Of a DNA stretch of 64,000 nucleotides, positions 1-64,000 are shown one piece after another. Numbering within the stretch: position 1 is the first letter of the stretch; every line of letters starts with the position of its first letter. The DNA comes from Desulfurivibrio dismutans (GTDB lineage Bacteria > Desulfobacterota > Desulfobulbia > Desulfobulbales > Desulfurivibrionaceae), in assembly GCF_029210385.1 (NCBI RefSeq), contig NZ_JARGDQ010000005.1, positions 62,001 through 126,000 on the forward strand, in the 5' to 3' direction. The notes under the pieces were generated by a model, which had not been told where the DNA came from, did no database searches, and worked only from the letters and a program-made list of their open reading frames with translations. The position numbers and the translations under genes are program-made.

Positions 1-533
1 CGGCGGTGCTGCTGCTGGAGGCCGAAGAGAAGGCCCGAGAGCGGGGAGCGGAGATCCTGGCTGAAATTTGCGGTTATGATTTTGCCGCCGATGGCTATCA
101 TATTTCCGTGCCCAGCGGCGAAGGGCTGGAACGGGCCATGGCCGGAGCCATTGCCGATGCCGGGTTGGAGCCCGGGCAGATTGATCTGGTGATGGCCCAT
201 GCCACCTCCACCCCGGTGGGGGATGAAAAAGAGGCCCAGGCGCTGAGCCGGCTTTTCGGGTTGGCGCGGGGTAACCAGGGGCCGCTGGTGGCGGCGACCA
301 AGGCCCTCACCGGGCACGAATTCTGGATGGCCGGGGCTTCCCAGGTGATTTATGCCCTGCTGATGAGCCGGGCGGGTTTTGTCGGCCCTCATCCCAATCT
401 GACCGAACCGGCGCCGGCGGCGGCGGGCCTGCGGATTCCCACGGCCGCCATAACCGTCGCCCCCCGCCATATTTTGTGCAACGCGGCGGGTTTCGGCGGA
501 GTTAACGCCAGCCTGGTGGTGCAGGCCTTATGA
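1..533 (+). CDS. Beta-ketoacyl synthase, C-terminal part (cut by window edge)
   Basis: This is the C-terminal thiolase half of a FabF/KS-type condensing enzyme; the N-terminal half with the catalytic Cys lies outside the window. The two catalytic histidine motifs are visible: HATSTPVGD (the family HGTGT motif) and TKALTGHEFWMAGA (the family KxxxGHxxGAAG motif). The usual C-terminal block NAAGFGGVNASLVV is intact. The frame is open from the first bases, so the gene starts upstream. It is followed after about 20 nt by the FAD oxidoreductase, which suggests one operon. Its role is inferred to be chain elongation of an ACP-bound acyl or polyene chain. Confidence 0.9.
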   Translation, partial: AVLLLEAEEKARERGAEILAEICGYDFAADGYHISVPSGEGLERAMAGAIADAGLEPGQIDLVMAHATSTPVGDEKEAQALSRLFGLARGNQGPLVAATKALTGHEFWMAGASQVIYALLMSRAGFVGPHPNLTEPAPAAAGLRIPTAAITVAPRHILCNAAGFGGVNASLVVQAL

Positions 534-552
534 ACTCCGCGGCGCAAGGGTT

Positions 553-2076
553 TTGACTTTGGTAAACGGTGATTTGAAAACGGATGTGGTGGTGATCGGC
601 AGCGGCATCAGCGGCTTGACCGCCGCCGCCCTGCTGGCCCGTAAGGGCCGGGAGGTGATGCTCATTGAGCGCACCGCCCGGCCCGGCGGCGCCCTCAAGC
701 GCTTCAAGCGGCAGGGGATTTCTTTTGACGTCGGCTTTCATTATTCCGGTTGTCTGGGTGACGGGGAAATTCTGGCGGTACTGTGGGATTACCTGGGGGT
801 GCGGGACCGGCTTGAAATCCGGCAATTTCCCCCGGAAGGATACGATGAACTGAACATCAGTGGTTGTGCTCAGCCGGTTCGAGCCTATTTTAATTATGTG
901 CAACTGGCCGAGGAACTGCAGCGGATTTTCCCCGTTGAGCGGGCGGCGATTGGCGCCTATCTGGACAAAGTAAGGGATATCTGCCAGGAGATTCCTTTTT
1001 ACAACCTGGACCTGCCGTTATCGCCGTTTTTGCGGGGCATTAAAGAGCGGCCGCCGTCCCTGGCGGAATACTTGCGATCGATTACCGCCAATCCGCAACT
1101 GCAGGCGGCCCTGGCCGCTCCGGCCTTTCTTTACGGGGTGCTGCCGGAGGCTGCCGCCTTGCCGGTCCACGCCTCCGTGGCCCATGGTTTTTACCAGGGG
1201 GCCTACACCATCGATGGCGGTGGCCAGGCGGTGGTGGATGCCTATCTGCAGGTGCTGGCCCGGGCCGGCGCCCGGGTGCTGACCGGTAACCGGGTGACAA
1301 AAGTGCTGGCGGCACAGGGTCGGGTGGCCGGCGTGGTTACCGAGCGGGAAGAGGTTATTGCCTGTCGTGAGGTCATTTACACCGGCCATCCGGCGGCGGT
1401 GCCGGCCATGGTGCCGGCCTCTTTGTTCCGGCCGATTTACCTCAAAAGATTGCAGGAGTTGCAGAACACCTGCTCCATGTATGCCGTTTTCGCGGTGCCG
1501 GAGGGAGACAAGGTGCCGTCGCCGGACTGGGTTAACTATTATCAGCTGCCCGCCGGCCTGGATCTTGTCGCCCGGCACCGTGAGGGCTCTTTGGCCCGGC
1601 GGAGTTTGATGATGACCAGCCCGGAAAGGCGGGATACGGGAAGCTTGCGGGAACCCAACCGGGGGATTATATTGCTCAGCCCCGCCTTTTGGAGCGAAGG
1701 TGAACGGTTTTGGGACAGCACCCCCCGGAATCGTCCGCCCGCATATAAGGCCTGGAAGGAGGAGGTGGCCGGAGAGATGCTGGCCGCCGCCCGGCGGCAA
1801 TGGGGCGCCCGATACGGCGCCCTCCGGCCGCTGGCGGTGGGCACACCGCTGACTTTCCGGGATGAACTGGCGGCGCCCGAGGGGGCAGCCTACGGCGCTC
1901 AGCACTCTCTTTTACAGCACAACCCGACGGCCCGTACCCGGTTGCCGGGCTTCTGGCTGAGCGGCCAGAGCACCCTGATGACCGGGGTGGTCGGGGCGGC
2001 TCTGGCCGGCCTGGTCAGTGCCGGCGAAATCCTGGAACTGGAAAATACGTGGGAAGAGGTCAGGCAGTGTCGTTAA
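553..2076 (+). CDS. CrtI/phytoene-desaturase-like FAD-dependent oxidoreductase
   Basis: A protein of about 507 residues with an N-terminal dinucleotide-binding motif (VVIGSGISGLTAAALLARKG, then an acidic ERTARPGG stretch), as in phytoene desaturases, carotenoid isomerases and retinol saturases. The C-terminal FAD-contacting block (LPGFWLSGQSTLMTGVVGAA) is also present. The family desaturates, saturates or isomerises polyene chains. Here it sits between ketosynthases, so the substrate is probably an ACP- or CoA-bound fatty or polyene chain rather than phytoene. No ATG is near the start: TTG at 553 or, better spaced from AAGGG, TTG at 559. Its end overlaps the next gene by 10 nt. Genes of this type are among those proposed for ladderane synthesis; the exact reaction is unknown. 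Confidence 0.85.
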   Translation: MTLVNGDLKTDVVVIGSGISGLTAAALLARKGREVMLIERTARPGGALKRFKRQGISFDVGFHYSGCLGDGEILAVLWDYLGVRDRLEIRQFPPEGYDELNISGCAQPVRAYFNYVQLAEELQRIFPVERAAIGAYLDKVRDICQEIPFYNLDLPLSPFLRGIKERPPSLAEYLRSITANPQLQAALAAPAFLYGVLPEAAALPVHASVAHGFYQGAYTIDGGGQAVVDAYLQVLARAGARVLTGNRVTKVLAAQGRVAGVVTEREEVIACREVIYTGHPAAVPAMVPASLFRPIYLKRLQELQNTCSMYAVFAVPEGDKVPSPDWVNYYQLPAGLDLVARHREGSLARRSLMMTSPERRDTGSLREPNRGIILLSPAFWSEGERFWDSTPRNRPPAYKAWKEEVAGEMLAAARRQWGARYGALRPLAVGTPLTFRDELAAPEGAAYGAQHSLLQHNPTARTRLPGFWLSGQSTLMTGVVGAALAGLVSAGEILELENTWEEVRQCR

Positions 2077-3299
2077 ACAGAGTGGTCATTACCGGCTGCG
2101 GGGCGATTTCCCCTTATGGGCAGGGAGTTGCGGCCCTGGTGGACGGAGTCTGGGCCTCCCGGGCCACCGTGCAGGCCATGCCGGAGTGGGGGCGGATCGA
2201 CGGTTTGCACAGCCTGTTGGCCGCCCCGGTGCCGGAACTGGCGGTCAAAGAGCTCTTGTCGCGCAATCTGCGCCGTACCATGGGGCCAATGGCGATTTAT
2301 GCCACTCTGGCGGCCCGTGAGGCGGTGGCTCAGGCCGCGCTCAATGAGGATTATCTGGCTTCCGGCGAGGTCGGGGTGGCGGTTGGCTCCACCACCGGCA
2401 GTCCTTCCGCTTACGAGGATTTTTACCGGCGCTATCTGCCAGATGAGGCCATCGACGGGATCAAGTCCGGTGAATTTTTTAAAATCATGGGGCACAGTTG
2501 CGCTGCCAATGTCTGTCTGGCCTTGGGGATCCGCGGCGAGCAGTGGGCCCCGGTGAGCGCTTGTGCTTCTTCCTGCCAGGCCATCGGGCTGGGCTACCTG
2601 CTGATTAAAAGCGGTCGCCAGCAGGCGATGCTGTGCGGTGGCGCCGATGAGGTGCATCCTTCGGTTACTGGCGTTTTTGACGTGGTGCGGGCGGCTTCGC
2701 AGCGTAATGGGCAGCCCGCCTCCTCTCCCCGACCTTTTGACCGGGATCGCGACGGTGTGGTCTGCGGTGGGGGCAGCGGTATCCTGGTGCTGGAGAATTA
2801 TCAGGCGGCCTGCGCCCGGGGGGCGACAATTCTGGGAGAGATTATCGGTTTCGGCAACGTCAGCGACAGCGAACATATTGCCAATCCCCACGAGGACGCC
2901 ATGGCCGGGGCCATGCGCAAGGCCATGGCGGAAGCCGGGGTCGAGGGCAGTCAAGTGGACTACGTTAATGCCCATGCCACCGGTACCCTGCAGGGCGATC
3001 TGGCGGAGGCCCGGGCCATCGGCATGGTGCTGGGGCCCGGGGCGGCGGTGAGCTCCTGCAAGGGGCATATCGGGCATACCCTGGGCGCCGCAGCGGCCCT
3101 GGAAAGTATTGTGGTGCTGGAGATGCTGCGCCGGCAGGAAGCTGTCCCCACCCTCAACCTGGAAAATCCCGATCCGGAATGTGCGGTGGTTGATTTGATC
3201 AAGAAAGTGGAGAAACGAAACTTGAATATGGTGCTGAAGAATAATTTTGCTCTTGGTGGCGTTAATTCAGCTCTGGTGATTAGGAGGCAGGAATCATGA
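2067..3299 (+). CDS. Beta-ketoacyl-ACP synthase (FabF-like)
   Basis: A complete KS of about 410 residues. The catalytic Cys lies in VSACASSCQAIG (near residue 166), followed by the His motifs HATGTLQGD and SSCKGHIGHTLGAA and the terminal NNFALGGVNSALV block, so the Cys-His-His triad is intact. It condenses an acyl primer with malonyl-ACP. I chose GTG at 2067 (AGAGGTCAGG upstream) over a GTG 18 nt earlier; this gives an overlap with the preceding gene. The ACP gene overlaps its stop in an ATGA arrangement, so the pair is translationally coupled. Confidence 0.93.
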   Translation: MSLNRVVITGCGAISPYGQGVAALVDGVWASRATVQAMPEWGRIDGLHSLLAAPVPELAVKELLSRNLRRTMGPMAIYATLAAREAVAQAALNEDYLASGEVGVAVGSTTGSPSAYEDFYRRYLPDEAIDGIKSGEFFKIMGHSCAANVCLALGIRGEQWAPVSACASSCQAIGLGYLLIKSGRQQAMLCGGADEVHPSVTGVFDVVRAASQRNGQPASSPRPFDRDRDGVVCGGGSGILVLENYQAACARGATILGEIIGFGNVSDSEHIANPHEDAMAGAMRKAMAEAGVEGSQVDYVNAHATGTLQGDLAEARAIGMVLGPGAAVSSCKGHIGHTLGAAAALESIVVLEMLRRQEAVPTLNLENPDPECAVVDLIKKVEKRNLNMVLKNNFALGGVNSALVIRRQES

Positions 3300-3565
3300 T
3301 GACCGATGACGAGTTGCGCCGCAAGGTGGTTGAAACCCTGGCTGAAGAGTTTGAGCTGGATCCGGAAGCGATGCAGCCCGAGGCGACCCTGTTTGACGAC
3401 CTGGGGCTGGACAGCCTCGATGCCGTGGACATGGTGGTGGCCCTGGAAAAAACCTTCGGCATGAAGTTGACGGACAAAGAAAGCCTGCAGGCCGTAAGAA
3501 CCATGAACGACCTTTTTGAGCTCCTGATCCGTTTGAAGGGAGTCCAGGGTGGCCAGCAGACTTAA
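3296..3565 (+). CDS. Acyl carrier protein
   Basis: An 89-residue acidic protein with the phosphopantetheine attachment motif DDLGLDSLDAVDMV; Ser40 is the expected carrier site. The helix pattern and length match bacterial ACPs. The ATG overlaps the upstream ketosynthase stop, and the acyltransferase gene begins before this gene ends, so the carrier is embedded in a tight KS-ACP-acyltransferase unit. Its role is inferred to be a dedicated carrier for the lipid made by this locus, separate from the housekeeping AcpP. A second ACP occurs at 13074. Confidence 0.95.
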   Translation: MMTDDELRRKVVETLAEEFELDPEAMQPEATLFDDLGLDSLDAVDMVVALEKTFGMKLTDKESLQAVRTMNDLFELLIRLKGVQGGQQT

Positions 3566-4298
3566 AAAGCTGGGGGTCAACCTTTACGCCTGGCCGCTGT
3601 TTGTCCTGTTAACCTTGCTGTTCGGGCTGGCCCTGCCGCTGATTATGGCCGGAGCGCTGATTCTGGGGGAGAAATCGCCGGGCCGGACGATACGCCTGGC
3701 GGTCCGGCAGTATGGTGGTCTGCTGCTGCGGCTGTTCAGGCCGGTGGTGCCCGTAAGCTTGGAAAATAAGGCCGGGGAGTTGCCCCTGCCGGTGATTTTT
3801 GTGGCCAACCACAACTCGGCGATTGATCCTTATCTGTTCGGTCTGCTGCCGGTGGAAAACGCCTTTGTTACCAGCTGGCCTTTTCAGATGCCGTTTTACC
3901 GCCAAATCATGCAAAGGGCCGGTTACATCGACGTCCGGTTCGGCTGGTCGGCGGTTGCGAGCCAGGGGCGAAAACTGCTGGCCGCCGGCAGTTCGATTAT
4001 CGTCTGGCCCGAGGGACACCGCTCCCGCACCGGAAAAATGAGGCGCTTTCGAAAAGGAGCATTCCAACTGGCCGTGGCTACCGGGCGGCCGGTGGTACCA
4101 GTCTGTATTCTGGGCTCGGGAAGGGTGTTGCCGCCGGGAAGCCTCTTTTTTAATCCCGGCCGGATCAAGGTGGTCATTCTGCCACCGGTATCCCTGCCGG
4201 CGGCGGATCAGGGGCCGCTTACCCCGGAATATCTGCTGGCCGAAGCCCGCCGGTCGATCAGCGAAGAGCTGGTGGGCCGGCAGCGCCAACCGGCGTGA
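3549..4298 (+). CDS. 1-acylglycerol-3-phosphate acyltransferase-like protein (PlsC family)
   Basis: A 249-residue protein with a hydrophobic N-terminal segment (about residues 12-35) and the two PlsC motifs: NHNSAIDPY (the HX4D acyltransferase motif) and WPEGHRSRTGKM (the EGxRS substrate-binding motif). The family moves acyl groups from ACP or CoA to lysophosphatidate at the inner membrane. GTG at 3549 has AAGGGAG upstream and overlaps the ACP gene by 17 nt. The position suggests it transfers the finished chain from the neighbouring ACP to a glycerolipid; the acceptor is inferred. Confidence 0.9.
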   Translation: MASRLKKLGVNLYAWPLFVLLTLLFGLALPLIMAGALILGEKSPGRTIRLAVRQYGGLLLRLFRPVVPVSLENKAGELPLPVIFVANHNSAIDPYLFGLLPVENAFVTSWPFQMPFYRQIMQRAGYIDVRFGWSAVASQGRKLLAAGSSIIVWPEGHRSRTGKMRRFRKGAFQLAVATGRPVVPVCILGSGRVLPPGSLFFNPGRIKVVILPPVSLPAADQGPLTPEYLLAEARRSISEELVGRQRQPA

Positions 4299-4470
4299 GA
4301 GATGAATTGTAAGCGATCACGGGGCATCGTCGAAAGCGGTGAGCGGACCGGCTTACGTACTGAGGGACGCATCGCCGTCCCAGCAGCCGCAACCTGCGGT
4401 CTCCCGTGACCGTTTACGGGACAACCCCCGTGATTGGTTACGATTAATTATGTGGCAAGGTGAAACCCGG

Positions 4471-5790
4471 ATGCAACCGGCAACGGAACTCTATACCCTG
4501 GAGCAGGGGCTGCGGCTGCGGCAGGCGTCGGCCGTCGAGCGGGAAGCGGTGCAGTTGGCGATGCTGCGCCGACACTTGACCCTGGCGCAAAAAGCTCCCC
4601 ATTACCGGGAAATGTTTGCCTCGGTCGGGTTTTCCCCCGCCCGGCTTGATTCCCTGACCGACCTGCCGGTTCTGCCTTTGACCTCCAGGGCCGACATTGA
4701 CCGCTCTCCGACCTCATTGTTGCCAGCCACCGGTTTGCCGCCGGTGGACCTGGCCCTGACCTCCGGCACCACCGGGCGGCCGGTGACCATTCCTTACACC
4801 GCCCATGATCTGGAACGGCTGGCATACAATGAGATGATGGCCTTTTACGGCGCCGGGGTCAGGCCCGGCGACCGGGCTCTGTTGTTCGTGACTCTGGACC
4901 GCTGTTTTATCGCCGGCCTGGCCTATTACTCAGGACTGGTGCGGCTGGGGGCCGCCGCCATCCGAGGCGGGCCTGGCAAGCCGCCGCAGCACTGGGAACT
5001 GATTGCCAATCTGCGTCCCACGGTGTTGGTGGGGGTTCCTTCCTTTCTGCTGAAACTGGCGCGCTGGGGGGAGGAAAACGGGCTGGCGCCGGCGCAAAGC
5101 GGCGTTACCGCGTTGGTTACCATCGGTGAGCCGGTGCGGCGGGCCGATATGACCCTGACCCCGCTGGGAGCCCTGTTGCAGCAGGCCTGGGGGGCGCGGC
5201 TGCATGCCTCTTACGGGGCCACCGAGATGGCCACCGCCTTTGGTGAATGCACCGCTGGCTGCGGCGGGCACGTGCACCCTGAACTGATGCTGGCGGAAAT
5301 TATCGATGAGCAGGGGCGGCCGGTCGCCCCCGGCGAGCCCGGAGAAGTGGTGGTAACCCCGTTGGGAGTGGAGGGGTTCCCCCTGGTGCGGTTCCGCACC
5401 GGTGATGTCGCCCGGCTGCACCATGAACCCTGCCCCTGTGGCTGGCAAACCCCGCGGCTCGGCCCCATTGAAGGGCGCCTGGCCCAGCGTTTGAAATACA
5501 AGGGAACCACCCTTTATCCGGAAAGCATTTTTCAAGTGTTGCAGGAGGTGCCGGGAGTCCGGGATTTTTACCTGGAAGTAAGCTCTTCCTACGATCTCTC
5601 CGATGAGATCAGAGTGGTAGTCGGAGGGGGAGATATCAGTTTGGAAAAGATCAGGGATATGTTACAAGCCCGTTTACGGGTGATGCCGGAAGTTGTTGTC
5701 AGGCCGGCGGCGGAAGTGCTGGCGGTCATCGAAAGCGGAGGGAGCCGAAAGGTGAAGAGATTTTTTGATTTGCGCGAGGTTGCACGATAA
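4471..5790 (+). CDS. PaaK-like AMP-forming acyl/aryl ligase
   Basis: An ANL-superfamily adenylating enzyme of about 439 residues most like phenylacetate-CoA ligase. Visible motifs are the phosphate-binding LTSGTTGRPVTI, the YGATEMA motif, the FRTGDVARL motif and the C-terminal domain starting near LKYKGTTLYPES. A cysteine pair (CPCGW) precedes that domain, as in PaaK proteins. ATG 4471 was chosen because AAGGTG lies 8 nt upstream and the length then fits PaaK (about 430); GTG 4339 and ATG 4450 are alternatives. It probably activates a starter or free fatty acid for loading on CoA or ACP. The stop overlaps the next start (TAATG). Confidence 0.85.
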   Translation: MQPATELYTLEQGLRLRQASAVEREAVQLAMLRRHLTLAQKAPHYREMFASVGFSPARLDSLTDLPVLPLTSRADIDRSPTSLLPATGLPPVDLALTSGTTGRPVTIPYTAHDLERLAYNEMMAFYGAGVRPGDRALLFVTLDRCFIAGLAYYSGLVRLGAAAIRGGPGKPPQHWELIANLRPTVLVGVPSFLLKLARWGEENGLAPAQSGVTALVTIGEPVRRADMTLTPLGALLQQAWGARLHASYGATEMATAFGECTAGCGGHVHPELMLAEIIDEQGRPVAPGEPGEVVVTPLGVEGFPLVRFRTGDVARLHHEPCPCGWQTPRLGPIEGRLAQRLKYKGTTLYPESIFQVLQEVPGVRDFYLEVSSSYDLSDEIRVVVGGGDISLEKIRDMLQARLRVMPEVVVRPAAEVLAVIESGGSRKVKRFFDLREVAR

Positions 5791-6842
5791 TGTCATGTTT
5801 AAGTGAGTACTGGGGGCAGGAATTCACCCCCGGGGAGATTGCCGCGGCCAAGGCGAGAAACGGTTTACTCTCGCTGGAGCTGGAGCTGTCGCTGGCCTGT
5901 AATATCCGCTGTATTTACTGTTATGCCGGTTCCGGGTTACCGCTGGCCGATGAGCTTTCCATGGCGGAAATTAAACAGGTCATCGACCAGGCGGCGGAGT
6001 TGGGAGCCCGTAAGATCATCGTGTTGGGCGGGGGGGAACCGCTGATGTATCCGGAGATTTTTACGGTGATCGACTATATCCGGAGCAGAGGCATGCAGGC
6101 GGATATCTTCACCAACGGCACCCTGGTCACGCCGGAAGTTGCCGGTCGCCTTAAAGAACGCCGGGTGGCGGTAGTGGTTAAGAGGAACAGCCTGGATGCC
6201 GAGGTGCAGGATCTGCTGGCCGGTCGTCCGGGAACATTTGCCGCCATCGAAAAAGGGCTGACGGCCTTGCGGGAGGCTGGCTATCCCGGTGAGGATCTGC
6301 TGCTGGGGGTGCAGACCATTGTCTGCCGCCATAACTACGCGGAATTGCCTGATCTCTGGCGCTGGGCACGGCGACAGGGAATCATCCCCTACGTGGAGAT
6401 GATGACCCTGCAGGGCCGGGCCGTCGAGCACCCCGAACTGGAGGTTACCGGCCCCGAGATTCGGAGCCTGTTTGAGCAACTGGCCCGCATCGACCGAGAA
6501 GAGTTTGGTTTCAACTGGTCGCCCCGGCCGCCGCTGGCCGCCTCCCAGTGTTCTCGGCATGAATATTCCTGCACCGTGACTTCCGTAGGCGATGTCAACC
6601 CTTGCCCCGGGGTCAATGTGGGGGTGGGCAATGTCCGCCAGCAATCTTTGGCCGATATTCTGGCCGGCAGCCGGGTTATTCGGGAACTGCGGGATATTCG
6701 CCATACCATAAAAGGTAAATGCTCGGGTTGCGACCATAACACCACCTGCTATGGTTGCCGGGGGCATGCCTATCAGGTGACCGGCGACTATCTGGCCGAG
6801 GATCCATTGTGCTGGTTGGAAAGCAAGGACGCCGCCAAGTAG
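5790..6842 (+). CDS. Radical SAM enzyme with SPASM-type C-terminal domain
   Basis: A 350-residue protein. The radical SAM cluster motif CNIRCIYC (Cys37, Cys41, Cys44) binds the 4Fe-4S cluster that cleaves S-adenosylmethionine, and VLGGGEPLMYPEI is the GGE motif that contacts SAM. The C-terminal third holds more cysteines (CSRHEYSC, NPCPG, CSGC, CYGC, PLC), the pattern of SPASM auxiliary-cluster domains. Such enzymes usually modify peptides or small molecules; no precursor peptide is visible nearby, so an action on an acyl chain or its starter is more likely here. The ATG overlaps the upstream stop, placing it in the operon. Substrate unknown. Confidence 0.88.
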   Translation: MSCLSEYWGQEFTPGEIAAAKARNGLLSLELELSLACNIRCIYCYAGSGLPLADELSMAEIKQVIDQAAELGARKIIVLGGGEPLMYPEIFTVIDYIRSRGMQADIFTNGTLVTPEVAGRLKERRVAVVVKRNSLDAEVQDLLAGRPGTFAAIEKGLTALREAGYPGEDLLLGVQTIVCRHNYAELPDLWRWARRQGIIPYVEMMTLQGRAVEHPELEVTGPEIRSLFEQLARIDREEFGFNWSPRPPLAASQCSRHEYSCTVTSVGDVNPCPGVNVGVGNVRQQSLADILAGSRVIRELRDIRHTIKGKCSGCDHNTTCYGCRGHAYQVTGDYLAEDPLCWLESKDAAK

Positions 6843-7441
6843 TGGTGCGGGGTTGCCGTCGGCTGGTGGGGCTGGGAGTCGGGCTGCTGCTGTTCGTGGC
6901 GCTCACTTCTGGGTCGCCTTTAATGGCGGCGGCCGAACCGGTGGTCAAACCGCCCGGCGGCTGGTCCTGGCTGGCCGGTTACGGCACCAGTCACCCAGGC
7001 TGGGGAGAAACCGTAACCCGGGTGGAAACCCTGGACCTGGTGGCCCGGTACGAAAAGGTGGTCCGGGCTGAAATCGGGACCTCCTGGTACCGCCTCCGGC
7101 ATTCGCTGCTGCTGGAGTTGCCGTTGCACCTGATCACCAATTATGACCTGACCCCCATGGTGGGGATAAATTTTCTGGCCGGCTGGACCATGACCGGGCT
7201 GGGAGCCATCCAGCCTTACTTCTTTGCCGGTGGAGGCCCTCTTTATACGGCCACGGATATTGCGGGGATGGGAACCAGGCTCAACGGTAATTATCAGTTC
7301 GGGGTTGGGGTGCGCCGCCCTTTGGAAGGCCACCGTTATCTGAAGCTTGAATACCGCTTTCACCATGTGTCCAGCGGGGGGCGCCGCAAACCCAACGAAC
7401 CACTGAACTCCAGTAAACTGCTGGTGGGCATGACTTTTTAA
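6842..7441 (+). CDS. PagL-like lipid A 3-O-deacylase / acyloxyacyl hydrolase family
   Basis: About 199 residues, starting at GTG 6842 (or 6845) on the stop of the radical SAM gene. A basic and hydrophobic N-terminus (RRLVGLGVGLLLFVALTS) ending near AAAEP is a good signal peptide. The rest alternates like an eight-stranded outer-membrane barrel, and the C-terminal block YRFHHVSSGG...KPNEPLNSS matches the PagL family motif with the catalytic His and Ser (HxS) and a terminal aromatic, GMTF. The family removes the 3-O acyl chain of lipid A in the outer membrane. Finding it inside a lipid synthesis locus suggests the product or its attachment is linked to outer-membrane remodelling. A hairpin terminator follows. 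Confidence 0.75.
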   Translation: MVRGCRRLVGLGVGLLLFVALTSGSPLMAAAEPVVKPPGGWSWLAGYGTSHPGWGETVTRVETLDLVARYEKVVRAEIGTSWYRLRHSLLLELPLHLITNYDLTPMVGINFLAGWTMTGLGAIQPYFFAGGGPLYTATDIAGMGTRLNGNYQFGVGVRRPLEGHRYLKLEYRFHHVSSGGRRKPNEPLNSSKLLVGMTF

Positions 7442-7443
7442 CC

Positions 7444-7487
7444 TGGTCGGCGACGAGGTTAGCGGTGCCGACCATTTTAGTTTTTTT
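7444..7487 (+). terminator. Hairpin with T-run after the PagL-like gene
   Basis: An 8-bp perfect stem (TGGTCGGC / GCCGACCA) with a 15-nt loop is followed by TTTTAGTTTTTTT. It lies 3 nt after the PagL-like stop and before the next gene, so it looks like an intrinsic terminator separating 1-7441 from the following genes. The long loop makes it weaker than ideal. Confidence 0.6.
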
Positions 7488-7510
7488 AACTTAACTTATT
7501 ATGATGGCCC

Positions 7511-8062
7511 ATGCCGGATAAACTTGCCGCCAATCACGATTACCGTTACGCCTTTGCCGCCACCCCACCCGAGGAGGTGCTGGCGGTGCTGGAGGAAGTT
7601 CCCGGCCGTTGGGGGCGGATGCCGCCATTGAGTCGGGCGCTGGTGGTGGAAACCGGTCGGGTGCTGGCCGCTGCCGACCTGCTGACCGGCGGTCGTCGTT
7701 TGCATGAACGGGGTATTAAGGTGGGGCTGATCGGGGCCACCACCACCGGTTCGCTGAGCACCGACCTGGATTTTGCCGCCAGCCTGGATGGCGGTTTTCA
7801 GTTGGCCAGTCCGGCGCTTTTTGGCTATACCCTGCCCAATATCGCGCTTTCCGAGGCTGCCAGTCATTACGGCCTGACCGGGCCGGTTTATGCGGTTTTC
7901 CCCGGCCACCAGCCGCTCATGGCCGCCGCCCGGACCGAGGCCGAGCGGTGGCTGGCCGGTTGTCCTGAGCTGGACCTGATGCTGGCCGGCGTCTTCGACA
8001 GCCGTCCCGGCGCCGATGAAGCTGTCGTCCTTTCCTTAACCTTTGCCGTTGTGAGTGAATGA
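7511..8062 (+). CDS. Short beta-ketoacyl-synthase-like protein (KS N-terminal domain only, no catalytic Cys)
   Basis: A 183-residue protein resembling the Ketoacyl-synt_2 domain: a central LIGATTTGSLSTDLDF segment (compare the LGTTTG of the protein at 14622), then SPALFGYTLPNIALSEAASHYGLTGPV. The nucleophile-elbow position reads YAVFPGHQPL, with no Cys. It lacks the whole C-terminal thiolase half, so it cannot condense on its own; it may act as a chain-length factor or scaffold for one of the ketosynthases, or be a relic. The gene is intact and overlaps the next one by ATGA coupling, which argues for function. Confidence 0.7.
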   Translation: MPDKLAANHDYRYAFAATPPEEVLAVLEEVPGRWGRMPPLSRALVVETGRVLAAADLLTGGRRLHERGIKVGLIGATTTGSLSTDLDFAASLDGGFQLASPALFGYTLPNIALSEAASHYGLTGPVYAVFPGHQPLMAAARTEAERWLAGCPELDLMLAGVFDSRPGADEAVVLSLTFAVVSE

Positions 8063-9327
8063 GTATGCGTATTGCCTTGGTGTATCCTAAATGGGACAAG
8101 ATTCCGGAACAGACCGAATTTCATCTGCCGCCCCACGGGCCGGTGTGTGTGGCCGCCGCGATTCCCGAGCAGTACGAGGTCCGTTTCACCGATGAAAATG
8201 TCGATTCACTGGACTTGGACTGGAAGCCCGATGTGGTACTGTTATCGATGATGCTGACCTGCCAGCTCCCCCGGGGTAAGGAGATAGCGGCCGAATACCG
8301 GCGGCGGGGGGTGTCGGTGATCAGCGGCGGGATTGCCACCATGTTGCACGCCGAAGAGATCGCCGAACATGTGGACAGTGTTTTTCTGGGCGAGGTGGAA
8401 AACGGGCGGCTGGCTGGAGTGCTGGAGGACTGTCGCCATGGCAAACTGCAGGCCCTCTATAACTACTTCCATGATTTTCCGCCCATCGAAAGCGTAGGTC
8501 CGGCCCGGCGGGAGATTCTCAATCAGTCCCGGTATATCTACCGGGGGGTGAAGATGGTGGATCTGGTCCATGCCTCCCGAGGTTGTCGCTTCAACTGTTT
8601 CCCCTGCGCCACTGCCTATCTGGGCGGCCGCCAGTTTCGGCCGCGGCCGCTGGACCGGGTGGCGGAAGAACTGGCCGGGATTGACAACAACCGCCTGTTC
8701 ATGGTGGACAACTCATTGGCCCAGGACAAGGATTGGGTGCTGGAGCTGTTTGCGGCCATGAAGCCGCTTAAAAAGAAATGGATCTCGCACCCCATCCTGG
8801 ATGACGACGAAGTGCTGGCCGCGGCGGCGGACGCCGGCTGCTGGTACGTCTACCAGGCGGTGTTCGATACTTCCGAGGTGATCCGCAACCGGGTGCGGCG
8901 GCTGAAAGAGCACGGTATCGGGGTTGAAGCGGCGGTGCTACTGGGGCCGGACAACCAGGATGCCGACTATATCAAGCGACTGGTGGATTTTCTGCTGGAA
9001 ATCGATGTGGAGATGGCGGAGTTTTCCATCCTCACCCCCTTTCCCCATACCCCGGTTACCACCAAGTTCGAACAGGAAGGGCGCATCCTGCACCGCGACT
9101 GGCGGCGCTATACCACCGCCGAGGTCTGCTTTCAGCCCAAACAGATGACTCCCGACGAGTTGCAGGAAATGTACGATTATGCCTGGCGCACTTTTTATCA
9201 GGAGTTGCCGCAGCCGCTGCGGATGGCCCGGCTGTTCAGCGAGGTGGTGAAAAAGGAGATGGAGGACGGAACCTATGTGCCCCACCGGCAGGCGGCCGAA
9301 CGCCAATGGCAGGCCGCTCGGAATTGA
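8059..9327 (+). CDS. B12-binding-type radical SAM protein (first of two)
   Basis: A 422-residue protein. Residues 1-130 form a Rossmann-like cobalamin-binding-type domain (RIALVYPKW, PHGPVCVAAAI, VVLLSMMLT, VISGGIATMLHAEEI) without the DxHxxG base-on motif. The radical SAM core follows with CRFNCFPC (Cys176, Cys180, Cys183) and a TIM-barrel region to about residue 340. Class B radical SAM enzymes of this build carry out methylations and ring rearrangements at unactivated carbons. It is coupled to the KS-like gene upstream, and a second enzyme of the same class starts 11 nt after it. The chemistry is not predictable from sequence; an action on the acyl chain is inferred from context. Confidence 0.88.
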   Translation: MSMRIALVYPKWDKIPEQTEFHLPPHGPVCVAAAIPEQYEVRFTDENVDSLDLDWKPDVVLLSMMLTCQLPRGKEIAAEYRRRGVSVISGGIATMLHAEEIAEHVDSVFLGEVENGRLAGVLEDCRHGKLQALYNYFHDFPPIESVGPARREILNQSRYIYRGVKMVDLVHASRGCRFNCFPCATAYLGGRQFRPRPLDRVAEELAGIDNNRLFMVDNSLAQDKDWVLELFAAMKPLKKKWISHPILDDDEVLAAAADAGCWYVYQAVFDTSEVIRNRVRRLKEHGIGVEAAVLLGPDNQDADYIKRLVDFLLEIDVEMAEFSILTPFPHTPVTTKFEQEGRILHRDWRRYTTAEVCFQPKQMTPDELQEMYDYAWRTFYQELPQPLRMARLFSEVVKKEMEDGTYVPHRQAAERQWQAARN

Positions 9328-9337
9328 CGGAAAGACC

Positions 9338-10690
9338 ATGAACTGTCTATTGGTGTCGGTTAATCAGGCGGTGGTGCCTTATCCCGTATACCCCCTTGGG
9401 GTCGCCTATCTGTGCGGCAGCCTGCAGCAGGCGGGGCATGTGGCCGAGCATTTTGATCTGCTGGCCGATGGCGGTGCCGCGGGCCTGCGGCAGCGGCTGA
9501 TCGAGCGCCGCTATGACCTGATCGGCCTTTCCATTCGCAACCTGGACACCGTCGACAGTTGTGACCCCAACGATTTTGTACCCGAAGTGGCGGCGGTCGT
9601 TGCCTTGATCCGGGAGGTCTCCCCGGCGCCGGTGGTGCTCGGCGGGCCGGCCTTTTCCCTGATGCCGGAACAGCTGTTGGGATTTCTGTGCGCCGACTAC
9701 GGGGTGGTGGGCGAGGGCGAGGTGCTGCTGCCCTGGCTGGCCGATGAACTGGCTGCCGGCCGGCCGCCCGGGCAGAAGATTCTGCGCAATGAGCGCCGGG
9801 TGGACTTCTGGCCCCGGCCGGTATATGATGAAAGCCCGCTGCGTTATTATCTGGCCCACGGCGGCATGCTGGGAGTGCAGACCAAGCGCGGCTGTCCTTA
9901 TCATTGCGCTTATTGCTCCTATCCCACCATCGAGGGACACACCCTGCGTTACCGGGATCCGGACGAGACGGCGGCAGAGGTGGCCCGGCTGGTGTCGGAA
10001 CACAGTGCCAGGTACATTTTCTTTACCGACTCGGTGTTCAACGACGGGGCCGGGCAATTTCGCCGCCTGGCCGAAGCCCTGATCAGAAATGGCAACACCA
10101 CTCCCTGGTGCGCCTTTTTTCGCCCCCAGAACCTGGAGCGGGAAGATTTGCGGCTGCTCAAGCGAGCCGGATTGGCGGCCATGGAACTAGGTACCGATGC
10201 CGCCTGTGACCGAACCCTGGCGGGCCTGGACAAGGGGTTTGACTTCGATCAGGTGCTGCGGGCCAACCGGCTGGCGGTGGAAGAGGGGGTTCCCTGCGCC
10301 CATTTTGTGATGTTCGGCGGCCCCGATGAGGACCGCCGGACCTTGACCGAAGGGCTTGATAATTTATCCCGGCTGGAAAAGTGTATCGTCTTTGCTTTTT
10401 CCGGCATCCGGATTCTGCCGGGAACCGCGCTGGCCGCCAGGGCGGTGGCGGACGGGGTGATCACCGCCGACCAATCTTTGTTGACCCCGACTTTTTATTT
10501 TTCGCCCCAGTTGCCGGCCGCCGAGCTTAACCGGGAACTGGCCGCCGCTTTTGCCCCGCGAACGGACCGGATCTTTCCAGTTTCACAGATTATCGGTCAT
10601 CTGACAGTTTTGCATGAGATGGGGCATACCGGGCCGCTCTGGGATTTTTTGCTGCGTCCGCCCCGGGTAAGAAATGCGCGCTCGGTATGA
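9338..10690 (+). CDS. B12-binding-type radical SAM protein (second of two)
   Basis: About 450 residues, starting at ATG 9338 with GGAAAG upstream. The N-terminal 150 residues show the cobalamin-binding-type pattern (YPVYPLGVAYLCGSLQQAGH, VVLGGPAFSLMPEQLL, GVVGEGE). The radical SAM motif CPYHCAYC (Cys186, Cys190, Cys193) follows, and an HFVMFGGPDE segment typical of this group comes later. It differs enough from its upstream neighbour to be a distinct enzyme, not a recent duplicate. Paired B12 radical SAM proteins suggest two successive carbon-centred steps on the product. The GT2 gene overlaps its 3' end by 17 nt. Confidence 0.9.
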   Translation: MNCLLVSVNQAVVPYPVYPLGVAYLCGSLQQAGHVAEHFDLLADGGAAGLRQRLIERRYDLIGLSIRNLDTVDSCDPNDFVPEVAAVVALIREVSPAPVVLGGPAFSLMPEQLLGFLCADYGVVGEGEVLLPWLADELAAGRPPGQKILRNERRVDFWPRPVYDESPLRYYLAHGGMLGVQTKRGCPYHCAYCSYPTIEGHTLRYRDPDETAAEVARLVSEHSARYIFFTDSVFNDGAGQFRRLAEALIRNGNTTPWCAFFRPQNLEREDLRLLKRAGLAAMELGTDAACDRTLAGLDKGFDFDQVLRANRLAVEEGVPCAHFVMFGGPDEDRRTLTEGLDNLSRLEKCIVFAFSGIRILPGTALAARAVADGVITADQSLLTPTFYFSPQLPAAELNRELAAAFAPRTDRIFPVSQIIGHLTVLHEMGHTGPLWDFLLRPPRVRNARSV

Positions 10691-11852
10691 GCAACCGACC
10701 ATCGTTGTGGTGCCGGTATACAACCATGGCGCCACCCTGCGGGAAGTGGTGCAGTGGGCCCGGGCGGCGGGCTGGCCGGTACTGGTGGTGGATGACGGCA
10801 GTACCGATGACGGCTGGCAGCGGATTGCCGACCTGGATTGCCATAAGCTGCGGCTGCCGGTAAATAAAGGTAAGGGCGCGGCCATCATGGCCGGGGCCAC
10901 TAAAGCCGCCGAACTTGGTTTCGCCTGGATCATCACCGTGGATGCCGACGGCCAGCATGACCCGGCCGAGGCCGAGTTGCTGGCGGCAAAAGCGGCGGCC
11001 CTCGGCCGACCGGCCATTGTTATCGGGGCGCGGCGCATGGTGCAGGAAACAGTGCCTAAAGCCAGCCTTTTCGGTCGTTCCTTTTCCAACTTCTGGGTCC
11101 GGCTTGAAACCGGCCGTGAGCTGCCGGATACCCAGAGCGGTATGCGACTCTATCCGGTACGTGAACTGCTGGCTCTGAAGCTCGGCAGCAGTCGCTACGA
11201 TTTTGAAATCGAGGTGCTGGTGCGGGCCTCATGGGCCGGGGTGGATATAGATTCAGTTGATATTTCGGTGCATTATCCGCCCAGTGGCGAACGGGTAAGT
11301 CATTTCAGCCAATGGCGGGACAATCTGCGGTTGACCGTCTTGCACACCCGTCTGCTGCTGCGCCGCCTGTTGCCTTTGTCCCATCACCGGGTCGCCGGCC
11401 AGTCCCCGCCCACGGCCGAAAAACTGGCGGTGCGACGGCCCTGGCAGACCTTGAAAAGGATCTGCTCCGAGCACACCTCGCCGGTCTGGCTGGCCACGGC
11501 GGTGTGGATCGGTCTGTTCATGGGAGCCCTGCCCCTGATTGCCTGTCATACGGTGGCGATTATCTATGTCACCCACCGCTTGCATCTAAACAAACTGGCG
11601 GCGGTGGCGGCCAGTCAGTTTTGCATGCCGCCGGTGGTGCCGGTGTTATGTATTCAGGTGGGTTATTTCATGCGTGAAGGGGGGCTGCTGCTGGATCTCT
11701 CCTGGGAAAAATGGTTGCTGGAGATTCACTTGCGCCTGTGGGACTGGTTGCTCGGCTCTCTGGTGGTGGGGCCGGTGCTGGGGCTGATCGGCGCCGGGTT
11801 GATATATTGGGCCCGGACCAGGATGTTTCCCTGTCGCGTTACGGACAACTGA
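10674..11852 (+). CDS. Family 2 glycosyltransferase fused to DUF2062 membrane domain
   Basis: A 392-residue protein. The N-terminal GT-A domain (residues 5-230) has VVPVYNHGATLREVV, VVDDGSTDDGW, the metal-binding DADGQHD and the DTQSGMRLYP motif, as in dolichyl-phosphate-glucose-synthase-like GT2 enzymes. The C-terminal part (about residues 270-385) is hydrophobic and resembles DUF2062 (FMGALPLIACHTVAIIYVTH, VGPVLGLIGAGLIY). GT2 fusions with acyltransferase partners are standard in aryl polyene loci. It probably glycosylates a lipid or polyprenyl phosphate at the inner membrane; the sugar donor is unknown. Confidence 0.88.
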   Translation: MRARYEQPTIVVVPVYNHGATLREVVQWARAAGWPVLVVDDGSTDDGWQRIADLDCHKLRLPVNKGKGAAIMAGATKAAELGFAWIITVDADGQHDPAEAELLAAKAAALGRPAIVIGARRMVQETVPKASLFGRSFSNFWVRLETGRELPDTQSGMRLYPVRELLALKLGSSRYDFEIEVLVRASWAGVDIDSVDISVHYPPSGERVSHFSQWRDNLRLTVLHTRLLLRRLLPLSHHRVAGQSPPTAEKLAVRRPWQTLKRICSEHTSPVWLATAVWIGLFMGALPLIACHTVAIIYVTHRLHLNKLAAVAASQFCMPPVVPVLCIQVGYFMREGGLLLDLSWEKWLLEIHLRLWDWLLGSLVVGPVLGLIGAGLIYWARTRMFPCRVTDN

Positions 11853-11915
11853 TTGTCCCGTGGGCGCTTATTTCGGATTGAACCCGGTGCAGGCTACGTT
11901 GGATTGACTGAGAAG

Positions 11916-12854
11916 ATGCAAAACGTCGGTAAAGGACTGGAAAACAGTGGTGCCGGGCCGGGGCCGCCGGCCCGCAGCTGGTGGCAACGCCTGGAGGCCT
12001 GGGGCCATTACTGTTTTTATCTTACCTTGCGTCTTTTCGGCCGCACCGGGGGGTATCTGTTACTGCTGCCCGTGGTTGCCGTTTATTTGCTTGGCAGCCG
12101 GGAGATTCACCGGCGGATCAGGCCCTATCTGCGGCGCCGTTTCCCCGAACTTAACCGCTGGCGATTATGGCTGGCCACCGGCAAAATCGTCCATTCCTTC
12201 GGCCGGGTGCTGGTGGATCGGGCCTGGCTGGGCACCGGTCGGGGGCGTACCCTCGAGGGTGAAACCATTGGTTACGAGCGCTTGCTTAAACTGGTGAGCA
12301 AGGGCCAAGGGGCGGTGCTGCTGACCGCCCATGTGGGCAACTGGCAGACGGCGCTGGCCCACCTGGAGCAGCTGCCGGTACCGGTCCACGCCCTGATGCA
12401 TTACGATCGGGAGGCGGCAGCCAAGCATTATTTCGACCTGGGTCAGGGGCGGCGGCCCTTCCATATCATCAGCACCGACGGGCCGCTGGGGGGAATGGTA
12501 GAAGCGACGGCGGCCCTGCAGCGGGGGGAGGTGGTCACCATCATGGGTGACCGGTTGGTCAAGGGCTCGTCGGTGTCGGTGGATTTCCTGGGTGATCCGG
12601 TTCGCCTGCCCGATGCGGCTTATGTGCTGGCGGGTTGCGTGGGCGCCCCGGTGGTGGCCATGTTTGCCGCCAAGACCGGCCGGCGCAGTTACCTGCTGAG
12701 GATTCGGGATATCTGGTATCCCGGCTGGCAGGAACGGGAGCAGAGGGCGGAAGCCTGCCGGCAAAGCGCTGCCCGCTTTGCCCGCAACCTGCAGGAGCAC
12801 GTTGACGAGTATCCCTATCAATGGTACAACTTTTACGATTTTTGGCAGCAATAA
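11916..12854 (+). CDS. LpxL/HtrB-like lipid acyltransferase
   Basis: About 312 residues from ATG 11916 (a TTG 63 nt earlier is possible). It has the family motif TAHVGNWQTALAHLE, with the HX4D/E-type catalytic His and acidic residue, and later IMGDRLVKGSSVSVDFLG, matching the lysophospholipid acyltransferase family of lipid A late acyltransferases. A hydrophobic segment (YLLLLPVVAVYLLG) anchors it to the membrane. It lies 60 nt after the GT2-DUF2062 gene, the order of the acyltransferase/GT pairs of APE loci. It likely attaches the product acyl chain to a membrane acceptor. Confidence 0.88.
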   Translation: MQNVGKGLENSGAGPGPPARSWWQRLEAWGHYCFYLTLRLFGRTGGYLLLLPVVAVYLLGSREIHRRIRPYLRRRFPELNRWRLWLATGKIVHSFGRVLVDRAWLGTGRGRTLEGETIGYERLLKLVSKGQGAVLLTAHVGNWQTALAHLEQLPVPVHALMHYDREAAAKHYFDLGQGRRPFHIISTDGPLGGMVEATAALQRGEVVTIMGDRLVKGSSVSVDFLGDPVRLPDAAYVLAGCVGAPVVAMFAAKTGRRSYLLRIRDIWYPGWQEREQRAEACRQSAARFARNLQEHVDEYPYQWYNFYDFWQQ

Positions 12855-12907
12855 TCAAACTTATCGTAACCGTTCACCAGGGGTGCTAACCTACTTATTT
12901 AACGGGC

Positions 12908-13016
12908 TGTAAACGTTCAGCAGTGCCCCAGATTCGGGCAAGCAGCCGAGCGCCGCGTACCCGTGTACGTAAGCTTGGCTGATCGCCCGAAGGTGGGGTG
13001 CTGCTGAACGTTTACA
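12908..13016. repeat. 109-nt imperfect palindromic element, copy A
   Basis: The arms TGTAAACGTTCAGCAG and CTGCTGAACGTTTACA are perfect 16-bp inverted termini; the interior continues as an imperfect stem around ATTCGGGCAAGCAGCC and GGCTGATCGCCCGAA with a tip near CGTACCCGTGTACG. A second element with the same organisation lies at 32708-32819, so this is a dispersed palindrome family. It fills most of the 219-nt gap between the two halves of the lipid locus and could fold as a transcript-end structure, though no T-run follows. Confidence 0.8.
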
Positions 13017-13073
13017 ACTTATCGGGCCGCTGATCCTATCAAGACAACTACCGCGAGGAAAAACTGAAAAGGC

Positions 13074-13328
13074 ATGGAAGACCTGAAAGAGAAGCTCAAA
13101 CATATTTTAATTGACGAAATCAAACTGCAGGGCATTACCCCCGCCGACATCAAAGATGACATGCCGCTGTTCGGTGACGGACTGGGGCTTGATTCGCTGG
13201 ATGCGGTGGAACTGGTGGTGCTGATCCAGAAACATTTCGGGGTCCAGATTTCCGACATGGAGGAGGGCAAGAAGGCCTTTACCTCCATTGCCAATCTGGC
13301 CGATTATATCCGGGAGCATCAGGCATAA
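13074..13328 (+). CDS. Acyl carrier protein (second)
   Basis: An 84-residue ACP with the attachment motif GLGLDSLDAVELVVLI, Ser41 being the phosphopantetheine site. It is close to the ACPs of aryl polyene loci in length and motif. It opens the second transcription block, just upstream of the KS/Cys-less KS pair at 13384 and 14622, so it is the probable carrier for chain building by that pair. The start ATG follows GAGGAAAAACTGAAAAGGC. Confidence 0.95.
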   Translation: MEDLKEKLKHILIDEIKLQGITPADIKDDMPLFGDGLGLDSLDAVELVVLIQKHFGVQISDMEEGKKAFTSIANLADYIREHQA

Positions 13329-13383
13329 ATTCTATGAAACTGGTGTTTTTGGCGGTGCATACAGGATGCCCCGAGGAGTGTTG

Positions 13384-14625
13384 ATGGGTGATTCGGCAGC
13401 AGCAGTTGCCGTCAGCGGCCTGGGGTGCCTCTCCGCTGCCGGTTTAAACCTTGATGAGCACCGCAACGCGCTGGCCGGTGGTGAGGTCAACTGCGGCCCG
13501 GTGCCGGCGGAGATTTACGCTACCTCTTTACCCTTTCCGGTGTTCAGCGTGGCCGGGGATATCCGGGCGGTGGTCGGCGGGTTGTCGACTGATGAGGCAA
13601 CGATGACGGCGGTGGCTGGCCTGAGCCGTACCGGCCGGCTGGCATTGGCGGCGGCGCTGGAAGCCATTGCCCGGGCCGGGCTGGACCCGGCCTCGCTGCG
13701 CGGCCGCAAGGTTGGGGTCTGCCTGGGAACCACCGTGGGCTGCGCCTTTAACGATGAGGATTATTACCGGGCCTGGCGGCAGGGACGGCGGCCGCCGCTG
13801 GCGCCGTTGCAGCGTTATCTGCAGGGTAATATCAGCACCGCCCTGCAGGCGATCCTGCAGCTTGCCGGTCCTGCCCTGGTAATCACCAATGCCTGCGCCT
13901 CAGGTACTGATGCCATCGGGGTGGCTGCTGATTGGTTGCGCCGGGGACGCTGTGAACTGGCCATCGCCGGCGGCGCTGATGCTCTGTCACGGATTGCCGG
14001 TAACGGCTTCACCTCGCTGCTGCTCACCGATGCCGACCCCTGCCGTCCCTTTGATGAGAGTAGGCAGGGCTTGAATTTGGGTGAAGGGGCCGGGGTGCTG
14101 CTACTTGAAAGGCGGGAAAGTGCGACCCGTGAAGGTCGTCGTCCGCAGGGCTGGATCAGGGGCTTTGGCACCGCCGGCGATGCCTGGCATCCCACCGCCC
14201 CTCATCCGGAGGGGATCGGTATGCAACGGGCCATTGCTGCGGCCCTGCAAGGCAGCAGTTTGCAGCGCCGGGATATATCCCTGATCAACGGCCACGGCAC
14301 CGGGACCCCGGCTAACGATCTGGCGGAAACCACCGCGGTGGCGGCCGTGTTCGGGGAAAATGGACAGGTTCCGCTGGTTTCCACCAAGGCGCTCACCGGC
14401 CATACCCTGGGGGCGGCGGGCGCCATTGAGGCCATCTTTACGCTGCTGGCCCTGCAGGCCGGGAAAACCGTCGGTTCCCGCCGCTGCCGGCGGCCCGACC
14501 CAGCCTTCCACTATTGTCCTTTGGCGGAAGACGAAGAGCGAGTCTTGGCCGGTCCCATCGGGCTTTCCCAGTCGCTGGCGTTTGGTGGCGGTAATAGCGG
14601 TCTGATTCTGGAGGCGGCGTCATGA
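13384..14625 (+). CDS. Beta-ketoacyl-ACP synthase (ApeO-like position)
   Basis: About 413 residues from ATG 13384 (GAGGAG upstream). The full catalytic set is present: Cys near residue 171 in TNACASGTDAIG, His in NGHGTGTPANDLAE and His in STKALTGHTLGAAG. The next gene starts 4 nt before its stop and encodes a Cys-less KS-like protein, so the two probably form a KS-chain-length-factor heterodimer, as ApeO/ApeC do in aryl polyene synthesis. Role: iterative elongation on the ACP at 13074. Confidence 0.92.
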   Translation: MGDSAAAVAVSGLGCLSAAGLNLDEHRNALAGGEVNCGPVPAEIYATSLPFPVFSVAGDIRAVVGGLSTDEATMTAVAGLSRTGRLALAAALEAIARAGLDPASLRGRKVGVCLGTTVGCAFNDEDYYRAWRQGRRPPLAPLQRYLQGNISTALQAILQLAGPALVITNACASGTDAIGVAADWLRRGRCELAIAGGADALSRIAGNGFTSLLLTDADPCRPFDESRQGLNLGEGAGVLLLERRESATREGRRPQGWIRGFGTAGDAWHPTAPHPEGIGMQRAIAAALQGSSLQRRDISLINGHGTGTPANDLAETTAVAAVFGENGQVPLVSTKALTGHTLGAAGAIEAIFTLLALQAGKTVGSRRCRRPDPAFHYCPLAEDEERVLAGPIGLSQSLAFGGGNSGLILEAAS

Positions 14626-15473
14626 AGCGCGAAGTGCGGATCAGGGCGGTGCGAGTTGAGACCTCCGGGGCCGATATTCCGGCCCATTGGCAACGGGCTC
14701 TGCGGCGGGCCGATGATTTTTCCCGCCTGGCGGTGCTGGCTGGTGTCGGGGCCATGGGTGCCGATGCTGAAACTTCACCCAAGGAAGGCCGACCGGATAT
14801 CGGGGTGTTCCTGGGTACCACCACCGGTCCTTTGGAAACCAATTTTCGCTTTCTGGACACCCTCTTTGACAACGGTGAAGGCCAGGCCTCACCCACCCTG
14901 TTTTCTCATTCGGTCCATAATGCCGCCGTGGGTTACCTGGCCCGGCTGCTGAATTTGCAGGGGCCGGCGCTGACCCTGACTTCACCCGGCTGGCCCTTTT
15001 TGGCCGCACTCGCGGAGGCCCAAGCGGCCCTGGAAAACACTGAGCTGGCCGCCGCTCTGGTGGTGGCGGCGGAAGAAGAATCACCGTTGCTGATTGAGGC
15101 CGGCGAGCGATTGACGGTGGCGACCGGAGAATGGCAAGCAGATGGAGAGGAGCAGCAAGAATCAACCGCCTGTCGTCGGGGGGCGGTTGCCTGGCTGCTG
15201 GAGGCCGTCGAGCCGGGGGTGGCTGACGGTATGCGGCTGCGTGAGATTATGCTGGCCGAGCAACCCAGCAACCCGGACTTTTATTTATTGCGTTCCGGGG
15301 AGCGGTTTCGACCGGACGCGGCAGCCCGGCCGGCTGAGGTGCCGCGAAGCCTGGCGGCGGCGCTGGCCTTGAGCCGCGCCCTGGAGGAATGCTCGAGAAG
15401 AGGAGAGCCTTCACTGCACTGGCAGGCGTCCGCCCCCTGTGGGCGGGCCGAAGTGTTGATTGAACTGCCGTAA
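14622..15473 (+). CDS. Ketosynthase-like chain-length-factor candidate (Ketoacyl-synt_2 type)
   Basis: A 283-residue protein with the Ketoacyl-synt_2 pattern VFLGTTTGPLETNFRFLDTL, SPTLFSHSVHNAAVGYLARL and LQGPALTLTSPGWPFLAAL. The Cys of true ketosynthases is absent: the elbow reads TSPGWPF. The C-terminal His motifs are missing too. This is the profile of the chain-length factor or partner subunit in aryl polyene and type II polyketide systems. The ATGA overlap with the upstream KS supports stoichiometric coupling. A shorter relative is at 7511. Confidence 0.85.
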   Translation: MKREVRIRAVRVETSGADIPAHWQRALRRADDFSRLAVLAGVGAMGADAETSPKEGRPDIGVFLGTTTGPLETNFRFLDTLFDNGEGQASPTLFSHSVHNAAVGYLARLLNLQGPALTLTSPGWPFLAALAEAQAALENTELAAALVVAAEEESPLLIEAGERLTVATGEWQADGEEQQESTACRRGAVAWLLEAVEPGVADGMRLREIMLAEQPSNPDFYLLRSGERFRPDAAARPAEVPRSLAAALALSRALEECSRRGEPSLHWQASAPCGRAEVLIELP

Positions 15474-15498
15474 CATACCAAAACAAGGTGATAAAACC

Positions 15499-16227
15499 AT
15501 GTCTGATGCCCCTGTAGTTTTTATTTCCGGTGCCAGCCGCGGGATCGGGGCGGGAATCGCCCGCCGCCTGGCGGACAGCGGTTATGATCTCTGGCTGAAC
15601 TACCATTCGGCCCACGCGGAGGCCCGCGCCCTGCAGGCGGAAATCGAAGAAAAAGGCCGCCGCTGCCGGTTGCTGCCCTTTGATGTCGCCGATGAAGAGG
15701 CGGTCGGGGCCGCTCTGGAGCCTTTACTGGCTGAAGAAACACCTTACGGTTTTGTGCATAACGCCGGGATTACCCGCGATACTTTGCTGCCCATGATGAG
15801 CCGCCAGGACTGGGACCGGGTGCTGGCCACCCATTTGACCGGGTTTTTTTTGCTGGGGCGGCTGTTTTCCAAAGCCATGCTGGGTAAAAGAAAGGGACGG
15901 ATCGTCGCTGTGGCTTCCGTCTCCGGCGAAACCGGTCAGGCCGGTCAGGTTAATTACGCCGCCGCCAAGGGGGGGATGATCGCTGCCTGCAAGTCGCTGG
16001 CACGGGAAGTGGCCCGGCGCAACATCCTGGTCAACGTGGTCTCCCCGGGACTGATCGATACCGAGATGATCAAAGACCTGCCCCTGGAACGTATTCTGCC
16101 CATGGTCCCCATGGGCCGGGTCGGCACGGTGGAGGAGGTGGCAGGCGTGGTCAACTTTCTGCTCGGGCCGGAAGCAGGTTACATCACCGGCCAGGTCATC
16201 GGGGTCAACGGCGGGCTCTATATGTAA
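15499..16227 (+). CDS. 3-oxoacyl-ACP reductase (FabG-like, SDR family)
   Basis: A 242-residue short-chain dehydrogenase. The NAD(P)-binding motif is GASRGIGAGIA near the N-terminus, followed by NAGI, the active-site serine in VASVSGETG and the YAAAKGG motif with the catalytic Tyr and Lys. The ATG at 15499 has AAGGTG upstream. It is placed between the KS pair and the first dehydratase, so it carries out the ketoreduction step of each elongation cycle, equivalent to ApeQ in aryl polyene clusters. Confidence 0.93.
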   Translation: MSDAPVVFISGASRGIGAGIARRLADSGYDLWLNYHSAHAEARALQAEIEEKGRRCRLLPFDVADEEAVGAALEPLLAEETPYGFVHNAGITRDTLLPMMSRQDWDRVLATHLTGFFLLGRLFSKAMLGKRKGRIVAVASVSGETGQAGQVNYAAAKGGMIAACKSLAREVARRNILVNVVSPGLIDTEMIKDLPLERILPMVPMGRVGTVEEVAGVVNFLLGPEAGYITGQVIGVNGGLYM

Positions 16228-16242
16228 CCTGGCCGCTTTTGC

Positions 16243-16266
16243 GTCCTGCTGAATGTTTACGGCCCG
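16243..16266. repeat. Possible relic of the 109-nt palindrome (one terminus)
   Basis: The stretch CTGCTGAATGTTTACGGCCC matches the right terminus of the element at 12908-13016 (CTGCTGAACGTTTACA) with one change, but no opposite arm is present. It may be a decayed half element or chance similarity over about 15 nt. Confidence 0.3.
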
Positions 16267-16317
16267 CTGGAGCAGAAGGTTCTGGGCCACGATGAACGGT
16301 AACCGAAAAGGAAAAAG

Positions 16318-16767
16318 ATGAACGCCCTGACCTTGCCCCGCCCGGCGCTGGAACTGGTGCCCCAACGACCGCCGATGCTGCTGGTGGATGAATTGCTGGA
16401 GTGGCGGCCCGGCCGGGCTCTGGCCCGGGCCGTGGTGCCGGCGGCGGGAATCTGGTACGATCCCGAGACCGGGGTGCCGACAGAGTACTGGATTGAACTG
16501 GTGGCCCAGGCCATGGCCGCCGCCAACGGTTATGACGCCATGCAAGCGGGTGCTGCCCCCGGCAGCGGCATGCTGGTGGGGGTGGACTCCTTTCGCTTGT
16601 ACCAAGTTCCCCGGCCCGGTGCCACCGTGCTGGTTGAGCTTAAAAAGACTTTTGAATTCGGGGCGGTGAAGATCATTAAGGGATGGGTGCGTTCCGCCGA
16701 GGCTGATTTGGCCGAAGTCGAGATTAAGGTATGGGAAGGAGAGATGATGGAGGAAGGCCCAAGATGA
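16318..16767 (+). CDS. Hotdog-fold 3-hydroxyacyl-ACP dehydratase-like protein (ApeP-like)
   Basis: A 149-residue single hotdog domain. The N-terminal block VPQRPPMLLVDELLEW aligns with the FabZ/ApeP active-site strand, and EYWIELVAQAMAAANGYD carries the acidic residue of the central helix. The catalytic His expected in LPHRxPMLL is Gln here, so activity is uncertain or relies on another residue. SD AAAAGGAAAAAG precedes the ATG. It overlaps the LolA-like gene by 4 nt. Expected role: dehydration of 3-hydroxyacyl-ACP in the polyene cycle, with the second dehydratase at 20527. Confidence 0.8.
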   Translation: MNALTLPRPALELVPQRPPMLLVDELLEWRPGRALARAVVPAAGIWYDPETGVPTEYWIELVAQAMAAANGYDAMQAGAAPGSGMLVGVDSFRLYQVPRPGATVLVELKKTFEFGAVKIIKGWVRSAEADLAEVEIKVWEGEMMEEGPR

Positions 16768-17429
16768 TGATGTCGAATTTATGGCAGATGAGCAAAAAAA
16801 ACGTCCTGCTGTTGCTGTTGCTGGTACTGATCCTGCCGACCGCTTCCGGGACGGCGGGACAAGCCGAGGAACTGGCGGCGCTCCTGCAGGATGTTGACCG
16901 GGCTGCGGCCGAGATGCGCGGTATGAGCTGTGCCTTTACCCAGGAAAAGGAACTGGCCATGTTTGACCGGCCGGTGGTTTTTCGCGGCAAGCTGGATCTG
17001 GTCAGGCCCGATCGGTTGCGCTGGGAGTTTGCCAGCCCCATCAATTCGGTACTGATTTTTAAAGGAGACAGCGGTTTGCGCTGTGACGGCGACTCGCCGC
17101 CGGTCCGTTTCGACCTGCAAAGAGACCCGGTCATGCGCATGGTGGCCCGGCAGCTCTGGCTGTGGCTGGGGGGAGATCACCACCGCCTGGCGGAAGAGTA
17201 TCATCTTACCCTGGCCGGCGCGGCCACCCTCTTGATTGAACCTAAAGACCCAGGAGTGGCGGAGTTTGTCACCTCTCTGACCATTGACTTCGATCCGGAT
17301 ACGCATCAACCCCGGCAGGTGGAAATCAGGGAAGCCGGGGGTGACCTGACCAGACTTGTCTTCCATGACTGCCAACCCGACCCCGACCCGGATGATGCGC
17401 TGTTCAGCCGGTGCGGTGACGGTGAGTGA
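16764..17429 (+). CDS. LolA-like outer-membrane lipoprotein carrier family protein
   Basis: About 221 residues from ATG 16764, with GGAGGAAGG upstream and an overlap with the dehydratase. A signal peptide (KKNVLLLLLLVLILPTASG) is followed by the LolA-type pattern: MSCAFTQEKELAMFDRPVVFRGKLDLVRPDRLRW is split over the first strands, then the SPINSVLIFKGD and LTLAGAATLLIEPKD strands. The family binds acyl chains in a half-barrel. Aryl polyene loci encode a relative that is thought to carry the hydrophobic product across the periplasm; the same role is inferred here with the MMPL exporter. Confidence 0.85.
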   Translation: MMMSNLWQMSKKNVLLLLLLVLILPTASGTAGQAEELAALLQDVDRAAAEMRGMSCAFTQEKELAMFDRPVVFRGKLDLVRPDRLRWEFASPINSVLIFKGDSGLRCDGDSPPVRFDLQRDPVMRMVARQLWLWLGGDHHRLAEEYHLTLAGAATLLIEPKDPGVAEFVTSLTIDFDPDTHQPRQVEIREAGGDLTRLVFHDCQPDPDPDDALFSRCGDGE

Positions 17430-19887
17430 GCCGCTGGCGCAGCCCGGGGCGGAGCCGCCCCTGCCCACGGCTCGGCCCGGCTCGGCGCTGTTGCGCTGGC
17501 TGGTGGTGCTGCTGATTGTGCTGGCCGGCCTGTTCCAGGCCCTGCAATTGCAAATCAATGATGATGCCCTGGACTTGCTGCCGGGGGAGGCGGTGCGCGG
17601 TGATCTGTCGCTGCTGCAGCGCCTGGGACTGGTGGATCGCCTTTTCATCACCCTGACCGTCGATCCGGATTACTACCCCTCTGCCAACGAAGCCCGCGCT
17701 GCCCTGCAACAGGGAGTAGAGCGGGCCGGCGGTGCCATGGCGGCCAGTGAGCTGCTGGCGGAGGTGGTCTATCGTCTGCCGCCGGATCTGGTGCGCAAGC
17801 TGCCCCAGGCCCTGGAGCCATATCTGCCGGTGCTGCTCGACGGCCAGGATCTGGCCGCTTTGGCTCCCAAGCTGGATGAAGCCGGACTTGCCCGGATCAT
17901 GGCGGACAATTTCAACCTGCTCAACAGCCCCGCCGGGATGGTGGTCAAAAGACAGGTTCAGCATGATCCCCTGGGCCTGCTTCCGCCGGTGCTGCAAAAA
18001 CTCTCCCGCCTGCAGCAGGAACATGACGGCGCCATGGTGGATGGTTTTTTCCTTAGCGAAGACCGCCTCAGTGCCCTGATTCTGGCCGACAGCAACCGTT
18101 CGCTGACCGATTCCCGCGGGGCTGCCGAGGTTGACGCCCTGCTGCGGGAGGTCATGGCGGCCAATCTGCCCACCGGGGTCGACTGGGGCATTATCGGCTC
18201 CCTGCCTCATACTCTGGCCAATTACCAGGCCGTCCAGCGCGATCTGCGATTGTTGTTGCCCATTGCCTCGGGGTTGCTGCTCACCATGCTCCTGGTCGCC
18301 CTGCGGGACAGCCGGGTGCTGCTGGTGCTGGCCATCCCTTTTCTGGCGGCGCCGGCGGCCATTGCCGTGATGGGCCTGATCCATGGCCGGGTCAGTGCCC
18401 TGGCCCTGGGGTTTGGCATTGTGCTCATCGGGATCGCGGTGGACTTCGCAGTGCATATCTATCTGGCCCTGGCCCGGGAAGAGGGTGGGCCCCGGGCCCT
18501 GCTGCGCCGTCTGCTGCGCCCGGTCTCTTTGGCCACCCTCACCACCGCCGGGGTTTTCGTGGTGCTGCTGTTTTCCCAGGTGCCGTCCCATGGGCAGATG
18601 GCCACCCTGGCACTGACCGGCATCCTGCTGGCGGTGCTCTTTTCCTGGCTGCTGCTGCCCACCCTGATCCGCCCCAGGCGCCGTCCGCCGGCGACCTGGT
18701 TTACGCCGCCGGTGCTGTCATCCTGGGGGAGCCGACTGCTGGTGCTGTGCCTTTGGGCAGGCTTGCTGGTCGGCGGCCTGCTCTCCTGGCCTGATTTGCA
18801 GTATACCGGGGATTTGCGGGTGCTTGATGCCCCCGATGCCCGGGTGCTGGCCGATGAGGAACATTTTCGGGACACCTGGGGACGGGAGGGTGAGCAGGCT
18901 TTTATCGTGGCGGCGGCGGCGGACCTGGCCCAGGCCAGGGATTATAACGACCAGGTTTATCGCCACTTACAGCAGCACCACGGGTCCAGTTTCCAGAGTG
19001 TCGCGCCGCTGCTGCCCGGTCCCGCCGTTCAGCGACAGCGACTGGCGGATTGGCAGGCCTTCTGGGCCGCCCGGGGCGAGGATTTTCCGGCCCGTTTTCG
19101 CCAGGCCGCCGCTCAGGCCGGTTTTGCGCCCGGAGCCTTTGATTCCTTTCTTGCGCGGCTGACCGCCGAGCCGCGGCTGCTGGACGCAGAAGCGATACTG
19201 ACCGGCCCGCTGCGCCCCATGGTGAGCATGATGCTGCGCCGGCCGGAAGAGCAGGGCAAAGACCACCGGCCCGCCGAATTCCTGCTGCTGACCACCGCGG
19301 AACTGACCGATACCGATCAATTGCCGGAACTGCTGGCCTGGGCTGATGGTCAACCGGGGATCACGGTGCTGGCCAACCAGAAATGGCGGCAGCAGGTGGA
19401 ACGGCTGTTGCGTCATGATCTGGCGGTGCTGACCTCGACGGCGGCGCTGTTGCTGTTCCTGCTGACCGTTATTTTCTTTCGCCGTCCGCGGTCGGTATTG
19501 GCGGTGTTGGCGCCGGTGCTGTCGGCCCTGGCGGCCATGATCCTGTTCAGCCGGTTGACCGGCGGTGAGTTGAACATGATGCACCTGCTGATGGGGATCA
19601 TGGTGATCGGCTTGAGTGTGGATTACGGCATTTTTGTGGTTTGTGCCCGGGGTGAGCGGCGTTCGGCCACCACCCTGCTGGCGGTGTCCATCTGTGCTGC
19701 CAGCTCCATGATCAGTTTCGGGGTTCTGGCCTTTGCCCAGCACCCAGCCCTGCATTCCCTGGGCATTACGGTGCTGTGCGGGATTGGGGCGGCCTGGCCG
19801 ACGGCTCTGCTGGTCTCCCCGGTGCTGGCCGGTAAGGTCTTAACCACCGGGGCCGCTGCCGTCCCCACAGGGGAGGGACAGGGATGA
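17392..19887 (+). CDS. MMPL/RND-family lipid exporter
   Basis: About 830 residues with two repeated halves, each with one transmembrane helix (LLRWLVVLLIVLAGLFQAL; LVLCLWAGLLVGGLL), a large periplasmic domain and a block of five helices (for example MLLVALRDSRVLLVLAIPFL and IMVIGLSVDYGIFVVC). The acidic residue in GIAVDFAVHIYL and GLSVDYGIFVV fits the proton-relay position of RND transporters. MMPL proteins export lipids and are a fixed member of aryl polyene clusters. The start is uncertain: ATG 17392 or GTG 17422, both inside the end of the LolA-like gene. Confidence 0.9.
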   Translation: MMRCSAGAVTVSEPLAQPGAEPPLPTARPGSALLRWLVVLLIVLAGLFQALQLQINDDALDLLPGEAVRGDLSLLQRLGLVDRLFITLTVDPDYYPSANEARAALQQGVERAGGAMAASELLAEVVYRLPPDLVRKLPQALEPYLPVLLDGQDLAALAPKLDEAGLARIMADNFNLLNSPAGMVVKRQVQHDPLGLLPPVLQKLSRLQQEHDGAMVDGFFLSEDRLSALILADSNRSLTDSRGAAEVDALLREVMAANLPTGVDWGIIGSLPHTLANYQAVQRDLRLLLPIASGLLLTMLLVALRDSRVLLVLAIPFLAAPAAIAVMGLIHGRVSALALGFGIVLIGIAVDFAVHIYLALAREEGGPRALLRRLLRPVSLATLTTAGVFVVLLFSQVPSHGQMATLALTGILLAVLFSWLLLPTLIRPRRRPPATWFTPPVLSSWGSRLLVLCLWAGLLVGGLLSWPDLQYTGDLRVLDAPDARVLADEEHFRDTWGREGEQAFIVAAAADLAQARDYNDQVYRHLQQHHGSSFQSVAPLLPGPAVQRQRLADWQAFWAARGEDFPARFRQAAAQAGFAPGAFDSFLARLTAEPRLLDAEAILTGPLRPMVSMMLRRPEEQGKDHRPAEFLLLTTAELTDTDQLPELLAWADGQPGITVLANQKWRQQVERLLRHDLAVLTSTAALLLFLLTVIFFRRPRSVLAVLAPVLSALAAMILFSRLTGGELNMMHLLMGIMVIGLSVDYGIFVVCARGERRSATTLLAVSICAASSMISFGVLAFAQHPALHSLGITVLCGIGAAWPTALLVSPVLAGKVLTTGAAAVPTGEGQG

Positions 19888-20441
19888 TGAAGGCAGCCGC
19901 GCTGATTTTGCTTGTCATGCTGCTTGCCGGTTGCGCCCTGCCGGCCCGGCCACCGGAGCCTTCCTTGCAGGCGTCGTATATCGATATCGCCGCCGATGCC
20001 CTGTGGCGGGTGACCATCAGTCAGGGAGAGGAGCGGAAGTTCAGCGGTCTGCTGGGTACCAGGCGGGAAAATGGCGGTTTGCATTATGTCCTGCTGGACG
20101 GTACCGGCGTTACCTTGCTGGCCGCCAGGCTGAGCGCCGACGGAGAAATGACGAAGCTGCGCCAGCTGGGGGTCTTTGATGGGCATCGGCTGCCTGATTT
20201 TCTCGCCACTTCCCTGTACCGGATTTTCCTCCTGGAACCGGCGGCAACGCCTTGCAGCCGGAATTTTCTGCTGCAACTCTGCCGGCGGGAAACCGCACAA
20301 GGCGAGAAAAAATACGCTCGAGCCGGTTTTTTGCCCTGGTGGTCGGTGGAGTACGTAACGGCGGCCGAGGAATCACAACAACCTGGAATAACTTTTAAAA
20401 ATACCTGGCTCGGGGTAACATTGCAGCTGGTGGCGGATTGA
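19884..20441 (+). CDS. DUF3261-type lipoprotein
   Basis: A 185-residue protein with a lipoprotein signal (AALILLVMLLAGC; the lipobox Cys is near residue 17) and a small beta-rich domain. In aryl polyene loci a DUF3261 lipoprotein follows the MMPL exporter, and the position and size match here; the family assignment rests on context plus the lipobox and is not certain. It overlaps the exporter by ATGA. It may help insert the product into the outer membrane. Confidence 0.75.
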   Translation: MMKAAALILLVMLLAGCALPARPPEPSLQASYIDIAADALWRVTISQGEERKFSGLLGTRRENGGLHYVLLDGTGVTLLAARLSADGEMTKLRQLGVFDGHRLPDFLATSLYRIFLLEPAATPCSRNFLLQLCRRETAQGEKKYARAGFLPWWSVEYVTAAEESQQPGITFKNTWLGVTLQLVAD

Positions 20442-20526
20442 TTGCGCTGGTCCGCATCACCCGGTAACCTTTGCCGGATGGCGGTGCGGCTTTTGCGATG
20501 CCGATAAAACTCAGTGGAGAATTATT

Positions 20527-20919
20527 ATGCTGTCTCTCGAGGAAGCCTTGCGGCAATCCCTGTCCTCCTGGCAGTTTGAACGGCGGGAATCAGATGGGAT
20601 GAGGCTTGCCGGGGAGTATCTGTTTGCCCCGGACTTTCCGGGCTTTGCCGGCCATTTTCCCGCCTGGCCGATTTTGCCGGCGGTGGTACAATTGGCCGCC
20701 GTCCGTCAGTTGGCGGAGTTGGCCGTGACCGGCAAGCTGCTGACCGCGGGTTGTCTTGGGGCCAAGTTCCGGGGCATGGTACGGCCACAGGAGCGGCTGA
20801 CGGTGGCCTTCGACCTCACCCCGCTGGTTGATCCGGTCGGCTGGCAGGCAAAATTCAAATTGACCAAGGCTGATGGTCTGGTGGCCAGTGGCAAACTTAA
20901 TTTTATTAATCAGCCGTAA
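20527..20919 (+). CDS. Hotdog-fold dehydratase (ApeI/FabZ-like)
   Basis: A 130-residue protein with the hotdog active-site block FPGFAGHFPAWPILPAVVQL, including the catalytic His in GHFP; this is the form seen in ApeI-like dehydratases. SD GGAGA precedes ATG 20527. Because the other dehydratase (16318) lacks the usual His, this one may provide the main dehydration activity, or the two may form a heterodimer. Confidence 0.85.
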   Translation: MLSLEEALRQSLSSWQFERRESDGMRLAGEYLFAPDFPGFAGHFPAWPILPAVVQLAAVRQLAELAVTGKLLTAGCLGAKFRGMVRPQERLTVAFDLTPLVDPVGWQAKFKLTKADGLVASGKLNFINQP

Positions 20920-21021
20920 TGATGGGATAATTTGTGGCGGCGACGAAAATGACTGGTGGCCGAACTGGCTTTTATCGTCCAGTCTGGCATTTTTGGTGTT
21001 TTTTAAAGAGGTTGTCAAGTT

Positions 21022-21486
21022 ATGGGTTTTACTGAATATTTTCCGCCCGCTCCCGATTCTCCCGCCCCTTTGACGGTCGGCGTCAGCCGCCGGGTGCGGT
21101 TTGAAGAGATCGACCTGATGGGTATTGTCTGGCATGGCCGTTATGTGAGTTATTTTGAAGATGGTCGGGTGGCCCTGGGAGATCGTTATGGCATGGGTTA
21201 CCGAGACTTTATCCACCGCGGCGTGAGGGCGCCCATTGTAAGGATGCATATCGATTACCATGCTCCGCTCTATTTTGATGAGACCATGGAGATCGTTACC
21301 CGTATGCACTGGAATGAGGCCATGCGGCTGGATTATTCCTTTCAGATCAACGGCCCTGAGGCCCGGCTGGTGGCCCGGGGATATTCCATGCAGTTGCTGA
21401 CGGACCGGGAGGATAACCTGCTGCTCTCGCCGCCGGACTGGATCGAGGAGTTCAAAGATCGGTGGCGCCGGGGAGAATGGTCATGA
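21022..21486 (+). CDS. 4HBT-family acyl thioesterase
   Basis: A 154-residue hotdog protein with the 4-hydroxybenzoyl-CoA-thioesterase signature RVRFEEIDLMGIVWHGRYVS followed by YFEDGR. It corresponds in position to the thioesterase (ApeK-like) of aryl polyene clusters, just before the last ketosynthase, whose ATG lies in its stop region. Probable role: release or editing of ACP-bound intermediates. Confidence 0.88.
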   Translation: MGFTEYFPPAPDSPAPLTVGVSRRVRFEEIDLMGIVWHGRYVSYFEDGRVALGDRYGMGYRDFIHRGVRAPIVRMHIDYHAPLYFDETMEIVTRMHWNEAMRLDYSFQINGPEARLVARGYSMQLLTDREDNLLLSPPDWIEEFKDRWRRGEWS

Positions 21487-22577
21487 AGCAGGTGGTGGTG
21501 GTAAAAACGGCGATGGCGACCGCCCTGGGCGATGCAGAGGCCACCTGGCAGGCTTTGCGGGCGGGGCGCTCCGGTTTGCGGCGTCATGCCATGGAAAGTT
21601 TTGCCGAGCCGTTGGTGATGGGCCGGGTTGACGGGCTGGCCGCCGCTCCCGGCACCGATGAGCGTCTGCAGGCCCTGCTGGCCCGGCTGCTGGTCGGAGT
21701 ACCGGAGCTGCCGGCCCAAACCGCCCTGATTTGCGCCACCACCAAGGGCGCCGTGGATGAGCTGCTGCTTGCCCCCGGGGCTCCCTGGCCGGGACAGCCC
21801 CCGGAACTGGCGGCCGCCGTTGCCGGCCGGCTTAAGATCAACCACGAGTATCGAACGGTAAGCGCTGCCTGCGCCTCCGGGACGGTGGCCATCATGGAAG
21901 CGGTGCTGCGGCTGGGCCGTGGGGAATGCGAGGCCGCCCTGGTGGTTGGGGTGGACCTGATAAGCCGTTTTGTGCAGGCCGGTTTTGCCAGCCTGCAGGC
22001 CTTGGCCGCCGACGGCTGCCGCCCTTTTGACGACAACCGGGACGGGCTTTCCTTGGGCGAGGGCGGCGGCTGGCTGCTGCTGACCACCGCCGAGCAGGCG
22101 GCAGCCCGGCAATGGCCGGTGCTGGCCGCCATCACCGGCTACGGTGTTTCCTGCGATGCCACCCATATCACCGCCCCCTGCCGGCAGGCCAGTGGTTTGA
22201 TCAGGGCGCTGGAGCAGGCCACGGAGCAGGGAAGCCGGCCAGTGGGCGGCATAAACGCCCATGGCACCGGAACCACCTACAATGACGCCATGGAGATGCT
22301 GGCCTTTGGCACCATCTGGCGGCAACCGCCGCCGGTCCATTCGGTGAAGGGGGCCATCGGCCACTGCCTGGGCGCCGCCGGCGTTCTTGAAGCGATTGTG
22401 GCCATTCGCAGCTTGCGGGAAGGAGTGCTGCCGCCCACCGTCGGTTTGCGGACAGCGGAAAGCGGGCAGGTGCCGGTTAGCGGCACGTCTTCCCTGCCTT
22501 TGCGCCATCCTTCGGTGTTGAGTTGCAACTCCGGGTTCGGCGGCATTAACGCCGCAGTGGTCTTTGCCGCAGCCTGA
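21483..22577 (+). CDS. Beta-ketoacyl-ACP synthase (ApeR-like position)
   Basis: A 364-residue ketosynthase with intact catalytic residues: Cys near residue 130 in SAACASGTVAIME, His in NAHGTGTTYNDAME and His in HSVKGAIGHCLGAAG. It is shorter than FabF (about 410). It starts at ATG 21483, overlapping the thioesterase stop, with GGGGAGAA upstream. It is the last plus-strand gene of the lipid locus and converges on the CoA-transferase gene with a 13-nt gap. Likely role: starter or first condensation, as ApeR-type ketosynthases do. Confidence 0.92.
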   Translation: MKQVVVVKTAMATALGDAEATWQALRAGRSGLRRHAMESFAEPLVMGRVDGLAAAPGTDERLQALLARLLVGVPELPAQTALICATTKGAVDELLLAPGAPWPGQPPELAAAVAGRLKINHEYRTVSAACASGTVAIMEAVLRLGRGECEAALVVGVDLISRFVQAGFASLQALAADGCRPFDDNRDGLSLGEGGGWLLLTTAEQAAARQWPVLAAITGYGVSCDATHITAPCRQASGLIRALEQATEQGSRPVGGINAHGTGTTYNDAMEMLAFGTIWRQPPPVHSVKGAIGHCLGAAGVLEAIVAIRSLREGVLPPTVGLRTAESGQVPVSGTSSLPLRHPSVLSCNSGFGGINAAVVFAAA

Positions 22578-22590
22578 CCCCTTTCCTGGT

Positions 22591-24477
22591 TTAAAGCTGG
22601 CTGAAGTCGAGGTGGTAGCTGTAGACATCATCTTCCACCCGGCTTTGCACGGTATAGCCGCTGTGGTTGAAGATCGCCTGCATGCGGCGGTTATCCCGCA
22701 GCACTTCGGCGGTGAAGCCGGCAATGCCGTTGCGTTTGGCAATACTTACCAGGTGCTTGAACAGGGCGGTGCCCAGGCCCCGGTTCTGCCAGTCGTCCCG
22801 GATGACGAAGGCCACTTCGGCTCGGTTGGTTTTTTCGTCGAGATAATAGCGGCCCACAGCGATGATATCCTCCCCGTGGGCCTCGGGGACGGTGCCGACG
22901 ATGGCCGCGTCCTTGCGATGGTCGATGTAAACGAAGTTTTTGATCTCCTGGTGGGCGAAGCGGCCGCTGGAACTCATAAAACGGTAGTACAGGGTCTCCC
23001 GGGAGAGCGCATAGAGCAGATCCTTCATCAGCGGCTCGTCGGTGGGGTGGACCGGGCGGAATGAGACCTGGGTGCCGTCTTCGAGCAGGCTGGTGGTGGC
23101 CAGTTCGCCGGAGGTCAGCAGCACCCGGCCGTCCAGGTCGGCCAGCTCCCGGTGCAGGTAATTGGCCTCCAAGGCTTCGCGGAAGAGCTGTTCCCGGAAG
23201 CTGGGATGAGCGATGCTGATCAGGGCCATGGCCCGCTCCCGCACACTCTTGCCGTGCAGGTAGGCGATGCCGTGCTCAGTGGCCACGTAATGGACCTCGC
23301 CCCGGGTGGTGACCACCCCGGCCCCGGGGGTCAGCCGGGTGACGATGCGCGAAACCGTGCCTTTTTGGGCCGTCGACTCCATGGCGATCACCGCCTTGCC
23401 GTCCAGGGAGCGGGCCGCCCCCCGGTTGAAATCAACCTGCCCGCCGATTCCGGAAAAAAAGCGTGAACCCAGGGAGTCGGCGCAAACCTGGCCGGTGAGG
23501 TCGATCTCCAGGGCCATGTTGATGGCCACCATCTTGTGCTGGCGGCTGATGATGTAGTCGTCGTTGACGTACTCGGTGGGCCGGAAGCTGAACAGCGGGT
23601 TGTTGTCGACGAAGTCGTAGAGTCGTCGGCTGCCCATGCAGAAGCTGGTGACGATTTTGCCCCGGTCGATGCTCTTGTGCTTGCCGCTGACCGCCCCGGA
23701 TTCGATCAGCTCCAGCATGGAATCGGTGAGCATTTCGGTGTGAATTCCCAGGTCACGCTTGTCCTTGAGAAACTCCACCAGGGCGTGGGGAATCCGGCCG
23801 ATGCCGAACTCCAGGGTGGAGCCGTCCTCGATCAGGGCGGCGATCTGCTCCCCGATTCGCCGGGTGGCGGCGTTGGGGCGGCTGGACTGACGTTCCAAGA
23901 TCGCCGCCGCCTGAGGTACCAGCACATCAATATCGTAAATGTCGATGAAACTGTCGCCCAGAGTGCGGGGCATCCGGGGGTTGACCTGGGCGATGACCAG
24001 GGAGGCGTTTTCGGTGGCGCTTTTGGTCACGTCCACCCCGATGCCCAGGCTGACCTTGCCCCGGTGGTCGGGCTCGGACACCTGGATCAGGGCTACATCC
24101 AGCGGCAGTCGTCCGGAGGCAAACAGTCGGGGGATGTCTGAAAGCAGAGTGGGGGTGTAATCTCCCAGCCCCTGCTGGATTTGCTCCCGAACCGCCCGGC
24201 CGATGAAAAAGCTGTTGATGTGGAAACACTCCTGGAGCGGTTTGGTGGCGTAAGCGGCCTCGCCTTTGGTGAGCAACTGAATGATCTCCACGTCGCGCAA
24301 CTCTCCGCAGCGCCGGGTCAGCGCCGCCACCAGTGCGCCGGGCTCGGCGCAGGCGGTGCCGATAAACACCCGCTGTCCGGGGCGCACCAGCGCCAGGGCC
24401 TGATCGGCGCTGCGGATCATCTCCCCATATCGCTCCCGCCATTCGGGGTCGGGTTGGGCCTGTAAATGCGAAGTCAT
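22591..24477 (-). CDS. Acetyl-CoA hydrolase/CoA-transferase with C-terminal GNAT acetyltransferase domain
   Basis: A 628-residue fusion. Residues 1 to about 450 form two CoA-transferase halves of the acetyl-CoA hydrolase/4-hydroxybutyrate CoA-transferase family; the catalytic Glu is in GSTLEFGIGRIP, and CoA-binding segments such as FFSGIGGQVDFNRGA are present. Residues 470-628 form a GNAT domain (VSFRPVHPTDEPLMKDLL, then RDDWQNRGLGTALF, the acetyl-CoA binding motif A). The GNAT part resembles the acetyltransferase part of Pat-type protein acetylases. It is the last gene of a minus-strand group with acetate-CoA ligase, a CBS-ACT protein and an HDAC-like deacetylase. It may couple acyl-CoA turnover to lysine acetylation; the acetylation target is inferred. 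Confidence 0.9.
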   Translation of the reverse strand: MTSHLQAQPDPEWRERYGEMIRSADQALALVRPGQRVFIGTACAEPGALVAALTRRCGELRDVEIIQLLTKGEAAYATKPLQECFHINSFFIGRAVREQIQQGLGDYTPTLLSDIPRLFASGRLPLDVALIQVSEPDHRGKVSLGIGVDVTKSATENASLVIAQVNPRMPRTLGDSFIDIYDIDVLVPQAAAILERQSSRPNAATRRIGEQIAALIEDGSTLEFGIGRIPHALVEFLKDKRDLGIHTEMLTDSMLELIESGAVSGKHKSIDRGKIVTSFCMGSRRLYDFVDNNPLFSFRPTEYVNDDYIISRQHKMVAINMALEIDLTGQVCADSLGSRFFSGIGGQVDFNRGAARSLDGKAVIAMESTAQKGTVSRIVTRLTPGAGVVTTRGEVHYVATEHGIAYLHGKSVRERAMALISIAHPSFREQLFREALEANYLHRELADLDGRVLLTSGELATTSLLEDGTQVSFRPVHPTDEPLMKDLLYALSRETLYYRFMSSSGRFAHQEIKNFVYIDHRKDAAIVGTVPEAHGEDIIAVGRYYLDEKTNRAEVAFVIRDDWQNRGLGTALFKHLVSIAKRNGIAGFTAEVLRDNRRMQAIFNHSGYTVQSRVEDDVYSYHLDFSQL

Positions 24478-24575
24478 GGTTGAAGCCTCATATTTTTTTA
24501 TCCATTTCGCGCTGGCCCGCCGCGTGGTTGGCGTCGCGTTACTGCGGCGGGGTCTGATCGCTTGCCGGTCTGGCG

Positions 24576-26678
24576 CTAAGGCACCTTTTCCAGGGTGATA
24601 CGGGCGTCGGCAACCATGGGTTGGGTGCCGATTTCCCCGACAATAAAGGGGTTGATATCAAGTTCGGCGATCTGCGGGAAATCGGTGGTTAATTGGCTGA
24701 TCCGCTGCAGACCGTGGGCGATGGCGGCCAGGTCCACCCCCCGCTGTCCCCGGCGTCCTTCCAGGATCTCGTAGGAGCGAGTGCTTTTCAGCATCAGCAA
24801 TGCTTCGGCCTCGCTGATGGGGGCCAGGTGAAAGGTTACATCCTTCATCACTTCCACGAAGATACCGCCTAAGCCGAACATCAGCATGGGGCCGAACTGG
24901 GGATCCCTGGTCATGCCGATGATCACCTCCAATCCTTTACCCAGCATCTTTTCCACATAAAGCCCTTCAATTCGAGCTTCCGGGGCCCGCTGGCCGATGC
25001 GCAGGCTCATCAGATCGAAGGCGTCGCGGGCCGCCTCGGCGTCAACCAGGTTGAGCTTGACTCCGCCCAGGTCCGATTTGTGGACAATATCCGGGGAGAC
25101 CACCTTCATCGCCACCGGGAAACCGATGCGTCGAGCGGCTTCCACCGCCTCGTCGGCGGTGGTGGCCAGGTAGCCTTCGGGTATCTGGAAGCCGTAGGCG
25201 GCCAGGACGTTCTTGGCCCGAACCTCACCCAGTTGCCGGTGGCCGGAGCGCCGACGGCGGGTGATGATCCGTTCCGCCCGTCGCCGGTTGACCCGGAAGC
25301 GGGTTACCACCCGGGGCGGCCGTCGGCGCCAGCTGGCATAATCGTGCATGGCCTTAAGAGCCGCCACCGCCCGTTCCGGCGAGGGATAATCAGGCAGCCC
25401 GGCGGCCACCAGTTCGGCCCGGCCGGGCATCACCTCCTCCCCGCCCATAAAGGCCGCCAGCACCGGTTTGTCGCCCGTAAGGCCGGCGGCGACGGCCCGG
25501 GCGGTGGCCGCTGGTTTGGTCATGGCCTGGGGGGTGAGGATAACCACGATGGCGTCCACCGCCGGGTCGTCCTGGGCGGCGCTGACGGCGGCGGCATAAC
25601 GTTCCGGTTCGGCGTCGCCCAGCACGTCGATGGGGTTGCCGACGCTGGCGGCCCGGGGCAGTTTTTCCCGTAAGGCGGCGGCGGTGTTCTGGTCCAGTGC
25701 CGCCACCTGCAGGCCCGCCTGTTCCACCGCGTCGGCGGCCATGGTGCCGGGGCCGCCGGCGTTGGTGATGATCAGCACCCGCGGCCCCCGGGGCAGGGGC
25801 TGCATGGCCAGGGCGGTGGCGCTGTCGAACAGCGCTTCAAAGGTGTCGGCCCGGATGACCCCGGCCCGGCGGAAGGCGGCGCCATAGGCGATGTCGGCCC
25901 CGGCCAGCACCCCGGTGTGTGAGGTGGCGGCCTGCCGGCCCGCTTCGGTGGTGCCGGACTTGAGGATGATCACCGGCTTGCGGCTGCTGGCCTCGGTGGC
26001 GGCCCTGACAAAGTCATCGCCGGAGCTGATGTCTTCCAGGTAAGCCACGATTACCCCGGTTTGGTCGTCGGCGGCCAGGGCGGAGAGCAGGTCCACCTCG
26101 CTGAGATCGGCCTTGTTGCCGATGCTGACCAGCTTGGCCAGCCCCAGGTGGCGCCCGGCGGCCAGATCCAAAATGGCGGTGGCCAGGGCCCCGGACTGGG
26201 AAATCACCGAGATGTTGCCGCAGGTGGGCATTTTGCCGGCAAAAGAGGCGTTGAGCCGGTGGTGGCTGTTGATCAGCCCCAGGCAGTTGGGGCCCAGCAG
26301 GCGGGCCTGTCGACGGTGGCATAACTCCGCCAGCTTGCTCTCCAGCGCCGCCCCGGCGGCGTCCATCTCCTTGAAGCCGGCGGTGATCACCGCCACCGCC
26401 CGGGCCCCGGCGGCCAGGCAGTCCTCCACCGCCGCCTCCACCAAAGGGCGGGGCACGGCGATAACGCCCAGGTCGATCTGTTCACCGGAGCCTTGCAGGG
26501 CCGGCAGGCAGGGCAGGCCTAGGATCTCCTTGGCGGCCGGGTTGATCGGCAGCAGCCGGCCGGTAAAACCGCCGGCCGTAAGGTTGGCCAGAATATCGTG
26601 GCCCACCTTGCCGGGGGTGCGCGAAGCGCCAATCACCGCCACCGTTTGCGGGTACAGCAGGGCTGAGAGTTCCGACAT
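24576..26678 (-). CDS. Acetate-CoA ligase (ADP-forming), fused alpha and beta subunits
   Basis: A 700-residue protein. The N-terminal CoA-binding domain (VAVIGASRTPGKVGHDILAN) is followed by the ligase-CoA region with the probable catalytic His in TSHTGVLAGAD, and the ATP-grasp domain starts near residue 470 (LAAYGFQIPEGYLATTADEA, then FPVAMKVVSPDIVHKSDLGG). It makes ATP from acetyl-CoA, ADP and phosphate, or runs in reverse to activate acetate. The start has CCGGAGAA upstream. It lies between the CoA-transferase-GNAT and CBS-ACT genes and is the obvious candidate for control by the neighbouring acetylase and deacetylase. Confidence 0.93.
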   Translation of the reverse strand: MSELSALLYPQTVAVIGASRTPGKVGHDILANLTAGGFTGRLLPINPAAKEILGLPCLPALQGSGEQIDLGVIAVPRPLVEAAVEDCLAAGARAVAVITAGFKEMDAAGAALESKLAELCHRRQARLLGPNCLGLINSHHRLNASFAGKMPTCGNISVISQSGALATAILDLAAGRHLGLAKLVSIGNKADLSEVDLLSALAADDQTGVIVAYLEDISSGDDFVRAATEASSRKPVIILKSGTTEAGRQAATSHTGVLAGADIAYGAAFRRAGVIRADTFEALFDSATALAMQPLPRGPRVLIITNAGGPGTMAADAVEQAGLQVAALDQNTAAALREKLPRAASVGNPIDVLGDAEPERYAAAVSAAQDDPAVDAIVVILTPQAMTKPAATARAVAAGLTGDKPVLAAFMGGEEVMPGRAELVAAGLPDYPSPERAVAALKAMHDYASWRRRPPRVVTRFRVNRRRAERIITRRRRSGHRQLGEVRAKNVLAAYGFQIPEGYLATTADEAVEAARRIGFPVAMKVVSPDIVHKSDLGGVKLNLVDAEAARDAFDLMSLRIGQRAPEARIEGLYVEKMLGKGLEVIIGMTRDPQFGPMLMFGLGGIFVEVMKDVTFHLAPISEAEALLMLKSTRSYEILEGRRGQRGVDLAAIAHGLQRISQLTTDFPQIAELDINPFIVGEIGTQPMVADARITLEKVP

Positions 26679-26750
26679 AAAGTTGATTCTCCGGTTACTT
26701 TTGTTGAATACTCCAGGTCATGGCCACTGGATAATGGTGCGGGTGCGTAA

Positions 26751-27401
26751 TTACCAGTTTTTTCCCTTAAAGCCGGCGTCAGCCAGCACCTTGCGCACCG
26801 CCGGCAGGTTATAGGTGGTGACCCGCAGATAGATCAGATTCTCTTCTCCCGCTTCCGGTTCCTGGCCCTTGATCTTGAGCAGCCGGGTAAAGTGGATGTC
26901 GGCGGCCTCCAGGGCGGCGCCCAGGCGGCTCAATTGCCGGGGTGAGCCGTCGTCGATGATGGTCAGCATGGCCGAGCCGCGTTCGCCCAGGCCAAAAAGG
27001 CGGCGGTAGGCCCCCATCAGGTCACGGATGGAAAAAATCCCCAGCACCCGGTGCTGGTCATCCACCACCGGCAGGGCGCCGATCCGTTCCCGATCCAGGA
27101 GTAGCAGAGCGTCGTCGATGCTGGCTGCCGCCGGCAGAGTGAAAGTGGTCCGGCTCATGATCTCGCTTACCGGTTTGTGCTGCAATTGGGCCAGCTGCTG
27201 CCGGCTGTCTTGGTCCAGGATGTTGGAGGGATAGGCCGAGCGCAGATCCCGGTCGGTAACCATCCCCAGCAGTTTTCCCTGTTCATCGACCACCGGCAGG
27301 TGACGGAAGTGGTGGGACTGCAACAGGGAGCGGGCGGCGGGGATGGTCATCGCCGGGGGGATGGTGACGGGCGGGGTGCTCATATATTTTTTGATATCCA
27401 T
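26751..27401 (-). CDS. CBS-domain pair with C-terminal ACT-like domain (AcuB-like)
   Basis: A 216-residue protein from ATG 27401 (GAAGGAAG upstream). Two CBS domains (MSTPPVTIPPAMTIPAARSL...; MSRTTFTLPAAASIDDALLL...) are followed by a C-terminal ACT-like region (AMLTIIDDGSPRQLSRLGAA). This is the AcuB layout. CBS pairs sense adenine nucleotides, so it probably reports energy state to the adjacent acetyl-CoA enzymes. The open frame extends upstream through a palindromic spacer but without coding character. Confidence 0.85.
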   Translation of the reverse strand: MDIKKYMSTPPVTIPPAMTIPAARSLLQSHHFRHLPVVDEQGKLLGMVTDRDLRSAYPSNILDQDSRQQLAQLQHKPVSEIMSRTTFTLPAAASIDDALLLLDRERIGALPVVDDQHRVLGIFSIRDLMGAYRRLFGLGERGSAMLTIIDDGSPRQLSRLGAALEAADIHFTRLLKIKGQEPEAGEENLIYLRVTTYNLPAVRKVLADAGFKGKNW

Positions 27402-27494
27402 ACCGGCTTCCTTCTGTTGTTTGCTCTGGTTAATCTCGCTTTTGGCCGCCGTCGGCCAGGGCAACGGCAAAGTCAGAGGTTTTGGCCACGGGGT

Positions 27495-27625
27495 GGGGGC
27501 CGTGCAACCCGGTAGCGACTCATTCTCGGCGGGCATCCTGCCCGCCTCCGAGGCGCCCGCCGCCTCCTGTGCGTCCATGCGTCCAGCGGCGGGCGAACCC
27601 GTCGCTGCCGGGTTGCACAGCCCCC
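27495..27625. repeat. 131-nt inverted-repeat element between the acuC-like and acuB-like genes
   Basis: The 25-nt termini (GGGGGCCGTGCAACCCGG + TAGCGAC at the left; its complement at the right end) match at 23 of 25 positions. The interior holds nested GC-rich inverted segments (GGCGGGC / GCCCGCC). It fills the gap between two minus-strand genes and could be a mobile palindrome or an mRNA structure. Confidence 0.75.
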
Positions 27626-27645
27626 GTCCAAGTGATGAATGATTT

Positions 27646-28644
27646 TTATGTTTCCTCGGCCGCAGCAGCCAGCAGCCCGGCCAGGAAATTGCCCAGGCAG
27701 GTGGCCAGCAGGGCGGGTTGGTAGCCGCCCTCCAGCTGGAAAAGCAGCCGGCCCGGGCAGTAACGGGCGGCGCCGGTGGCGGCGTGGCGGCCTAAATGGT
27801 GATAAAGCCCACTACTGTAAGCGAGGCCGGACATATCGTCGTCGCGGTGGCCGTCGAAGCCGGCGGCGATGATCAGGGCCTCGGGGGCAAAGCTTTCCAT
27901 TGCCGGATCGACTACTTCCTTGAGCAGCCGCAGCACTGGCTCATCGCCGCTGCCCGGCGTCAGGGGCAGGTTGAGGGTGGTGCCCCGGGCCGGGCCGTGG
28001 CCCCGTTCCTCGCTCCAGCCGGTGCCGGGAAAACTCCAGGTGGGGTGCTCGTGAATGCTGAGATAAAAAACCTCCGGATCATCTTCGAAGGCCGCCTGGA
28101 TGCCGTTGCCGTGGTGGGCGTCCCAGTCGATGATCATGATCTTTTTTCGCCCGTGGCGTTGCTGCCAGTAACGGGTTGCCACCGCCGCGTTGTTGAGAAA
28201 GCAAAACCCCAAAGGCGCCGCCCGTTCGGCGTGATGCCCCGGCGGACGAATCAGGGCGCCGGCGGCGGTGGCCGATTTCGCCTCCAGTTCGTCGATGGCT
28301 GCCGGGCCGGCCCCGGCCGCCAGCAGGGCCACCCGGTAGGAGTCGTAACTTAAGCGGTTGTCCGGGTGGTCCAGGTAGCCGCGTTCGGCCAAGGCCGCCT
28401 CTTCCAGGCGCAGCAGATACTCCTCTGAATGGATGGCCGTCAGTTCTTCGCGGGACGCCGGCCGTGGTGGCAGGATGCCAATGGCGCCGACGGGAAGGCG
28501 GTGGCCAGAAAATCCCCGGTCCAGCAACCGGTAAACCTCCTGCAACCGGGCCGGACTTTCGGGATGATCACGGCCGGTGTCGTGCATGAGAAATTCGTCG
28601 TCACGAACCAGCAGCAACTTGGGGGGCGGAGAGCGCATGTTCAT
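27646..28644 (-). CDS. Histone-deacetylase-family protein (AcuC-like)
   Basis: About 332 residues from ATG 28644; an ATG at 28731 with AAGG upstream would add 29 residues and cannot be excluded. The active site is visible: RPPGHHAERAAPLGFCFLNN (paired His), DWDAHHGNGIQAAF (Zn-binding Asp and His) and IIAAGFDGHRDDDM (second Zn Asp). A conserved GGY block (LEGGYQPALLATCLGNFL) is near the end. The family removes acetyl groups from lysines or polyamines; in the Bacillus acu operon AcuC deacetylates acetyl-CoA synthetase. The neighbours here suggest the same type of target. Confidence 0.88.
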   Translation of the reverse strand: MNMRSPPPKLLLVRDDEFLMHDTGRDHPESPARLQEVYRLLDRGFSGHRLPVGAIGILPPRPASREELTAIHSEEYLLRLEEAALAERGYLDHPDNRLSYDSYRVALLAAGAGPAAIDELEAKSATAAGALIRPPGHHAERAAPLGFCFLNNAAVATRYWQQRHGRKKIMIIDWDAHHGNGIQAAFEDDPEVFYLSIHEHPTWSFPGTGWSEERGHGPARGTTLNLPLTPGSGDEPVLRLLKEVVDPAMESFAPEALIIAAGFDGHRDDDMSGLAYSSGLYHHLGRHAATGAARYCPGRLLFQLEGGYQPALLATCLGNFLAGLLAAAAEET

Positions 28645-28898
28645 GGTGTAGCTGTTTGTTGGCACTCTTGTCAAGCGGCTGACCAGGCCGTTTTTGTCGT
28701 CGGCGGCCACAATGTTGATCAATTTCTTCATCGATGCCTTTACCGGGCTTCGCGGCTCCCACTCCGGTGCCAAAACCAATGACATTTACGGATCCCTGGG
28801 GACCGGTGACAATGAGCTTGCATCTCGGAGCGGAAAAGGTCATGATTGCTTGTTATAAACGCTTGGCTACCCCCCGCTGAGGGGGCATAGGGTGGAGC

Positions 28899-30101
28899 AT
28901 GAACTTTATTTCGGTAAACGACGAGCGATTGCTGGAGTTGAAAAAGGCCCTGGCGGCCAGGGAAGAGCGTCAGCTTTCCCCCCTGGCTGCCCGGAGTAAG
29001 GACGGGATGCGGCGCATTGAGGAGGAGCGGGAAGGCCACCGCCTGCCTTTCGCCACCGATACCGACCGGGTTCTCCATTCCCGCAGCTATACCCGTTATA
29101 TCGATAAGACCCAGGTGTTTTACCTGGTGCGCAACGATCATATCACCCACCGGGTGCTCCATGTCCAGTTGGTGTCCAAGATCGCCCGGACCGTCGGCCG
29201 CTTTTTGAGTCTCAATGAAGACCTCATCGAGGCCATTGCTTTGGGCCATGATATAGGCCACCCTCCTTTCGGTCACGATGGTGAGAAACTGCTGGCCGAA
29301 CTGTGCCGGGAGCACGACCTGCCTTCCTTTCAACACAACCTGCAAAGCGTGGTTTTCCTGGAAAACATCGAAAAGCGGGGACGGGGGCTGAACCTGACCT
29401 TGCAGGTACTGGATGGTATCATGTGCCATGACGGTGAGATTCATCAGCGGCAACTCGAGCCTAGCCGGTCCAAGACCTTTGCTGATTTCGAACGGGAATT
29501 TGCCGCCAAGGAACAGGACCACCGACGGGAACTGCTGCCCATGACCCTGGAGGGATGTGTGGTGCGGCTGGCCGACACCATCGCCTATATCGGCCGGGAC
29601 ATTGAAGATGCCATTGAGTTGGGGATGATTGAGCGGGAGGAAATTCCCCCCGCCTGCGCTGAGGTGCTGGGCAACAGCAACGGCTCCATGGTTTACCGGC
29701 TGGTCACCGACCTGATTGCCAGTAACACCACCGCCGACCGGGGGATCGTCAATGACCGGATCGCCTTTTCTCCGCAGATTGCCGGAGCCCTGCACGACTT
29801 AAAGCAGTTCAATTACCAGCGGATTTACCTCAACCCTCTGATCAAGCAGGGTATAGAGCTGATCGGCAACTGTTACCGGACCATGTTTACCCGTTATCTT
29901 GACGACCTTGCCGGCAACCGGCAGGAGTCGCCGATCTTTAAAGATTTTCTCGCGCAACTGGCGCCCCGTTACCGTGCACGGAGTGCCGAGGCGGCGGTGG
30001 TGCGAGATTTTATTGCCGGGATGACCGACGATTACTTTCTACGCCAGGCCGCCGACTGCGGTTGCCCTGTGCCGAAGATACGCCAAACTTTGAGGGGATA
30101 A
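28899..30101 (+). CDS. dgt: dGTPase-like deoxynucleotide triphosphohydrolase (HD domain)
   Basis: A 400-residue HD-domain protein. Metal ligands are in ITHRVLHVQLV (His), LGHDIGHPPFGHDGE (His-Asp) and the later LADTIAYIGRDIED (Asp). The N-terminal TDTDRVLHSRSYTRYIDKTQVF segment, with its RxxxSxxYxRxxxKTQ pattern, is typical of dNTP triphosphohydrolases. It hydrolyses dNTPs to the nucleoside and triphosphate. GGTGGAG precedes the ATG. The sensor kinase gene follows one base after its stop, suggesting cotranscription. Confidence 0.88.
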   Translation: MNFISVNDERLLELKKALAAREERQLSPLAARSKDGMRRIEEEREGHRLPFATDTDRVLHSRSYTRYIDKTQVFYLVRNDHITHRVLHVQLVSKIARTVGRFLSLNEDLIEAIALGHDIGHPPFGHDGEKLLAELCREHDLPSFQHNLQSVVFLENIEKRGRGLNLTLQVLDGIMCHDGEIHQRQLEPSRSKTFADFEREFAAKEQDHRRELLPMTLEGCVVRLADTIAYIGRDIEDAIELGMIEREEIPPACAEVLGNSNGSMVYRLVTDLIASNTTADRGIVNDRIAFSPQIAGALHDLKQFNYQRIYLNPLIKQGIELIGNCYRTMFTRYLDDLAGNRQESPIFKDFLAQLAPRYRARSAEAAVVRDFIAGMTDDYFLRQAADCGCPVPKIRQTLRG

Positions 30102-30102
30102 A

Positions 30103-31833
30103 GTGCATCCTGATCATCAGACAAAAAGCCTGATCCACCGGATTCTCATCGTCGACAACAACCCCTTGATCGTCAAGATGCTGGAGCGCTTCCTGGCCGA
30201 TGAGGGTTATGAGGTGAAGAGCGCCGCCGACGGCCTGGCGGCCTTGCAGATCCTGGATGAATTTGTTCCCGACCTGATCTTTGTCGACCTTATCATGCCC
30301 AATATCGGTGGCGAGAAGCTGTGCCGGGTGATCCGGGCCACCGATTCTTTGCGGGGAGTGCGCCTGGTAGTACTGTCTGCCGTGGTGGCGGAGGAACAGG
30401 TTGATTTTCTGGCCTTTGGCGCCGATGCCTGCATCGCCAAAGGCCCTTTTGCCGAACTTAAAGAAAATATCCGGGCGGTACTGGGCATGCTGGTGCAGCA
30501 GCCGGAGCGGGCCGTCCGGGAAATCATCGGTCTCGATAACCTCCTGCAGCGGGGCGTGACCCGTGAATTGCTGGATATTCGTCGTTATTTTGACGCCATC
30601 TTGCAGAGTATGAACGACGGCGTGGTGCAGTTGAGCCGGCAGCACCGTATCGTTTTTGTCAACCGGGCCGTAACTGAGATGATTGGCTGGCCGGAGGAAA
30701 AGATTCTTTCCAGCAACTTTTTGAAGCATATCTCACCGGAATCAGCCACCCTGCTGGCGGTTGCTCTGGCCGACCGGGAGCGGGAGATTGCCACCACCGG
30801 CCAGGTTGCCGCCCCGTGCGTGCTGGGTGAGGAGGAAGATATTTTTCTGGGCCGGCGCCAGGTGTTGCTTACCCTGCTGCCGCTCACCGAGCGGCACGAC
30901 TCCTCCTGCTGGCTGGTGATCCATGACATCACCGAGCGCAAAAAAGTGGCCGGTCTGCAGCAGCGCTATCAGCAGCAGTTGGAGGAGGAAATCGAGCGGC
31001 AGACCGCCGAGCTGGCCCAGCGTTACCGGGAACTGCAGGCCGAGATGGAACGGCGCAAAAAGACGGAAGCGGCCCTGCAGGCCTCCCATGATGAGCTGGA
31101 AGAAAGGGTGGCGGCGCGGACGGCGGAAGTGGAGAAACTCTACAGCCAGTTACTTCATTCGGAAAAATTAAGAGCGGTGGGTAAGCTTGCCGCCTCAATT
31201 GCCCATGAATTCAATAACCCCATCTGCGGTATCCGTAACGTACTGCAGGGCCTGCAACGCCGACAGACCATGGCGACGGGTGATCATGACCTGGTGGATA
31301 TGGCGGTGCGGGAATGTGACCGGGTGGCCCGCCTGACCAACGACCTGCAGAGCTTCAACCGTCCTACCTCGGCCAAAATGGCCCTGCTGGATGTGCATGC
31401 GGCCCTGAATGACATCCTGCTGCTTTGCCGGAAAGATCTGGAAAATAGCAGGATCGAGGTGGAAAAAGAGTTGGCGCCGGACTTGCCGCCGGTGCGGGCG
31501 GTGCCCGACCAGTTGAAACAGGTGTTTCTCAATCTGTTGACCAATGCCCGCGAGGCCATCGATCCGGATGGCGGTCGGATTGTGATTGCCACCCGTCGGG
31601 AAGGCGATGAGGTGATGATCAGCTTTTGTGACAGCGGCTGCGGGATTGCGGCGGAAAACCGGGAGCGCATTTTTGAGCCCTTTTTTTCCACCAAGCCGGC
31701 GGTGAAGGGTACCGGCCTGGGTCTGGCGGTGAGTTACGGGATTGTGCAGCGGCACGGCGGCCGGCTGGAGGTTGAGAGCCAGGAGGGCCAGGGGGCCTGT
31801 TTTAAACTGTTTTTGCCGTTGACGGAAAAGTGA
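30103..31833 (+). CDS. Histidine kinase with N-terminal receiver and PAS domain
   Basis: A 576-residue cytoplasmic sensor: receiver domain (residues 14-130, phospho-acceptor Asp62 in IFVDLIMP), PAS domain (about 165-285, ILQSMNDGVVQLSRQHRIVF), a charged coiled coil (about 290-345), HisKA (His near 368 in SIAHEFNNPICG) and HATPase ([35 protein letters not shown]). No membrane segment is visible. GTG start with GGGGATAAA upstream. Likely partner: the response regulator at 32065, 230 nt downstream, after a dispersed repeat. Confidence 0.92.
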   Translation: MHPDHQTKSLIHRILIVDNNPLIVKMLERFLADEGYEVKSAADGLAALQILDEFVPDLIFVDLIMPNIGGEKLCRVIRATDSLRGVRLVVLSAVVAEEQVDFLAFGADACIAKGPFAELKENIRAVLGMLVQQPERAVREIIGLDNLLQRGVTRELLDIRRYFDAILQSMNDGVVQLSRQHRIVFVNRAVTEMIGWPEEKILSSNFLKHISPESATLLAVALADREREIATTGQVAAPCVLGEEEDIFLGRRQVLLTLLPLTERHDSSCWLVIHDITERKKVAGLQQRYQQQLEEEIERQTAELAQRYRELQAEMERRKKTEAALQASHDELEERVAARTAEVEKLYSQLLHSEKLRAVGKLAASIAHEFNNPICGIRNVLQGLQRRQTMATGDHDLVDMAVRECDRVARLTNDLQSFNRPTSAKMALLDVHAALNDILLLCRKDLENSRIEVEKELAPDLPPVRAVPDQLKQVFLNLLTNAREAIDPDGGRIVIATRREGDEVMISFCDSGCGIAAENRERIFEPFFSTKPAVKGTGLGLAVSYGIVQRHGGRLEVESQEGQGACFKLFLPLTEK

Positions 31834-31835
31834 TA

Positions 31836-31937
31836 ACCTCGCAAAAACCCGCCAAGCGGGTTGGGCGATAACGCGAAAACAAGCAGTTACCAAGCGTGCC
31901 CAGTCGGCGGCGCCGTTTTTTGCGCCGCCGACAAAAG
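31836..31937 (+). repeat. Dispersed repeat (about 100 nt), copy 1
   Basis: Begins CTCGCAAAAACCCGCCAAGC and continues with a conserved core (GATAACGCGAAAACAAGCAG, AAGCGTGCCCAGTCGGC), ending in a GC hairpin GGCGGCGC / GCGCCGCC with a CGTTTTTT loop. Related copies lie at 43354, 50783 (reverse), 60065 and 62381. This copy starts 3 nt after the kinase stop codon, so its terminal hairpin may end the transcript. Confidence 0.85.
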
Positions 31938-32064
31938 TAACGGCTTTGTAAAGGACCGTTAAGCTTGCCGGTTAATGTGGCAGACACCGTAGTTGCAGGG
32001 TGTTTTCAGGCGGTGTGCGGTTTTGGTACCTCGCCGATAATAGCGACAAGGTTGGAGAGGGGGA

Positions 32065-32634
32065 ATGGCAAAAGCAAAGATTCTGCTGGTTGATGATGAG
32101 GATTTGATCCGGGCCAGCCTGGCGATGGATCTTGTGGAAGCGGGTTATGCGGCCAAAGCGGCTTCGGGAGGTGAGGAGGCCCTGGATATGTTTCGCCGGG
32201 GGGACTTCGAACTGGTGATTACCGATCTTTTGATGGAAGGGATGGATGGGATCGAACTGTTGCGGGCCTTGCGTTCCGAAGCGCCGGAGGTCGGGGTAAT
32301 TATTCTCACCGGTTACGGGGCCCTGCCCACGGCCATTGAGGCTATTCGGCTGGGGGCGGATGATTATCTGCTTAAGCCCTATCAGTTTGAGGAGCTGCAG
32401 ATCAGGCTTGATATCTGCCTGGAGAAAAGGGCTTTGAAGAAACGGATCAAAGCCTATGAGGGGATTCTGCCGGTCTGTTCGGTCTGCCGTAAAATTCGCG
32501 ACGATGAGGGGCGGGAGCCGGGCAGTGGCCCCTGGCTCAGCATGGAGCAGTTCCTGGCCCAGAAGGCCGGCCTGCGCTCCAGTCACACCTATTGCCCCCA
32601 CTGTTTTGAGCAGGTGACCAAGGATATGAAATAA
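32065..32634 (+). CDS. Response regulator with C-terminal Cys-rich domain
   Basis: A 189-residue protein. The receiver domain (residues 1-120) has the acidic pair in LLVDDED, phospho-acceptor Asp54 in LVITDLLMEG and the conserved Lys in LLKPYQFEEL. Residues 135-189 hold ILPVCSVCRKIRDDEG and TYCPHCFEQ, a CxxC...CxxC pattern that could bind zinc; there is no DNA-binding domain. Such C-terminal units occur in many environmental-sensor regulators with unknown output. SD GGAGAGGGGGA. Likely partner of the kinase just upstream. Confidence 0.9.
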   Translation: MAKAKILLVDDEDLIRASLAMDLVEAGYAAKAASGGEEALDMFRRGDFELVITDLLMEGMDGIELLRALRSEAPEVGVIILTGYGALPTAIEAIRLGADDYLLKPYQFEELQIRLDICLEKRALKKRIKAYEGILPVCSVCRKIRDDEGREPGSGPWLSMEQFLAQKAGLRSSHTYCPHCFEQVTKDMK

Positions 32635-32707
32635 AAAGCTGAAGAGTTACGTGCCAGAATGAGCTGGATAGTTACAAGACGAGAGCAGAAGGGCTGGTGG
32701 AAATCGA

Positions 32708-32819
32708 TTAACATTCGGCCAGCACCGCATCTTCGGGCGAGCGGCCCGCGGCTTGCGTACTGATGATGTACGCAAGCCGGGCCGCTTGCCCGAATCTGCG
32801 GTGTTGCTGAGCGTTTACC
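32708..32819. repeat. 112-nt imperfect palindromic element, copy B
   Basis: Arms begin TTAACATTCGGCCAGCACCG and end CGGTGTTGCTGAGCGTTTAC; the centre pairs GGCTTGCGTAC with GTACGCAAGCC around a TGATGAT loop. It shares layout and segments (CTTCGGGCGAGC, TGCGTAC) with the element at 12908-13016. It lies between the response regulator and the converging ilvC gene, immediately next to the ilvC stop, so it may serve as a shared transcript end. Confidence 0.8.
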
Positions 32820-32820
32820 T

Positions 32821-35767
<2,947 letters not shown>

Positions 35768-36096
35768 AGCCTGGTTTTGCCGACCCCCGCAACTCCGTCC
35801 AACGAACTAGGAGTTTTTACGGCGCGTAGCCGCCGCCAAAACTCCTAACAGGGGCTTAAACGGCAGGCGGAACTCTGATGGCCAAAGCTGGCAACGACTC
35901 CATTATAACAATTTACCGGCGAGCTTGCCAAAAACTCCAGCCGACCGTGCCGGGTGGAGGTGGATATTGCCTGGCCAAGAACCCGATGCTTCATCGGGCT
36001 GCAAACTTTGACATTATTATTGCATGATCTTAGGGGCGGGATATGTTATGAAAACGGGGATCTGTCAACCGTCAACCAAGACCGTCTTAAAGCAAC
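35768..36096. other. 329-nt spacer between divergent genes, with one hairpin
   Basis: The spacer separates the serine hydrolase from hldE. It holds a 10-bp perfect inverted repeat, TAGGAGTTTT (35808-35817) / AAAACTCCTA (35838-35847), enclosing a smaller CGGC/GCCG stem, and no T-run. A good -35 box TTGACA occurs near 36015 but I see no convincing -10 at the right distance. No protein-coding signal is seen. Confidence 0.5.
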
Positions 36097-37530
36097 ATGA
36101 AACTGAGAGTGCCAATTTTTGAACGGGCCCGCCTACTGGTGATCGGCGATCTGATCCTCGATCGTTACCTGTACGGCGCTACCCATCGTATCTCGCCGGA
36201 AGCGCCGGTGCCGGTGCTGCACGTGGACCGGGAAGAGGAACAGCGCGCCGGCGGGGCGGGCAATGTGGCTCTTAATATCGCGGCCCTGGGCGCCGAGGTG
36301 GCTTTGCTCGGACTGACCGGCATGGATGAAGAAGGGGCGACCCTCGAAAATATTTTGACCTCCCAAAATGTTCGCTGTGATTTCAGTTCGCCGACGCAGC
36401 AGCGCACCATCAACAAACTCCGCATTCTCAGCCGTCATCAGCAACTGCTGCGGGTGGATCGGGAAGCCCCTTTCAGTGCAAGCGATGCCGCGCCGCTGAC
36501 GGAAAAGTTTCGCCGCCTGCTGTCTTCGGTGGCGGTGGCGATTCTCTCCGACTACGGCAAGGGTACTTTGAGCCACAGCCGGGAACTGGTGGCGGCGGCC
36601 CGGGAGGCTGGGGTGCCGGTGCTGGTCGATCCCAAAAACCGGGATTTTAACGTTTATCGCGGCGCCACCTTGCTGACCCCCAACCTGAGTGAATTTGAAG
36701 CCGTGGCCGGTGAGAGCCGAAGCGAAACGGAACTGGCGGAGCGGGCCCTGCGGGTGGCCGGGGAGTGCGGCCTGGATGCCCTGCTGGTTACCCGCGGAGC
36801 CCAAGGCATGACCCTGGTGCAGACGGACGGTTCCGAGCCACTGCATTTGCCCACCAGGGCCCGCGAGGTTTTCGATATTACCGGGGCCGGCGATACCGTG
36901 ATTGCCACCCTGGGGGCCTCGCTGGCGGCCGGTCTTTCTCTGCCGGAGGCGGTGCAGTTGGCCAATGTTGGCGCCGGCATCGTGGTGGGCAAACTAGGCA
37001 CCGCCTCGGTGTCGGTGTCCGATCTGCGCCGGGCCCTGCAGGATTCCGATGACAGCCGGCGCGGGGTGCTGAGCGAAGAAGAACTGCTGGCCGCGGTGGC
37101 GGCAGCGCGGGCCGGCGGGGAACGTATAGTGATGACCAACGGCTGTTTCGATCTGCTGCACGCCGGCCATGTCTCTTATCTTAAGCAGGCGCGCAAGTTG
37201 GGTGATCGCCTGATTGTGGCGGTCAACGATGATGCCTCGGTGCGGGCCCTCAAAGGGGCGGGGCGGCCCATCAATCCGCTGGAACAGCGACTTGAGGTGT
37301 TGGCCGGTCTGGCGGCGGTGGACTGGGTGATTCCCTTTGCCGAAGATACCCCCCGCCGGCTGATTTGCCAGGTACTGCCCGACGTGCTGGTCAAGGGCGG
37401 TGATTACCGGCCGGAGCAGATTGCCGGCCACGAGTGCGTGCTGGCCGCCGGGGGCGAGGTTACGGTGCTGGAATTTGATTATGCCTGCTCAACCAGCAGA
37501 ATTATAGCCCGGATTAACCAAACGGAATGA
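36097..37530 (+). CDS. hldE: Bifunctional heptose-7-phosphate kinase / heptose-1-phosphate adenylyltransferase
   Basis: 477 residues in the classic two-domain layout. Residues 1-320 are a PfkB-type kinase (RAGGAGNVALNIAALGAEV; DITGAGDTVIATLG near residue 265). Residues 345-477 are a nucleotidyltransferase (TNGCFDLLHAGHVSYLKQAR, with HxGH). It makes ADP-heptose precursors for the LPS inner core from sedoheptulose-derived heptose 7-phosphate. gmhA overlaps its stop by ATGA and gmhB follows, so three steps of ADP-heptose synthesis are together. It marks the start of the LPS region. Confidence 0.96.
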   Translation: MKLRVPIFERARLLVIGDLILDRYLYGATHRISPEAPVPVLHVDREEEQRAGGAGNVALNIAALGAEVALLGLTGMDEEGATLENILTSQNVRCDFSSPTQQRTINKLRILSRHQQLLRVDREAPFSASDAAPLTEKFRRLLSSVAVAILSDYGKGTLSHSRELVAAAREAGVPVLVDPKNRDFNVYRGATLLTPNLSEFEAVAGESRSETELAERALRVAGECGLDALLVTRGAQGMTLVQTDGSEPLHLPTRAREVFDITGAGDTVIATLGASLAAGLSLPEAVQLANVGAGIVVGKLGTASVSVSDLRRALQDSDDSRRGVLSEEELLAAVAAARAGGERIVMTNGCFDLLHAGHVSYLKQARKLGDRLIVAVNDDASVRALKGAGRPINPLEQRLEVLAGLAAVDWVIPFAEDTPRRLICQVLPDVLVKGGDYRPEQIAGHECVLAAGGEVTVLEFDYACSTSRIIARINQTE

Positions 37531-38132
37531 GTGACGGGGGCATCATGATTGCGGCACAGTTGGCGGAAACCCGGCGGGTCGTGGAGGCCATGGCCGCGGA
37601 TCAGAAGTTGTGCGCCACCCTGTCGGCGGCGGCGGCGGCCTGGGTGGCCTGTCTGCAAAAGGGCGGCAAGATTCTGCTGGCGGGTAATGGCGGCAGTGCC
37701 GCCGATGCCCAGCATGTGGCGGCGGAACTGGTGGGGCGTTTTGCCTTTGATCGCCCGGGCCTGCCGGCGGTGGCCCTGACCACCGACACCTCAATCATCA
37801 CCGCCGTGGGCAACGACTACGGTTTCGAACGGCTTTTTGCCCGCCAGGTGCAAGCCTTGGGGGCGCGGGGGGATGTGCTGGTCGGTTATTCTACTTCCGG
37901 TGCCTCGGCCAACGTGTTGCAGGCCCTGGAGACGGCCCGGGCCGGTGGCCTGGTAACCGTCGGTCTGACCGGCGCCCAAGGCGGCGATGGCCCGATGGTC
38001 AAGCTGTGCGATTATCTGCTGGTGGTGCCGGCCGAGAATACCGCCAAGATTCAGGAGGGTCACCTGATGCTGGGCCATATTATCTGCGGCCTGGTGGAAA
38101 ACGCCATTTTCGGAGACCAGGCGATTGAGTGA
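37527..38132 (+). CDS. gmhA: Sedoheptulose 7-phosphate isomerase
   Basis: 201 residues of the SIS-domain GmhA family: LLAGNGGSAADAQHVAAELV binds the substrate phosphate and STSGASANVLQALE is the second SIS segment; QEGHLMLGHIICGLVE holds the terminal conserved His and Glu. It converts sedoheptulose 7-phosphate to heptose 7-phosphate, the first step towards ADP-heptose. The start overlaps the hldE stop. The protein is slightly longer than the usual 190-200. Confidence 0.95.
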   Translation: MSDGGIMIAAQLAETRRVVEAMAADQKLCATLSAAAAAWVACLQKGGKILLAGNGGSAADAQHVAAELVGRFAFDRPGLPAVALTTDTSIITAVGNDYGFERLFARQVQALGARGDVLVGYSTSGASANVLQALETARAGGLVTVGLTGAQGGDGPMVKLCDYLLVVPAENTAKIQEGHLMLGHIICGLVENAIFGDQAIE

Positions 38133-38168
38133 TGCGGTGGTGCGGCGGCGAGGTCGAATGGTGGTGAC

Positions 38169-38723
38169 ATGAGTGGTCGGCCGGCACTATTTCTGGATCG
38201 TGACGGGGTGATCAACGAAGATTATGCCTACGTCTGCCGCCGGGAAGATTTTGTCTTTGTGGATGGCATCTTTGAGCTGGGTCGCACGGCCAGAGAGCGG
38301 GGTTATCTGCTGGTGGTGGTGACCAACCAGGCGGGGATCGGGCGGGGATATTACACCGAGGCAGATTTCTGGGCTTTAACCGATTGGATGCTGGAGGTTT
38401 TCGCCGCTGAAGGCTGCCCCATCGATGCGGTTTATTTTTGTCCCTACCACCCGGAACACGGTCAGGGGGAGTATAAAAAGGCCGCCTCTTGCCGCAAGCC
38501 GCAGCCCGGGATGATCAAGCAGGCGGCCCGGGAGCATGGTATCGATCTGACCAGGTCGGTGCTGGTGGGCGACCGGGAAAGCGATGTCGAGGCGGGCCGG
38601 GCGGCGGGGGTCGGCTGTAATCTGCTGTTGGCCCCGGCCGGCGACTGCCGGACGGCCGTGGGGGCAACCGCGGTGGTGCAAAACCCGGTCCAAGTCTGTT
38701 CCTATCTTAAGGACTGGTCATGA
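38169..38723 (+). CDS. gmhB: D-glycero-D-manno-heptose 1,7-bisphosphate phosphatase
   Basis: 184 residues of the HAD family: ALFLDRDGVINEDYAYV (DxD nucleophile), VVVTNQAGIGRGYY and VGDRESDVEAG (metal Asp). The GmhB loop CPYHPEHGQGEYKKAASCRKP is present but shows only two Cys and a His instead of the full C-H-C-C zinc set. It removes the 7-bisphosphate phosphate in ADP-heptose synthesis. Its 3' end overlaps the opposing heptosyltransferase by 22 nt. The start ATG lies 36 nt after gmhA. Confidence 0.93.
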   Translation: MSGRPALFLDRDGVINEDYAYVCRREDFVFVDGIFELGRTARERGYLLVVVTNQAGIGRGYYTEADFWALTDWMLEVFAAEGCPIDAVYFCPYHPEHGQGEYKKAASCRKPQPGMIKQAAREHGIDLTRSVLVGDRESDVEAGRAAGVGCNLLLAPAGDCRTAVGATAVVQNPVQVCSYLKDWS

Positions 38724-39784
38724 TTCGCTAGAACCGTCATGATCCGGTCCAGTTGGGCGGTAACTTCGGCCACGGTGATCAGTTCCATGGCGTGGGGGTT
38801 GCGGACACGCTTGCCCCAGGGAAGATCGGACGGGGTCCGGCCGAATTCGCGGTAGACCGCCTCGGGATAGCGATTGACGGTGGTTTGCAGCCAGCGGTAA
38901 GGGCCGGTGCGCTCGGGATTGGAGGTGGCGTAAAGCCCGATGACCGGAGTGCCGACGGCACTGGCGATATGGGCCGGGCCGGTGTCCGGGGCGATGGTGG
39001 CCCGGCAACGGCTCAGCACCGCCGCCAGTTGCTTGAGGTTGGTCCGGCCCACCAGGTTTAGCACCGGTTGTTCGACCGTTTCGGCGATGGCGGCGGCGTA
39101 TTCGCGCTCTTCGTCAGACGGAGCGCCGGTTAAGACGGTGCGCAGACCGTGCCGGCGGGCGGCATGGTCAATTACCGCCGCATAGGCCTCGATGCTCCAG
39201 TTGCGGAAATTGCGCCGGCGGTTGCTGGAGCAGGGGTTGACGGCCAGGAACTGCTCGGGGCCGGCCAGCAGGCTGGCGGCGAAGTCGTCGGCCTCCGGGG
39301 AGATTGGCAGATCCCACTTCATAACAGCCTCTTTGAGGCCCAAGGCCTTGGGGAACTCCAGGAAACCGTCCAGGACATGTTGCCTGGCTTTGGCGGCGAT
39401 TTGAGCATTGGTGAACAACCATTGCATATTTTTGGCCCTGGCCCGATCAAAACCCAGCCGGATCGGTGCCCTGACCGCCAGGCTGCAGAGGCTCGCCCGG
39501 AAAGAAACCTGCATGTGCAACAGGATATCGAACCGGCGTCCCTTGAGCTTGCGGCGGAGTTGCCGGTAGGCCGCCAGGCCCTGTGATTTGTCAAAAACGA
39601 TGAACTCCACCCCGGGGCTATCGTTGACCAGGGCGGCTTCGGTTTTGCCGATGATCCAGGTGATGGCCGTTTGCGGCCAATGATGCTGCAGGGTATGCAA
39701 AACCGGTAGGACATGGGTGATGTCGCCGATGGCCGAAAGGCGTAAAAGACAGAGGCTTTGGGGTGGGGTTTTAAGGGAAAGCAT
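38702..39784 (-). CDS. Family 9 glycosyltransferase (ADP-heptose:LPS heptosyltransferase)
   Basis: About 360 residues from ATG 39784. The N-terminus LCLLRLSAIGDITHVLPVL and the ADP-heptose-binding block APDTGPAHIASAVGTPVIGL are the two signatures of the GT9 heptosyltransferases (WaaC/WaaF/WaaQ). It transfers heptose to Kdo or to inner-core heptose on lipid A at the cytoplasmic face. Which acceptor it uses is not decidable. Its start codon shares the bases CATG with the start codon of the divergent gene, and its end overlaps gmhB. Confidence 0.9.
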   Translation of the reverse strand: MLSLKTPPQSLCLLRLSAIGDITHVLPVLHTLQHHWPQTAITWIIGKTEAALVNDSPGVEFIVFDKSQGLAAYRQLRRKLKGRRFDILLHMQVSFRASLCSLAVRAPIRLGFDRARAKNMQWLFTNAQIAAKARQHVLDGFLEFPKALGLKEAVMKWDLPISPEADDFAASLLAGPEQFLAVNPCSSNRRRNFRNWSIEAYAAVIDHAARRHGLRTVLTGAPSDEEREYAAAIAETVEQPVLNLVGRTNLKQLAAVLSRCRATIAPDTGPAHIASAVGTPVIGLYATSNPERTGPYRWLQTTVNRYPEAVYREFGRTPSDLPWGKRVRNPHAMELITVAEVTAQLDRIMTVLANHDQSLR

Positions 39785-40520
39785 GGTGGCTATTAGTCCT
39801 GCAACGGCATTGATCGGCAAGCAAAAAATCCTTTATGACGCCGCGCTGTTTGCGGCTCCCCCGGAGCAACTGTTTGACCCCCGGCAGCTGGCCGCCGCCG
39901 GGCTGCTCACCGGCGAGGCCGTGGGCCGGGGCCAGGCCTGGTTTTTCCGACATGGCGAGTTGGACCTGGTGCTGCGCCATTTTCGCCGGGGCGGAGTCAT
40001 GGAAAAACTCCTGGTGGATCTCTACTGGGGGCGGGAGCCTGAAGAATCCCGTTCCTGGCTAGAATGGCGGCTGCTGGCCCGGCTGTACCGCCAGGGTTTA
40101 CCGGTCCCTCGGCCGGTGGCGGCCAGGGTGGCAGCGGGCCGTTTTTTTTATCGGGCCGACCTGGTCACCCAGCGCCTTGCCGACGCCAGTTCCCTGGCCG
40201 ACTGGTTGGCGGCCGGGAAGCTGGAGGCCATCACCTGGGGCCGCATCGGCCACGTGGTTGCCCGTTTTCACCACCTGGGCATCTGGCATCCGGATCTGAA
40301 TGCCCGTAATATTCTGCTTGACCGCCAGGGCAAGGTTTTCCTGATCGACTTCGATCAGGGGCGGCTTAAGATCGGGTTGGGACCGCGGCAGAACCTTGCG
40401 CGGCTGCTGCGCTCGCTGCGTAAAATCAAAAACAGCCACTCCCCGTTTTACTTCGAGGAAGCTGACTGGCCGCTGCTGTTGGCCGGATACCGGTCTTTCA
40501 TCGCCCCGGAATGTACCTGA
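39783..40520 (+). CDS. kdkA: 3-deoxy-D-manno-octulosonic acid kinase-like protein
   Basis: 245 residues of the lipopolysaccharide-kinase fold. Catalytic motifs are IWHPDLNARNILLD (HxD...N) and FLIDFDQGRL (DFD). The family (KdkA/WaaP) phosphorylates Kdo or heptose of the LPS inner core. The true start is probably ATG 39783 with AAGGGA upstream; the longer frame reads into the opposing gene. It shares its start with the divergent heptosyltransferase. The motif spacing is best for KdkA, but a WaaP-type heptose kinase cannot be ruled out. Confidence 0.85.
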   Translation: MVAISPATALIGKQKILYDAALFAAPPEQLFDPRQLAAAGLLTGEAVGRGQAWFFRHGELDLVLRHFRRGGVMEKLLVDLYWGREPEESRSWLEWRLLARLYRQGLPVPRPVAARVAAGRFFYRADLVTQRLADASSLADWLAAGKLEAITWGRIGHVVARFHHLGIWHPDLNARNILLDRQGKVFLIDFDQGRLKIGLGPRQNLARLLRSLRKIKNSHSPFYFEEADWPLLLAGYRSFIAPECT

Positions 40521-40750
40521 AAACATCCTGCCCCGCCAACAAAAACCACCCGGTTACGGCCCCTGTCACCGGTTATGGCAGCGTTCTGGAGCGGCTTTCA
40601 GGTTGACAGACAAGGTGACACCTGGTAAGGGGAGAACCTCCTCTTAACAAAGATTTGGTGGCGGTCGAGCGGTTCCGTTCGGGGCAGGTTTATTACCTGC
40701 CCGGCTGTTTTCACGTACCAAATTATTGCCAATTGATCATAATTAAATAA

Positions 40751-41449
40751 ATGCTGGTTTCATATTCCCATAATTTTCTTTTTGTGCATATCGCCAAGAC
40801 TGGGGGGACCAGCATCCGGGCCGCTTTGCGCCGTTATCGTTGGGGCGGCTGGTATACCATTCCCCTGTGGCTGGCTAGTCAGGCCGATCAGCTGACCCGG
40901 CCGCGGCACAAGCTGGGGCTGAAATTCCCCCGGCACGCCAAGGCTGTTGCCGCCCATGAGATGCTGCCCGCCCCGGTGTTCCGGAATCTGTTCAAGTTCA
41001 CCGTGGTGCGTAACCCCTGGGATTTGCAGGTGAGTTCCTTTTACCACATCCGGCGGGAAAAACCCCATGTGCTGGCGGGGGTAAAGACCTTCGAGGATTT
41101 TCTCAAGCTGAAATTCGATCCCCAGCGCCCCTATGACTACATGCTCGACGTCTCGGCCGAACTTCAGCATGAATACCTGATTGACCTGCGCGGCAACGTG
41201 ATTGTCGACTTCATCGGTCGCTATGAGCGCCTGCAGGAGGATTTCAACACCATCTGCCGTCGCATCGGCATTACGCCCTTTAACCTGCCGCACCTGCGGC
41301 AGGCCAAGGAGCGGCGGGATTATCGCAGCTATTACACCGACGAGTTGGCCGAACTGGTGGCGCAACATTACCGCCGGGATATTGAGATTCTGAACTACCA
41401 GTTTGAACCGTCGGCGGCGCCTCCTCCTTGGGCCGAGCCGCAAAGTTGA
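40751..41449 (+). CDS. Sulfotransferase family 2-like protein (1)
   Basis: 232 residues with the two PAPS-binding segments: VHIAKTGGTSIRAAL (5'-phosphosulfate loop) and FTVVRNPWDLQVSSFY (3'-phosphate Arg-Asn). C-terminal YYTDELAELVAQHYRRDIEILNYQF matches the closing helix shared by the other sulfotransferases in this region. It should transfer sulfate from PAPS to a sugar hydroxyl. The start ATG has an AT-rich leader without a clear SD. It is the first of seven sulfotransferases between here and 53362. Confidence 0.87.
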   Translation: MLVSYSHNFLFVHIAKTGGTSIRAALRRYRWGGWYTIPLWLASQADQLTRPRHKLGLKFPRHAKAVAAHEMLPAPVFRNLFKFTVVRNPWDLQVSSFYHIRREKPHVLAGVKTFEDFLKLKFDPQRPYDYMLDVSAELQHEYLIDLRGNVIVDFIGRYERLQEDFNTICRRIGITPFNLPHLRQAKERRDYRSYYTDELAELVAQHYRRDIEILNYQFEPSAAPPPWAEPQS

Positions 41450-42561
41450 GTCCGGTTTTGCCGAAAGTCGCAATTTTCATATCCTATTCCGGCGACGGCG
41501 GGGTGGAGAAGATGGTGGGCAATCTGGCCGCCGGTTTTCTGGCCGCCGGGGTGGCGGTGGATTTGATTCTGATTAAGGCCGGCGGCGGTCATTTGGCGGC
41601 TATTCCGCCCGGGGTGCGGATCATCAAGCTGAATGCCCGTACCTCGCTGTTCAGTTTGCCCTGGCTGATCCGTTATCTGCGGCGGGAACGGCCGATGGCG
41701 CTGCTGGCCGCCAAGGATCGGGCCGCCCGGGTGGCCCTGCTGGCCCGCCGGTTGGCCGGGGTTTCGACCCGGGTGGTGCTGCGGTTGGGCATGCACCTGA
41801 GCCAGTCACTGGCGGGTAAAACCCGATTGCAGAAGGCGCTGCGCTACTATCCGGTGCGCTGGTTGTACCCTTGGGCGGACGGCATTGTCTGTGTTTCTGA
41901 AGGGATGGCAGACGACCTGGCGGAAATCACCGGTCTGCCCCGTCGGCATTTGAAGGTGATCGCCAACCCCACGGTAACCCCGGAACTGCAGCGGTTGGCC
42001 GCCGAGGAGCCCGATGATGTATGGTTCAACGAGCCCGGTCCGCCAATGATCATTGCCGTCGGCCGGCTGACCCGCCAGAAGGGGTTTGATGTTTTGCTGC
42101 GGTCCTTCGCCCGTCTGCAGGAACAGCAGCCCAGCCGATTGTTGATCCTGGGAGAAGGGCGGGACCGGCGGCAGCTGGAGGAAGAGATCCGGCGGCTAGG
42201 GCTGTCCGGTCGGGTACAGATGCCGGGATTTGTCGATAACCCCTATGCCTACCTGGCCCGGGCCGACCTTTTTGTGCTCTCCTCCCGTTTTGAAGGTTCC
42301 CCCAACGCGCTTAAGGAGGCGCTGGCGCTGGGGACGCCGGTGGTGGCCACCGACTGTAAAAGCGGGCCGCACCAGATTCTGCAGGGTGGTAAATACGGAC
42401 CGCTGGTACCGGTGGATGATCCGGAGGCGCTGACACAGGCCATGGCGCGGGTGCTGGCGGCGCCGCCGGATCGCGCGCTGCTGCCCCAGGCGGTGGCCGC
42501 CTACACCGTGGAAGCCAGCAGTAGGGCTTATCTGGCTGAGATGGGAGTTATTGAATGTTGA
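41446..42561 (+). CDS. Family 4 glycosyltransferase (1)
   Basis: About 371 residues from TTG 41446. GT-B fold: N-terminal FISYSGDGGVEKMVGNLAAG, the mid-protein VGRLTRQKGFDVLLRSFARL and the nucleotide-sugar motif LFVLSSRFEGSPNALKEALA (EX7E). The end TDCKSGPHQILQGGKYGPLV is nearly the same in three other GT4 proteins of this window (45750, 47818, 55586), so they are paralogs. It overlaps the first sulfotransferase, and the sugar and acceptor are unknown. Role inferred: LPS or polysaccharide assembly. Confidence 0.9.
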   Translation: MSPVLPKVAIFISYSGDGGVEKMVGNLAAGFLAAGVAVDLILIKAGGGHLAAIPPGVRIIKLNARTSLFSLPWLIRYLRRERPMALLAAKDRAARVALLARRLAGVSTRVVLRLGMHLSQSLAGKTRLQKALRYYPVRWLYPWADGIVCVSEGMADDLAEITGLPRRHLKVIANPTVTPELQRLAAEEPDDVWFNEPGPPMIIAVGRLTRQKGFDVLLRSFARLQEQQPSRLLILGEGRDRRQLEEEIRRLGLSGRVQMPGFVDNPYAYLARADLFVLSSRFEGSPNALKEALALGTPVVATDCKSGPHQILQGGKYGPLVPVDDPEALTQAMARVLAAPPDRALLPQAVAAYTVEASSRAYLAEMGVIEC

Positions 42562-42587
42562 CAAATAATTGACTCATCTGCTCTAAT
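42558..42587 (+). promoter_or_regulatory. Candidate sigma-70-type promoter upstream of sulfotransferase 2
   Basis: A TTGACA box (42558-42563) and a TCTAAT box (42582-42587) are separated by 18 nt. It lies just before the sulfotransferase start at 42628, giving a short leader with a GGGAG SD. It is consistent with choosing TTG 42628 rather than ATG 42586, which would sit on the -10 box. Confidence 0.45.
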
Positions 42588-42627
42588 GGCCCGGCACCGC
42601 AAAAAATGTGACGGGAGCTTATCGCTT

Positions 42628-43353
42628 TTGATTATCAGCCATCGTAATCGCTTTATTTTTATCAAGACCCGCAAAACCGCCGGCAGCAGCCTGGAGATTG
42701 GCCTTTCCCGGGTATGCGGGCCGGAGGACCTGATTACTCCCTTAAGCGCTCAGCGGGGCGAGGAGGAGTTGCGGCGGCAAGAGGGTGGGGTGGGTCCCTG
42801 CAATTACCTCAAACGAATCCGGGAACATCGCGGCTTCAAGGAGTGGCGGCGGCTGTTGACCCGAGGCCAGCGGACCCAGTACGGCGAGCACAGCACCGCC
42901 CCAGAGATTCGTCGCTTGGTGGGCTCAGAGGTTTGGTCGAGCTATTATCGTTTCACCGTCGAGCGCAACCCTTGGGATCGGGCCCTGTCCCGTTACTGGT
43001 GGCAGAAACACCGCTGGGAAGAGAAGGGACGCCGCAACTTTCCCAGCCTGAGTGAATACCTGCAATGGCTGGAGCGTCACAAGCCCCATTGGCTCAGTAA
43101 CTGGGGTCACTATACCATCGACGGCGAAATCGCCGTGGACCGGGTGCTGCGTTATGAAAATCTGGCCGAAGAGTTGGAGCGGTTGCGCCTCGATCTGGGA
43201 GTTGACGGCGACATCAGCCTGCCGTCTCGGCGCGCCAAAGGTGGCATTCGCCAAAACCGACAACCCTACGCCGAGGTTTTGAGTCAGACCGACCTGGAGC
43301 TGATTGCGCGCCTGTGCTGGCGGGAGATCGAGGCTTTCGGTTATCAATTTTGA
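42628..43353 (+). CDS. Sulfotransferase family 2-like protein (2)
   Basis: About 241 residues from TTG 42628. The N-terminus IISHRNRFIFIKTRKTAGSS matches the start of the sulfotransferase at 50940 (MIISHRYRFIFVHCRKVAGSS), which supports this start over ATG 42586. The second PAPS motif is FTVERNPWDRALSRYWWQ. C-terminal IARLCWREIEAFGYQF is the shared closing helix. Role: PAPS-dependent sulfation of a saccharide, inferred. A dispersed repeat begins directly at its stop. Confidence 0.85.
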   Translation: MIISHRNRFIFIKTRKTAGSSLEIGLSRVCGPEDLITPLSAQRGEEELRRQEGGVGPCNYLKRIREHRGFKEWRRLLTRGQRTQYGEHSTAPEIRRLVGSEVWSSYYRFTVERNPWDRALSRYWWQKHRWEEKGRRNFPSLSEYLQWLERHKPHWLSNWGHYTIDGEIAVDRVLRYENLAEELERLRLDLGVDGDISLPSRRAKGGIRQNRQPYAEVLSQTDLELIARLCWREIEAFGYQF

Positions 43354-43453
43354 CAACCTTGCAAAACCCCGCCAGCCGCGTTGGCCGGTAATGCGATAAC
43401 AAAGATACAGAAAGCGCTCCCGGTTGGCGCCGCTGCTTTGCGGTGCAACAATT
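43354..43453 (+). repeat. Dispersed repeat (about 100 nt), copy 2
   Basis: It reads CAACCTTGCAAAACCCCGCC, then GGCCGGTAATGCGATAAC, and ends in GCGCCGCTGCTTTGCGGTGC, which can pair as a small hairpin. It starts directly at the sulfotransferase stop, as copy 1 starts at the kinase stop. It supplies the upstream in-frame extension of the next gene, so that extension is not real coding sequence. Confidence 0.8.
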
Positions 43454-43476
43454 TTAAAAGACTACTGCTTATTATT

Positions 43477-44337
43477 ATGCCCCCCCTGGTACGAAAACGC
43501 GGTCCGTTGCGCCGCCTGCTGCAGATCTGCCGCCGCCGCTGGCGCCGCTGGCGAGCCGATATTCACCTGATTTCCTACCCCAAGTGCGGTCGCACCTGGC
43601 TGGCTCTGCTGATCGGTAAGTCCCTGGCGCTGCACCACGGTCTTAAGGTCCACAACCCGTTGCGCCTGCGCGATTTTGCCAAACCATGGCGTAATATCCC
43701 GTACATCTTGCAGCACCATGATGGCGGGCCGGAATTTCTCCAACCCGAAGAACTGGGCACCGACAAATCGGCTTATGCCGGGCGCAAAGTGATCTTCATG
43801 ATCCGTGATCCGCGTGATGTGCTGGTCTCCTCATACTTTCAAAAGACCAAGCGCAATGCCAATTACCAGGGTACCATGGAAGAGTATGTACACGAACGCC
43901 GAGGTGGTATTGAATCAATCATCGAGTTCTACAACATTTGGGCCCGCAATCGGCAGGTGCCGGCAGATTTTCTCCTGATCAGCTACGAAGATCTGCATGC
44001 CGACCCCGCCGGTGAATTGCGGCGGGTGCTGGAGTTCATCGGTTACGGCGAGGTGAGCGAGGCCGTTGTCGAGGAAGCCGTGGAGTTCTGCCGTTTTGAC
44101 AACATGCGCCGGCTGGAAGCCGGCAACGCCTTCGGTACCAGCGCCCTGTCGGCCCGGGAAGCCGATGATGAAGAAAGCTACAAGACCCGCAAGGGCAAGG
44201 TCGGCGGTTATGGGGACTATCTTAATGGCGAGGGGCTGGCTTACGTGGAAAAGGTGATCGGTGAACGGTTGGATCCCTTTTATTGGCGTTATATTGGCCC
44301 GGGACCTGCTGGCAAACCTGTAAAGGAGGATCTGTGA
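43477..44337 (+). CDS. Sulfotransferase domain protein (Sulfotransfer_1 type)
   Basis: About 286 residues from ATG 43477. The 5'-phosphosulfate loop is HLISYPKCGRTWLALLIGKS, and the 3'-phosphate site is VIFMIRDPRDVLVSSYFQ. The late RKGKVGGYGDYL block is the RxGxxGdW-like motif of cytosolic-type sulfotransferases. This puts it in a different subfamily from the five short family 2-like ones. An Arg/Trp-rich N-terminus (RRRWRRWRADIH) may contact the membrane or acceptor. It is translationally coupled to waaL by a GTGA overlap. Confidence 0.88.
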   Translation: MPPLVRKRGPLRRLLQICRRRWRRWRADIHLISYPKCGRTWLALLIGKSLALHHGLKVHNPLRLRDFAKPWRNIPYILQHHDGGPEFLQPEELGTDKSAYAGRKVIFMIRDPRDVLVSSYFQKTKRNANYQGTMEEYVHERRGGIESIIEFYNIWARNRQVPADFLLISYEDLHADPAGELRRVLEFIGYGEVSEAVVEEAVEFCRFDNMRRLEAGNAFGTSALSAREADDEESYKTRKGKVGGYGDYLNGEGLAYVEKVIGERLDPFYWRYIGPGPAGKPVKEDL

Positions 44338-45749
44338 CCAGGACCTTACCACGCCTGCCGGCCTGGTTTGCCAGGCCGGAGGATAGCCTGCAATGTTGGG
44401 CTGTTGGATCGGTATATGCGATGGCTTTTTTCTCGCCGTTAAGCACCTCTCTGGGGCAATTGGCGCATGCTTTTGTGCTGGTTGTCGCCTTGGTTTTTTT
44501 TGCCCGCCACTGGCAGGTTCTGATCCGCTCACCACTGATCTGGCTGGCACTCTTTTTTATTATTTATGTTATCACCAGGGGCAGTATCGCGGCAATTTAT
44601 GAGCGCCCGGATTTAGCCGCTGAACAGTGGGATGGCGTCAGAACATGGCACAAAACCGCCATTGTGCCCATTATTTTGCTGGGTATGGGGCTGGCGGCGA
44701 CGGGTAATTGGACCCGTCATTCTTTGGGGGCGCTGTTTGCTTTGTTGGTCGCTGTTGGCTTGAACCTCCTGGTCAATTTTTCGCCGGATGAATTTCTGGC
44801 TGCTTTACAGGGGCCTACCCGCTTTGAATTTGATCTTGGTTTTCGGGTGTCGGCCATTACGTTGCCCACCGCAATTTTAGGAGTGCTGGTTTTATCACCA
44901 TACCTTTTGGCGCGTTTGGCTGAACAATCACGATTTCAAGGATGGGGCAGGCTGTGGCTCGTAATGCTGGGAGGATTGCTGAGCCTGGCAGCAATGGGCA
45001 TGGTTGCGGCGTTGCTGGCCACTAAAAGCCGTAATGGTTGGTTGACCCTTTTAGTAGCACTCGCCGTAATGGTGCCTTTGGCACTGTGGTACTATCGTGC
45101 ACAGTTGCTTTATTTCAATCGTGCGGCAATCACCAGTGTGCTGCTTTTGGTTATGCTGATTGGCGGATTGTTGTACTACAACTGGGAAGTTATTGAACAG
45201 CGCTGGCGGCCGGTTGCCGCTACCATTACCCAGGTTGTCGCACTTCCTTTCGGTGGAGATGTGGACAGTTTGAAAAGAGATTCAGTGGGGGTGCGGGTGG
45301 CCTACTGGGCTTTTGGTTGGGAGCGGTTTAAAGAGCGTCTCTGGTTTGGGTACGGAGCTGCCGACCAGCGTCACCTGACCGACGAGTACCCGATTCCCCA
45401 TCAACTGAAAAACCGTGGCGATACATATCACAATTCACATCTCGACATCCTGCTGAGATTTGGCTTGGCGGGATACATTCCGGTGTTGCTGGTTGTGGTA
45501 CTGGCGCTGCACGAGGCTCGTCGGAACCTGGTGCAAGGGGGAGCAGGTCGGGTTTTGGGCCTTTATGTTGTCGGGTTTACTGTGGCATTGGCCTTTTGGG
45601 CGATGAATGCGCAAATTATGCACCGTTTTGATGTGTCACAGTTGTACTCCATAATTATTGGTACCATGTGTGCCGGTCAGTTTGCCCGCCTTTTGTCCTC
45701 CGGGTCCGGGGCAAATGAAATAAATTACGTAAAAGGCCATCATTCATAA
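44334..45749 (+). CDS. O-antigen ligase / polymerase family (WaaL-like)
   Basis: 471 residues from GTG 44334 (AAAGGAGGA upstream), with about 10-12 hydrophobic helices. The diagnostic periplasmic loop holds GDTYHNSHLDILLRFGLAG (the WaaL/Wzy HNxxLx motif) after an extended polar segment from about residue 300. It would ligate O-antigen to the lipid A core at the outer face of the inner membrane. It sits inside the sulfotransferase/glycosyltransferase run, so the ligated glycan is probably the sulfated product. Confidence 0.85.
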   Translation: MTRTLPRLPAWFARPEDSLQCWAVGSVYAMAFFSPLSTSLGQLAHAFVLVVALVFFARHWQVLIRSPLIWLALFFIIYVITRGSIAAIYERPDLAAEQWDGVRTWHKTAIVPIILLGMGLAATGNWTRHSLGALFALLVAVGLNLLVNFSPDEFLAALQGPTRFEFDLGFRVSAITLPTAILGVLVLSPYLLARLAEQSRFQGWGRLWLVMLGGLLSLAAMGMVAALLATKSRNGWLTLLVALAVMVPLALWYYRAQLLYFNRAAITSVLLLVMLIGGLLYYNWEVIEQRWRPVAATITQVVALPFGGDVDSLKRDSVGVRVAYWAFGWERFKERLWFGYGAADQRHLTDEYPIPHQLKNRGDTYHNSHLDILLRFGLAGYIPVLLVVVLALHEARRNLVQGGAGRVLGLYVVGFTVALAFWAMNAQIMHRFDVSQLYSIIIGTMCAGQFARLLSSGSGANEINYVKGHHS

Positions 45750-46916
45750 ATGAGCAATTCGCAGCCTGAACAACCGCCGGATATCGTTTTATTCGGCATC
45801 TTCCGTTCCTGGGGTGGCACTTATCGTCGCCTGATGAACCAGATCCATGTCTGGTTGGCCATGGGTCTGCAGGTGGAACTGGTAACCTTCCGCGATGGGG
45901 AGATGTTTTATCCCGATGAAATGCCCGCGTCGGTGCGCCTGGTTCACCTGGACACCTCACACCGCCTGACCACCATTTTGGCCCTGTGGCGCTATCTACG
46001 TCGCCGTCAGCCGCGGGTGATTCTCTCGGTCAATCATATCAGCAACATGATTCTGGCCCGTACCGGCTACCTGCCGGGGGTAATAACCCGGCGTTACCTT
46101 AGTGTGCCAAACACCTTTGGGCAGTCGGAAAAGCGACTGGATTCACCCCGTAAGCGTGAGCAAAAATTTCGTGAAATTAGGGCGGCATATCCCAAGGCCG
46201 ATGGCGTGATTGCGGTTTCCGACGGCGTACGCGATGACCTGCGCGATAATATCGGCCTTACCGGGGTGCATATTGAACGGATATACAGCGGTTCGGTGGC
46301 GCCTGGCAACCTGGCCCGGGCCAAAGAGTCGGTGGATCATCCCTGGCTGGTGAAGAAAGAATTGCCGGTGGTACTTTCCGTGGGACGACTGGTGCCTCAA
46401 AAGGATTACCCCATGCTGTTGCGCGCCTTTGCCCTGGTGGTAAAGGAGCACCCGGCCCGGCTGCTGATACTGGGCAAAGGGCGGGAGCAGCCGGCCTTGG
46501 AGCGATTGGCGGTGGAACTGGGGATCAGCCAATGGGTAGACATGCCAGGGTTTGCCGGTAATCCATATGCCTATATGGCCCGGGCCGATGTCTTTGCCCT
46601 TTCATCCCGCTGGGAAGGTTTGGTAAACGTGGTCATGGAGGCGCTGGGGGTGGGTACGCCCATTGTCTCCACCGATTGTCCTAGCGGTCCAAGGGAGATC
46701 CTGGCCGGCGGGCGTTACGGCATTCTGGTGCCAATGCAGGATGAGCAGGCCATGGCCGAGGGGATTTTGCGGGTTTTACGTGGCGAAGCGCCCCGATTTG
46801 ACTACACTGAGGCGGTGCGTCCTTTCATGGCCGAGACCGCTGCCCGGGCCTACCTTGATTTTTTTGGTATCAAACCTCGGCGGGAGCCGGGTAATAACAG
46901 GCAAGCCTTAGCATGA
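45750..46916 (+). CDS. Family 4 glycosyltransferase (2)
   Basis: 388 residues, GT-B fold. VLSVGRLVPQKDYPMLLRAF, VFALSSRWEGLVNVVMEALG (EX7E) and STDCPSGPREILAGGRYGIL are the donor-binding region. The N-terminus (FGIFRSWGGTYRRLMNQIHV) matches the paralogs at 41446 and 47818. It follows waaL directly and overlaps the next sulfotransferase gene by 4 nt (ATGA), so sugar transfer and sulfation genes alternate in one transcript. Donor and acceptor unknown. Confidence 0.9.
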   Translation: MSNSQPEQPPDIVLFGIFRSWGGTYRRLMNQIHVWLAMGLQVELVTFRDGEMFYPDEMPASVRLVHLDTSHRLTTILALWRYLRRRQPRVILSVNHISNMILARTGYLPGVITRRYLSVPNTFGQSEKRLDSPRKREQKFREIRAAYPKADGVIAVSDGVRDDLRDNIGLTGVHIERIYSGSVAPGNLARAKESVDHPWLVKKELPVVLSVGRLVPQKDYPMLLRAFALVVKEHPARLLILGKGREQPALERLAVELGISQWVDMPGFAGNPYAYMARADVFALSSRWEGLVNVVMEALGVGTPIVSTDCPSGPREILAGGRYGILVPMQDEQAMAEGILRVLRGEAPRFDYTEAVRPFMAETAARAYLDFFGIKPRREPGNNRQALA

Positions 46917-47821
46917 GCCCATCTGCAACCTCTCCGGTAATCATCATCGGCATGCATCGCTCCGGTACCAGTCTGCTGACCCGGGTGCTGCAGCAGGCCG
47001 GTTTTTTCATGGGCCGCGGGACCAGCCGTAACGAAGAAGCGGCTTTTACCAATGCCATCAATGCCTGGCTGTTTCGTCAGGCCTCGGCCACCTGGGATTG
47101 CCCTGAATCCATGGACCTGCTGCTGGCCGACCAGGAGCTGCGGCCATGGTTGCGGGATTATATCGGCGGGATCATTCGTGGTCCTGCGGCTCTGCGCTTT
47201 CTTGGCCTCAAACGGGGCTTGCGGGGTGGTGGTTTGCCCGCTCAATGTACCCCCTGGGGCTGGAAAGACCCCCGTAACACTTTTACGTTGCCTCTGTGGC
47301 TGGAACTTTTTCCCGAAGCCCGGGTGCTGCATATTGTCCGTCATGGAGTTGATGTGGCCGCCAGCCTGCGCCGGCGGCGCCAGGAGGAATTTGCGGCGCG
47401 GGTCGCACGTTATCGAAGGCGACGCCGATGGACCTGGTTGAACCCCCTGGCCCCCAAACACCGAGGTTTCGGTCCCCAGGTGCGGTGCCGTACCTTGGAG
47501 GGTGGCTTTGAGCTCTGGCAGCTTTATGTGGAACGGGCGATGGAACACGTTCAATTTCTGGGGGGGCAAGCTCTTACCATAAAATATGAAGCACTGCTGA
47601 CCGATCCCTTGCCCAATCTGCGCCAAGCGTTGGATTTCTGCGGTTGTGTGATGGATGAAAGCAGTCTGCGGGCGGTTGCGGCTGGTTTTCGTTCCGAGCG
47701 GGTACATGCCTGGAGCCGGCTGGAAGAATTGCGCGAGTTTACCGTTGGTCACCAGCCGACGCTGGCCATGTATGGTTACCCGGCTTTGCGGGAGAGTCAA
47801 CTTGCCGAGGGAACAGCATGA
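46913..47821 (+). CDS. Sulfotransferase family protein (3)
   Basis: 302 residues. The PAPS 5' loop is VIIIGMHRSGTSLLTRVLQQ and the 3'-phosphate motif is RVLHIVRHGVDVAASLRRRR. The subfamily is that of Sulfotransfer_3-like proteins, distinct from the shorter ones. Both ends overlap neighbours (ATGA at each), between two GT4 genes. Role: sulfation of a glycan intermediate or glycolipid, inferred. Confidence 0.85.
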   Translation: MSPSATSPVIIIGMHRSGTSLLTRVLQQAGFFMGRGTSRNEEAAFTNAINAWLFRQASATWDCPESMDLLLADQELRPWLRDYIGGIIRGPAALRFLGLKRGLRGGGLPAQCTPWGWKDPRNTFTLPLWLELFPEARVLHIVRHGVDVAASLRRRRQEEFAARVARYRRRRRWTWLNPLAPKHRGFGPQVRCRTLEGGFELWQLYVERAMEHVQFLGGQALTIKYEALLTDPLPNLRQALDFCGCVMDESSLRAVAAGFRSERVHAWSRLEELREFTVGHQPTLAMYGYPALRESQLAEGTA

Positions 47822-48909
47822 GCCAGCCACCGGATCTTGCCATTTTTGCGCCGCTTAAGGCATGGGGGGGGATTGAACGTAAGATCATGATCCTGTGTCG
47901 GGAATTCCTGGCCCAGGGGGTGCGGCTACAGTTGATTCTGGCCCGGGGCGGGCAGGTGCCTTATCCCGATGAATTCCCCGCCGGGGTTGAGGTGGTAAGC
48001 CTCGACAACCGTGGCAAGCGGGACGGGGTGCTGAAAATGGCCCGCCATCTTCGCCATACCCGGCCGCGGGCTCTGCTGACCGCCAAAGATCATGCGGCCA
48101 AGGTGGCGCTGATCAGCCGTTACCTGAGTCGGGTGCAGGTGCCCATCTACGTTAAAATCACCAACACCCTCAGTGAAACGCTGCGGCGTCCATTCAAGCG
48201 TTATTCCGCCCGCTGGTTGTACAGCTATGCCGACAAACTGATTGCCGTCTCCAACGGGGTGCGCAGTGACCTGATTAACAACTTTGCCATTCCCCCCGAA
48301 CAGATTGAGGTGATCTACAATCCGACGGTGACGCCGGATATCGCCCTGCGCTGCCGGCAGCCGGTTGCACACCCCTGGCTTGCCGACGATGGCCCGCCGG
48401 TAATCATGGGACTCGGGCGGCTTACTCCCCAGAAGGATTTTGCCACGTTGCTGCGAGCTTTTGCCCGGTTGCGCCAACACCGGCCGTGCCGATTGATTAT
48501 CCTGGGGGAGGGACCGTTGCGGCCAGACCTGCATGCTACGGCGTGCGAGTTGGGGATCGAAGAAGACTTTGATCTGCCGGGCTACGTTCAGGATCCGATG
48601 CCCTGGCTGGCCCGGGCCGAACTTTTTGTCCTGTCCTCCCGCTACGAAGGACTGGCCAATGTGATCATCGAGGCGCTGGCGGCCGGCACGCCGGTGGTTT
48701 GCACCGATTGCCCCAGTGGTCCGGATGAAATTCTGTTGGGCGGCAGGCTGGGGCCCCTGGTACCCATCGGTGATGTGGATGCCATGAGCGAAGCCATGAA
48801 CGCGGTGTTGACCTCTCCGCCGCCGGCCGGTTTGTTGCAGGAGGGTTTGGAACGTTTTCGCAGCGATAAAGTAGCAACGCACTATTTGCGGACCATGGGG
48901 TTGCGATAG
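47818..48909 (+). CDS. Family 4 glycosyltransferase (3)
   Basis: 363 residues. GT-B with MGLGRLTPQKDFATLLRAFA, LFVLSSRYEGLANVIIEALA (EX7E) and TDCPSGPDEILLGGRLGPLV. N-terminal FAPLKAWGGIERKIMILCRE is shared with the other paralogs. It overlaps the sulfotransferase upstream and is followed after about 50 nt by the kinase-like gene. Its place between sulfotransferase 3 and two kinase genes suggests that it extends a core decorated by both groups. Sugar specificity unknown. Confidence 0.9.
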   Translation: MSQPPDLAIFAPLKAWGGIERKIMILCREFLAQGVRLQLILARGGQVPYPDEFPAGVEVVSLDNRGKRDGVLKMARHLRHTRPRALLTAKDHAAKVALISRYLSRVQVPIYVKITNTLSETLRRPFKRYSARWLYSYADKLIAVSNGVRSDLINNFAIPPEQIEVIYNPTVTPDIALRCRQPVAHPWLADDGPPVIMGLGRLTPQKDFATLLRAFARLRQHRPCRLIILGEGPLRPDLHATACELGIEEDFDLPGYVQDPMPWLARAELFVLSSRYEGLANVIIEALAAGTPVVCTDCPSGPDEILLGGRLGPLVPIGDVDAMSEAMNAVLTSPPPAGLLQEGLERFRSDKVATHYLRTMGLR

Positions 48910-48960
48910 GGGAATGCGTTTGCTTGGTAAAGTGCAAAAAGTTTTGAGGATGGCAACCTG

Positions 48961-50019
48961 ATGGCCGGTGATGGGCTATTGGTGGTGATGCGACGCCGGT
49001 ATGAGGTCAGGCGATCACTGACTCGCCTGCAATCTCTGATGCAGCCGGGAAGTTATCAGGTTTACCCTGGTGCGGCGCTGAGTCCGGCCGGGCCGGACGG
49101 GCAGTTGGACGACTACCAGCTTGCCCTGCAAGCAAATATGGCCGCCGGTTGTTCCAGGCCGACGCGCTGGGCCGCTGGCTGGTCATATAAAATAGCACCC
49201 CGATCAGGGGTGAGGGATTATCTGTATGATACCCTCATTCAGCGACGGGATTGGATTATCCTGGTAGCCAAGCGGCGGGACCACGTGCTGCGGTTGACTT
49301 CCCGGCCGGAGTTGGCGGCGCGCTTGACCCATAATGCCGAATGGTTGCGCCGTTCCTTTCCGGTGCCGTGGATTGAAGCGACTTCGGTGGGATTGGCGGG
49401 ACTTTACGGGGTGCGTGAAGCCTTCGTGGCGGGTCAACCCATTCGCTCAGCCAAGTCGGAACAATGGGATTCGGTCTTCCGGCAACTGTTGGCCGCTTGC
49501 CAGAAGCATGTTGCCTGGCGGCAAGGAAGTTTCGATTATACCCCGGTGCTGGCGGAGTTGAGTAGCTGGCAAGTCCCCACCTGGTTGGAGCGGGCCCTTG
49601 GTAAATATCAGCAGGATATTAAAGATCTCCTGGATGGCTGTCCGCTGTTGGCCGGCCACAGTGACTGCCATAACGGTAATGTGGTGGTTCAGCCCGACGG
49701 CAACCTCATCCTGATCGATCTGGAACGGGTTCAGTCGTTGCCCTTCTTTTTCGACGCTCTTTCTCTGCTGCGCGGTTCCGGCAAGGTCAATGCCGCGTTG
49801 CGTCAGGCCTATCTGGCCGGACAATATGATGCTGAAATGGCGTCCCTTTGGGCGGCGGCAGGGCAGCCGTGGCAACCCCGGTGGCGGATTGCGGCCCTGC
49901 TGGCGATGACGGTGGCCCATGCCTTTCGACCCCAGTTTTGCGGTGCAACTTCCGAGCGGCGCCGGGAGAAGCTGATCGGAGCCGCCGATAAAATCCGCCA
50001 CGACTGCAGAATGGACTAA
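48961..50019 (+). CDS. Aminoglycoside-phosphotransferase/LPS-kinase-fold protein
   Basis: 352 residues. The kinase catalytic loop is LLAGHSDCHNGNVVVQPDG (HxDxxxxN) followed by the metal motif LILIDLERVQS (DxE). The N-terminal 100 residues show a short glycine-poor lobe. This is the APH/choline-kinase class, used by LPS kinases and by many other enzymes. SD AGGATGG. It is followed 3 nt later by a P-loop NTPase, and the pair may be phosphorylating enzymes of the core oligosaccharide. Substrate not predictable. Confidence 0.8.
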   Translation: MAGDGLLVVMRRRYEVRRSLTRLQSLMQPGSYQVYPGAALSPAGPDGQLDDYQLALQANMAAGCSRPTRWAAGWSYKIAPRSGVRDYLYDTLIQRRDWIILVAKRRDHVLRLTSRPELAARLTHNAEWLRRSFPVPWIEATSVGLAGLYGVREAFVAGQPIRSAKSEQWDSVFRQLLAACQKHVAWRQGSFDYTPVLAELSSWQVPTWLERALGKYQQDIKDLLDGCPLLAGHSDCHNGNVVVQPDGNLILIDLERVQSLPFFFDALSLLRGSGKVNAALRQAYLAGQYDAEMASLWAAAGQPWQPRWRIAALLAMTVAHAFRPQFCGATSERRREKLIGAADKIRHDCRMD

Positions 50020-50022
50020 AAC

Positions 50023-50769
50023 ATGAAACGCCTTGAACTCATCGGCCCTCCCGGAGTGGGCAAGACGACCATCCTGGGAGCCCTGCAGCAGGCCCTGCGT
50101 CGACAGGGGTGTGCGGTGCTGCCCGCCCGCTGGGTGCCGTTGATGGTTAAGCTTAAAGAGCAGCAGGCCGGTCCGGGGCAGCGGTGGCTTGAATCCTGGC
50201 TCTACGGCCGCCGCGGGTTGCAGCGCTGGATGCGTCACAAATACGAAAAAGAGATGGTGCGCGGGGAGTACAAGCGTTTGCGGGAGGCTGCCTCACCCTG
50301 GCCGGAATTCCTTGCCCATGGTTTGGCCAACAGCGCCTCGGCCGACGAGAATCCGGCTTTGCGGCTTGAACGCATGCTTAGCTTTATTCGTCAGGCCGCT
50401 CTGGCCCATGCCGTGGATCGCCTGCCCGGCAGAGAAGTGGTTTTGTGCGATGAAGGCCTGGCCCAGCGGGGGATCAGTTTGGGGCAAGGGGCCGATCCGG
50501 CGCTTGTCCAGACTTATTTCCGGCTCATGCCGCTCCCGGCGATGGTGATTAAGGTTACCGCCCCCGACGAGCTTATTCATGCCCGGTTGACCCAGCGTAA
50601 CCAGGCGGTGCAGCGCTTTCACGCCATGGTGGAGCCAGCCCGGGCCATCAGTGAAGAGGGATGCCGTATTCTGGCCGAGCGGGGCGCTGTCGTGGCCGTG
50701 GTGAACACCGAGCAACCACCGGCCATGGCGGTGGCCGCGGCGGTCAGCTTGATTAAAGAGGATAAATGA
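50023..50769 (+). CDS. P-loop kinase/NTPase-like protein
   Basis: 248 residues, starting with a Walker A motif LIGPPGVGKTTILGALQQAL at residues 5-24. A Walker-B-like VVLCDEGLAQRGISLG lies near residue 140 and KVTAPDELIHARLTQR near residue 180, as in small nucleoside/sugar kinases. Without a recognised family I cannot name a substrate. It is close-coupled to the kinase-fold protein upstream. A dispersed repeat lies beyond its stop. Confidence 0.75.
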   Translation: MKRLELIGPPGVGKTTILGALQQALRRQGCAVLPARWVPLMVKLKEQQAGPGQRWLESWLYGRRGLQRWMRHKYEKEMVRGEYKRLREAASPWPEFLAHGLANSASADENPALRLERMLSFIRQAALAHAVDRLPGREVVLCDEGLAQRGISLGQGADPALVQTYFRLMPLPAMVIKVTAPDELIHARLTQRNQAVQRFHAMVEPARAISEEGCRILAERGAVVAVVNTEQPPAMAVAAAVSLIKEDK

Positions 50770-50782
50770 GGGCAGGGCAAAA

Positions 50783-50886
50783 TTGTCAACGTCGCAAAAA
50801 GCCGTGCCGCTGACTGGGCGCGCTTTGTAAGTACTAATTTTCACGTTACCGACCAATGCATTTGGCGGTTTTTTGCAAGGCCATCA
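50783..50886 (-). repeat. Dispersed repeat (about 100 nt), copy 3, reversed
   Basis: Read on the minus strand it gives CCTTGCAAAAAACCGCC, then GGTCGGTAACGTGAAAA and GCGCGCCCAGTCAGCGGC, ending CTTTTTGCGACGTTGAC. It lies in the gap between the P-loop gene and the converging sulfotransferase at 50940. It is the only copy in the opposite orientation. Confidence 0.75.
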
Positions 50887-50939
50887 AAATTTCCGGTCGG
50901 AATTATGCGCCCGAGGGGTTGCTGTCAAATCCCTCTTGG

Positions 50940-51692
50940 TCACGGTTCAAAAGTATAATCAAAATAGCTGATTTCTTTGCCGTACAGCGCTCCCACCAGT
51001 TCCCGGTCGCCTGGTCCGTAGTAATCCCGCCATGGTTTCCGGTAGTTGCGTCGCTTTTCCGAGGCGGTCAGTCTGACCTCGGGAAGTCCGACCCGTTCCA
51101 TTGCTCTGGCAAAATCTTCCTGTAACTTCTCGTAACGGCCAATGAAATCCATCACCGGTTGATCGCCGATGGTGTACATGGGCCAGTTGTCATATTTGTC
51201 TCGGCCATGGACATCCCGTTTGGATTCACTCAAGTTGCGAATGTAGTTGCTGAATGAGGGCGCGTCGGCGCTCTCGCGGGTCAGGTAAAGATAGTCGGAA
51301 ACCGCCCGCTCGTAAGGGTTACGTACGAAACAGAACTTGAAATAGCTGTGCCATTCTTCCGGAAAAGCCCGCTGTATATCGGTGGCGGTGGGGTGCCCGG
51401 ATGAGGAGAGACCGAAGGCCTGTTTGTAGCGTCTCTTCACCGCCTTGTTTAATGAATCGCGCCAGCTCCGGCCCCGGAGCAGGCCCGAGGCCAGCTCCCG
51501 CAGACCGTGAGGCCGTACGGCCTCGCTCAGCGCCTGACGGTTAAAAAAACTGCGGTCGCGATAAAGTTCCTGGTAGCTTCCCAGAACGATATCGGTTGGA
51601 CCCAGGTGCGGGGCAATGCTTACTTTCATGGAACTGCCGGCCACCTTGCGGCAGTGGACAAAGATAAAACGGTAACGGTGGCTGATGATCAT
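50940..51692 (-). CDS. Sulfotransferase family 2-like protein (4)
   Basis: 250 residues from ATG 51692 (GAGGAAATT upstream). N-terminal IISHRYRFIFVHCRKVAGSS is the PAPS 5' loop, FCFVRNPYERAVSDYLYL the 3'-phosphate site and KEISYFDYTF the closing helix. It is the last gene of a three-gene minus-strand group of sulfotransferases and is close in sequence to the one at 42628. The shared start sequence supports the TTG start chosen for that paralog. Confidence 0.88.
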   Translation of the reverse strand: MIISHRYRFIFVHCRKVAGSSMKVSIAPHLGPTDIVLGSYQELYRDRSFFNRQALSEAVRPHGLRELASGLLRGRSWRDSLNKAVKRRYKQAFGLSSSGHPTATDIQRAFPEEWHSYFKFCFVRNPYERAVSDYLYLTRESADAPSFSNYIRNLSESKRDVHGRDKYDNWPMYTIGDQPVMDFIGRYEKLQEDFARAMERVGLPEVRLTASEKRRNYRKPWRDYYGPGDRELVGALYGKEISYFDYTFEP

Positions 51693-51743
51693 AATAATTT
51701 CCTCGTGGGGTTATTGTGTCGCCACGGAAGCCTTAATTGTCGG

Positions 51744-52505
51744 TCAGCGGAGGGCCGCTTCCGGGTCCGACGAATAACCAAAAGCGGCAAAGTCTTCGCG
51801 GTACAGGCTGCGCACCGCGTCGATTGCCGGGCCGTCATAATATCGGTGAAAATCATCCCCTGATTTGGTCTTGTGGTCGTCCCAGCTTTTCACCCCGTCG
51901 GCCATTTGACGACCGTAAACTCGTTGTACCACCTTGGCCAGATCGGTATCAATTTTTTCCAGGTGCCCGATGAAGTCCAAACGGGAACGGTCACGGGGCA
52001 ACAGGGCGACCTGTGGCGCCCAGTGTGGTCCTTCGTAAAGGGCCACACCTTTAATCTGCGCCAGGAAGTCAAGAAAGGTCAACGGCTGGCCATGTTCGTC
52101 GGTGGGGGAGGTCTTAAGGTTTTTGGTGGCCGGTTTGTTGCGGGTAATCTTGTCGAGGTAGGCTGAGAGCACGCGCCGGTATGGGTTGCGTACAAAGGTC
52201 AACTTGAAATATTCCCGCCAGGCAACCTGCGCCCGGCGGCGCCCCAACTCCCGGGGGTGGAGATAAGGGCCCGATTTGCTGCCGCTGATCTCTATTCCCT
52301 GACGCTCTTCTGCCGAAAGGTGCGGATCATAATGCACCAGGGTTTTGCCTACCGTGGAGTGGCCGGCTTTGGGAATCCGGTAAAAAACGAAGCGGTTGGC
52401 TTCGGAAACCAGAATCCGGCTGTTGACGCGGTGGCGCTGTACCCGGCCATCCAAAGAGTTCAATAGAGGATTGAAAAGCTCACTGAGCCGGCGCGACAGA
52501 TGCAT
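51744..52505 (-). CDS. Sulfotransferase family 2-like protein (5)
   Basis: 253 residues from ATG 52505 (AGGACA upstream). RFVFYRIPKAGHSTVGKTLV is the 5' loop and LTFVRNPYRRVLSAYLDKIT the 3'-phosphate site; YREDFAAFGY is the closing helix. An N-terminal extension of about 30 residues carries no recognised domain. The gene is followed after 51 nt by the next sulfotransferase. It would use PAPS on a saccharide acceptor; the specific position is unknown. Confidence 0.86.
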   Translation of the reverse strand: MHLSRRLSELFNPLLNSLDGRVQRHRVNSRILVSEANRFVFYRIPKAGHSTVGKTLVHYDPHLSAEERQGIEISGSKSGPYLHPRELGRRRAQVAWREYFKLTFVRNPYRRVLSAYLDKITRNKPATKNLKTSPTDEHGQPLTFLDFLAQIKGVALYEGPHWAPQVALLPRDRSRLDFIGHLEKIDTDLAKVVQRVYGRQMADGVKSWDDHKTKSGDDFHRYYDGPAIDAVRSLYREDFAAFGYSSDPEAALR

Positions 52506-52561
52506 GTGTTGTGTCCTGAAGGATTTTGTTGCTCATTGTGGGCATGGTTCGGTGAAAAAGC

Positions 52562-53362
52562 TTATGGCAATTTTTCGGGATCATAATCGAAAAAGGCAAA
52601 ATCTTTGGCGTAGAGTTCAGCCACTCGCTGTTTTTCATACTTGCCATAAAGTTCGTGCAGGTGTTTGTTCGCCTGTGTGGCATGATGCTGGCGGGTAAAG
52701 ATCCTGGCTGAGCGCCCATAAACGATCCGGGTTAACCTCGGCAGATCTTCGGCCAGGTTTTCCATCTTGCCGATGAAGTTCAGTTCTTCCGGGGGCAGTG
52801 GGCAGATGTGGCTTTGGGGCATCCAGTGAATGTCGGCGTGGAGTCCGCCATCGTGCAAGTAATCACAAAAGCCGGCAAAAGAGAGATTTTTCGGTAGCCC
52901 CAGCCGCTGCGTCGTCGGCCCTTTGCGAATTTTGTACAAATAAGCTGAAGCCAGGCGGCTGTGTGGATTGCGTACGATAACCGCCTTGCAGTAGTTCTTG
53001 AGTACTTCCCGGGTGTCGTTACGGGACAAGCTGGAGGGACGCGTGAACAGTTTCATCATGTTTGGTTTGCGCAGCAGCAGCTTGCGTTCCCGGGGGTCCA
53101 TGGTTTCGATGACATCGGAAGACGTCCCGCTTTCACATAACCACAGGGTGGTGAGTATGGTGGTATTGGCACATTTGGGGATACGAACGAAAAGGAAACG
53201 ATGTTGGTGACTTATGGCGATACGGGCATCAATCGTCGGCACATCGGCACTTGCATGCACCGGGTGATCTGAGTGGTTCAGTCCGCAATGCCGATAGAAT
53301 GGCTTCCAGCTGTAGCGAAACGAACGTATATGTCTGGAAAGCTTCTGAATGGCGGTTTGCAC
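52562..53362 (-). CDS. Sulfotransferase family 2-like protein (6)
   Basis: 266 residues from GTG 53362, which has GGGAGG only 4 nt upstream. The 5' loop is RFLFVRIPKCANTTILTTLW (Cys-Ala replacing the usual Gly pair) and the 3'-phosphate site is KAVIVRNPHSRLASAYLYKI. YAKDFAFFDYDPEKLP is the closing part. It is the first gene of the minus-strand sulfotransferase trio. An AT-rich spacer of about 310 nt separates it from the divergent glycosyltransferase gene. Confidence 0.84.
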   Translation of the reverse strand: MQTAIQKLSRHIRSFRYSWKPFYRHCGLNHSDHPVHASADVPTIDARIAISHQHRFLFVRIPKCANTTILTTLWLCESGTSSDVIETMDPRERKLLLRKPNMMKLFTRPSSLSRNDTREVLKNYCKAVIVRNPHSRLASAYLYKIRKGPTTQRLGLPKNLSFAGFCDYLHDGGLHADIHWMPQSHICPLPPEELNFIGKMENLAEDLPRLTRIVYGRSARIFTRQHHATQANKHLHELYGKYEKQRVAELYAKDFAFFDYDPEKLP

Positions 53363-53672
53363 ATTCCCTCCCTTAAGGGTAAGCAGCTAATGTATTCAAA
53401 TACTAAAAATTACAGGCTGTTCGCAGTTCACAAAAACGATCTTTTATAGATTGTTGCGCTGGTTGTCAAACAATTATGGTGTTTGATCGACAACCGATGT
53501 GGAAATGCCATCTATGGTTTTGCCCGTTCAGTTACAGCCCGTGGCAGTTTAACGGGAGCCTGCTGCTTTTTAACTTTTTGTTTTTGCTTGACAAGCTGAC
53601 TGGTAGTCGCTAGAGGATAGCCTGCCTGTCACCGTTTATCCACTGTATAGTTTCCAGCGCCGAGGAGGAAAC
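53363..53672. other. 310-nt AT-rich intergenic region between divergent genes
   Basis: It is clearly more AT-rich than its surroundings, with T-runs around 53569-53586, and holds the promoter candidate listed next. No coding signal or repeat was seen. The local base composition differs from both flanks, which may mean recent insertion or a regulatory spacer. Confidence 0.5.
53588..53616 (+). promoter_or_regulatory. Candidate promoter for the GT4-FkbM-GT4 genes
   Basis: A perfect TTGACA (53588-53593) is followed after 17 nt by TAGAGG (53611-53616). The -10 box is weak. The gene starts at 53673 with GAGGAGG upstream, so a leader of about 50 nt would follow. Confidence 0.4.
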
Positions 53673-54737
53673 ATGAGGGTCCTGATATTGGTTGGTCGGT
53701 TTCATCCCAACCTTACAGAATGGGTTGCCGCGTTTCGTCAGGAAGGATGGAGTGTTTCTGTCATTGCCGGCGGTGGGGCCGTGAACAGGGTTCAGCGAGT
53801 AGAGCCGCGTATTATTCCCCCGAAGACAGTGAGCGAGACTCTGGCAAAGCAGATAGCCGAAGAGATTCAGCCTGACCTGGTTATCATCCGTAGCAAGAGT
53901 CATGAATTTCGACGTATTGTCAGGGCGGCCCGACGCCGAGGAGCATCCGCCATTTACTACGATCAGCGACCTTACCTTCGTCCTGCCGGCATCCGGGGAT
54001 TCTATCGGGAAGTACGATTGGCTTTTAAGCGGGCCAGGCTTGGCCATCCCCGCGTAGGCATTACCACCACCCGTGGCCAGGGAGATGTGCCACGTCTCTG
54101 GCGCCACTGGGTTCGAGTCCCCATGCCGGTTCCAGACAGGGTGACTGAGCGGCCATATTTTCGGGACGGAATCCCTACGGTGTTAATGGTGGGGCGACTG
54201 GCCAATAAAAAGAAGCGACATTTGTGGGTGCTTGATGCTCTGGAGTCTTTCGGCGGGCCATATCGGCTGCTGGTGGCTGGGGCCGGTGATGACAGTCACA
54301 CGACAACTCCCGGTAAAAGGAGTCGTGAATACTACGAGCAAGTGCGAAAAACCCTGAACGCCCCGCAGCACCAAGGCAAAGTGCAACTTTTGGAGGATAT
54401 TCCCCACGAGTCGATGCCGGAGCTTTATCAGCAGGCCGATATTTTCGTGTTACCATCAACCAAAGAGTTATTGGGGATTTCTATTGTTGAGGCGATGGCC
54501 CAAGGTTGTGCCGTGGTGGCTTCCAGTGGGGCCGGAGCCACAGGATATATGACTGATGGCAAGGATGGGCTGATTTTTGCAAGTAGTTCATACGGGGAGT
54601 TTCGGGATTCTTTGCGCAGGCTGTTGGCTGATGCCGATTATACTCGTTCTTTAGGGCAGAACGCTGCCACAACCATCCGCGAACATCACCGGCATGCAGA
54701 TTTTGTCGATCAAATCAAAAAAACCGCCGGCTTTTGA
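53673..54737 (+). CDS. Family 4 glycosyltransferase (4)
   Basis: 354 residues, GT-B: RVLILVGRFHPNLTEWVAAF at the N-terminus, LMVGRLANKKKRHLWVLDAL for donor binding and IFVLPSTKELLGISIVEAMA (EX7E). It is less like the other three paralogs and lacks the TDCPSGP block. Base composition looks lower in GC than the flanking genes, which may reflect transfer. GAGGAGG precedes the ATG. FkbM follows immediately. Acceptor and sugar unknown. Confidence 0.88.
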   Translation: MRVLILVGRFHPNLTEWVAAFRQEGWSVSVIAGGGAVNRVQRVEPRIIPPKTVSETLAKQIAEEIQPDLVIIRSKSHEFRRIVRAARRRGASAIYYDQRPYLRPAGIRGFYREVRLAFKRARLGHPRVGITTTRGQGDVPRLWRHWVRVPMPVPDRVTERPYFRDGIPTVLMVGRLANKKKRHLWVLDALESFGGPYRLLVAGAGDDSHTTTPGKRSREYYEQVRKTLNAPQHQGKVQLLEDIPHESMPELYQQADIFVLPSTKELLGISIVEAMAQGCAVVASSGAGATGYMTDGKDGLIFASSSYGEFRDSLRRLLADADYTRSLGQNAATTIREHHRHADFVDQIKKTAGF

Positions 54738-54760
54738 CCTATTTAGCGCAGGAGAGTTAT

Positions 54761-55525
54761 ATGGGAGATTTTCGATCATGGCTGTGCCGTACAGCTGAAA
54801 AAAAGGCCGCCAAGCTGGCCCGAAAATCAGCCTTGGAAGGATTGTTTGCGGGTTTGCTGGAGCAGTACTGTCGGTTGCACGAAGCCCATGGTGGCGCGAG
54901 GTTTCTCCAGATCGGGGCCAATGATGGTAAAACCAATGACCCCCTCTTTCCCTGCATCAAGAAGTTCAGGCTTGCAGGGATTTGCGTGGAGCCACTGCCG
55001 GAAGCCTTTGAGATACTGCGTGAAACGTACCGGGAACATTCGAACGTCGTCCTGGTGCAGCGGGCCATAGGATCCAGCGAGGAGATGATGAAGCTGTATG
55101 TGGCGGGTCTGCCTGAAAACGCAACGGTTGCGGAGCGTCTGGATGCTTCCCGGAAGGCGACATTCTCAAAGGAAAGTGCCATCGCCAAAACAAAAAAGGA
55201 ATGTGGACTGGGTAGTGATCAGGAAGTCGAGGCCAGGCTTGAGATTTGCCATGTAAAGACCACGACGTTGCCGGGCTTGCTGGCGGAATATGGCCATCCC
55301 AGGGTGGATATTCTGCAAATTGATGCCGAAGGCGAGGATTGGAATATTCTTCAGCAGGTGGCGGTATTGCCGGCGCTCCCATCCCTGGTGAATCTCGAGC
55401 ATAAAGGATTGAGCCAAAAAGCTCGGCATGAGATGCACACCTGGTTTGCCAGGGCCGGGTATTTGTGGTTTGAACATGGCCGGGATACCTGCGCTCTGCG
55501 GCCTGCTCTGGCCGGTATTTCTTGA
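54761..55525 (+). CDS. FkbM-family methyltransferase
   Basis: About 254 residues from ATG 54761 (GGAGAG upstream); the frame starts earlier at a TTG that overlaps the GT stop. ARFLQIGANDGKTNDPLF is the SAM-binding glycine motif, AGICVEPLPEAFEILRET the second strand, and PRVDILQIDAEGEDWNILQQ the typical FkbM motif. It methylates a hydroxyl of a sugar or polyketide; here a polysaccharide residue is likely. It lies between two GT4 genes. Confidence 0.9.
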   Translation: MGDFRSWLCRTAEKKAAKLARKSALEGLFAGLLEQYCRLHEAHGGARFLQIGANDGKTNDPLFPCIKKFRLAGICVEPLPEAFEILRETYREHSNVVLVQRAIGSSEEMMKLYVAGLPENATVAERLDASRKATFSKESAIAKTKKECGLGSDQEVEARLEICHVKTTTLPGLLAEYGHPRVDILQIDAEGEDWNILQQVAVLPALPSLVNLEHKGLSQKARHEMHTWFARAGYLWFEHGRDTCALRPALAGIS

Positions 55526-55585
55526 GGCGACGGCTATGGAACCAAATGTTGCCACAGCAGACACCACCCTCAAGGTAAGTCAACA

Positions 55586-56689
55586 ATGAGCCGGCATTTG
55601 GCATTGCTGTTTGCCACCTCTGGTCACAGCGGGGTTGACCGGGTGGTACAGAACCTGCTGCCGGAATTTGGTCGTACTCCTCACCGCTTTGACCTGCTGC
55701 TGATTCGGGGACATGGGCCCTACCTCGATACGGTGCCGGACAATATCAGGGTGATTCGGTTGCCGGTGGGCAGTAAAAAGACGGTGCTGCCGTGCCTGTT
55801 CTGGTACTTGTGGCGCCATCGGCCCGAGGCGATGCTGACCGCCAACCATGAACTCAACCGGGCCTTGCTGCTGGCGCGCAGGATTACCGGGGTGCCGACG
55901 CGGGTGGTGATCCGCATGGGGATGTCGGTGAGTGCCAAGGGCCGAGATTTGCAACCGGCACAACGCGATGCCCTGTTCGCCTCCATGCGACGCTGGTATC
56001 CCCTGGCGGATGCAGCCGTTACCCCGTCACAGGGGGTGGGTGATGATCTGGTGAAAATTGCCGGAGTGCAACCCGGACGTCTGTCGGTGATCCGTAACCC
56101 CATTGTTAATGAGCGCTTTTTCCAGCTTGCCGAGGAGCCGGTGGAGCATTCATGGTATGGCGATACCGATTGGCCGGTGATTCTGGGGGTTGGCTCGCTG
56201 GAGCCGCGTAAGGATTTTACCACCTTGATTAAGGCCTTTGCCGTGGTGCGGGCCGAGCGGCGCTGTCGGTTGATTATCCTTGGCAAAGGCCGACAAAGGT
56301 CCGACTTGCTGGCCTTGGCTGCGCAACTTGGCGTGGCAGAAGATGTAGATCTGCCCGGTTTTGATCCTAATCCGTATCGGCACATGCGTCGCGCCGGATT
56401 GTTTGTGCTGGCGTCGCAGAGAGAGGGGGCTTCCGCCGTGGTGGTGGAGGCACTGGCCTGTGGGACTCCCGTGGTGTCGACGGATTGCCCCAGCGGACCG
56501 GCTGAGACCCTGGCCAACGGGCGTTATGGCCGGTTGGTGCCGGTGGGGGATGTTGCAAAGATGGCTAAAGCGATTAATGCTACCCTGGATTATCCGCCCG
56601 ATCCTGATTATTTGCGACAGGCGGTTGTCGCCAATCGCACGGAAGTTGTTGCTCGTCGTTATCTCGCCGCTTTGGGTGTAAGTGATTAA
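55586..56689 (+). CDS. Family 4 glycosyltransferase (5)
   Basis: 367 residues, GT-B paralog of 41446 and 47818: N-terminal FATSGHSGVDRVVQNLLPEF, donor-binding LGVGSLEPRKDFTTLIKAFA and the EX7E-type LFVLASQREGASAVVVEALA, then TDCPSGPAETLANGRYGRLV. The start ATG has AAGG upstream. It ends the LPS glycosyltransferase run; an interval of about 250 nt separates it from cysC. No functional detail beyond glycosyl transfer can be given. Confidence 0.9.
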   Translation: MSRHLALLFATSGHSGVDRVVQNLLPEFGRTPHRFDLLLIRGHGPYLDTVPDNIRVIRLPVGSKKTVLPCLFWYLWRHRPEAMLTANHELNRALLLARRITGVPTRVVIRMGMSVSAKGRDLQPAQRDALFASMRRWYPLADAAVTPSQGVGDDLVKIAGVQPGRLSVIRNPIVNERFFQLAEEPVEHSWYGDTDWPVILGVGSLEPRKDFTTLIKAFAVVRAERRCRLIILGKGRQRSDLLALAAQLGVAEDVDLPGFDPNPYRHMRRAGLFVLASQREGASAVVVEALACGTPVVSTDCPSGPAETLANGRYGRLVPVGDVAKMAKAINATLDYPPDPDYLRQAVVANRTEVVARRYLAALGVSD

Positions 56690-56943
56690 AACACGACATC
56701 TTAAAGAGATCGGCGGCGTTTTTTTGGGGTGATAGCATGAGAGGTTGTCGCTGGTGACTGGCGGGGCGAAAACAATCTTCTGATTGACAATCTACCCGGA
56801 AGCAGCTAAGAATCGACGCGGCTTTTTGCAATGCCGACAATTTTGGGGCAAAATCTGCCAGACTCCTTTTTTGCTTTCCCCGTGAGCTCCCCATGCCCCG
56901 CCGGAGCGAGTCAAATTAAATAATTACACCCATTTTTGATTTT

Positions 56944-57546
56944 ATGAAAAGCCCCAACACCGTCCCCTATCGGGGAAAAATTAACAGTGAATTACGGCAA
57001 AAACTGCTTGGTCAGAAAAGTATGGTTATGTGGTTTACCGGCCTTTCCGGATCCGGCAAATCCACCATCGCCCATGCGGTGGAAGAAAAACTGTATGAGC
57101 TGGGCCGCCTGTCCTATGTGTTTGATGGTGATAATGTCCGTCATGGTCTGTGCAGCGATCTGAGCTTTTCCCCCGAGGGGAGGGCGGAGAACCTGCGCCG
57201 GATCTCGGAAATGGTCCGGCTCTTTCTCGATGCCGGAATTATCTGCCTGACAGCCTTTATTTCCCCCCTGCGGGCCGACCGCCAAAAGTGTCGAGAGTTG
57301 ATCGACTGCGGCCGTTTTTTCGAGGTTTATGTCAAGTGTTCCTTGGACGAATGTGAAAGGCGGGATGTCAAAGGCCTGTACAAAATGGCCCGGCAGGGTA
57401 AGATCAAGAATTACACTGGAATTTCGGCCCCTTATGAAGAGCCCCAGGAGCCGGATCTGGTGTTGGATACCTGTGAGCAATCGCTTGAAGAGTGCGTAGA
57501 TGCCACTGTTGACTTTATTATGGCCAAGATGCACGGCACCCGATGA
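56944..57546 (+). CDS. cysC: Adenylylsulfate (APS) kinase
   Basis: 200 residues. Walker A GLSGSGKST at residues 33-41, then FDGDNVRHGLCSDLSFSPEG, LTAFISPLRADR and ARQGKIKNYTGISAPYEEP, which are all CysC motifs. It phosphorylates APS to PAPS, the sulfate donor for the seven sulfotransferases nearby. No ATP sulfurylase (sat/cysND) is present in the window. The kinase-like gene at 57543 overlaps its stop by ATGA, so PAPS supply is tied to that gene's expression. Confidence 0.95.
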   Translation: MKSPNTVPYRGKINSELRQKLLGQKSMVMWFTGLSGSGKSTIAHAVEEKLYELGRLSYVFDGDNVRHGLCSDLSFSPEGRAENLRRISEMVRLFLDAGIICLTAFISPLRADRQKCRELIDCGRFFEVYVKCSLDECERRDVKGLYKMARQGKIKNYTGISAPYEEPQEPDLVLDTCEQSLEECVDATVDFIMAKMHGTR

Positions 57547-58931
57547 GCGATGAACATCTGGCCGACCGCCGGTTTGACCTGGGCCGGGATGGGATTCTTT
57601 ATACCAAAAGGGTTTTCCACCGGTACCCCGGCAAACGGGCGTTGGTTCATGGTCAGCTCAACGGTGTGCCGGTGGTGGCCAAGTTCTATGTGGCGCCGGT
57701 GGCACAGGCCTATGAATGGTACCGCGGGCTCCGTGGCACCAAGGCATTGATCCGGTCGGGGGTGGCGACTCCGGCCCTTCACTATGCGGGTTATCGCTCC
57801 GAGGTCAGTGCCTGGCTGACGGTTCAGGAGTGGATCGAGGCCGACGAGTTTTGGCCGCCGGCGGAAGATGAGCACAGCGGTGCGGCGCATGCCCGTCTGA
57901 TTCAGACCCTGGTCACTCATCATCTGGCGGGAATCATTCAAAACGATCTCAACTGGCTGAACTTCATTCCCCACCAGGGGAGCCTTTACGCCATTGATGG
58001 TGATCGGGTCCGCCGCCAGCGTTCGCCTCTTGGCCCAAGGCAGGGTTTGGGGCATCTGGTTCGGCTCTATGCCTCAAAGAGCAAGTTGCCCGAAACCACG
58101 GTGCGGGAAGGTTTTCGGCAATACATGGAGCTGCGCCGGTGGTCTTTCGGCAGTGTCGACGAGGAGCGCTTCATCGCCCGGGTTCAGCGGGCCCGGCGGC
58201 GGCATGCGGAAGAGGTCGCTCATCGCGCCTGTCGGGGCTGGAAACATTACCCGCGAAGACGGCATGATGGGTTCACGATTATTCGTGACCGTCGCTGCCT
58301 CGACCAGGCTCAAGCCCGCCGCTTGCTGGCATCCCTGCGTAAAGAATCCGAAACGCAACCGAACGGTGGCACCATTGAGCAGGATGGCCGGACCGTGCGC
58401 TGGCAGCCCATTGGTGAGATTCCTGATCGTATTTCGCCGGTGCAGCAGTGGCTGAATGGCCGCAGGGCCTGCCATACCTGGGTGGCGCTGCTTACCGCTC
58501 ATCGTTTGGGGCTTTTTACAGAGCGTCACTTGGCGCTTATCCTGCCCGGCCTTGTGACCAGGGGAGCGGTGGCCACCGTAATGGTGCAAAAGGCGATTGG
58601 CGCCAGTCCTCTTCCCGACTGTCTGCATGACATGGATACTGAAGATTTGACCAACCTGCTGGGGCAGCTTCATGACCGGCTTGCGGTCATGAAGGCAAGC
58701 CGGATCACCATTGGCCCTGCCGGTCTGTCTGCTTTCGGCTGGGACGGCCGGCGGCTGCATATCATCGACGCCCTGGCCATTGAGTTGTATCCTCTCCGGC
58801 GCTCCGGCTTTACAGGCCATTGGCGTTGTTTTCTTGAGGAATTGCAAAAGGATCTGGTTGCCGCCGGGGTAGTTCCGTCTGAATTAACTGTTTTTGCACC
58901 AATTGTTCAAGCGGAGCTGCACGTGGATTGA
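57543..58931 (+). CDS. LPS-kinase-like protein with two tandem kinase-type regions
   Basis: 462 residues. The N-terminal half has a kinase-type catalytic loop GIIQNDLNWLNFIPHQG followed by SLYAIDGDRVRR (DxD), the InaA/Kdo-kinase form. The C-terminal half shows a second, degenerate copy: LLGQLHDRLAVMKASRIT with FGWDGRRLHIIDALAI but no catalytic Asp-Asn pair in the expected place. The two copies resemble tandem LPS kinases. It is translationally coupled to cysC, linking sulfation supply with core phosphorylation. Substrate unknown; an intrinsic terminator follows. Confidence 0.72.
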   Translation: MSDEHLADRRFDLGRDGILYTKRVFHRYPGKRALVHGQLNGVPVVAKFYVAPVAQAYEWYRGLRGTKALIRSGVATPALHYAGYRSEVSAWLTVQEWIEADEFWPPAEDEHSGAAHARLIQTLVTHHLAGIIQNDLNWLNFIPHQGSLYAIDGDRVRRQRSPLGPRQGLGHLVRLYASKSKLPETTVREGFRQYMELRRWSFGSVDEERFIARVQRARRRHAEEVAHRACRGWKHYPRRRHDGFTIIRDRRCLDQAQARRLLASLRKESETQPNGGTIEQDGRTVRWQPIGEIPDRISPVQQWLNGRRACHTWVALLTAHRLGLFTERHLALILPGLVTRGAVATVMVQKAIGASPLPDCLHDMDTEDLTNLLGQLHDRLAVMKASRITIGPAGLSAFGWDGRRLHIIDALAIELYPLRRSGFTGHWRCFLEELQKDLVAAGVVPSELTVFAPIVQAELHVD

Positions 58932-58976
58932 TGCAAAGCCAGTTCACTGCTGTTGCCCCGGATAAGCTTGCACAAG

Positions 58977-59025
58977 AATGCCCGCTTTCCCCTCATGGAA
59001 AAGCGGGGAAAAGCGGGCATTTTTA
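58977..59025 (+). terminator. Strong intrinsic terminator after the tandem-kinase gene
   Basis: Left arm AATGCCCGCTTTCCCC and right arm GGGGAAAAGCGGGCATT pair with one bulged A and a loop of about 12 nt, followed by TTTTA. It is 45 nt after the CDS stop, before the converging tRNA gene. It may also block transcription coming from the tRNA side. Confidence 0.8.
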
Positions 59026-59055
59026 GCGGCATCTAGTTGATGCCGGTTATTGCTG

Positions 59056-59132
59056 TGGGGTGAGCGATGGGACTTGAACCCACGACCTCCGGGGCCACAA
59101 CCCGGTGCTCTAACCAACTGAGCCACGCCCAC
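59056..59132 (-). tRNA. tRNA-His (anticodon GTG)
   Basis: Read on the minus strand: acceptor GTGGGCG pairs with CGCTCAC (one G-U pair), D-arm GCTC/GAGC, anticodon stem CCGGG with loop TTGTGGC giving anticodon GTG, and T-arm GTGGG-TTCAAGT-CCCAT. Discriminator C73 and an encoded CCA follow, and the base before G1 is G, the G-1 typical of tRNA-His. The fold is complete. Confidence 0.97.
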
Positions 59133-59182
59133 CACAGGTTTCCGGAACCATCAGCCGGGGCGAACGGTGCCGGAAGGTTATT

Positions 59183-59211
59183 TATATAGCTAATGCCTCC
59201 CGGTTTGGCAA
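59183..59211 (-). promoter_or_regulatory. Candidate tRNA-His promoter
   Basis: On the minus strand TTGCCA (59206-59211) and TATATA (59183-59188) are separated by exactly 17 nt, about 50 nt upstream of the tRNA 5' end. The match and distance fit a sigma-70 stable-RNA promoter. Confidence 0.6.
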
Positions 59212-59223
59212 GGGAAAATCTGT

Positions 59224-59886
59224 TTAGTACCGATAACCGCAATGTTTACAGGTCGGAGCCTGGCTTTTGATGATTTCGGCACAATTGGGACATTCCTTCT
59301 TGTACATGGCTTTAAGCATGGTGCCGATGGCCAGGTTAACCTCCTGTTCCAGTTCGGGGTTGCGGAATTTGTGGTTGCGCAGGGGATCCAGACAGGAAAG
59401 GTCCTGAAATTGGGCCAGCAATTCACAGGCCTGTTTGCGGATGGCCAGGTCGGCATGTTCATCGGTGAGCAGATAAATTACCGGGGCCAGGTCGCCGGCC
59501 TCGACGCAGCCGTCCAGTTTGGCCGCCGCCTCCTTTTCCCTGGCGTGGCGCTGGTTTTGTTGTTGGAGGGCTTCAATATTTACCTCCAGTCCCTTGAAAG
59601 CCTGCTGGCCCCCCACCATCATGGCTTCGCCTTTTTCATTGCCGGGGCAGAGAATATAGCGACAGGAAGCGGCATGGCCGTAGCGGTCTTCAAATTCCTG
59701 CCAGCTTTTCACGTACAGTGAGCACTCGTCGTTAAGACATATAAAGAGAATGTCGGAGCCCCAGCCCAGACCGTCGCCGACATGAAATGGCGGGGCCTGA
59801 CAGCAGGACAGCTGTTGCCGGCAGTGGGGGCAGTAATGTTCCTCCTGCGCCAGGCGCAGGCAGCGTTCGGTGCGATCTTCGATCAT
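59224..59886 (-). CDS. Zinc-ribbon hypothetical protein
   Basis: 220 residues from ATG 59886 (AAGGAGTAACC upstream). It has an N-terminal CPHCRQQLSC cluster with a second Cys region CLNDEC, and a C-terminal zinc ribbon of form CPNCAEIIKSQAPTCKHC. Between them is a helical region (LTDEHADLAIRKQACELLAQ) that resembles HEAT-like helices. I do not recognise the family and assign no function. It stands alone on the minus strand, upstream of the tRNA. Confidence 0.75.
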   Translation of the reverse strand: MIEDRTERCLRLAQEEHYCPHCRQQLSCCQAPPFHVGDGLGWGSDILFICLNDECSLYVKSWQEFEDRYGHAASCRYILCPGNEKGEAMMVGGQQAFKGLEVNIEALQQQNQRHAREKEAAAKLDGCVEAGDLAPVIYLLTDEHADLAIRKQACELLAQFQDLSCLDPLRNHKFRNPELEQEVNLAIGTMLKAMYKKECPNCAEIIKSQAPTCKHCGYRY

Positions 59887-60064
59887 CTTGGTTACTCCTT
59901 GGGGTATTGAAAAAAATGGGGACTTCACCGCAGTGGCGGGCAGGGCAGCCCGGGACAACCAGGGGGCGCTCCGCCACGACGGTGGGTCGATTGCGGTCGA
60001 ACTTGGACCCAGTGAAGGTAATGCACAAAGGTCGCGGGGTCAATGCGAAGTGGTAAAATTGATG

Positions 60065-60166
60065 GCCATGCCAAAACCGCCAAGCGTGTTGGCTGGTAAG
60101 GAGAAAACCGGCCGTTGCCAAGCGTGCCTAGTAGCGACGACGCTTTTGGGGGTGTCGACAAAATCG
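60065..60166 (+). repeat. Dispersed repeat (about 100 nt), copy 4
   Basis: Segments GCCATGCCAAAACCGCCAAG, GTGTTGGCTGGTAAGGAG and CCGTTGCCAAGCGTGCCTAG match copies 1 and 3, and the end carries a CGAC...GTCG stem with the CGCTTTTGGGGG loop. It lies directly upstream of the hairpin array. Confidence 0.8.
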
Positions 60167-60173
60167 CCGGTGC

Positions 60174-60337
60174 CATCATAATTGATGATGTCGCAAAAAG
60201 TCCGTCCATGGACTTTTTGCTCCCCGGAAAGCGGAAACGCGGTTGCCGCTTTCCTTACAAATCAATAGCTTACACAACAATCTATTGATTTGCGCGCCCA
60301 TCCATGGGCGCGTTGATGACTTCTTGCGAAGTCATCA
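60174..60337. repeat. Array of six consecutive hairpins
   Basis: Six inverted repeats follow each other with gaps of 0-5 nt: CATCA/TGATG (60174-60187); GCAAAAAGTCC/GGACTTTTTGC (60193-60220); GGAAAGCGG/CCGCTTTCC (60226-60254); CAAATCAATAG/CTATTGATTTG (60258-60292); CGCGCCCA/TGGGCGCG (60293-60312); TGATGACTTC/GAAGTCATCA (60314-60337). All stems are perfect, the sequences differ, and the loops are 4-13 nt. It is not a CRISPR array, as no identical repeats or spacers are present. Confidence 0.85.
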
Positions 60338-60442
60338 TAATTATGCCGGTACCGATCGGGAACGTATTGTGTTTTGCCGTTTTTGCTTCCCTGAACGGCG
60401 GGCTCGGCGGGTGGCGGATTTTGCTGTGAGCGTCAAAATTCA

Positions 60443-60471
60443 TTGACTTTTCGCCCGCCCCTCAGTAAGTA
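60443..60471 (+). promoter_or_regulatory. Weak candidate promoter upstream of purM
   Basis: TTGACT (60443-60448) and TAAGTA (60466-60471) are 17 nt apart, about 230 nt before purM. Both boxes are imperfect, so this is only a candidate. Confidence 0.25.
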
Positions 60472-60698
60472 TTACTTCTTTGACAGCCCTGGCAAGAGCC
60501 AAGAGGAAAACCCTCGGCGGCCCTGGATTGCCGGGGCTGTTCTCCGTTCAGAGGTTCTGTTAAACTGGTTCCGTGATTTATGCGCAAGCTGCGGCCGGCA
60601 AGTGGTGCTGAGTTGCCCGGCAAATTAAGACCAACCCCGGTCTACTGGCGGTTATCGGTCAGGTCAGGCTGAGTTTTTGGAGTTAAAGAAGAGAATTT

Positions 60699-61763
60699 AT
60701 GGCTAAGAAAGAAAGCTCCCGGTATGCCGAGGCCGGGGTTGATATTGACAAAGGCAATGAGTTCGTTGAACGCATCAAGCCCATGGTTGCTTCTACCTTC
60801 CGTTCCGGGGTACTGACCGGCATCGGCGGATTTGGCGGGCTTTTTGCCCTGGGCAGCGGCAAGTACAAGGATCCGGTGCTGGTTTCTTCCACCGACGGGG
60901 TGGGGACCAAGCTGTTGATCGCCCAAATGTGTAATCGGCATGATACCATCGGTATTGATTTGGTGGCCATGTGTGTCAACGATATTGTGGTTTCCGGGGC
61001 CCAACCGCTGTTTTTCCTGGATTATTTCTCCTCCGGCGGTTTGGATTTGGAAGTGGCCGCCGCCGTGGTGCAGGGGATTGCCAAGGGCTGTGAAATTTCC
61101 CGCTGCTCCCTGATCGGTGGCGAAACCGCTGAGATGCCCGGCATGTATTCCCCCGGTGAGTATGACCTGGCCGGCTTTGTGGTGGGTATCTGCGAGCGGG
61201 ACAAAATCATCGACGGCTCCGATATCCGGGTGGGGGACACCCTGATCGGTCTGGCCTCCAGTGGGGTGCACAGCAACGGTTATTCGCTGGTCCGCAAGAT
61301 CTGCTTTGAAGAGATGAAGCTTTCGGTCAATGATCACATCGAAGAATTTGGTTGCACCCTGGGTGAGGAACTGCTACGGCCCACCCGGATTTACACCGAG
61401 CCGCTGCTCAATCTGATCAAGAATTTCAGGGTTAAGGGGCTGGTGCATATCACCGGCGGCGGCATCATCGACAACCTGCCGCGGGTGTTGCCCAACGGCT
61501 GTAAGGCGGTGCTGGACGGCAAGAGCTGGGAGGTGCCGCCGGTTTTTGAATTTTTACGGCAAAACGGCAAGGTGTCGGCGGAGGAAATGTGCCGGACCTT
61601 CAACAACGGCATCGGCATGGTGGTGGTGGTGGACGCCAAGGAGGCCGACGATGTACGGATGCAGTTGCAGGCGTTGGGGGAGAAACCCTTTGTAATCGGG
61701 GAAATCGCCGCCCGGTCGAAGAAGAAAAAAGATGAGCCGCTGGTAGAAATTGACTGCGATTAA
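60699..61763 (+). CDS. purM: Phosphoribosylformylglycinamidine cyclo-ligase (AIR synthetase)
   Basis: 354 residues. GGFGGLFALGSGKYKDPVLV and SSTDGVGTKLLIAQ are the nucleotide-binding motifs, GGETAEMPGMY and GLASSGVHSNGYSLVR the second half, and HITGGGIIDNLPRVL the typical PurM block. It forms aminoimidazole ribotide in purine synthesis. No other pur gene is adjacent. A strong bidirectional hairpin terminator follows. Confidence 0.97.
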   Translation: MAKKESSRYAEAGVDIDKGNEFVERIKPMVASTFRSGVLTGIGGFGGLFALGSGKYKDPVLVSSTDGVGTKLLIAQMCNRHDTIGIDLVAMCVNDIVVSGAQPLFFLDYFSSGGLDLEVAAAVVQGIAKGCEISRCSLIGGETAEMPGMYSPGEYDLAGFVVGICERDKIIDGSDIRVGDTLIGLASSGVHSNGYSLVRKICFEEMKLSVNDHIEEFGCTLGEELLRPTRIYTEPLLNLIKNFRVKGLVHITGGGIIDNLPRVLPNGCKAVLDGKSWEVPPVFEFLRQNGKVSAEEMCRTFNNGIGMVVVVDAKEADDVRMQLQALGEKPFVIGEIAARSKKKKDEPLVEIDCD

Positions 61764-61790
61764 TTTTTGTTTTTAGGTTTGGTACCTTGT

Positions 61791-61829
61791 AAAAGGCGGT
61801 TTCCGGTTGACGGAACAACCGCCTTTTTT
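61791..61829 (+). terminator. Intrinsic terminator after purM
   Basis: AAAAGGCGGT pairs with ACCGCCTTTT, with an inner TTCCG/CGGAA stem over a 5-nt GTTGA loop, and a T-run completes it. It lies between the convergent purM and MogA/MoaB genes and overlaps the stop of the latter, so it probably serves both directions. Confidence 0.88.
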
Positions 61830-62328
61830 ATTGCCCGGGCTGGCAGTCTTCGGGGCTGCCTTTGATTTTTGCCAGGGCGTGGGGCAGGGCGGGCAGCAGA
61901 ACCTCGATATTTTCCAGCGCCGCCCGGCGGCTGCCCGGCAGGTTGATCAGCAGGCTTTCTCCCCGGATGCCGGCCAGCCCCCGCGACATTACGGCATGGG
62001 GCGTTTTGGCAAAGCTGGCGGCCCGCATGGCCTCGGCCATGCCGGGAATTTCCCGCTCCAGCAGGGGAAGGGTGGCTTCGGGGGTAACATCGCTGGGGGT
62101 CAGGCCGGTGCCGCCGGTGGTGATGATCAGGTCGATTTTGTCCTGGTCCACCCAGTTCTGCAGCACCCGGTGGATCTCTTCGATCCGGTCGGGGACCAGG
62201 GTGTGGGCGGCCACTTTGAAGCCGTGGGCGACCAGCAGTTCGCGCAGGGCCGGGCCGCTGGTGTCTTCCCGCTCGCCTCTGGCTCCTTTGTCGCTGGTGG
62301 TGAGTACGGCGCAGGTATAAACAGTCAT
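61828..62328 (-). CDS. MogA/MoaB-family molybdenum cofactor protein
   Basis: 166 residues. The core motif is IITTGGTGLTPSDVTPEATL, followed by REIPGMAEAMR and SRGLAGIRGESLLINLPGS, matching the molybdopterin-binding MogA/MoaB fold. The protein adenylylates molybdopterin or has a related role in molybdenum or tungsten cofactor synthesis. It is convergent with purM. Size favours MoaB, but MogA-type function is as likely, so no symbol is given. Confidence 0.92.
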   Translation of the reverse strand: MTVYTCAVLTTSDKGARGEREDTSGPALRELLVAHGFKVAAHTLVPDRIEEIHRVLQNWVDQDKIDLIITTGGTGLTPSDVTPEATLPLLEREIPGMAEAMRAASFAKTPHAVMSRGLAGIRGESLLINLPGSRRAALENIEVLLPALPHALAKIKGSPEDCQPGQ

Positions 62329-62380
62329 GTGTTTTCCTTATTATTGTGCCGGGGTTGCCGGTTCTTGGCTGCTTAATTAT

Positions 62381-62470
62381 GACAGCCAGGCCAAAAAACG
62401 CCAAAAGTGTTGGCCAGTAACGCGAAAACAAACAGTTACAGTGCGTGCCCGATCGGCGTAGTATAGGCGA
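62381..62470 (+). repeat. Dispersed repeat (about 90 nt), copy 5
   Basis: Segments GCCAGGCCAAAAAACGCC, GTGTTGGCCAGTAACGCG, AAAACAAACAGTTACAGTGC and GTGCCCGATCGGCG match copy 1 with scattered changes. The terminal hairpin is less clear than in copy 1. Confidence 0.78.
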
Positions 62471-62514
62471 CGCATGACAAGTCATGCCGGGGTCATGTTA
62501 TTCGGGAACAACCG

Positions 62515-62610
62515 GGTAAGTCAAGCACCTTAGCCTCAGGCAGGGCCACGTTCAAGCGCGATGCGATTTTGAAGGACACTTGTCCCCGCAGTTAAGGTGC
62601 TTGACTTACC
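62515..62610. repeat. 18-bp perfect inverted repeat flanking 60 nt
   Basis: GGTAAGTCAAGCACCTTA (62515-62532) and its exact complement TAAGGTGCTTGACTTACC (62593-62610) flank 60 nt that include a small GGACA/TGTCC stem. A 96-nt unit with exact termini is the shape of a small mobile palindrome or of a regulatory hairpin upstream of murJ. No flanking target duplication was recognised. Confidence 0.8.
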
Positions 62611-62682
62611 GCCGCGGCCTGCTAATTTGTTGGTCGTTCAGCAGCACCGATCTGCCAGCCTTTTGGACCAAGGTACAACTCT

Positions 62683-64000
62683 ATGTCCCAACTATCCATC
62701 CAAGCCGGCCAAACCGGAACCATCGCCCGTTCCGCCGCCGTGGTCAGTTTTGCGGTGCTGTGCAGCCGAATTCTGGGACTGGTGAGGGAGCAGGCCTTTG
62801 CTGTCCTCTTTGGGGCCGGTTATACCTTCGACGCCTTTGTGGTGGCCTTTCGGATTCCCAACATGCTGCGGGATCTCTTTGGCGAAGGGGCCCTGAGCGC
62901 TGCCTTTGTCGCCGTTTTTGCCGCCTACAACGAAAAGGGTGAAAAGGAAACCTGGCGATTGGCCAGCAATGTACTGGTTTTTTTCGGGCTGTTTTTGAGT
63001 GTTCTCACCCTGGTGGGGATTTTTGCCTCGGAACACCTTGTTCGCCTGCTGGTCCAGGATGACTACGTCCAGGTGCCGGGCAAGGTAGAGCTGACCGCCC
63101 GACTCACGGCCATCATGTTTCCCTTTTTGACCCTGGTTTCCCTGGCGGCGGTGGTGATGGGGGTGCTCAATACCAAGGGACGGTTTTTTGTGCCGGCCAT
63201 GGCCGGGAGTTTTTTCAACCTCGGGGCCCTGGTCGGAGGCGTGTCTCTTTCCCTGCTCATGCCCCGCTTTGACCAGCCGGCCATCGTCGGGATGGCCATC
63301 GGGGTGCTGATCGGCGGGGTACTGCAGTTGGTCTGCCAGTTGCCGACCCTGTACCGTACCGGTTTCCGTTTTACCCCCCACCTTGACCTGTGTGATCCGG
63401 GACTTAAGCGGATTTTGTTACTGATGATGCCGGCGGTCATCGGCCTGGCGCCGTTGCAGTTCAACATCGTAATCAATACCTATTTTGCTTCCTCCCTGGC
63501 CGAGGGCACTCTCTCCTGGCTTAATTACGCTTTTCGCCTTTTCTGGCTGCCGGTTGGGCTTTTCGGGGTGGCTCTGTCGGTGGCCACCATGCCGGTGGTT
63601 TCTCGCTTTGCCGCCCAGCGTGACATGCCCAACCTGAAAAGCACCTATGTCTCTTCGCTGACCATGGCCTTTTGTTTAAGCGTACCGGCCTCGGTGGGGC
63701 TGATTCTGCTGGCCCGGCCCATCGTCCGGGTGATCTTTCAGCATGGCCGCTTTGATGTGGCGGCAACGGTGGGTACCGCCGAGGTGCTGGCCTGCTATGC
63801 CGTGGGGTTGTTTGCCTATGCCGCGGTCAAGATCATGGTGCCGGTTTTTTATGCCCTGGACCGGCCCCGCTATCCGGTGATCGGCAGCTTTCTGACCATG
63901 CTGGTCAACCTGTTGATCATTCTGGCCGTTCTCGAGCACCTGGAACACCGGGCCCTGGCCCTGTCCATCTCGGGGGCGATGACGGTCAACTTCATCTTTT
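62683..64000 (+). CDS. murJ: Lipid II flippase MurJ (cut by window edge)
   Basis: 439 codons are visible from ATG 62683 (AAGG 9 nt upstream), about 85% of the usual 510-525. The N-terminus IARSAAVVSFAVLCSRILGL with VREQAFAVLFGAG and FVVAFRIPNMLRDLFGEGAL is the MurJ/MviN signature, and multiple hydrophobic helices follow. It moves the peptidoglycan precursor lipid II across the inner membrane. The stop lies beyond the window. Confidence 0.95.
   Translation, partial: MSQLSIQAGQTGTIARSAAVVSFAVLCSRILGLVREQAFAVLFGAGYTFDAFVVAFRIPNMLRDLFGEGALSAAFVAVFAAYNEKGEKETWRLASNVLVFFGLFLSVLTLVGIFASEHLVRLLVQDDYVQVPGKVELTARLTAIMFPFLTLVSLAAVVMGVLNTKGRFFVPAMAGSFFNLGALVGGVSLSLLMPRFDQPAIVGMAIGVLIGGVLQLVCQLPTLYRTGFRFTPHLDLCDPGLKRILLLMMPAVIGLAPLQFNIVINTYFASSLAEGTLSWLNYAFRLFWLPVGLFGVALSVATMPVVSRFAAQRDMPNLKSTYVSSLTMAFCLSVPASVGLILLARPIVRVIFQHGRFDVAATVGTAEVLACYAVGLFAYAAVKIMVPVFYALDRPRYPVIGSFLTMLVNLLIILAVLEHLEHRALALSISGAMTVNFIF

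Follow-up and report, generated by a model that had tools for sequence, protein, structure and literature searches.

A candidate multi-enzyme LPS-core sulfation locus with seven sulfotransferase genes in Desulfurivibrio dismutans

Results

A sulfotransferase-rich cluster among LPS-core genes

Desulfurivibrio dismutans AMeS2 is a soda-lake haloalkaliphile. The window analysed here is a stretch of 64,000 nucleotides of its genome (contig NZ_JARGDQ010000005.1, positions 62,001 to 126,000), in which the following genes lie together (positions are those of the window; ST, sulfotransferase; GT, glycosyltransferase):

36097..37530, +, hldE, fused kinase/adenylyltransferase of ADP-heptose synthesis (NF008454, 716.1 bits, cut-off 521)
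37527..38132, +, gmhA, sedoheptulose-7-phosphate isomerase (SIS_2; TIGR00441, 194 bits, below the 209 cut-off)
38169..38723, +, gmhB, heptose bisphosphate phosphatase (TIGR00213, 185.8 bits, cut-off 149.6)
38702..39820, -, GT9, heptosyltransferase-like (PF01075, 173 bits, over the Pfam cut-off)
39717..40520, +, kdkA, Kdo kinase (NF002475, 247.9 bits, cut-off 142)
40751..41449, +, ST1, Sulfotransfer_2 (PF03567, 51.9 bits)
41428..42561, +, GT4a, glycosyltransferase (PF13692/PF00534)
42586..43353, +, ST2, Sulfotransfer_2 (PF03567, 28.3 bits)
43477..44337, +, ST3, Sulfotransfer_1, reading frame opening at 43381 (PF00685, 97.8 bits)
44283..45749, +, waaL-like O-antigen ligase, Wzy_C (PF04932, 63.8 bits, over the Pfam cut-off)
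45750..46916, +, GT4b, glycosyltransferase
46913..47821, +, ST4, Sulfotransfer_3 (PF13469, 78.5 bits)
47818..48909, +, GT4c, glycosyltransferase
48961..50019, +, APH-like kinase (PF01636, 31.8 bits)
50023..50769, +, P-loop kinase with an NMP-kinase-like fold (Walker A GPPGVGKT; AlphaFold, Foldseek)
50940..51692, -, ST5, Sulfotransfer_2 (PF03567, 46.9 bits)
51744..52505, -, ST6, Sulfotransfer_2 (PF03567, 76.2 bits)
52562..53362, -, ST7, Sulfotransfer_2 (PF03567, 100.9 bits)
53673..54737, +, GT4d, glycosyltransferase (no match in the D. alkaliphilus AHT2 stretches L031-L034)
54734..55525, +, FkbM methyltransferase (PF05050, 47.9 bits; no match in L031-L034)
55586..56689, +, GT4e, glycosyltransferase
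56944..57546, +, cysC, APS kinase of PAPS synthesis (NF003013, 263.9 bits, cut-off 163)
57543..58931, +, kin2, kinase-like, probable LPS kinase (invariant VAKFY and DLNWLN motifs in 4 rows)

Genes for heptose synthesis, a heptosyltransferase, a Kdo kinase and a ligase are thus found together, as in an LPS core (waa) locus, and the seven sulfotransferase genes are placed between the heptose/Kdo-kinase genes and cysC. The combination of hldE, gmhA, gmhB, a heptosyltransferase gene, GT4 genes and waaL resembles gammaproteobacterial waa core loci with kdkA. The initial annotation had described sulfotransferases interleaved with five GT4 genes, a WaaL-like ligase, FkbM and kinases, next to ADP-heptose genes; all of these are present (Pfam, including the APH-like kinase at 48961), with hldE, gmhA and gmhB in the immediately upstream region (NCBIfam, gmhA under its cut-off). 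Among the scanned open reading frames from 36097 to 58931 we found no flippase, polysaccharide ABC exporter or nucleotide-sugar enzyme, and the scanned cluster frames contained no O-unit assembly gene. Because the cluster holds no nucleotide-sugar genes, the core sugars are not readable from it.

All seven predicted sulfotransferases scored above the curated Pfam cut-offs (22 bits for PF03567 and PF00685, 27 bits for PF13469), five as Sulfotransfer_2, one as Sulfotransfer_1 and one as Sulfotransfer_3, which bears out the initial gene count. The start of ST2 had to be moved to 42586, as the 42628 given before lies 14 codons inside the gene; for ST3, the start is either 43381, where the frame opens, or the internal ATG at 43477 given earlier. 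A search of the whole genome with the same three models returned exactly these seven genes over cut-off, and a single further match stayed below it (C31, 25.3 bits against 27). The Stf0 model had no match at E<=0.01 among the seven. Searched against the PDB, ST3 found distant cytosolic-sulfotransferase relatives, ST1 gave weak matches only and ST7 gave none. A 548-aa frame in Thioalkalivibrio, considered as an ST2-ST3 fusion, was dropped: by their coordinates the two genes lie in different frames, and the long frame is an upstream extension of ST3.

PAPS-binding motifs and selection

We aligned the seven sulfotransferases with selected relatives (35 rows in seven groups; in one row a contig end falls at the 5' motif). 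In all rows that reach these positions, the 5' motif keeps its basic residue, which is K except for the R of ST4, and the 3' motif keeps its R and S; K16, R87 and S95 are invariant across the five Sulfotransfer_2 paralogs. We take these motifs, as in other sulfotransferases, to bind the 5'-phosphosulfate and the 3'-phosphate, respectively. Conservation of the PAPS sites had been set beforehand as a test that could refute the sulfation hypothesis; the motifs proved intact wherever the rows cover them. Moreover, the sulfotransferases are under purifying selection between AMeS2 and D. alkaliphilus AHT2, with dN/dS values of 0.059-0.147, beside 0.041 for cysC and 0.108-0.238 for five upstream LPS genes.

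Sulfate donor and kinases

The cluster cysC, earlier put forward as the source of PAPS, is the only full-length APS kinase gene found in the genome. The PAPS/APS reductase model PF01507 had no match in this genome, while all 14 control genomes were positive; PAPS should therefore serve sulfation alone. It should be noted that CysC also occurs in genomes of the family without sulfotransferases and is not confined to their carriers. Sat and AprAB are among the most expressed AMeS2 proteins, according to a published study (PMC12142623).

Two further kinase-like genes, at 57543 and 50023, also belong to the cluster. For the product of 50023 we weighed two other identities, an eighth sulfotransferase and a second APS kinase, and rejected both when the fold search returned adenylate and thymidylate kinases (Foldseek, best E 2.3e-6), on which basis we filed it as a P-loop kinase; only one of its five AlphaFold models was confident (pLDDT 81.6, the other four 45-68). 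Neither Pfam nor NCBIfam gave a family for Kin2 at E<=0.01, and its structure model (pLDDT 60.8) was too poor for use; its VAKFY and DLNWLN stretches are presumably kinase motifs, and it is probably an LPS kinase. PADLOC gave no credible defence match for five cluster proteins, with weak matches for 50023 only.

Distribution within the order

D. alkaliphilus AHT2 carries all seven sulfotransferase genes in the same order, 72-91% identical to those of AMeS2. The variable parts between the two are waaL, only 38% identical, and the GT4d-fkbM segment. Comparison of the locus with other Desulfobulbales had been proposed at the outset: of the 257 genomes examined from the order, AMeS2 and D. alkaliphilus are the only ones in which five PF03567 genes share a cluster. 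The initial claim that such a density of sulfation genes is unusual is borne out (2 of 257 genomes), with the qualification that beyond the order the set recurs in the Thioalkalivibrio family.

Other genomes of the order with several PF03567 genes are G064 (five, spread over three contigs), G127 (four) and G019 (three). In a partial look, their fetched stretches showed weak matches to the AMeS2 sulfotransferases and GT4 enzymes and none to hldE, gmhA, gmhB, kdkA, waaL or GT9, and for these reasons we took them as other glycan clusters. Two genomes of the same genus, G187 (77% complete) and G189 (listed as 100% complete), had no PF03567 and no hldE match. Shorter sets were seen in one MAG each of Desulfurivibrio and Halorhodospira.

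Spread beyond the order and the ST1 family

Thioalkalivibrio ALJ7, a gammaproteobacterium, possesses relatives of ST1 to ST7 (76, 70, 68, 69, 53, 61 and 31% identical, respectively) in a locus that also contains gmhA/gmhB, GT9, waaL and hldE, with MsbA and KdkA over cut-off and LpxL just under. The Thioalkalivibrio set is flanked by gmhAB/msbA/lpxL on one side and by kdkA/hldE on the other. Two further genomes of that family (G694 and G715) have the same seven sulfotransferases with GT9, waaL, kdkA and hldE in one LPS locus; the ST7 counterpart in the family is weak (28-31% identical). In a tree, ST1 of AMeS2 and AHT2 groups with Thioalkalivibrio and Halorhodospira. Horizontal transfer is the best explanation for the spread of the seven-gene set.

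ST1 is a member of a wider family that is often located in LPS-core loci. Its relatives in 79 fetched loci are 53-79% identical; core genes lie near ST1 in 43 of these, none lies within the fetched DNA in the other 36, and a GT4 gene is immediately upstream in 33. Most of the loci (71/79) show one sulfotransferase, compared with seven here, a figure that is an undercount, since it was obtained with seven HMMs built for this analysis on flanks that are often short, and it missed at least one PF13469 gene in the Alkalilimnicola locus (G638:C66:146466). ALJ7 itself appears with four in this count, its fetched locus ending before ST2-ST4.

Discussion

We propose that the products of this cluster sulfate the LPS core in the cytoplasm, through seven site-specific sulfotransferases forming a horizontally spread set, a reading from gene content to which we assign a probability of about 0.78. 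A waa-type core locus of Desulfurivibrio would have been converted to a core-sulfation line. APS from sulfur catabolism (AprAB/Sat) would be turned into PAPS by the cluster CysC, and on the cytoplasmic side of the inner membrane the GT4 enzymes would lengthen the lipid A-borne heptose/Kdo core, while each of the seven PAPS-dependent sulfotransferases would modify one specific hydroxyl on one specific core sugar. WaaL would then join whatever polymer the cell produces. The finished core would bear as many as seven sulfate esters, in addition to the phosphates that KdkA and the remaining kinases add, and the sulfotransferase set would have passed among soda-lake bacteria. From the genes we infer that the LPS core is the acceptor, that each enzyme has one site, how many sulfates are added and where the APS comes from, as well as that the GT4 enzymes are core transferases; for some of the sulfotransferases the acceptor could instead be lipid A, an O-antigen unit or a small molecule. 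The candidate heavily sulfated LPS of the initial annotation is supported, and the genomic case for it has grown stronger, through the one full-length APS kinase gene lying in the cluster, the lack of any PAPS reductase match and the presence of the set in LPS loci of a second phylum. Seven sulfotransferases with their donor enzyme in a core locus, and the recurrence of the set in soda-lake groups, make it probable that AMeS2-type cells carry a surface sulfated many times.

Would the sulfotransferases rather decorate a capsule or exopolysaccharide whose genes merely share the region with LPS genes? Wzy_C domains are found in polymerases as well as in ligases. A known bacterial sulfated-glycan cluster with sulfotransferases and cysNDC is reported to make a capsule (PMC11641403), and a sulfated capsule is likewise the subject of a Cobetia paper (PMC11766843). 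However, the scanned frames contain no flippase, ABC exporter or nucleotide-sugar gene, and in Thioalkalivibrio the set sits between gmhAB/msbA/lpxL and kdkA/hldE, so that we regard this explanation as very unlikely. Sulfation of an O-antigen repeat or of lipid A, and not of the core, would agree with msbA and lpxL in the sulfotransferase-rich ALJ7 locus and with the waaL of the cluster, whereas O-unit assembly genes are lacking among the scanned cluster frames. Moreover, waaL has diverged in AHT2 while the sulfotransferases are conserved, and hence they do not track the polymer that WaaL handles; we consider these acceptors unlikely.

Equally doubtful is a variable anti-phage decoration, in which sulfotransferases would be gained and lost to alter a phage receptor. 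The swapped waaL, the GT4d-fkbM segment that is unmatched in the AHT2 stretches read, the altered gene order with one recently exchanged block in G188 and the differing sulfotransferase sets of G697 and G688 all fit such turnover. Yet none of the seven genes is missing from AMeS2, AHT2 or the three members of the Thioalkalivibrio family, and between AMeS2 and AHT2 it is waaL and GT4d-fkbM that vary, while the sulfotransferases evolve under purifying selection.

Sulfated LPS is already known. Sinorhizobium meliloti LpsS is an LPS sulfotransferase annotated to the Stf0 family, whose expression is cited as falling with divalent cations (PMC12445080), and PAPS is its sulfate donor (PMC6192434). 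The system predicted here resembles it in PAPS-dependent LPS sulfation; however, LpsS is one enzyme annotated as Stf0, whereas the AMeS2 core locus combines seven enzymes from three Pfam families with their own APS kinase. The marine Vibrio sp. KMM 8419 also has sulfotransferase and PAPS-synthesis genes beside glycosyltransferase genes, but that locus is reported to encode a capsule and to include nucleotide-sugar genes as well as an ABC exporter (PMC11641403), in contrast to heptose, Kdo-kinase and ligase genes without exporter or nucleotide-sugar genes among our scanned frames. Two different sulfotransferases are reported to act on the sugars of one short glycan in Halobacterium salinarum, although this is an archaeal protein N-glycan with two enzymes and not LPS (PMC11980604). 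In the literature searched we found no report of a multi-enzyme LPS-core sulfation system.

If the proposal is correct, LPS sulfation in soda-lake bacteria would be a whole pathway in the core locus, beyond a one-enzyme trait. It would make testable how the outer membrane keeps its barrier at pH 10, with molar sodium and scarce free divalent cations, and would add a group of bacterial carbohydrate sulfotransferases that probably differ in site preference on one short glycan; ST1 would be marked as a widespread sulfotransferase family, often in LPS-core loci. More tentatively, soda-lake Gram-negatives of at least two phyla might horizontally share an LPS-core polysulfation system of seven site-specific sulfotransferases, glycosyltransferases and kinases. 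A dense, pH-independent negative charge of the outer leaflet would suit a setting of abundant Na+ and pH 10 with hardly any free Mg2+ or Ca2+, in which divalent cations should no longer be able to bridge the LPS phosphates in the usual way, and in Desulfurivibrio the donor might be tapped from the APS of energy metabolism.

Two minor observations concern single genes. ST1 relatives also occur away from LPS genes, as seen in one Thiocapsa and one Alteromonas neighbourhood that we checked. In 21 of 22 family genomes from other genera, the match to the HldE kinase contains one or two stop codons; a recoded stop was rejected, since in the 11 of them that were fetched a separate kinase gene simply ends there in the normal way.

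Seven sulfotransferase genes in a lipopolysaccharide-core locus

The seven sulfotransferases (ST1 to ST7, in window order) predicted in the initial annotation all reach the curated Pfam cut-offs, five for PF03567, one for PF00685 and one for PF13469. They span at most 12.6 kb, and searches of the D. dismutans AMeS2 genome with these three families revealed no other gene over the cut-off. Located 5' of them are hldE, gmhA, gmhB, a GT9 heptosyltransferase-like gene and kdkA, while five GT4 glycosyltransferase genes (GT4a to GT4e), a Wzy_C ligase gene, an APH-like kinase, a P-loop kinase, FkbM, cysC and a second kinase-like gene (kin2) lie among or after them. No flippase, polysaccharide exporter or nucleotide-sugar enzyme was detected among the scanned ORFs (likely genes of at least 150 aa) from hldE to position 58931. 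This gene arrangement matches that of an LPS-core locus. The features discussed below are:

36097-37530, hldE, a fused two-domain HldE in both AMeS2 and D. alkaliphilus AHT2
44283-45749, waaL, the ligase gene, 38% identical to its AHT2 counterpart, GC 0.52
56944-57546, cysC, APS kinase
57543-58931, kin2, kinase-like gene

The PAPS sites, whose conservation had been proposed as a check on sulfation, are retained: when each ST was aligned to chosen relatives (35 rows altogether), no covered position departed from the basic 5'-motif residue or from the 3'-motif R and S. Between AMeS2 and AHT2, dN/dS was 0.059 to 0.147 for the seven STs, 0.041 for cysC and 0.108 to 0.238 for the five upstream LPS genes; these Nei-Gojobori values with Jukes-Cantor correction are rough, since some dS exceed 1. 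The earlier reading of a heavily sulfated LPS is supported as a genomic prediction.

Supply of the sulfate donor

An APS-kinase search of 27 family genomes showed that AMeS2 carries a single full-length CysC, the one in the cluster. The second match, which passes the cut-off only together with its neighbours, covers 44 residues of a 456-aa frame that lies beyond the window. PAPS reductase (PF01507) had no match in the AMeS2 genome and was detected in 14 of 14 control genomes, leaving PAPS without a known assimilatory use. AprAB and Sat, which handle APS in sulfur disproportionation, are listed among the most expressed AMeS2 proteins in PMC12142623, and CysC probably taps this APS. CysC is not specific to genomes with sulfation genes: PF01583 matched in 23 of the 27 family genomes, with some full-length genes and many short matches only.

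Proposed function of the sulfotransferases

LPS-core assembly on lipid A takes place on the cytoplasmic side of the membrane, where PAPS is available. GT4a, GT4b, GT4c and GT4e show 37-42% identity to each other's AHT2 counterparts and hence resemble duplicates of a single transferase, each adding the next sugar. The STs would sulfate successive core residues. Action of all seven on a single site is unlikely, given that they belong to three families. Soda lakes contain very little free Mg2+ and Ca2+, so that sulfate esters may supply a stable negative surface. This role fits, although it is not proven by, the response of S. meliloti, in which divalent cations lower LPS sulfotransferase expression, as stated in PMC12445080, which cites another paper.

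LPS sulfation is already known, and the predicted multi-ST core set is a variant of it. In the open-access literature searched (subscription journals being largely outside), the matching text on sulfated LPS with a sulfotransferase concerns S. meliloti and M. loti. Thioalkalivibrio, sulfotransferase and lipopolysaccharide were found nowhere together there, and Desulfurivibrio and sulfotransferase co-occur in one paper, a marine sulfur-cycle review (PMC8359478). Among the open-access matches listed, those combining sulfotransferase with core oligosaccharide, lipopolysaccharide core or heptosyltransferase described no multi-ST core system in title or opening of the abstract, and those on the LPS core in haloalkaliphiles contained nothing about LPS sulfation. 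The words sulfotransferase and lipopolysaccharide are absent from the main texts of the AHT2 (PMC5016858) and AMeS2 (PMC12142623) genome papers. The wider interest lies in an ST set common to different phyla.

Distribution within the phylum

AMeS2 is described in PMC12142623 as originating from soda lakes of south-western Siberia, with 60% GC and a pH optimum of 9.5-10. AHT2 has all seven STs (72-91% identical), cysC, kin2 and the LPS genes in unchanged order; GT4d and fkbM had no match within the AHT2 stretches read. The waaL neighbours ST3 and GT4b are 91% and 86% identical to their AHT2 copies, and from its divergence the ligase gene itself appears to have been swapped. A fragmented MAG of the same genus (G188) carries ST1 to ST4, cysC and kin2 over two contigs in a different order, and two further genomes of the genus had no match to PF03567 or hldE.

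Any PF03567 gene was found in 39 of 257 genomes of the order, with five in one cluster in AMeS2 and AHT2 only; G064 has five spread over three contigs. In the phylum sample, 46 of 395 genomes had any, and five or more occurred only in AMeS2 and AHT2. AHT2 has an extra PF03567 gene about 119 kb from the cluster (L034, about 8700-9390; G186:C1:1178712-1179362).

Relatives outside the order

When named genomes were scanned using an alignment of ST1 sequences, at least 79 loci emerged with relatives of 53-79% identity; the closest among the matches listed belong to a Halorhodospira MAG, Thioalkalivibrio ALJ7 (Gammaproteobacteria) and Alkalilimnicola ehrlichii. In the covered DNA, 43 of the 79 loci listed contain one or more core genes (GT9, hldE, waaL, gmhA, gmhB or kdkA) and 36 have none; in 33, ST1 is immediately preceded by a GT4 gene. 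Local HMMs, which undercount, gave one ST in 71 loci and two to four in eight. Since one Thiocapsa and one Alteromonas neighbourhood (four genes each) lack LPS genes among their Pfam-matched genes, the linkage of ST1 to the core is common, not general.

In ALJ7, relatives of ST1 to ST7 (76, 70, 68, 69, 53, 61 and 31% identical, respectively) lie within 13.3 kb, in a locus also containing gmhB, gmhA, MsbA, LpxL, GT9, waaL, KdkA, kin2 and hldE. PF03567 occurs in 25 of 47 genomes of its family, with five in one cluster in three: ALJ7, G694 and G715, the latter two carrying relatives of all seven STs in one locus with GT9, waaL, kdkA and hldE. By similarity to AMeS2 proteins, G697 and G688 are six-ST variants (ST1, ST3, ST4 and three full-length ST2-like genes), for which PF03567 finds just three genes each, one under the cut-off. 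Their two additional full-length ST2-like genes (L152/L154) flank waaL and are 59% and 37-38% identical to ST2; without ST5 to ST7, the shared backbone here carries another combination of STs. G708 has three STs (ST1, ST2-like and ST4-like).

The Halorhodospira MAG has ST1, ST2, ST3, ST4 and ST7 on three contigs. Its isolate name shares the prefix CSSed with data sets of a soda-lake sediment study that sampled Cock Soda Lake (PMC6146748), and we infer a soda-lake origin. Alkalilimnicola ehrlichii has two ST1 copies in one LPS locus (L139:12602-13291 and L139:18351-19004), sharing 58% and 72% identity with AMeS2 ST1; that locus also has a kdkA that matches as two separate pieces, and a 161-aa WaaA fragment.

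Probable horizontal transfer and a recent exchange

In the ST1 tree (82 rows, a quick method, by itself no proof of transfer), AMeS2 and AHT2 cluster with Halorhodospira and Thioalkalivibrio at an SH-aLRT support of 98; G188 groups with Alkalilimnicola (support 83) and with a Desulfohalobiaceae MAG (92). Together with the absence of PF03567 from all 22 other-genus family genomes, this points to spread of the STs by horizontal transfer. The fused HldE may have arrived together with the locus: HldE matched as separate kinase and adenylyltransferase places in 21 of those 22 genomes and via its second part only in the remaining one, and the gene stops after the kinase part in all 11 fetched HldE-kinase genes.

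The 2.5-kb cysC-kin2 block of AMeS2 shows 96.6% DNA identity to G188 (98-99.6% for the proteins; window 56944-58931, L055:544-2528), whereas other in-cluster stretches of more than 130 bases match G188 contigs at 70-77%. This difference indicates a recent exchange of the block between Desulfurivibrio species. One 86-base stretch matches at 83%, and a gene upstream of the cluster at 87%.
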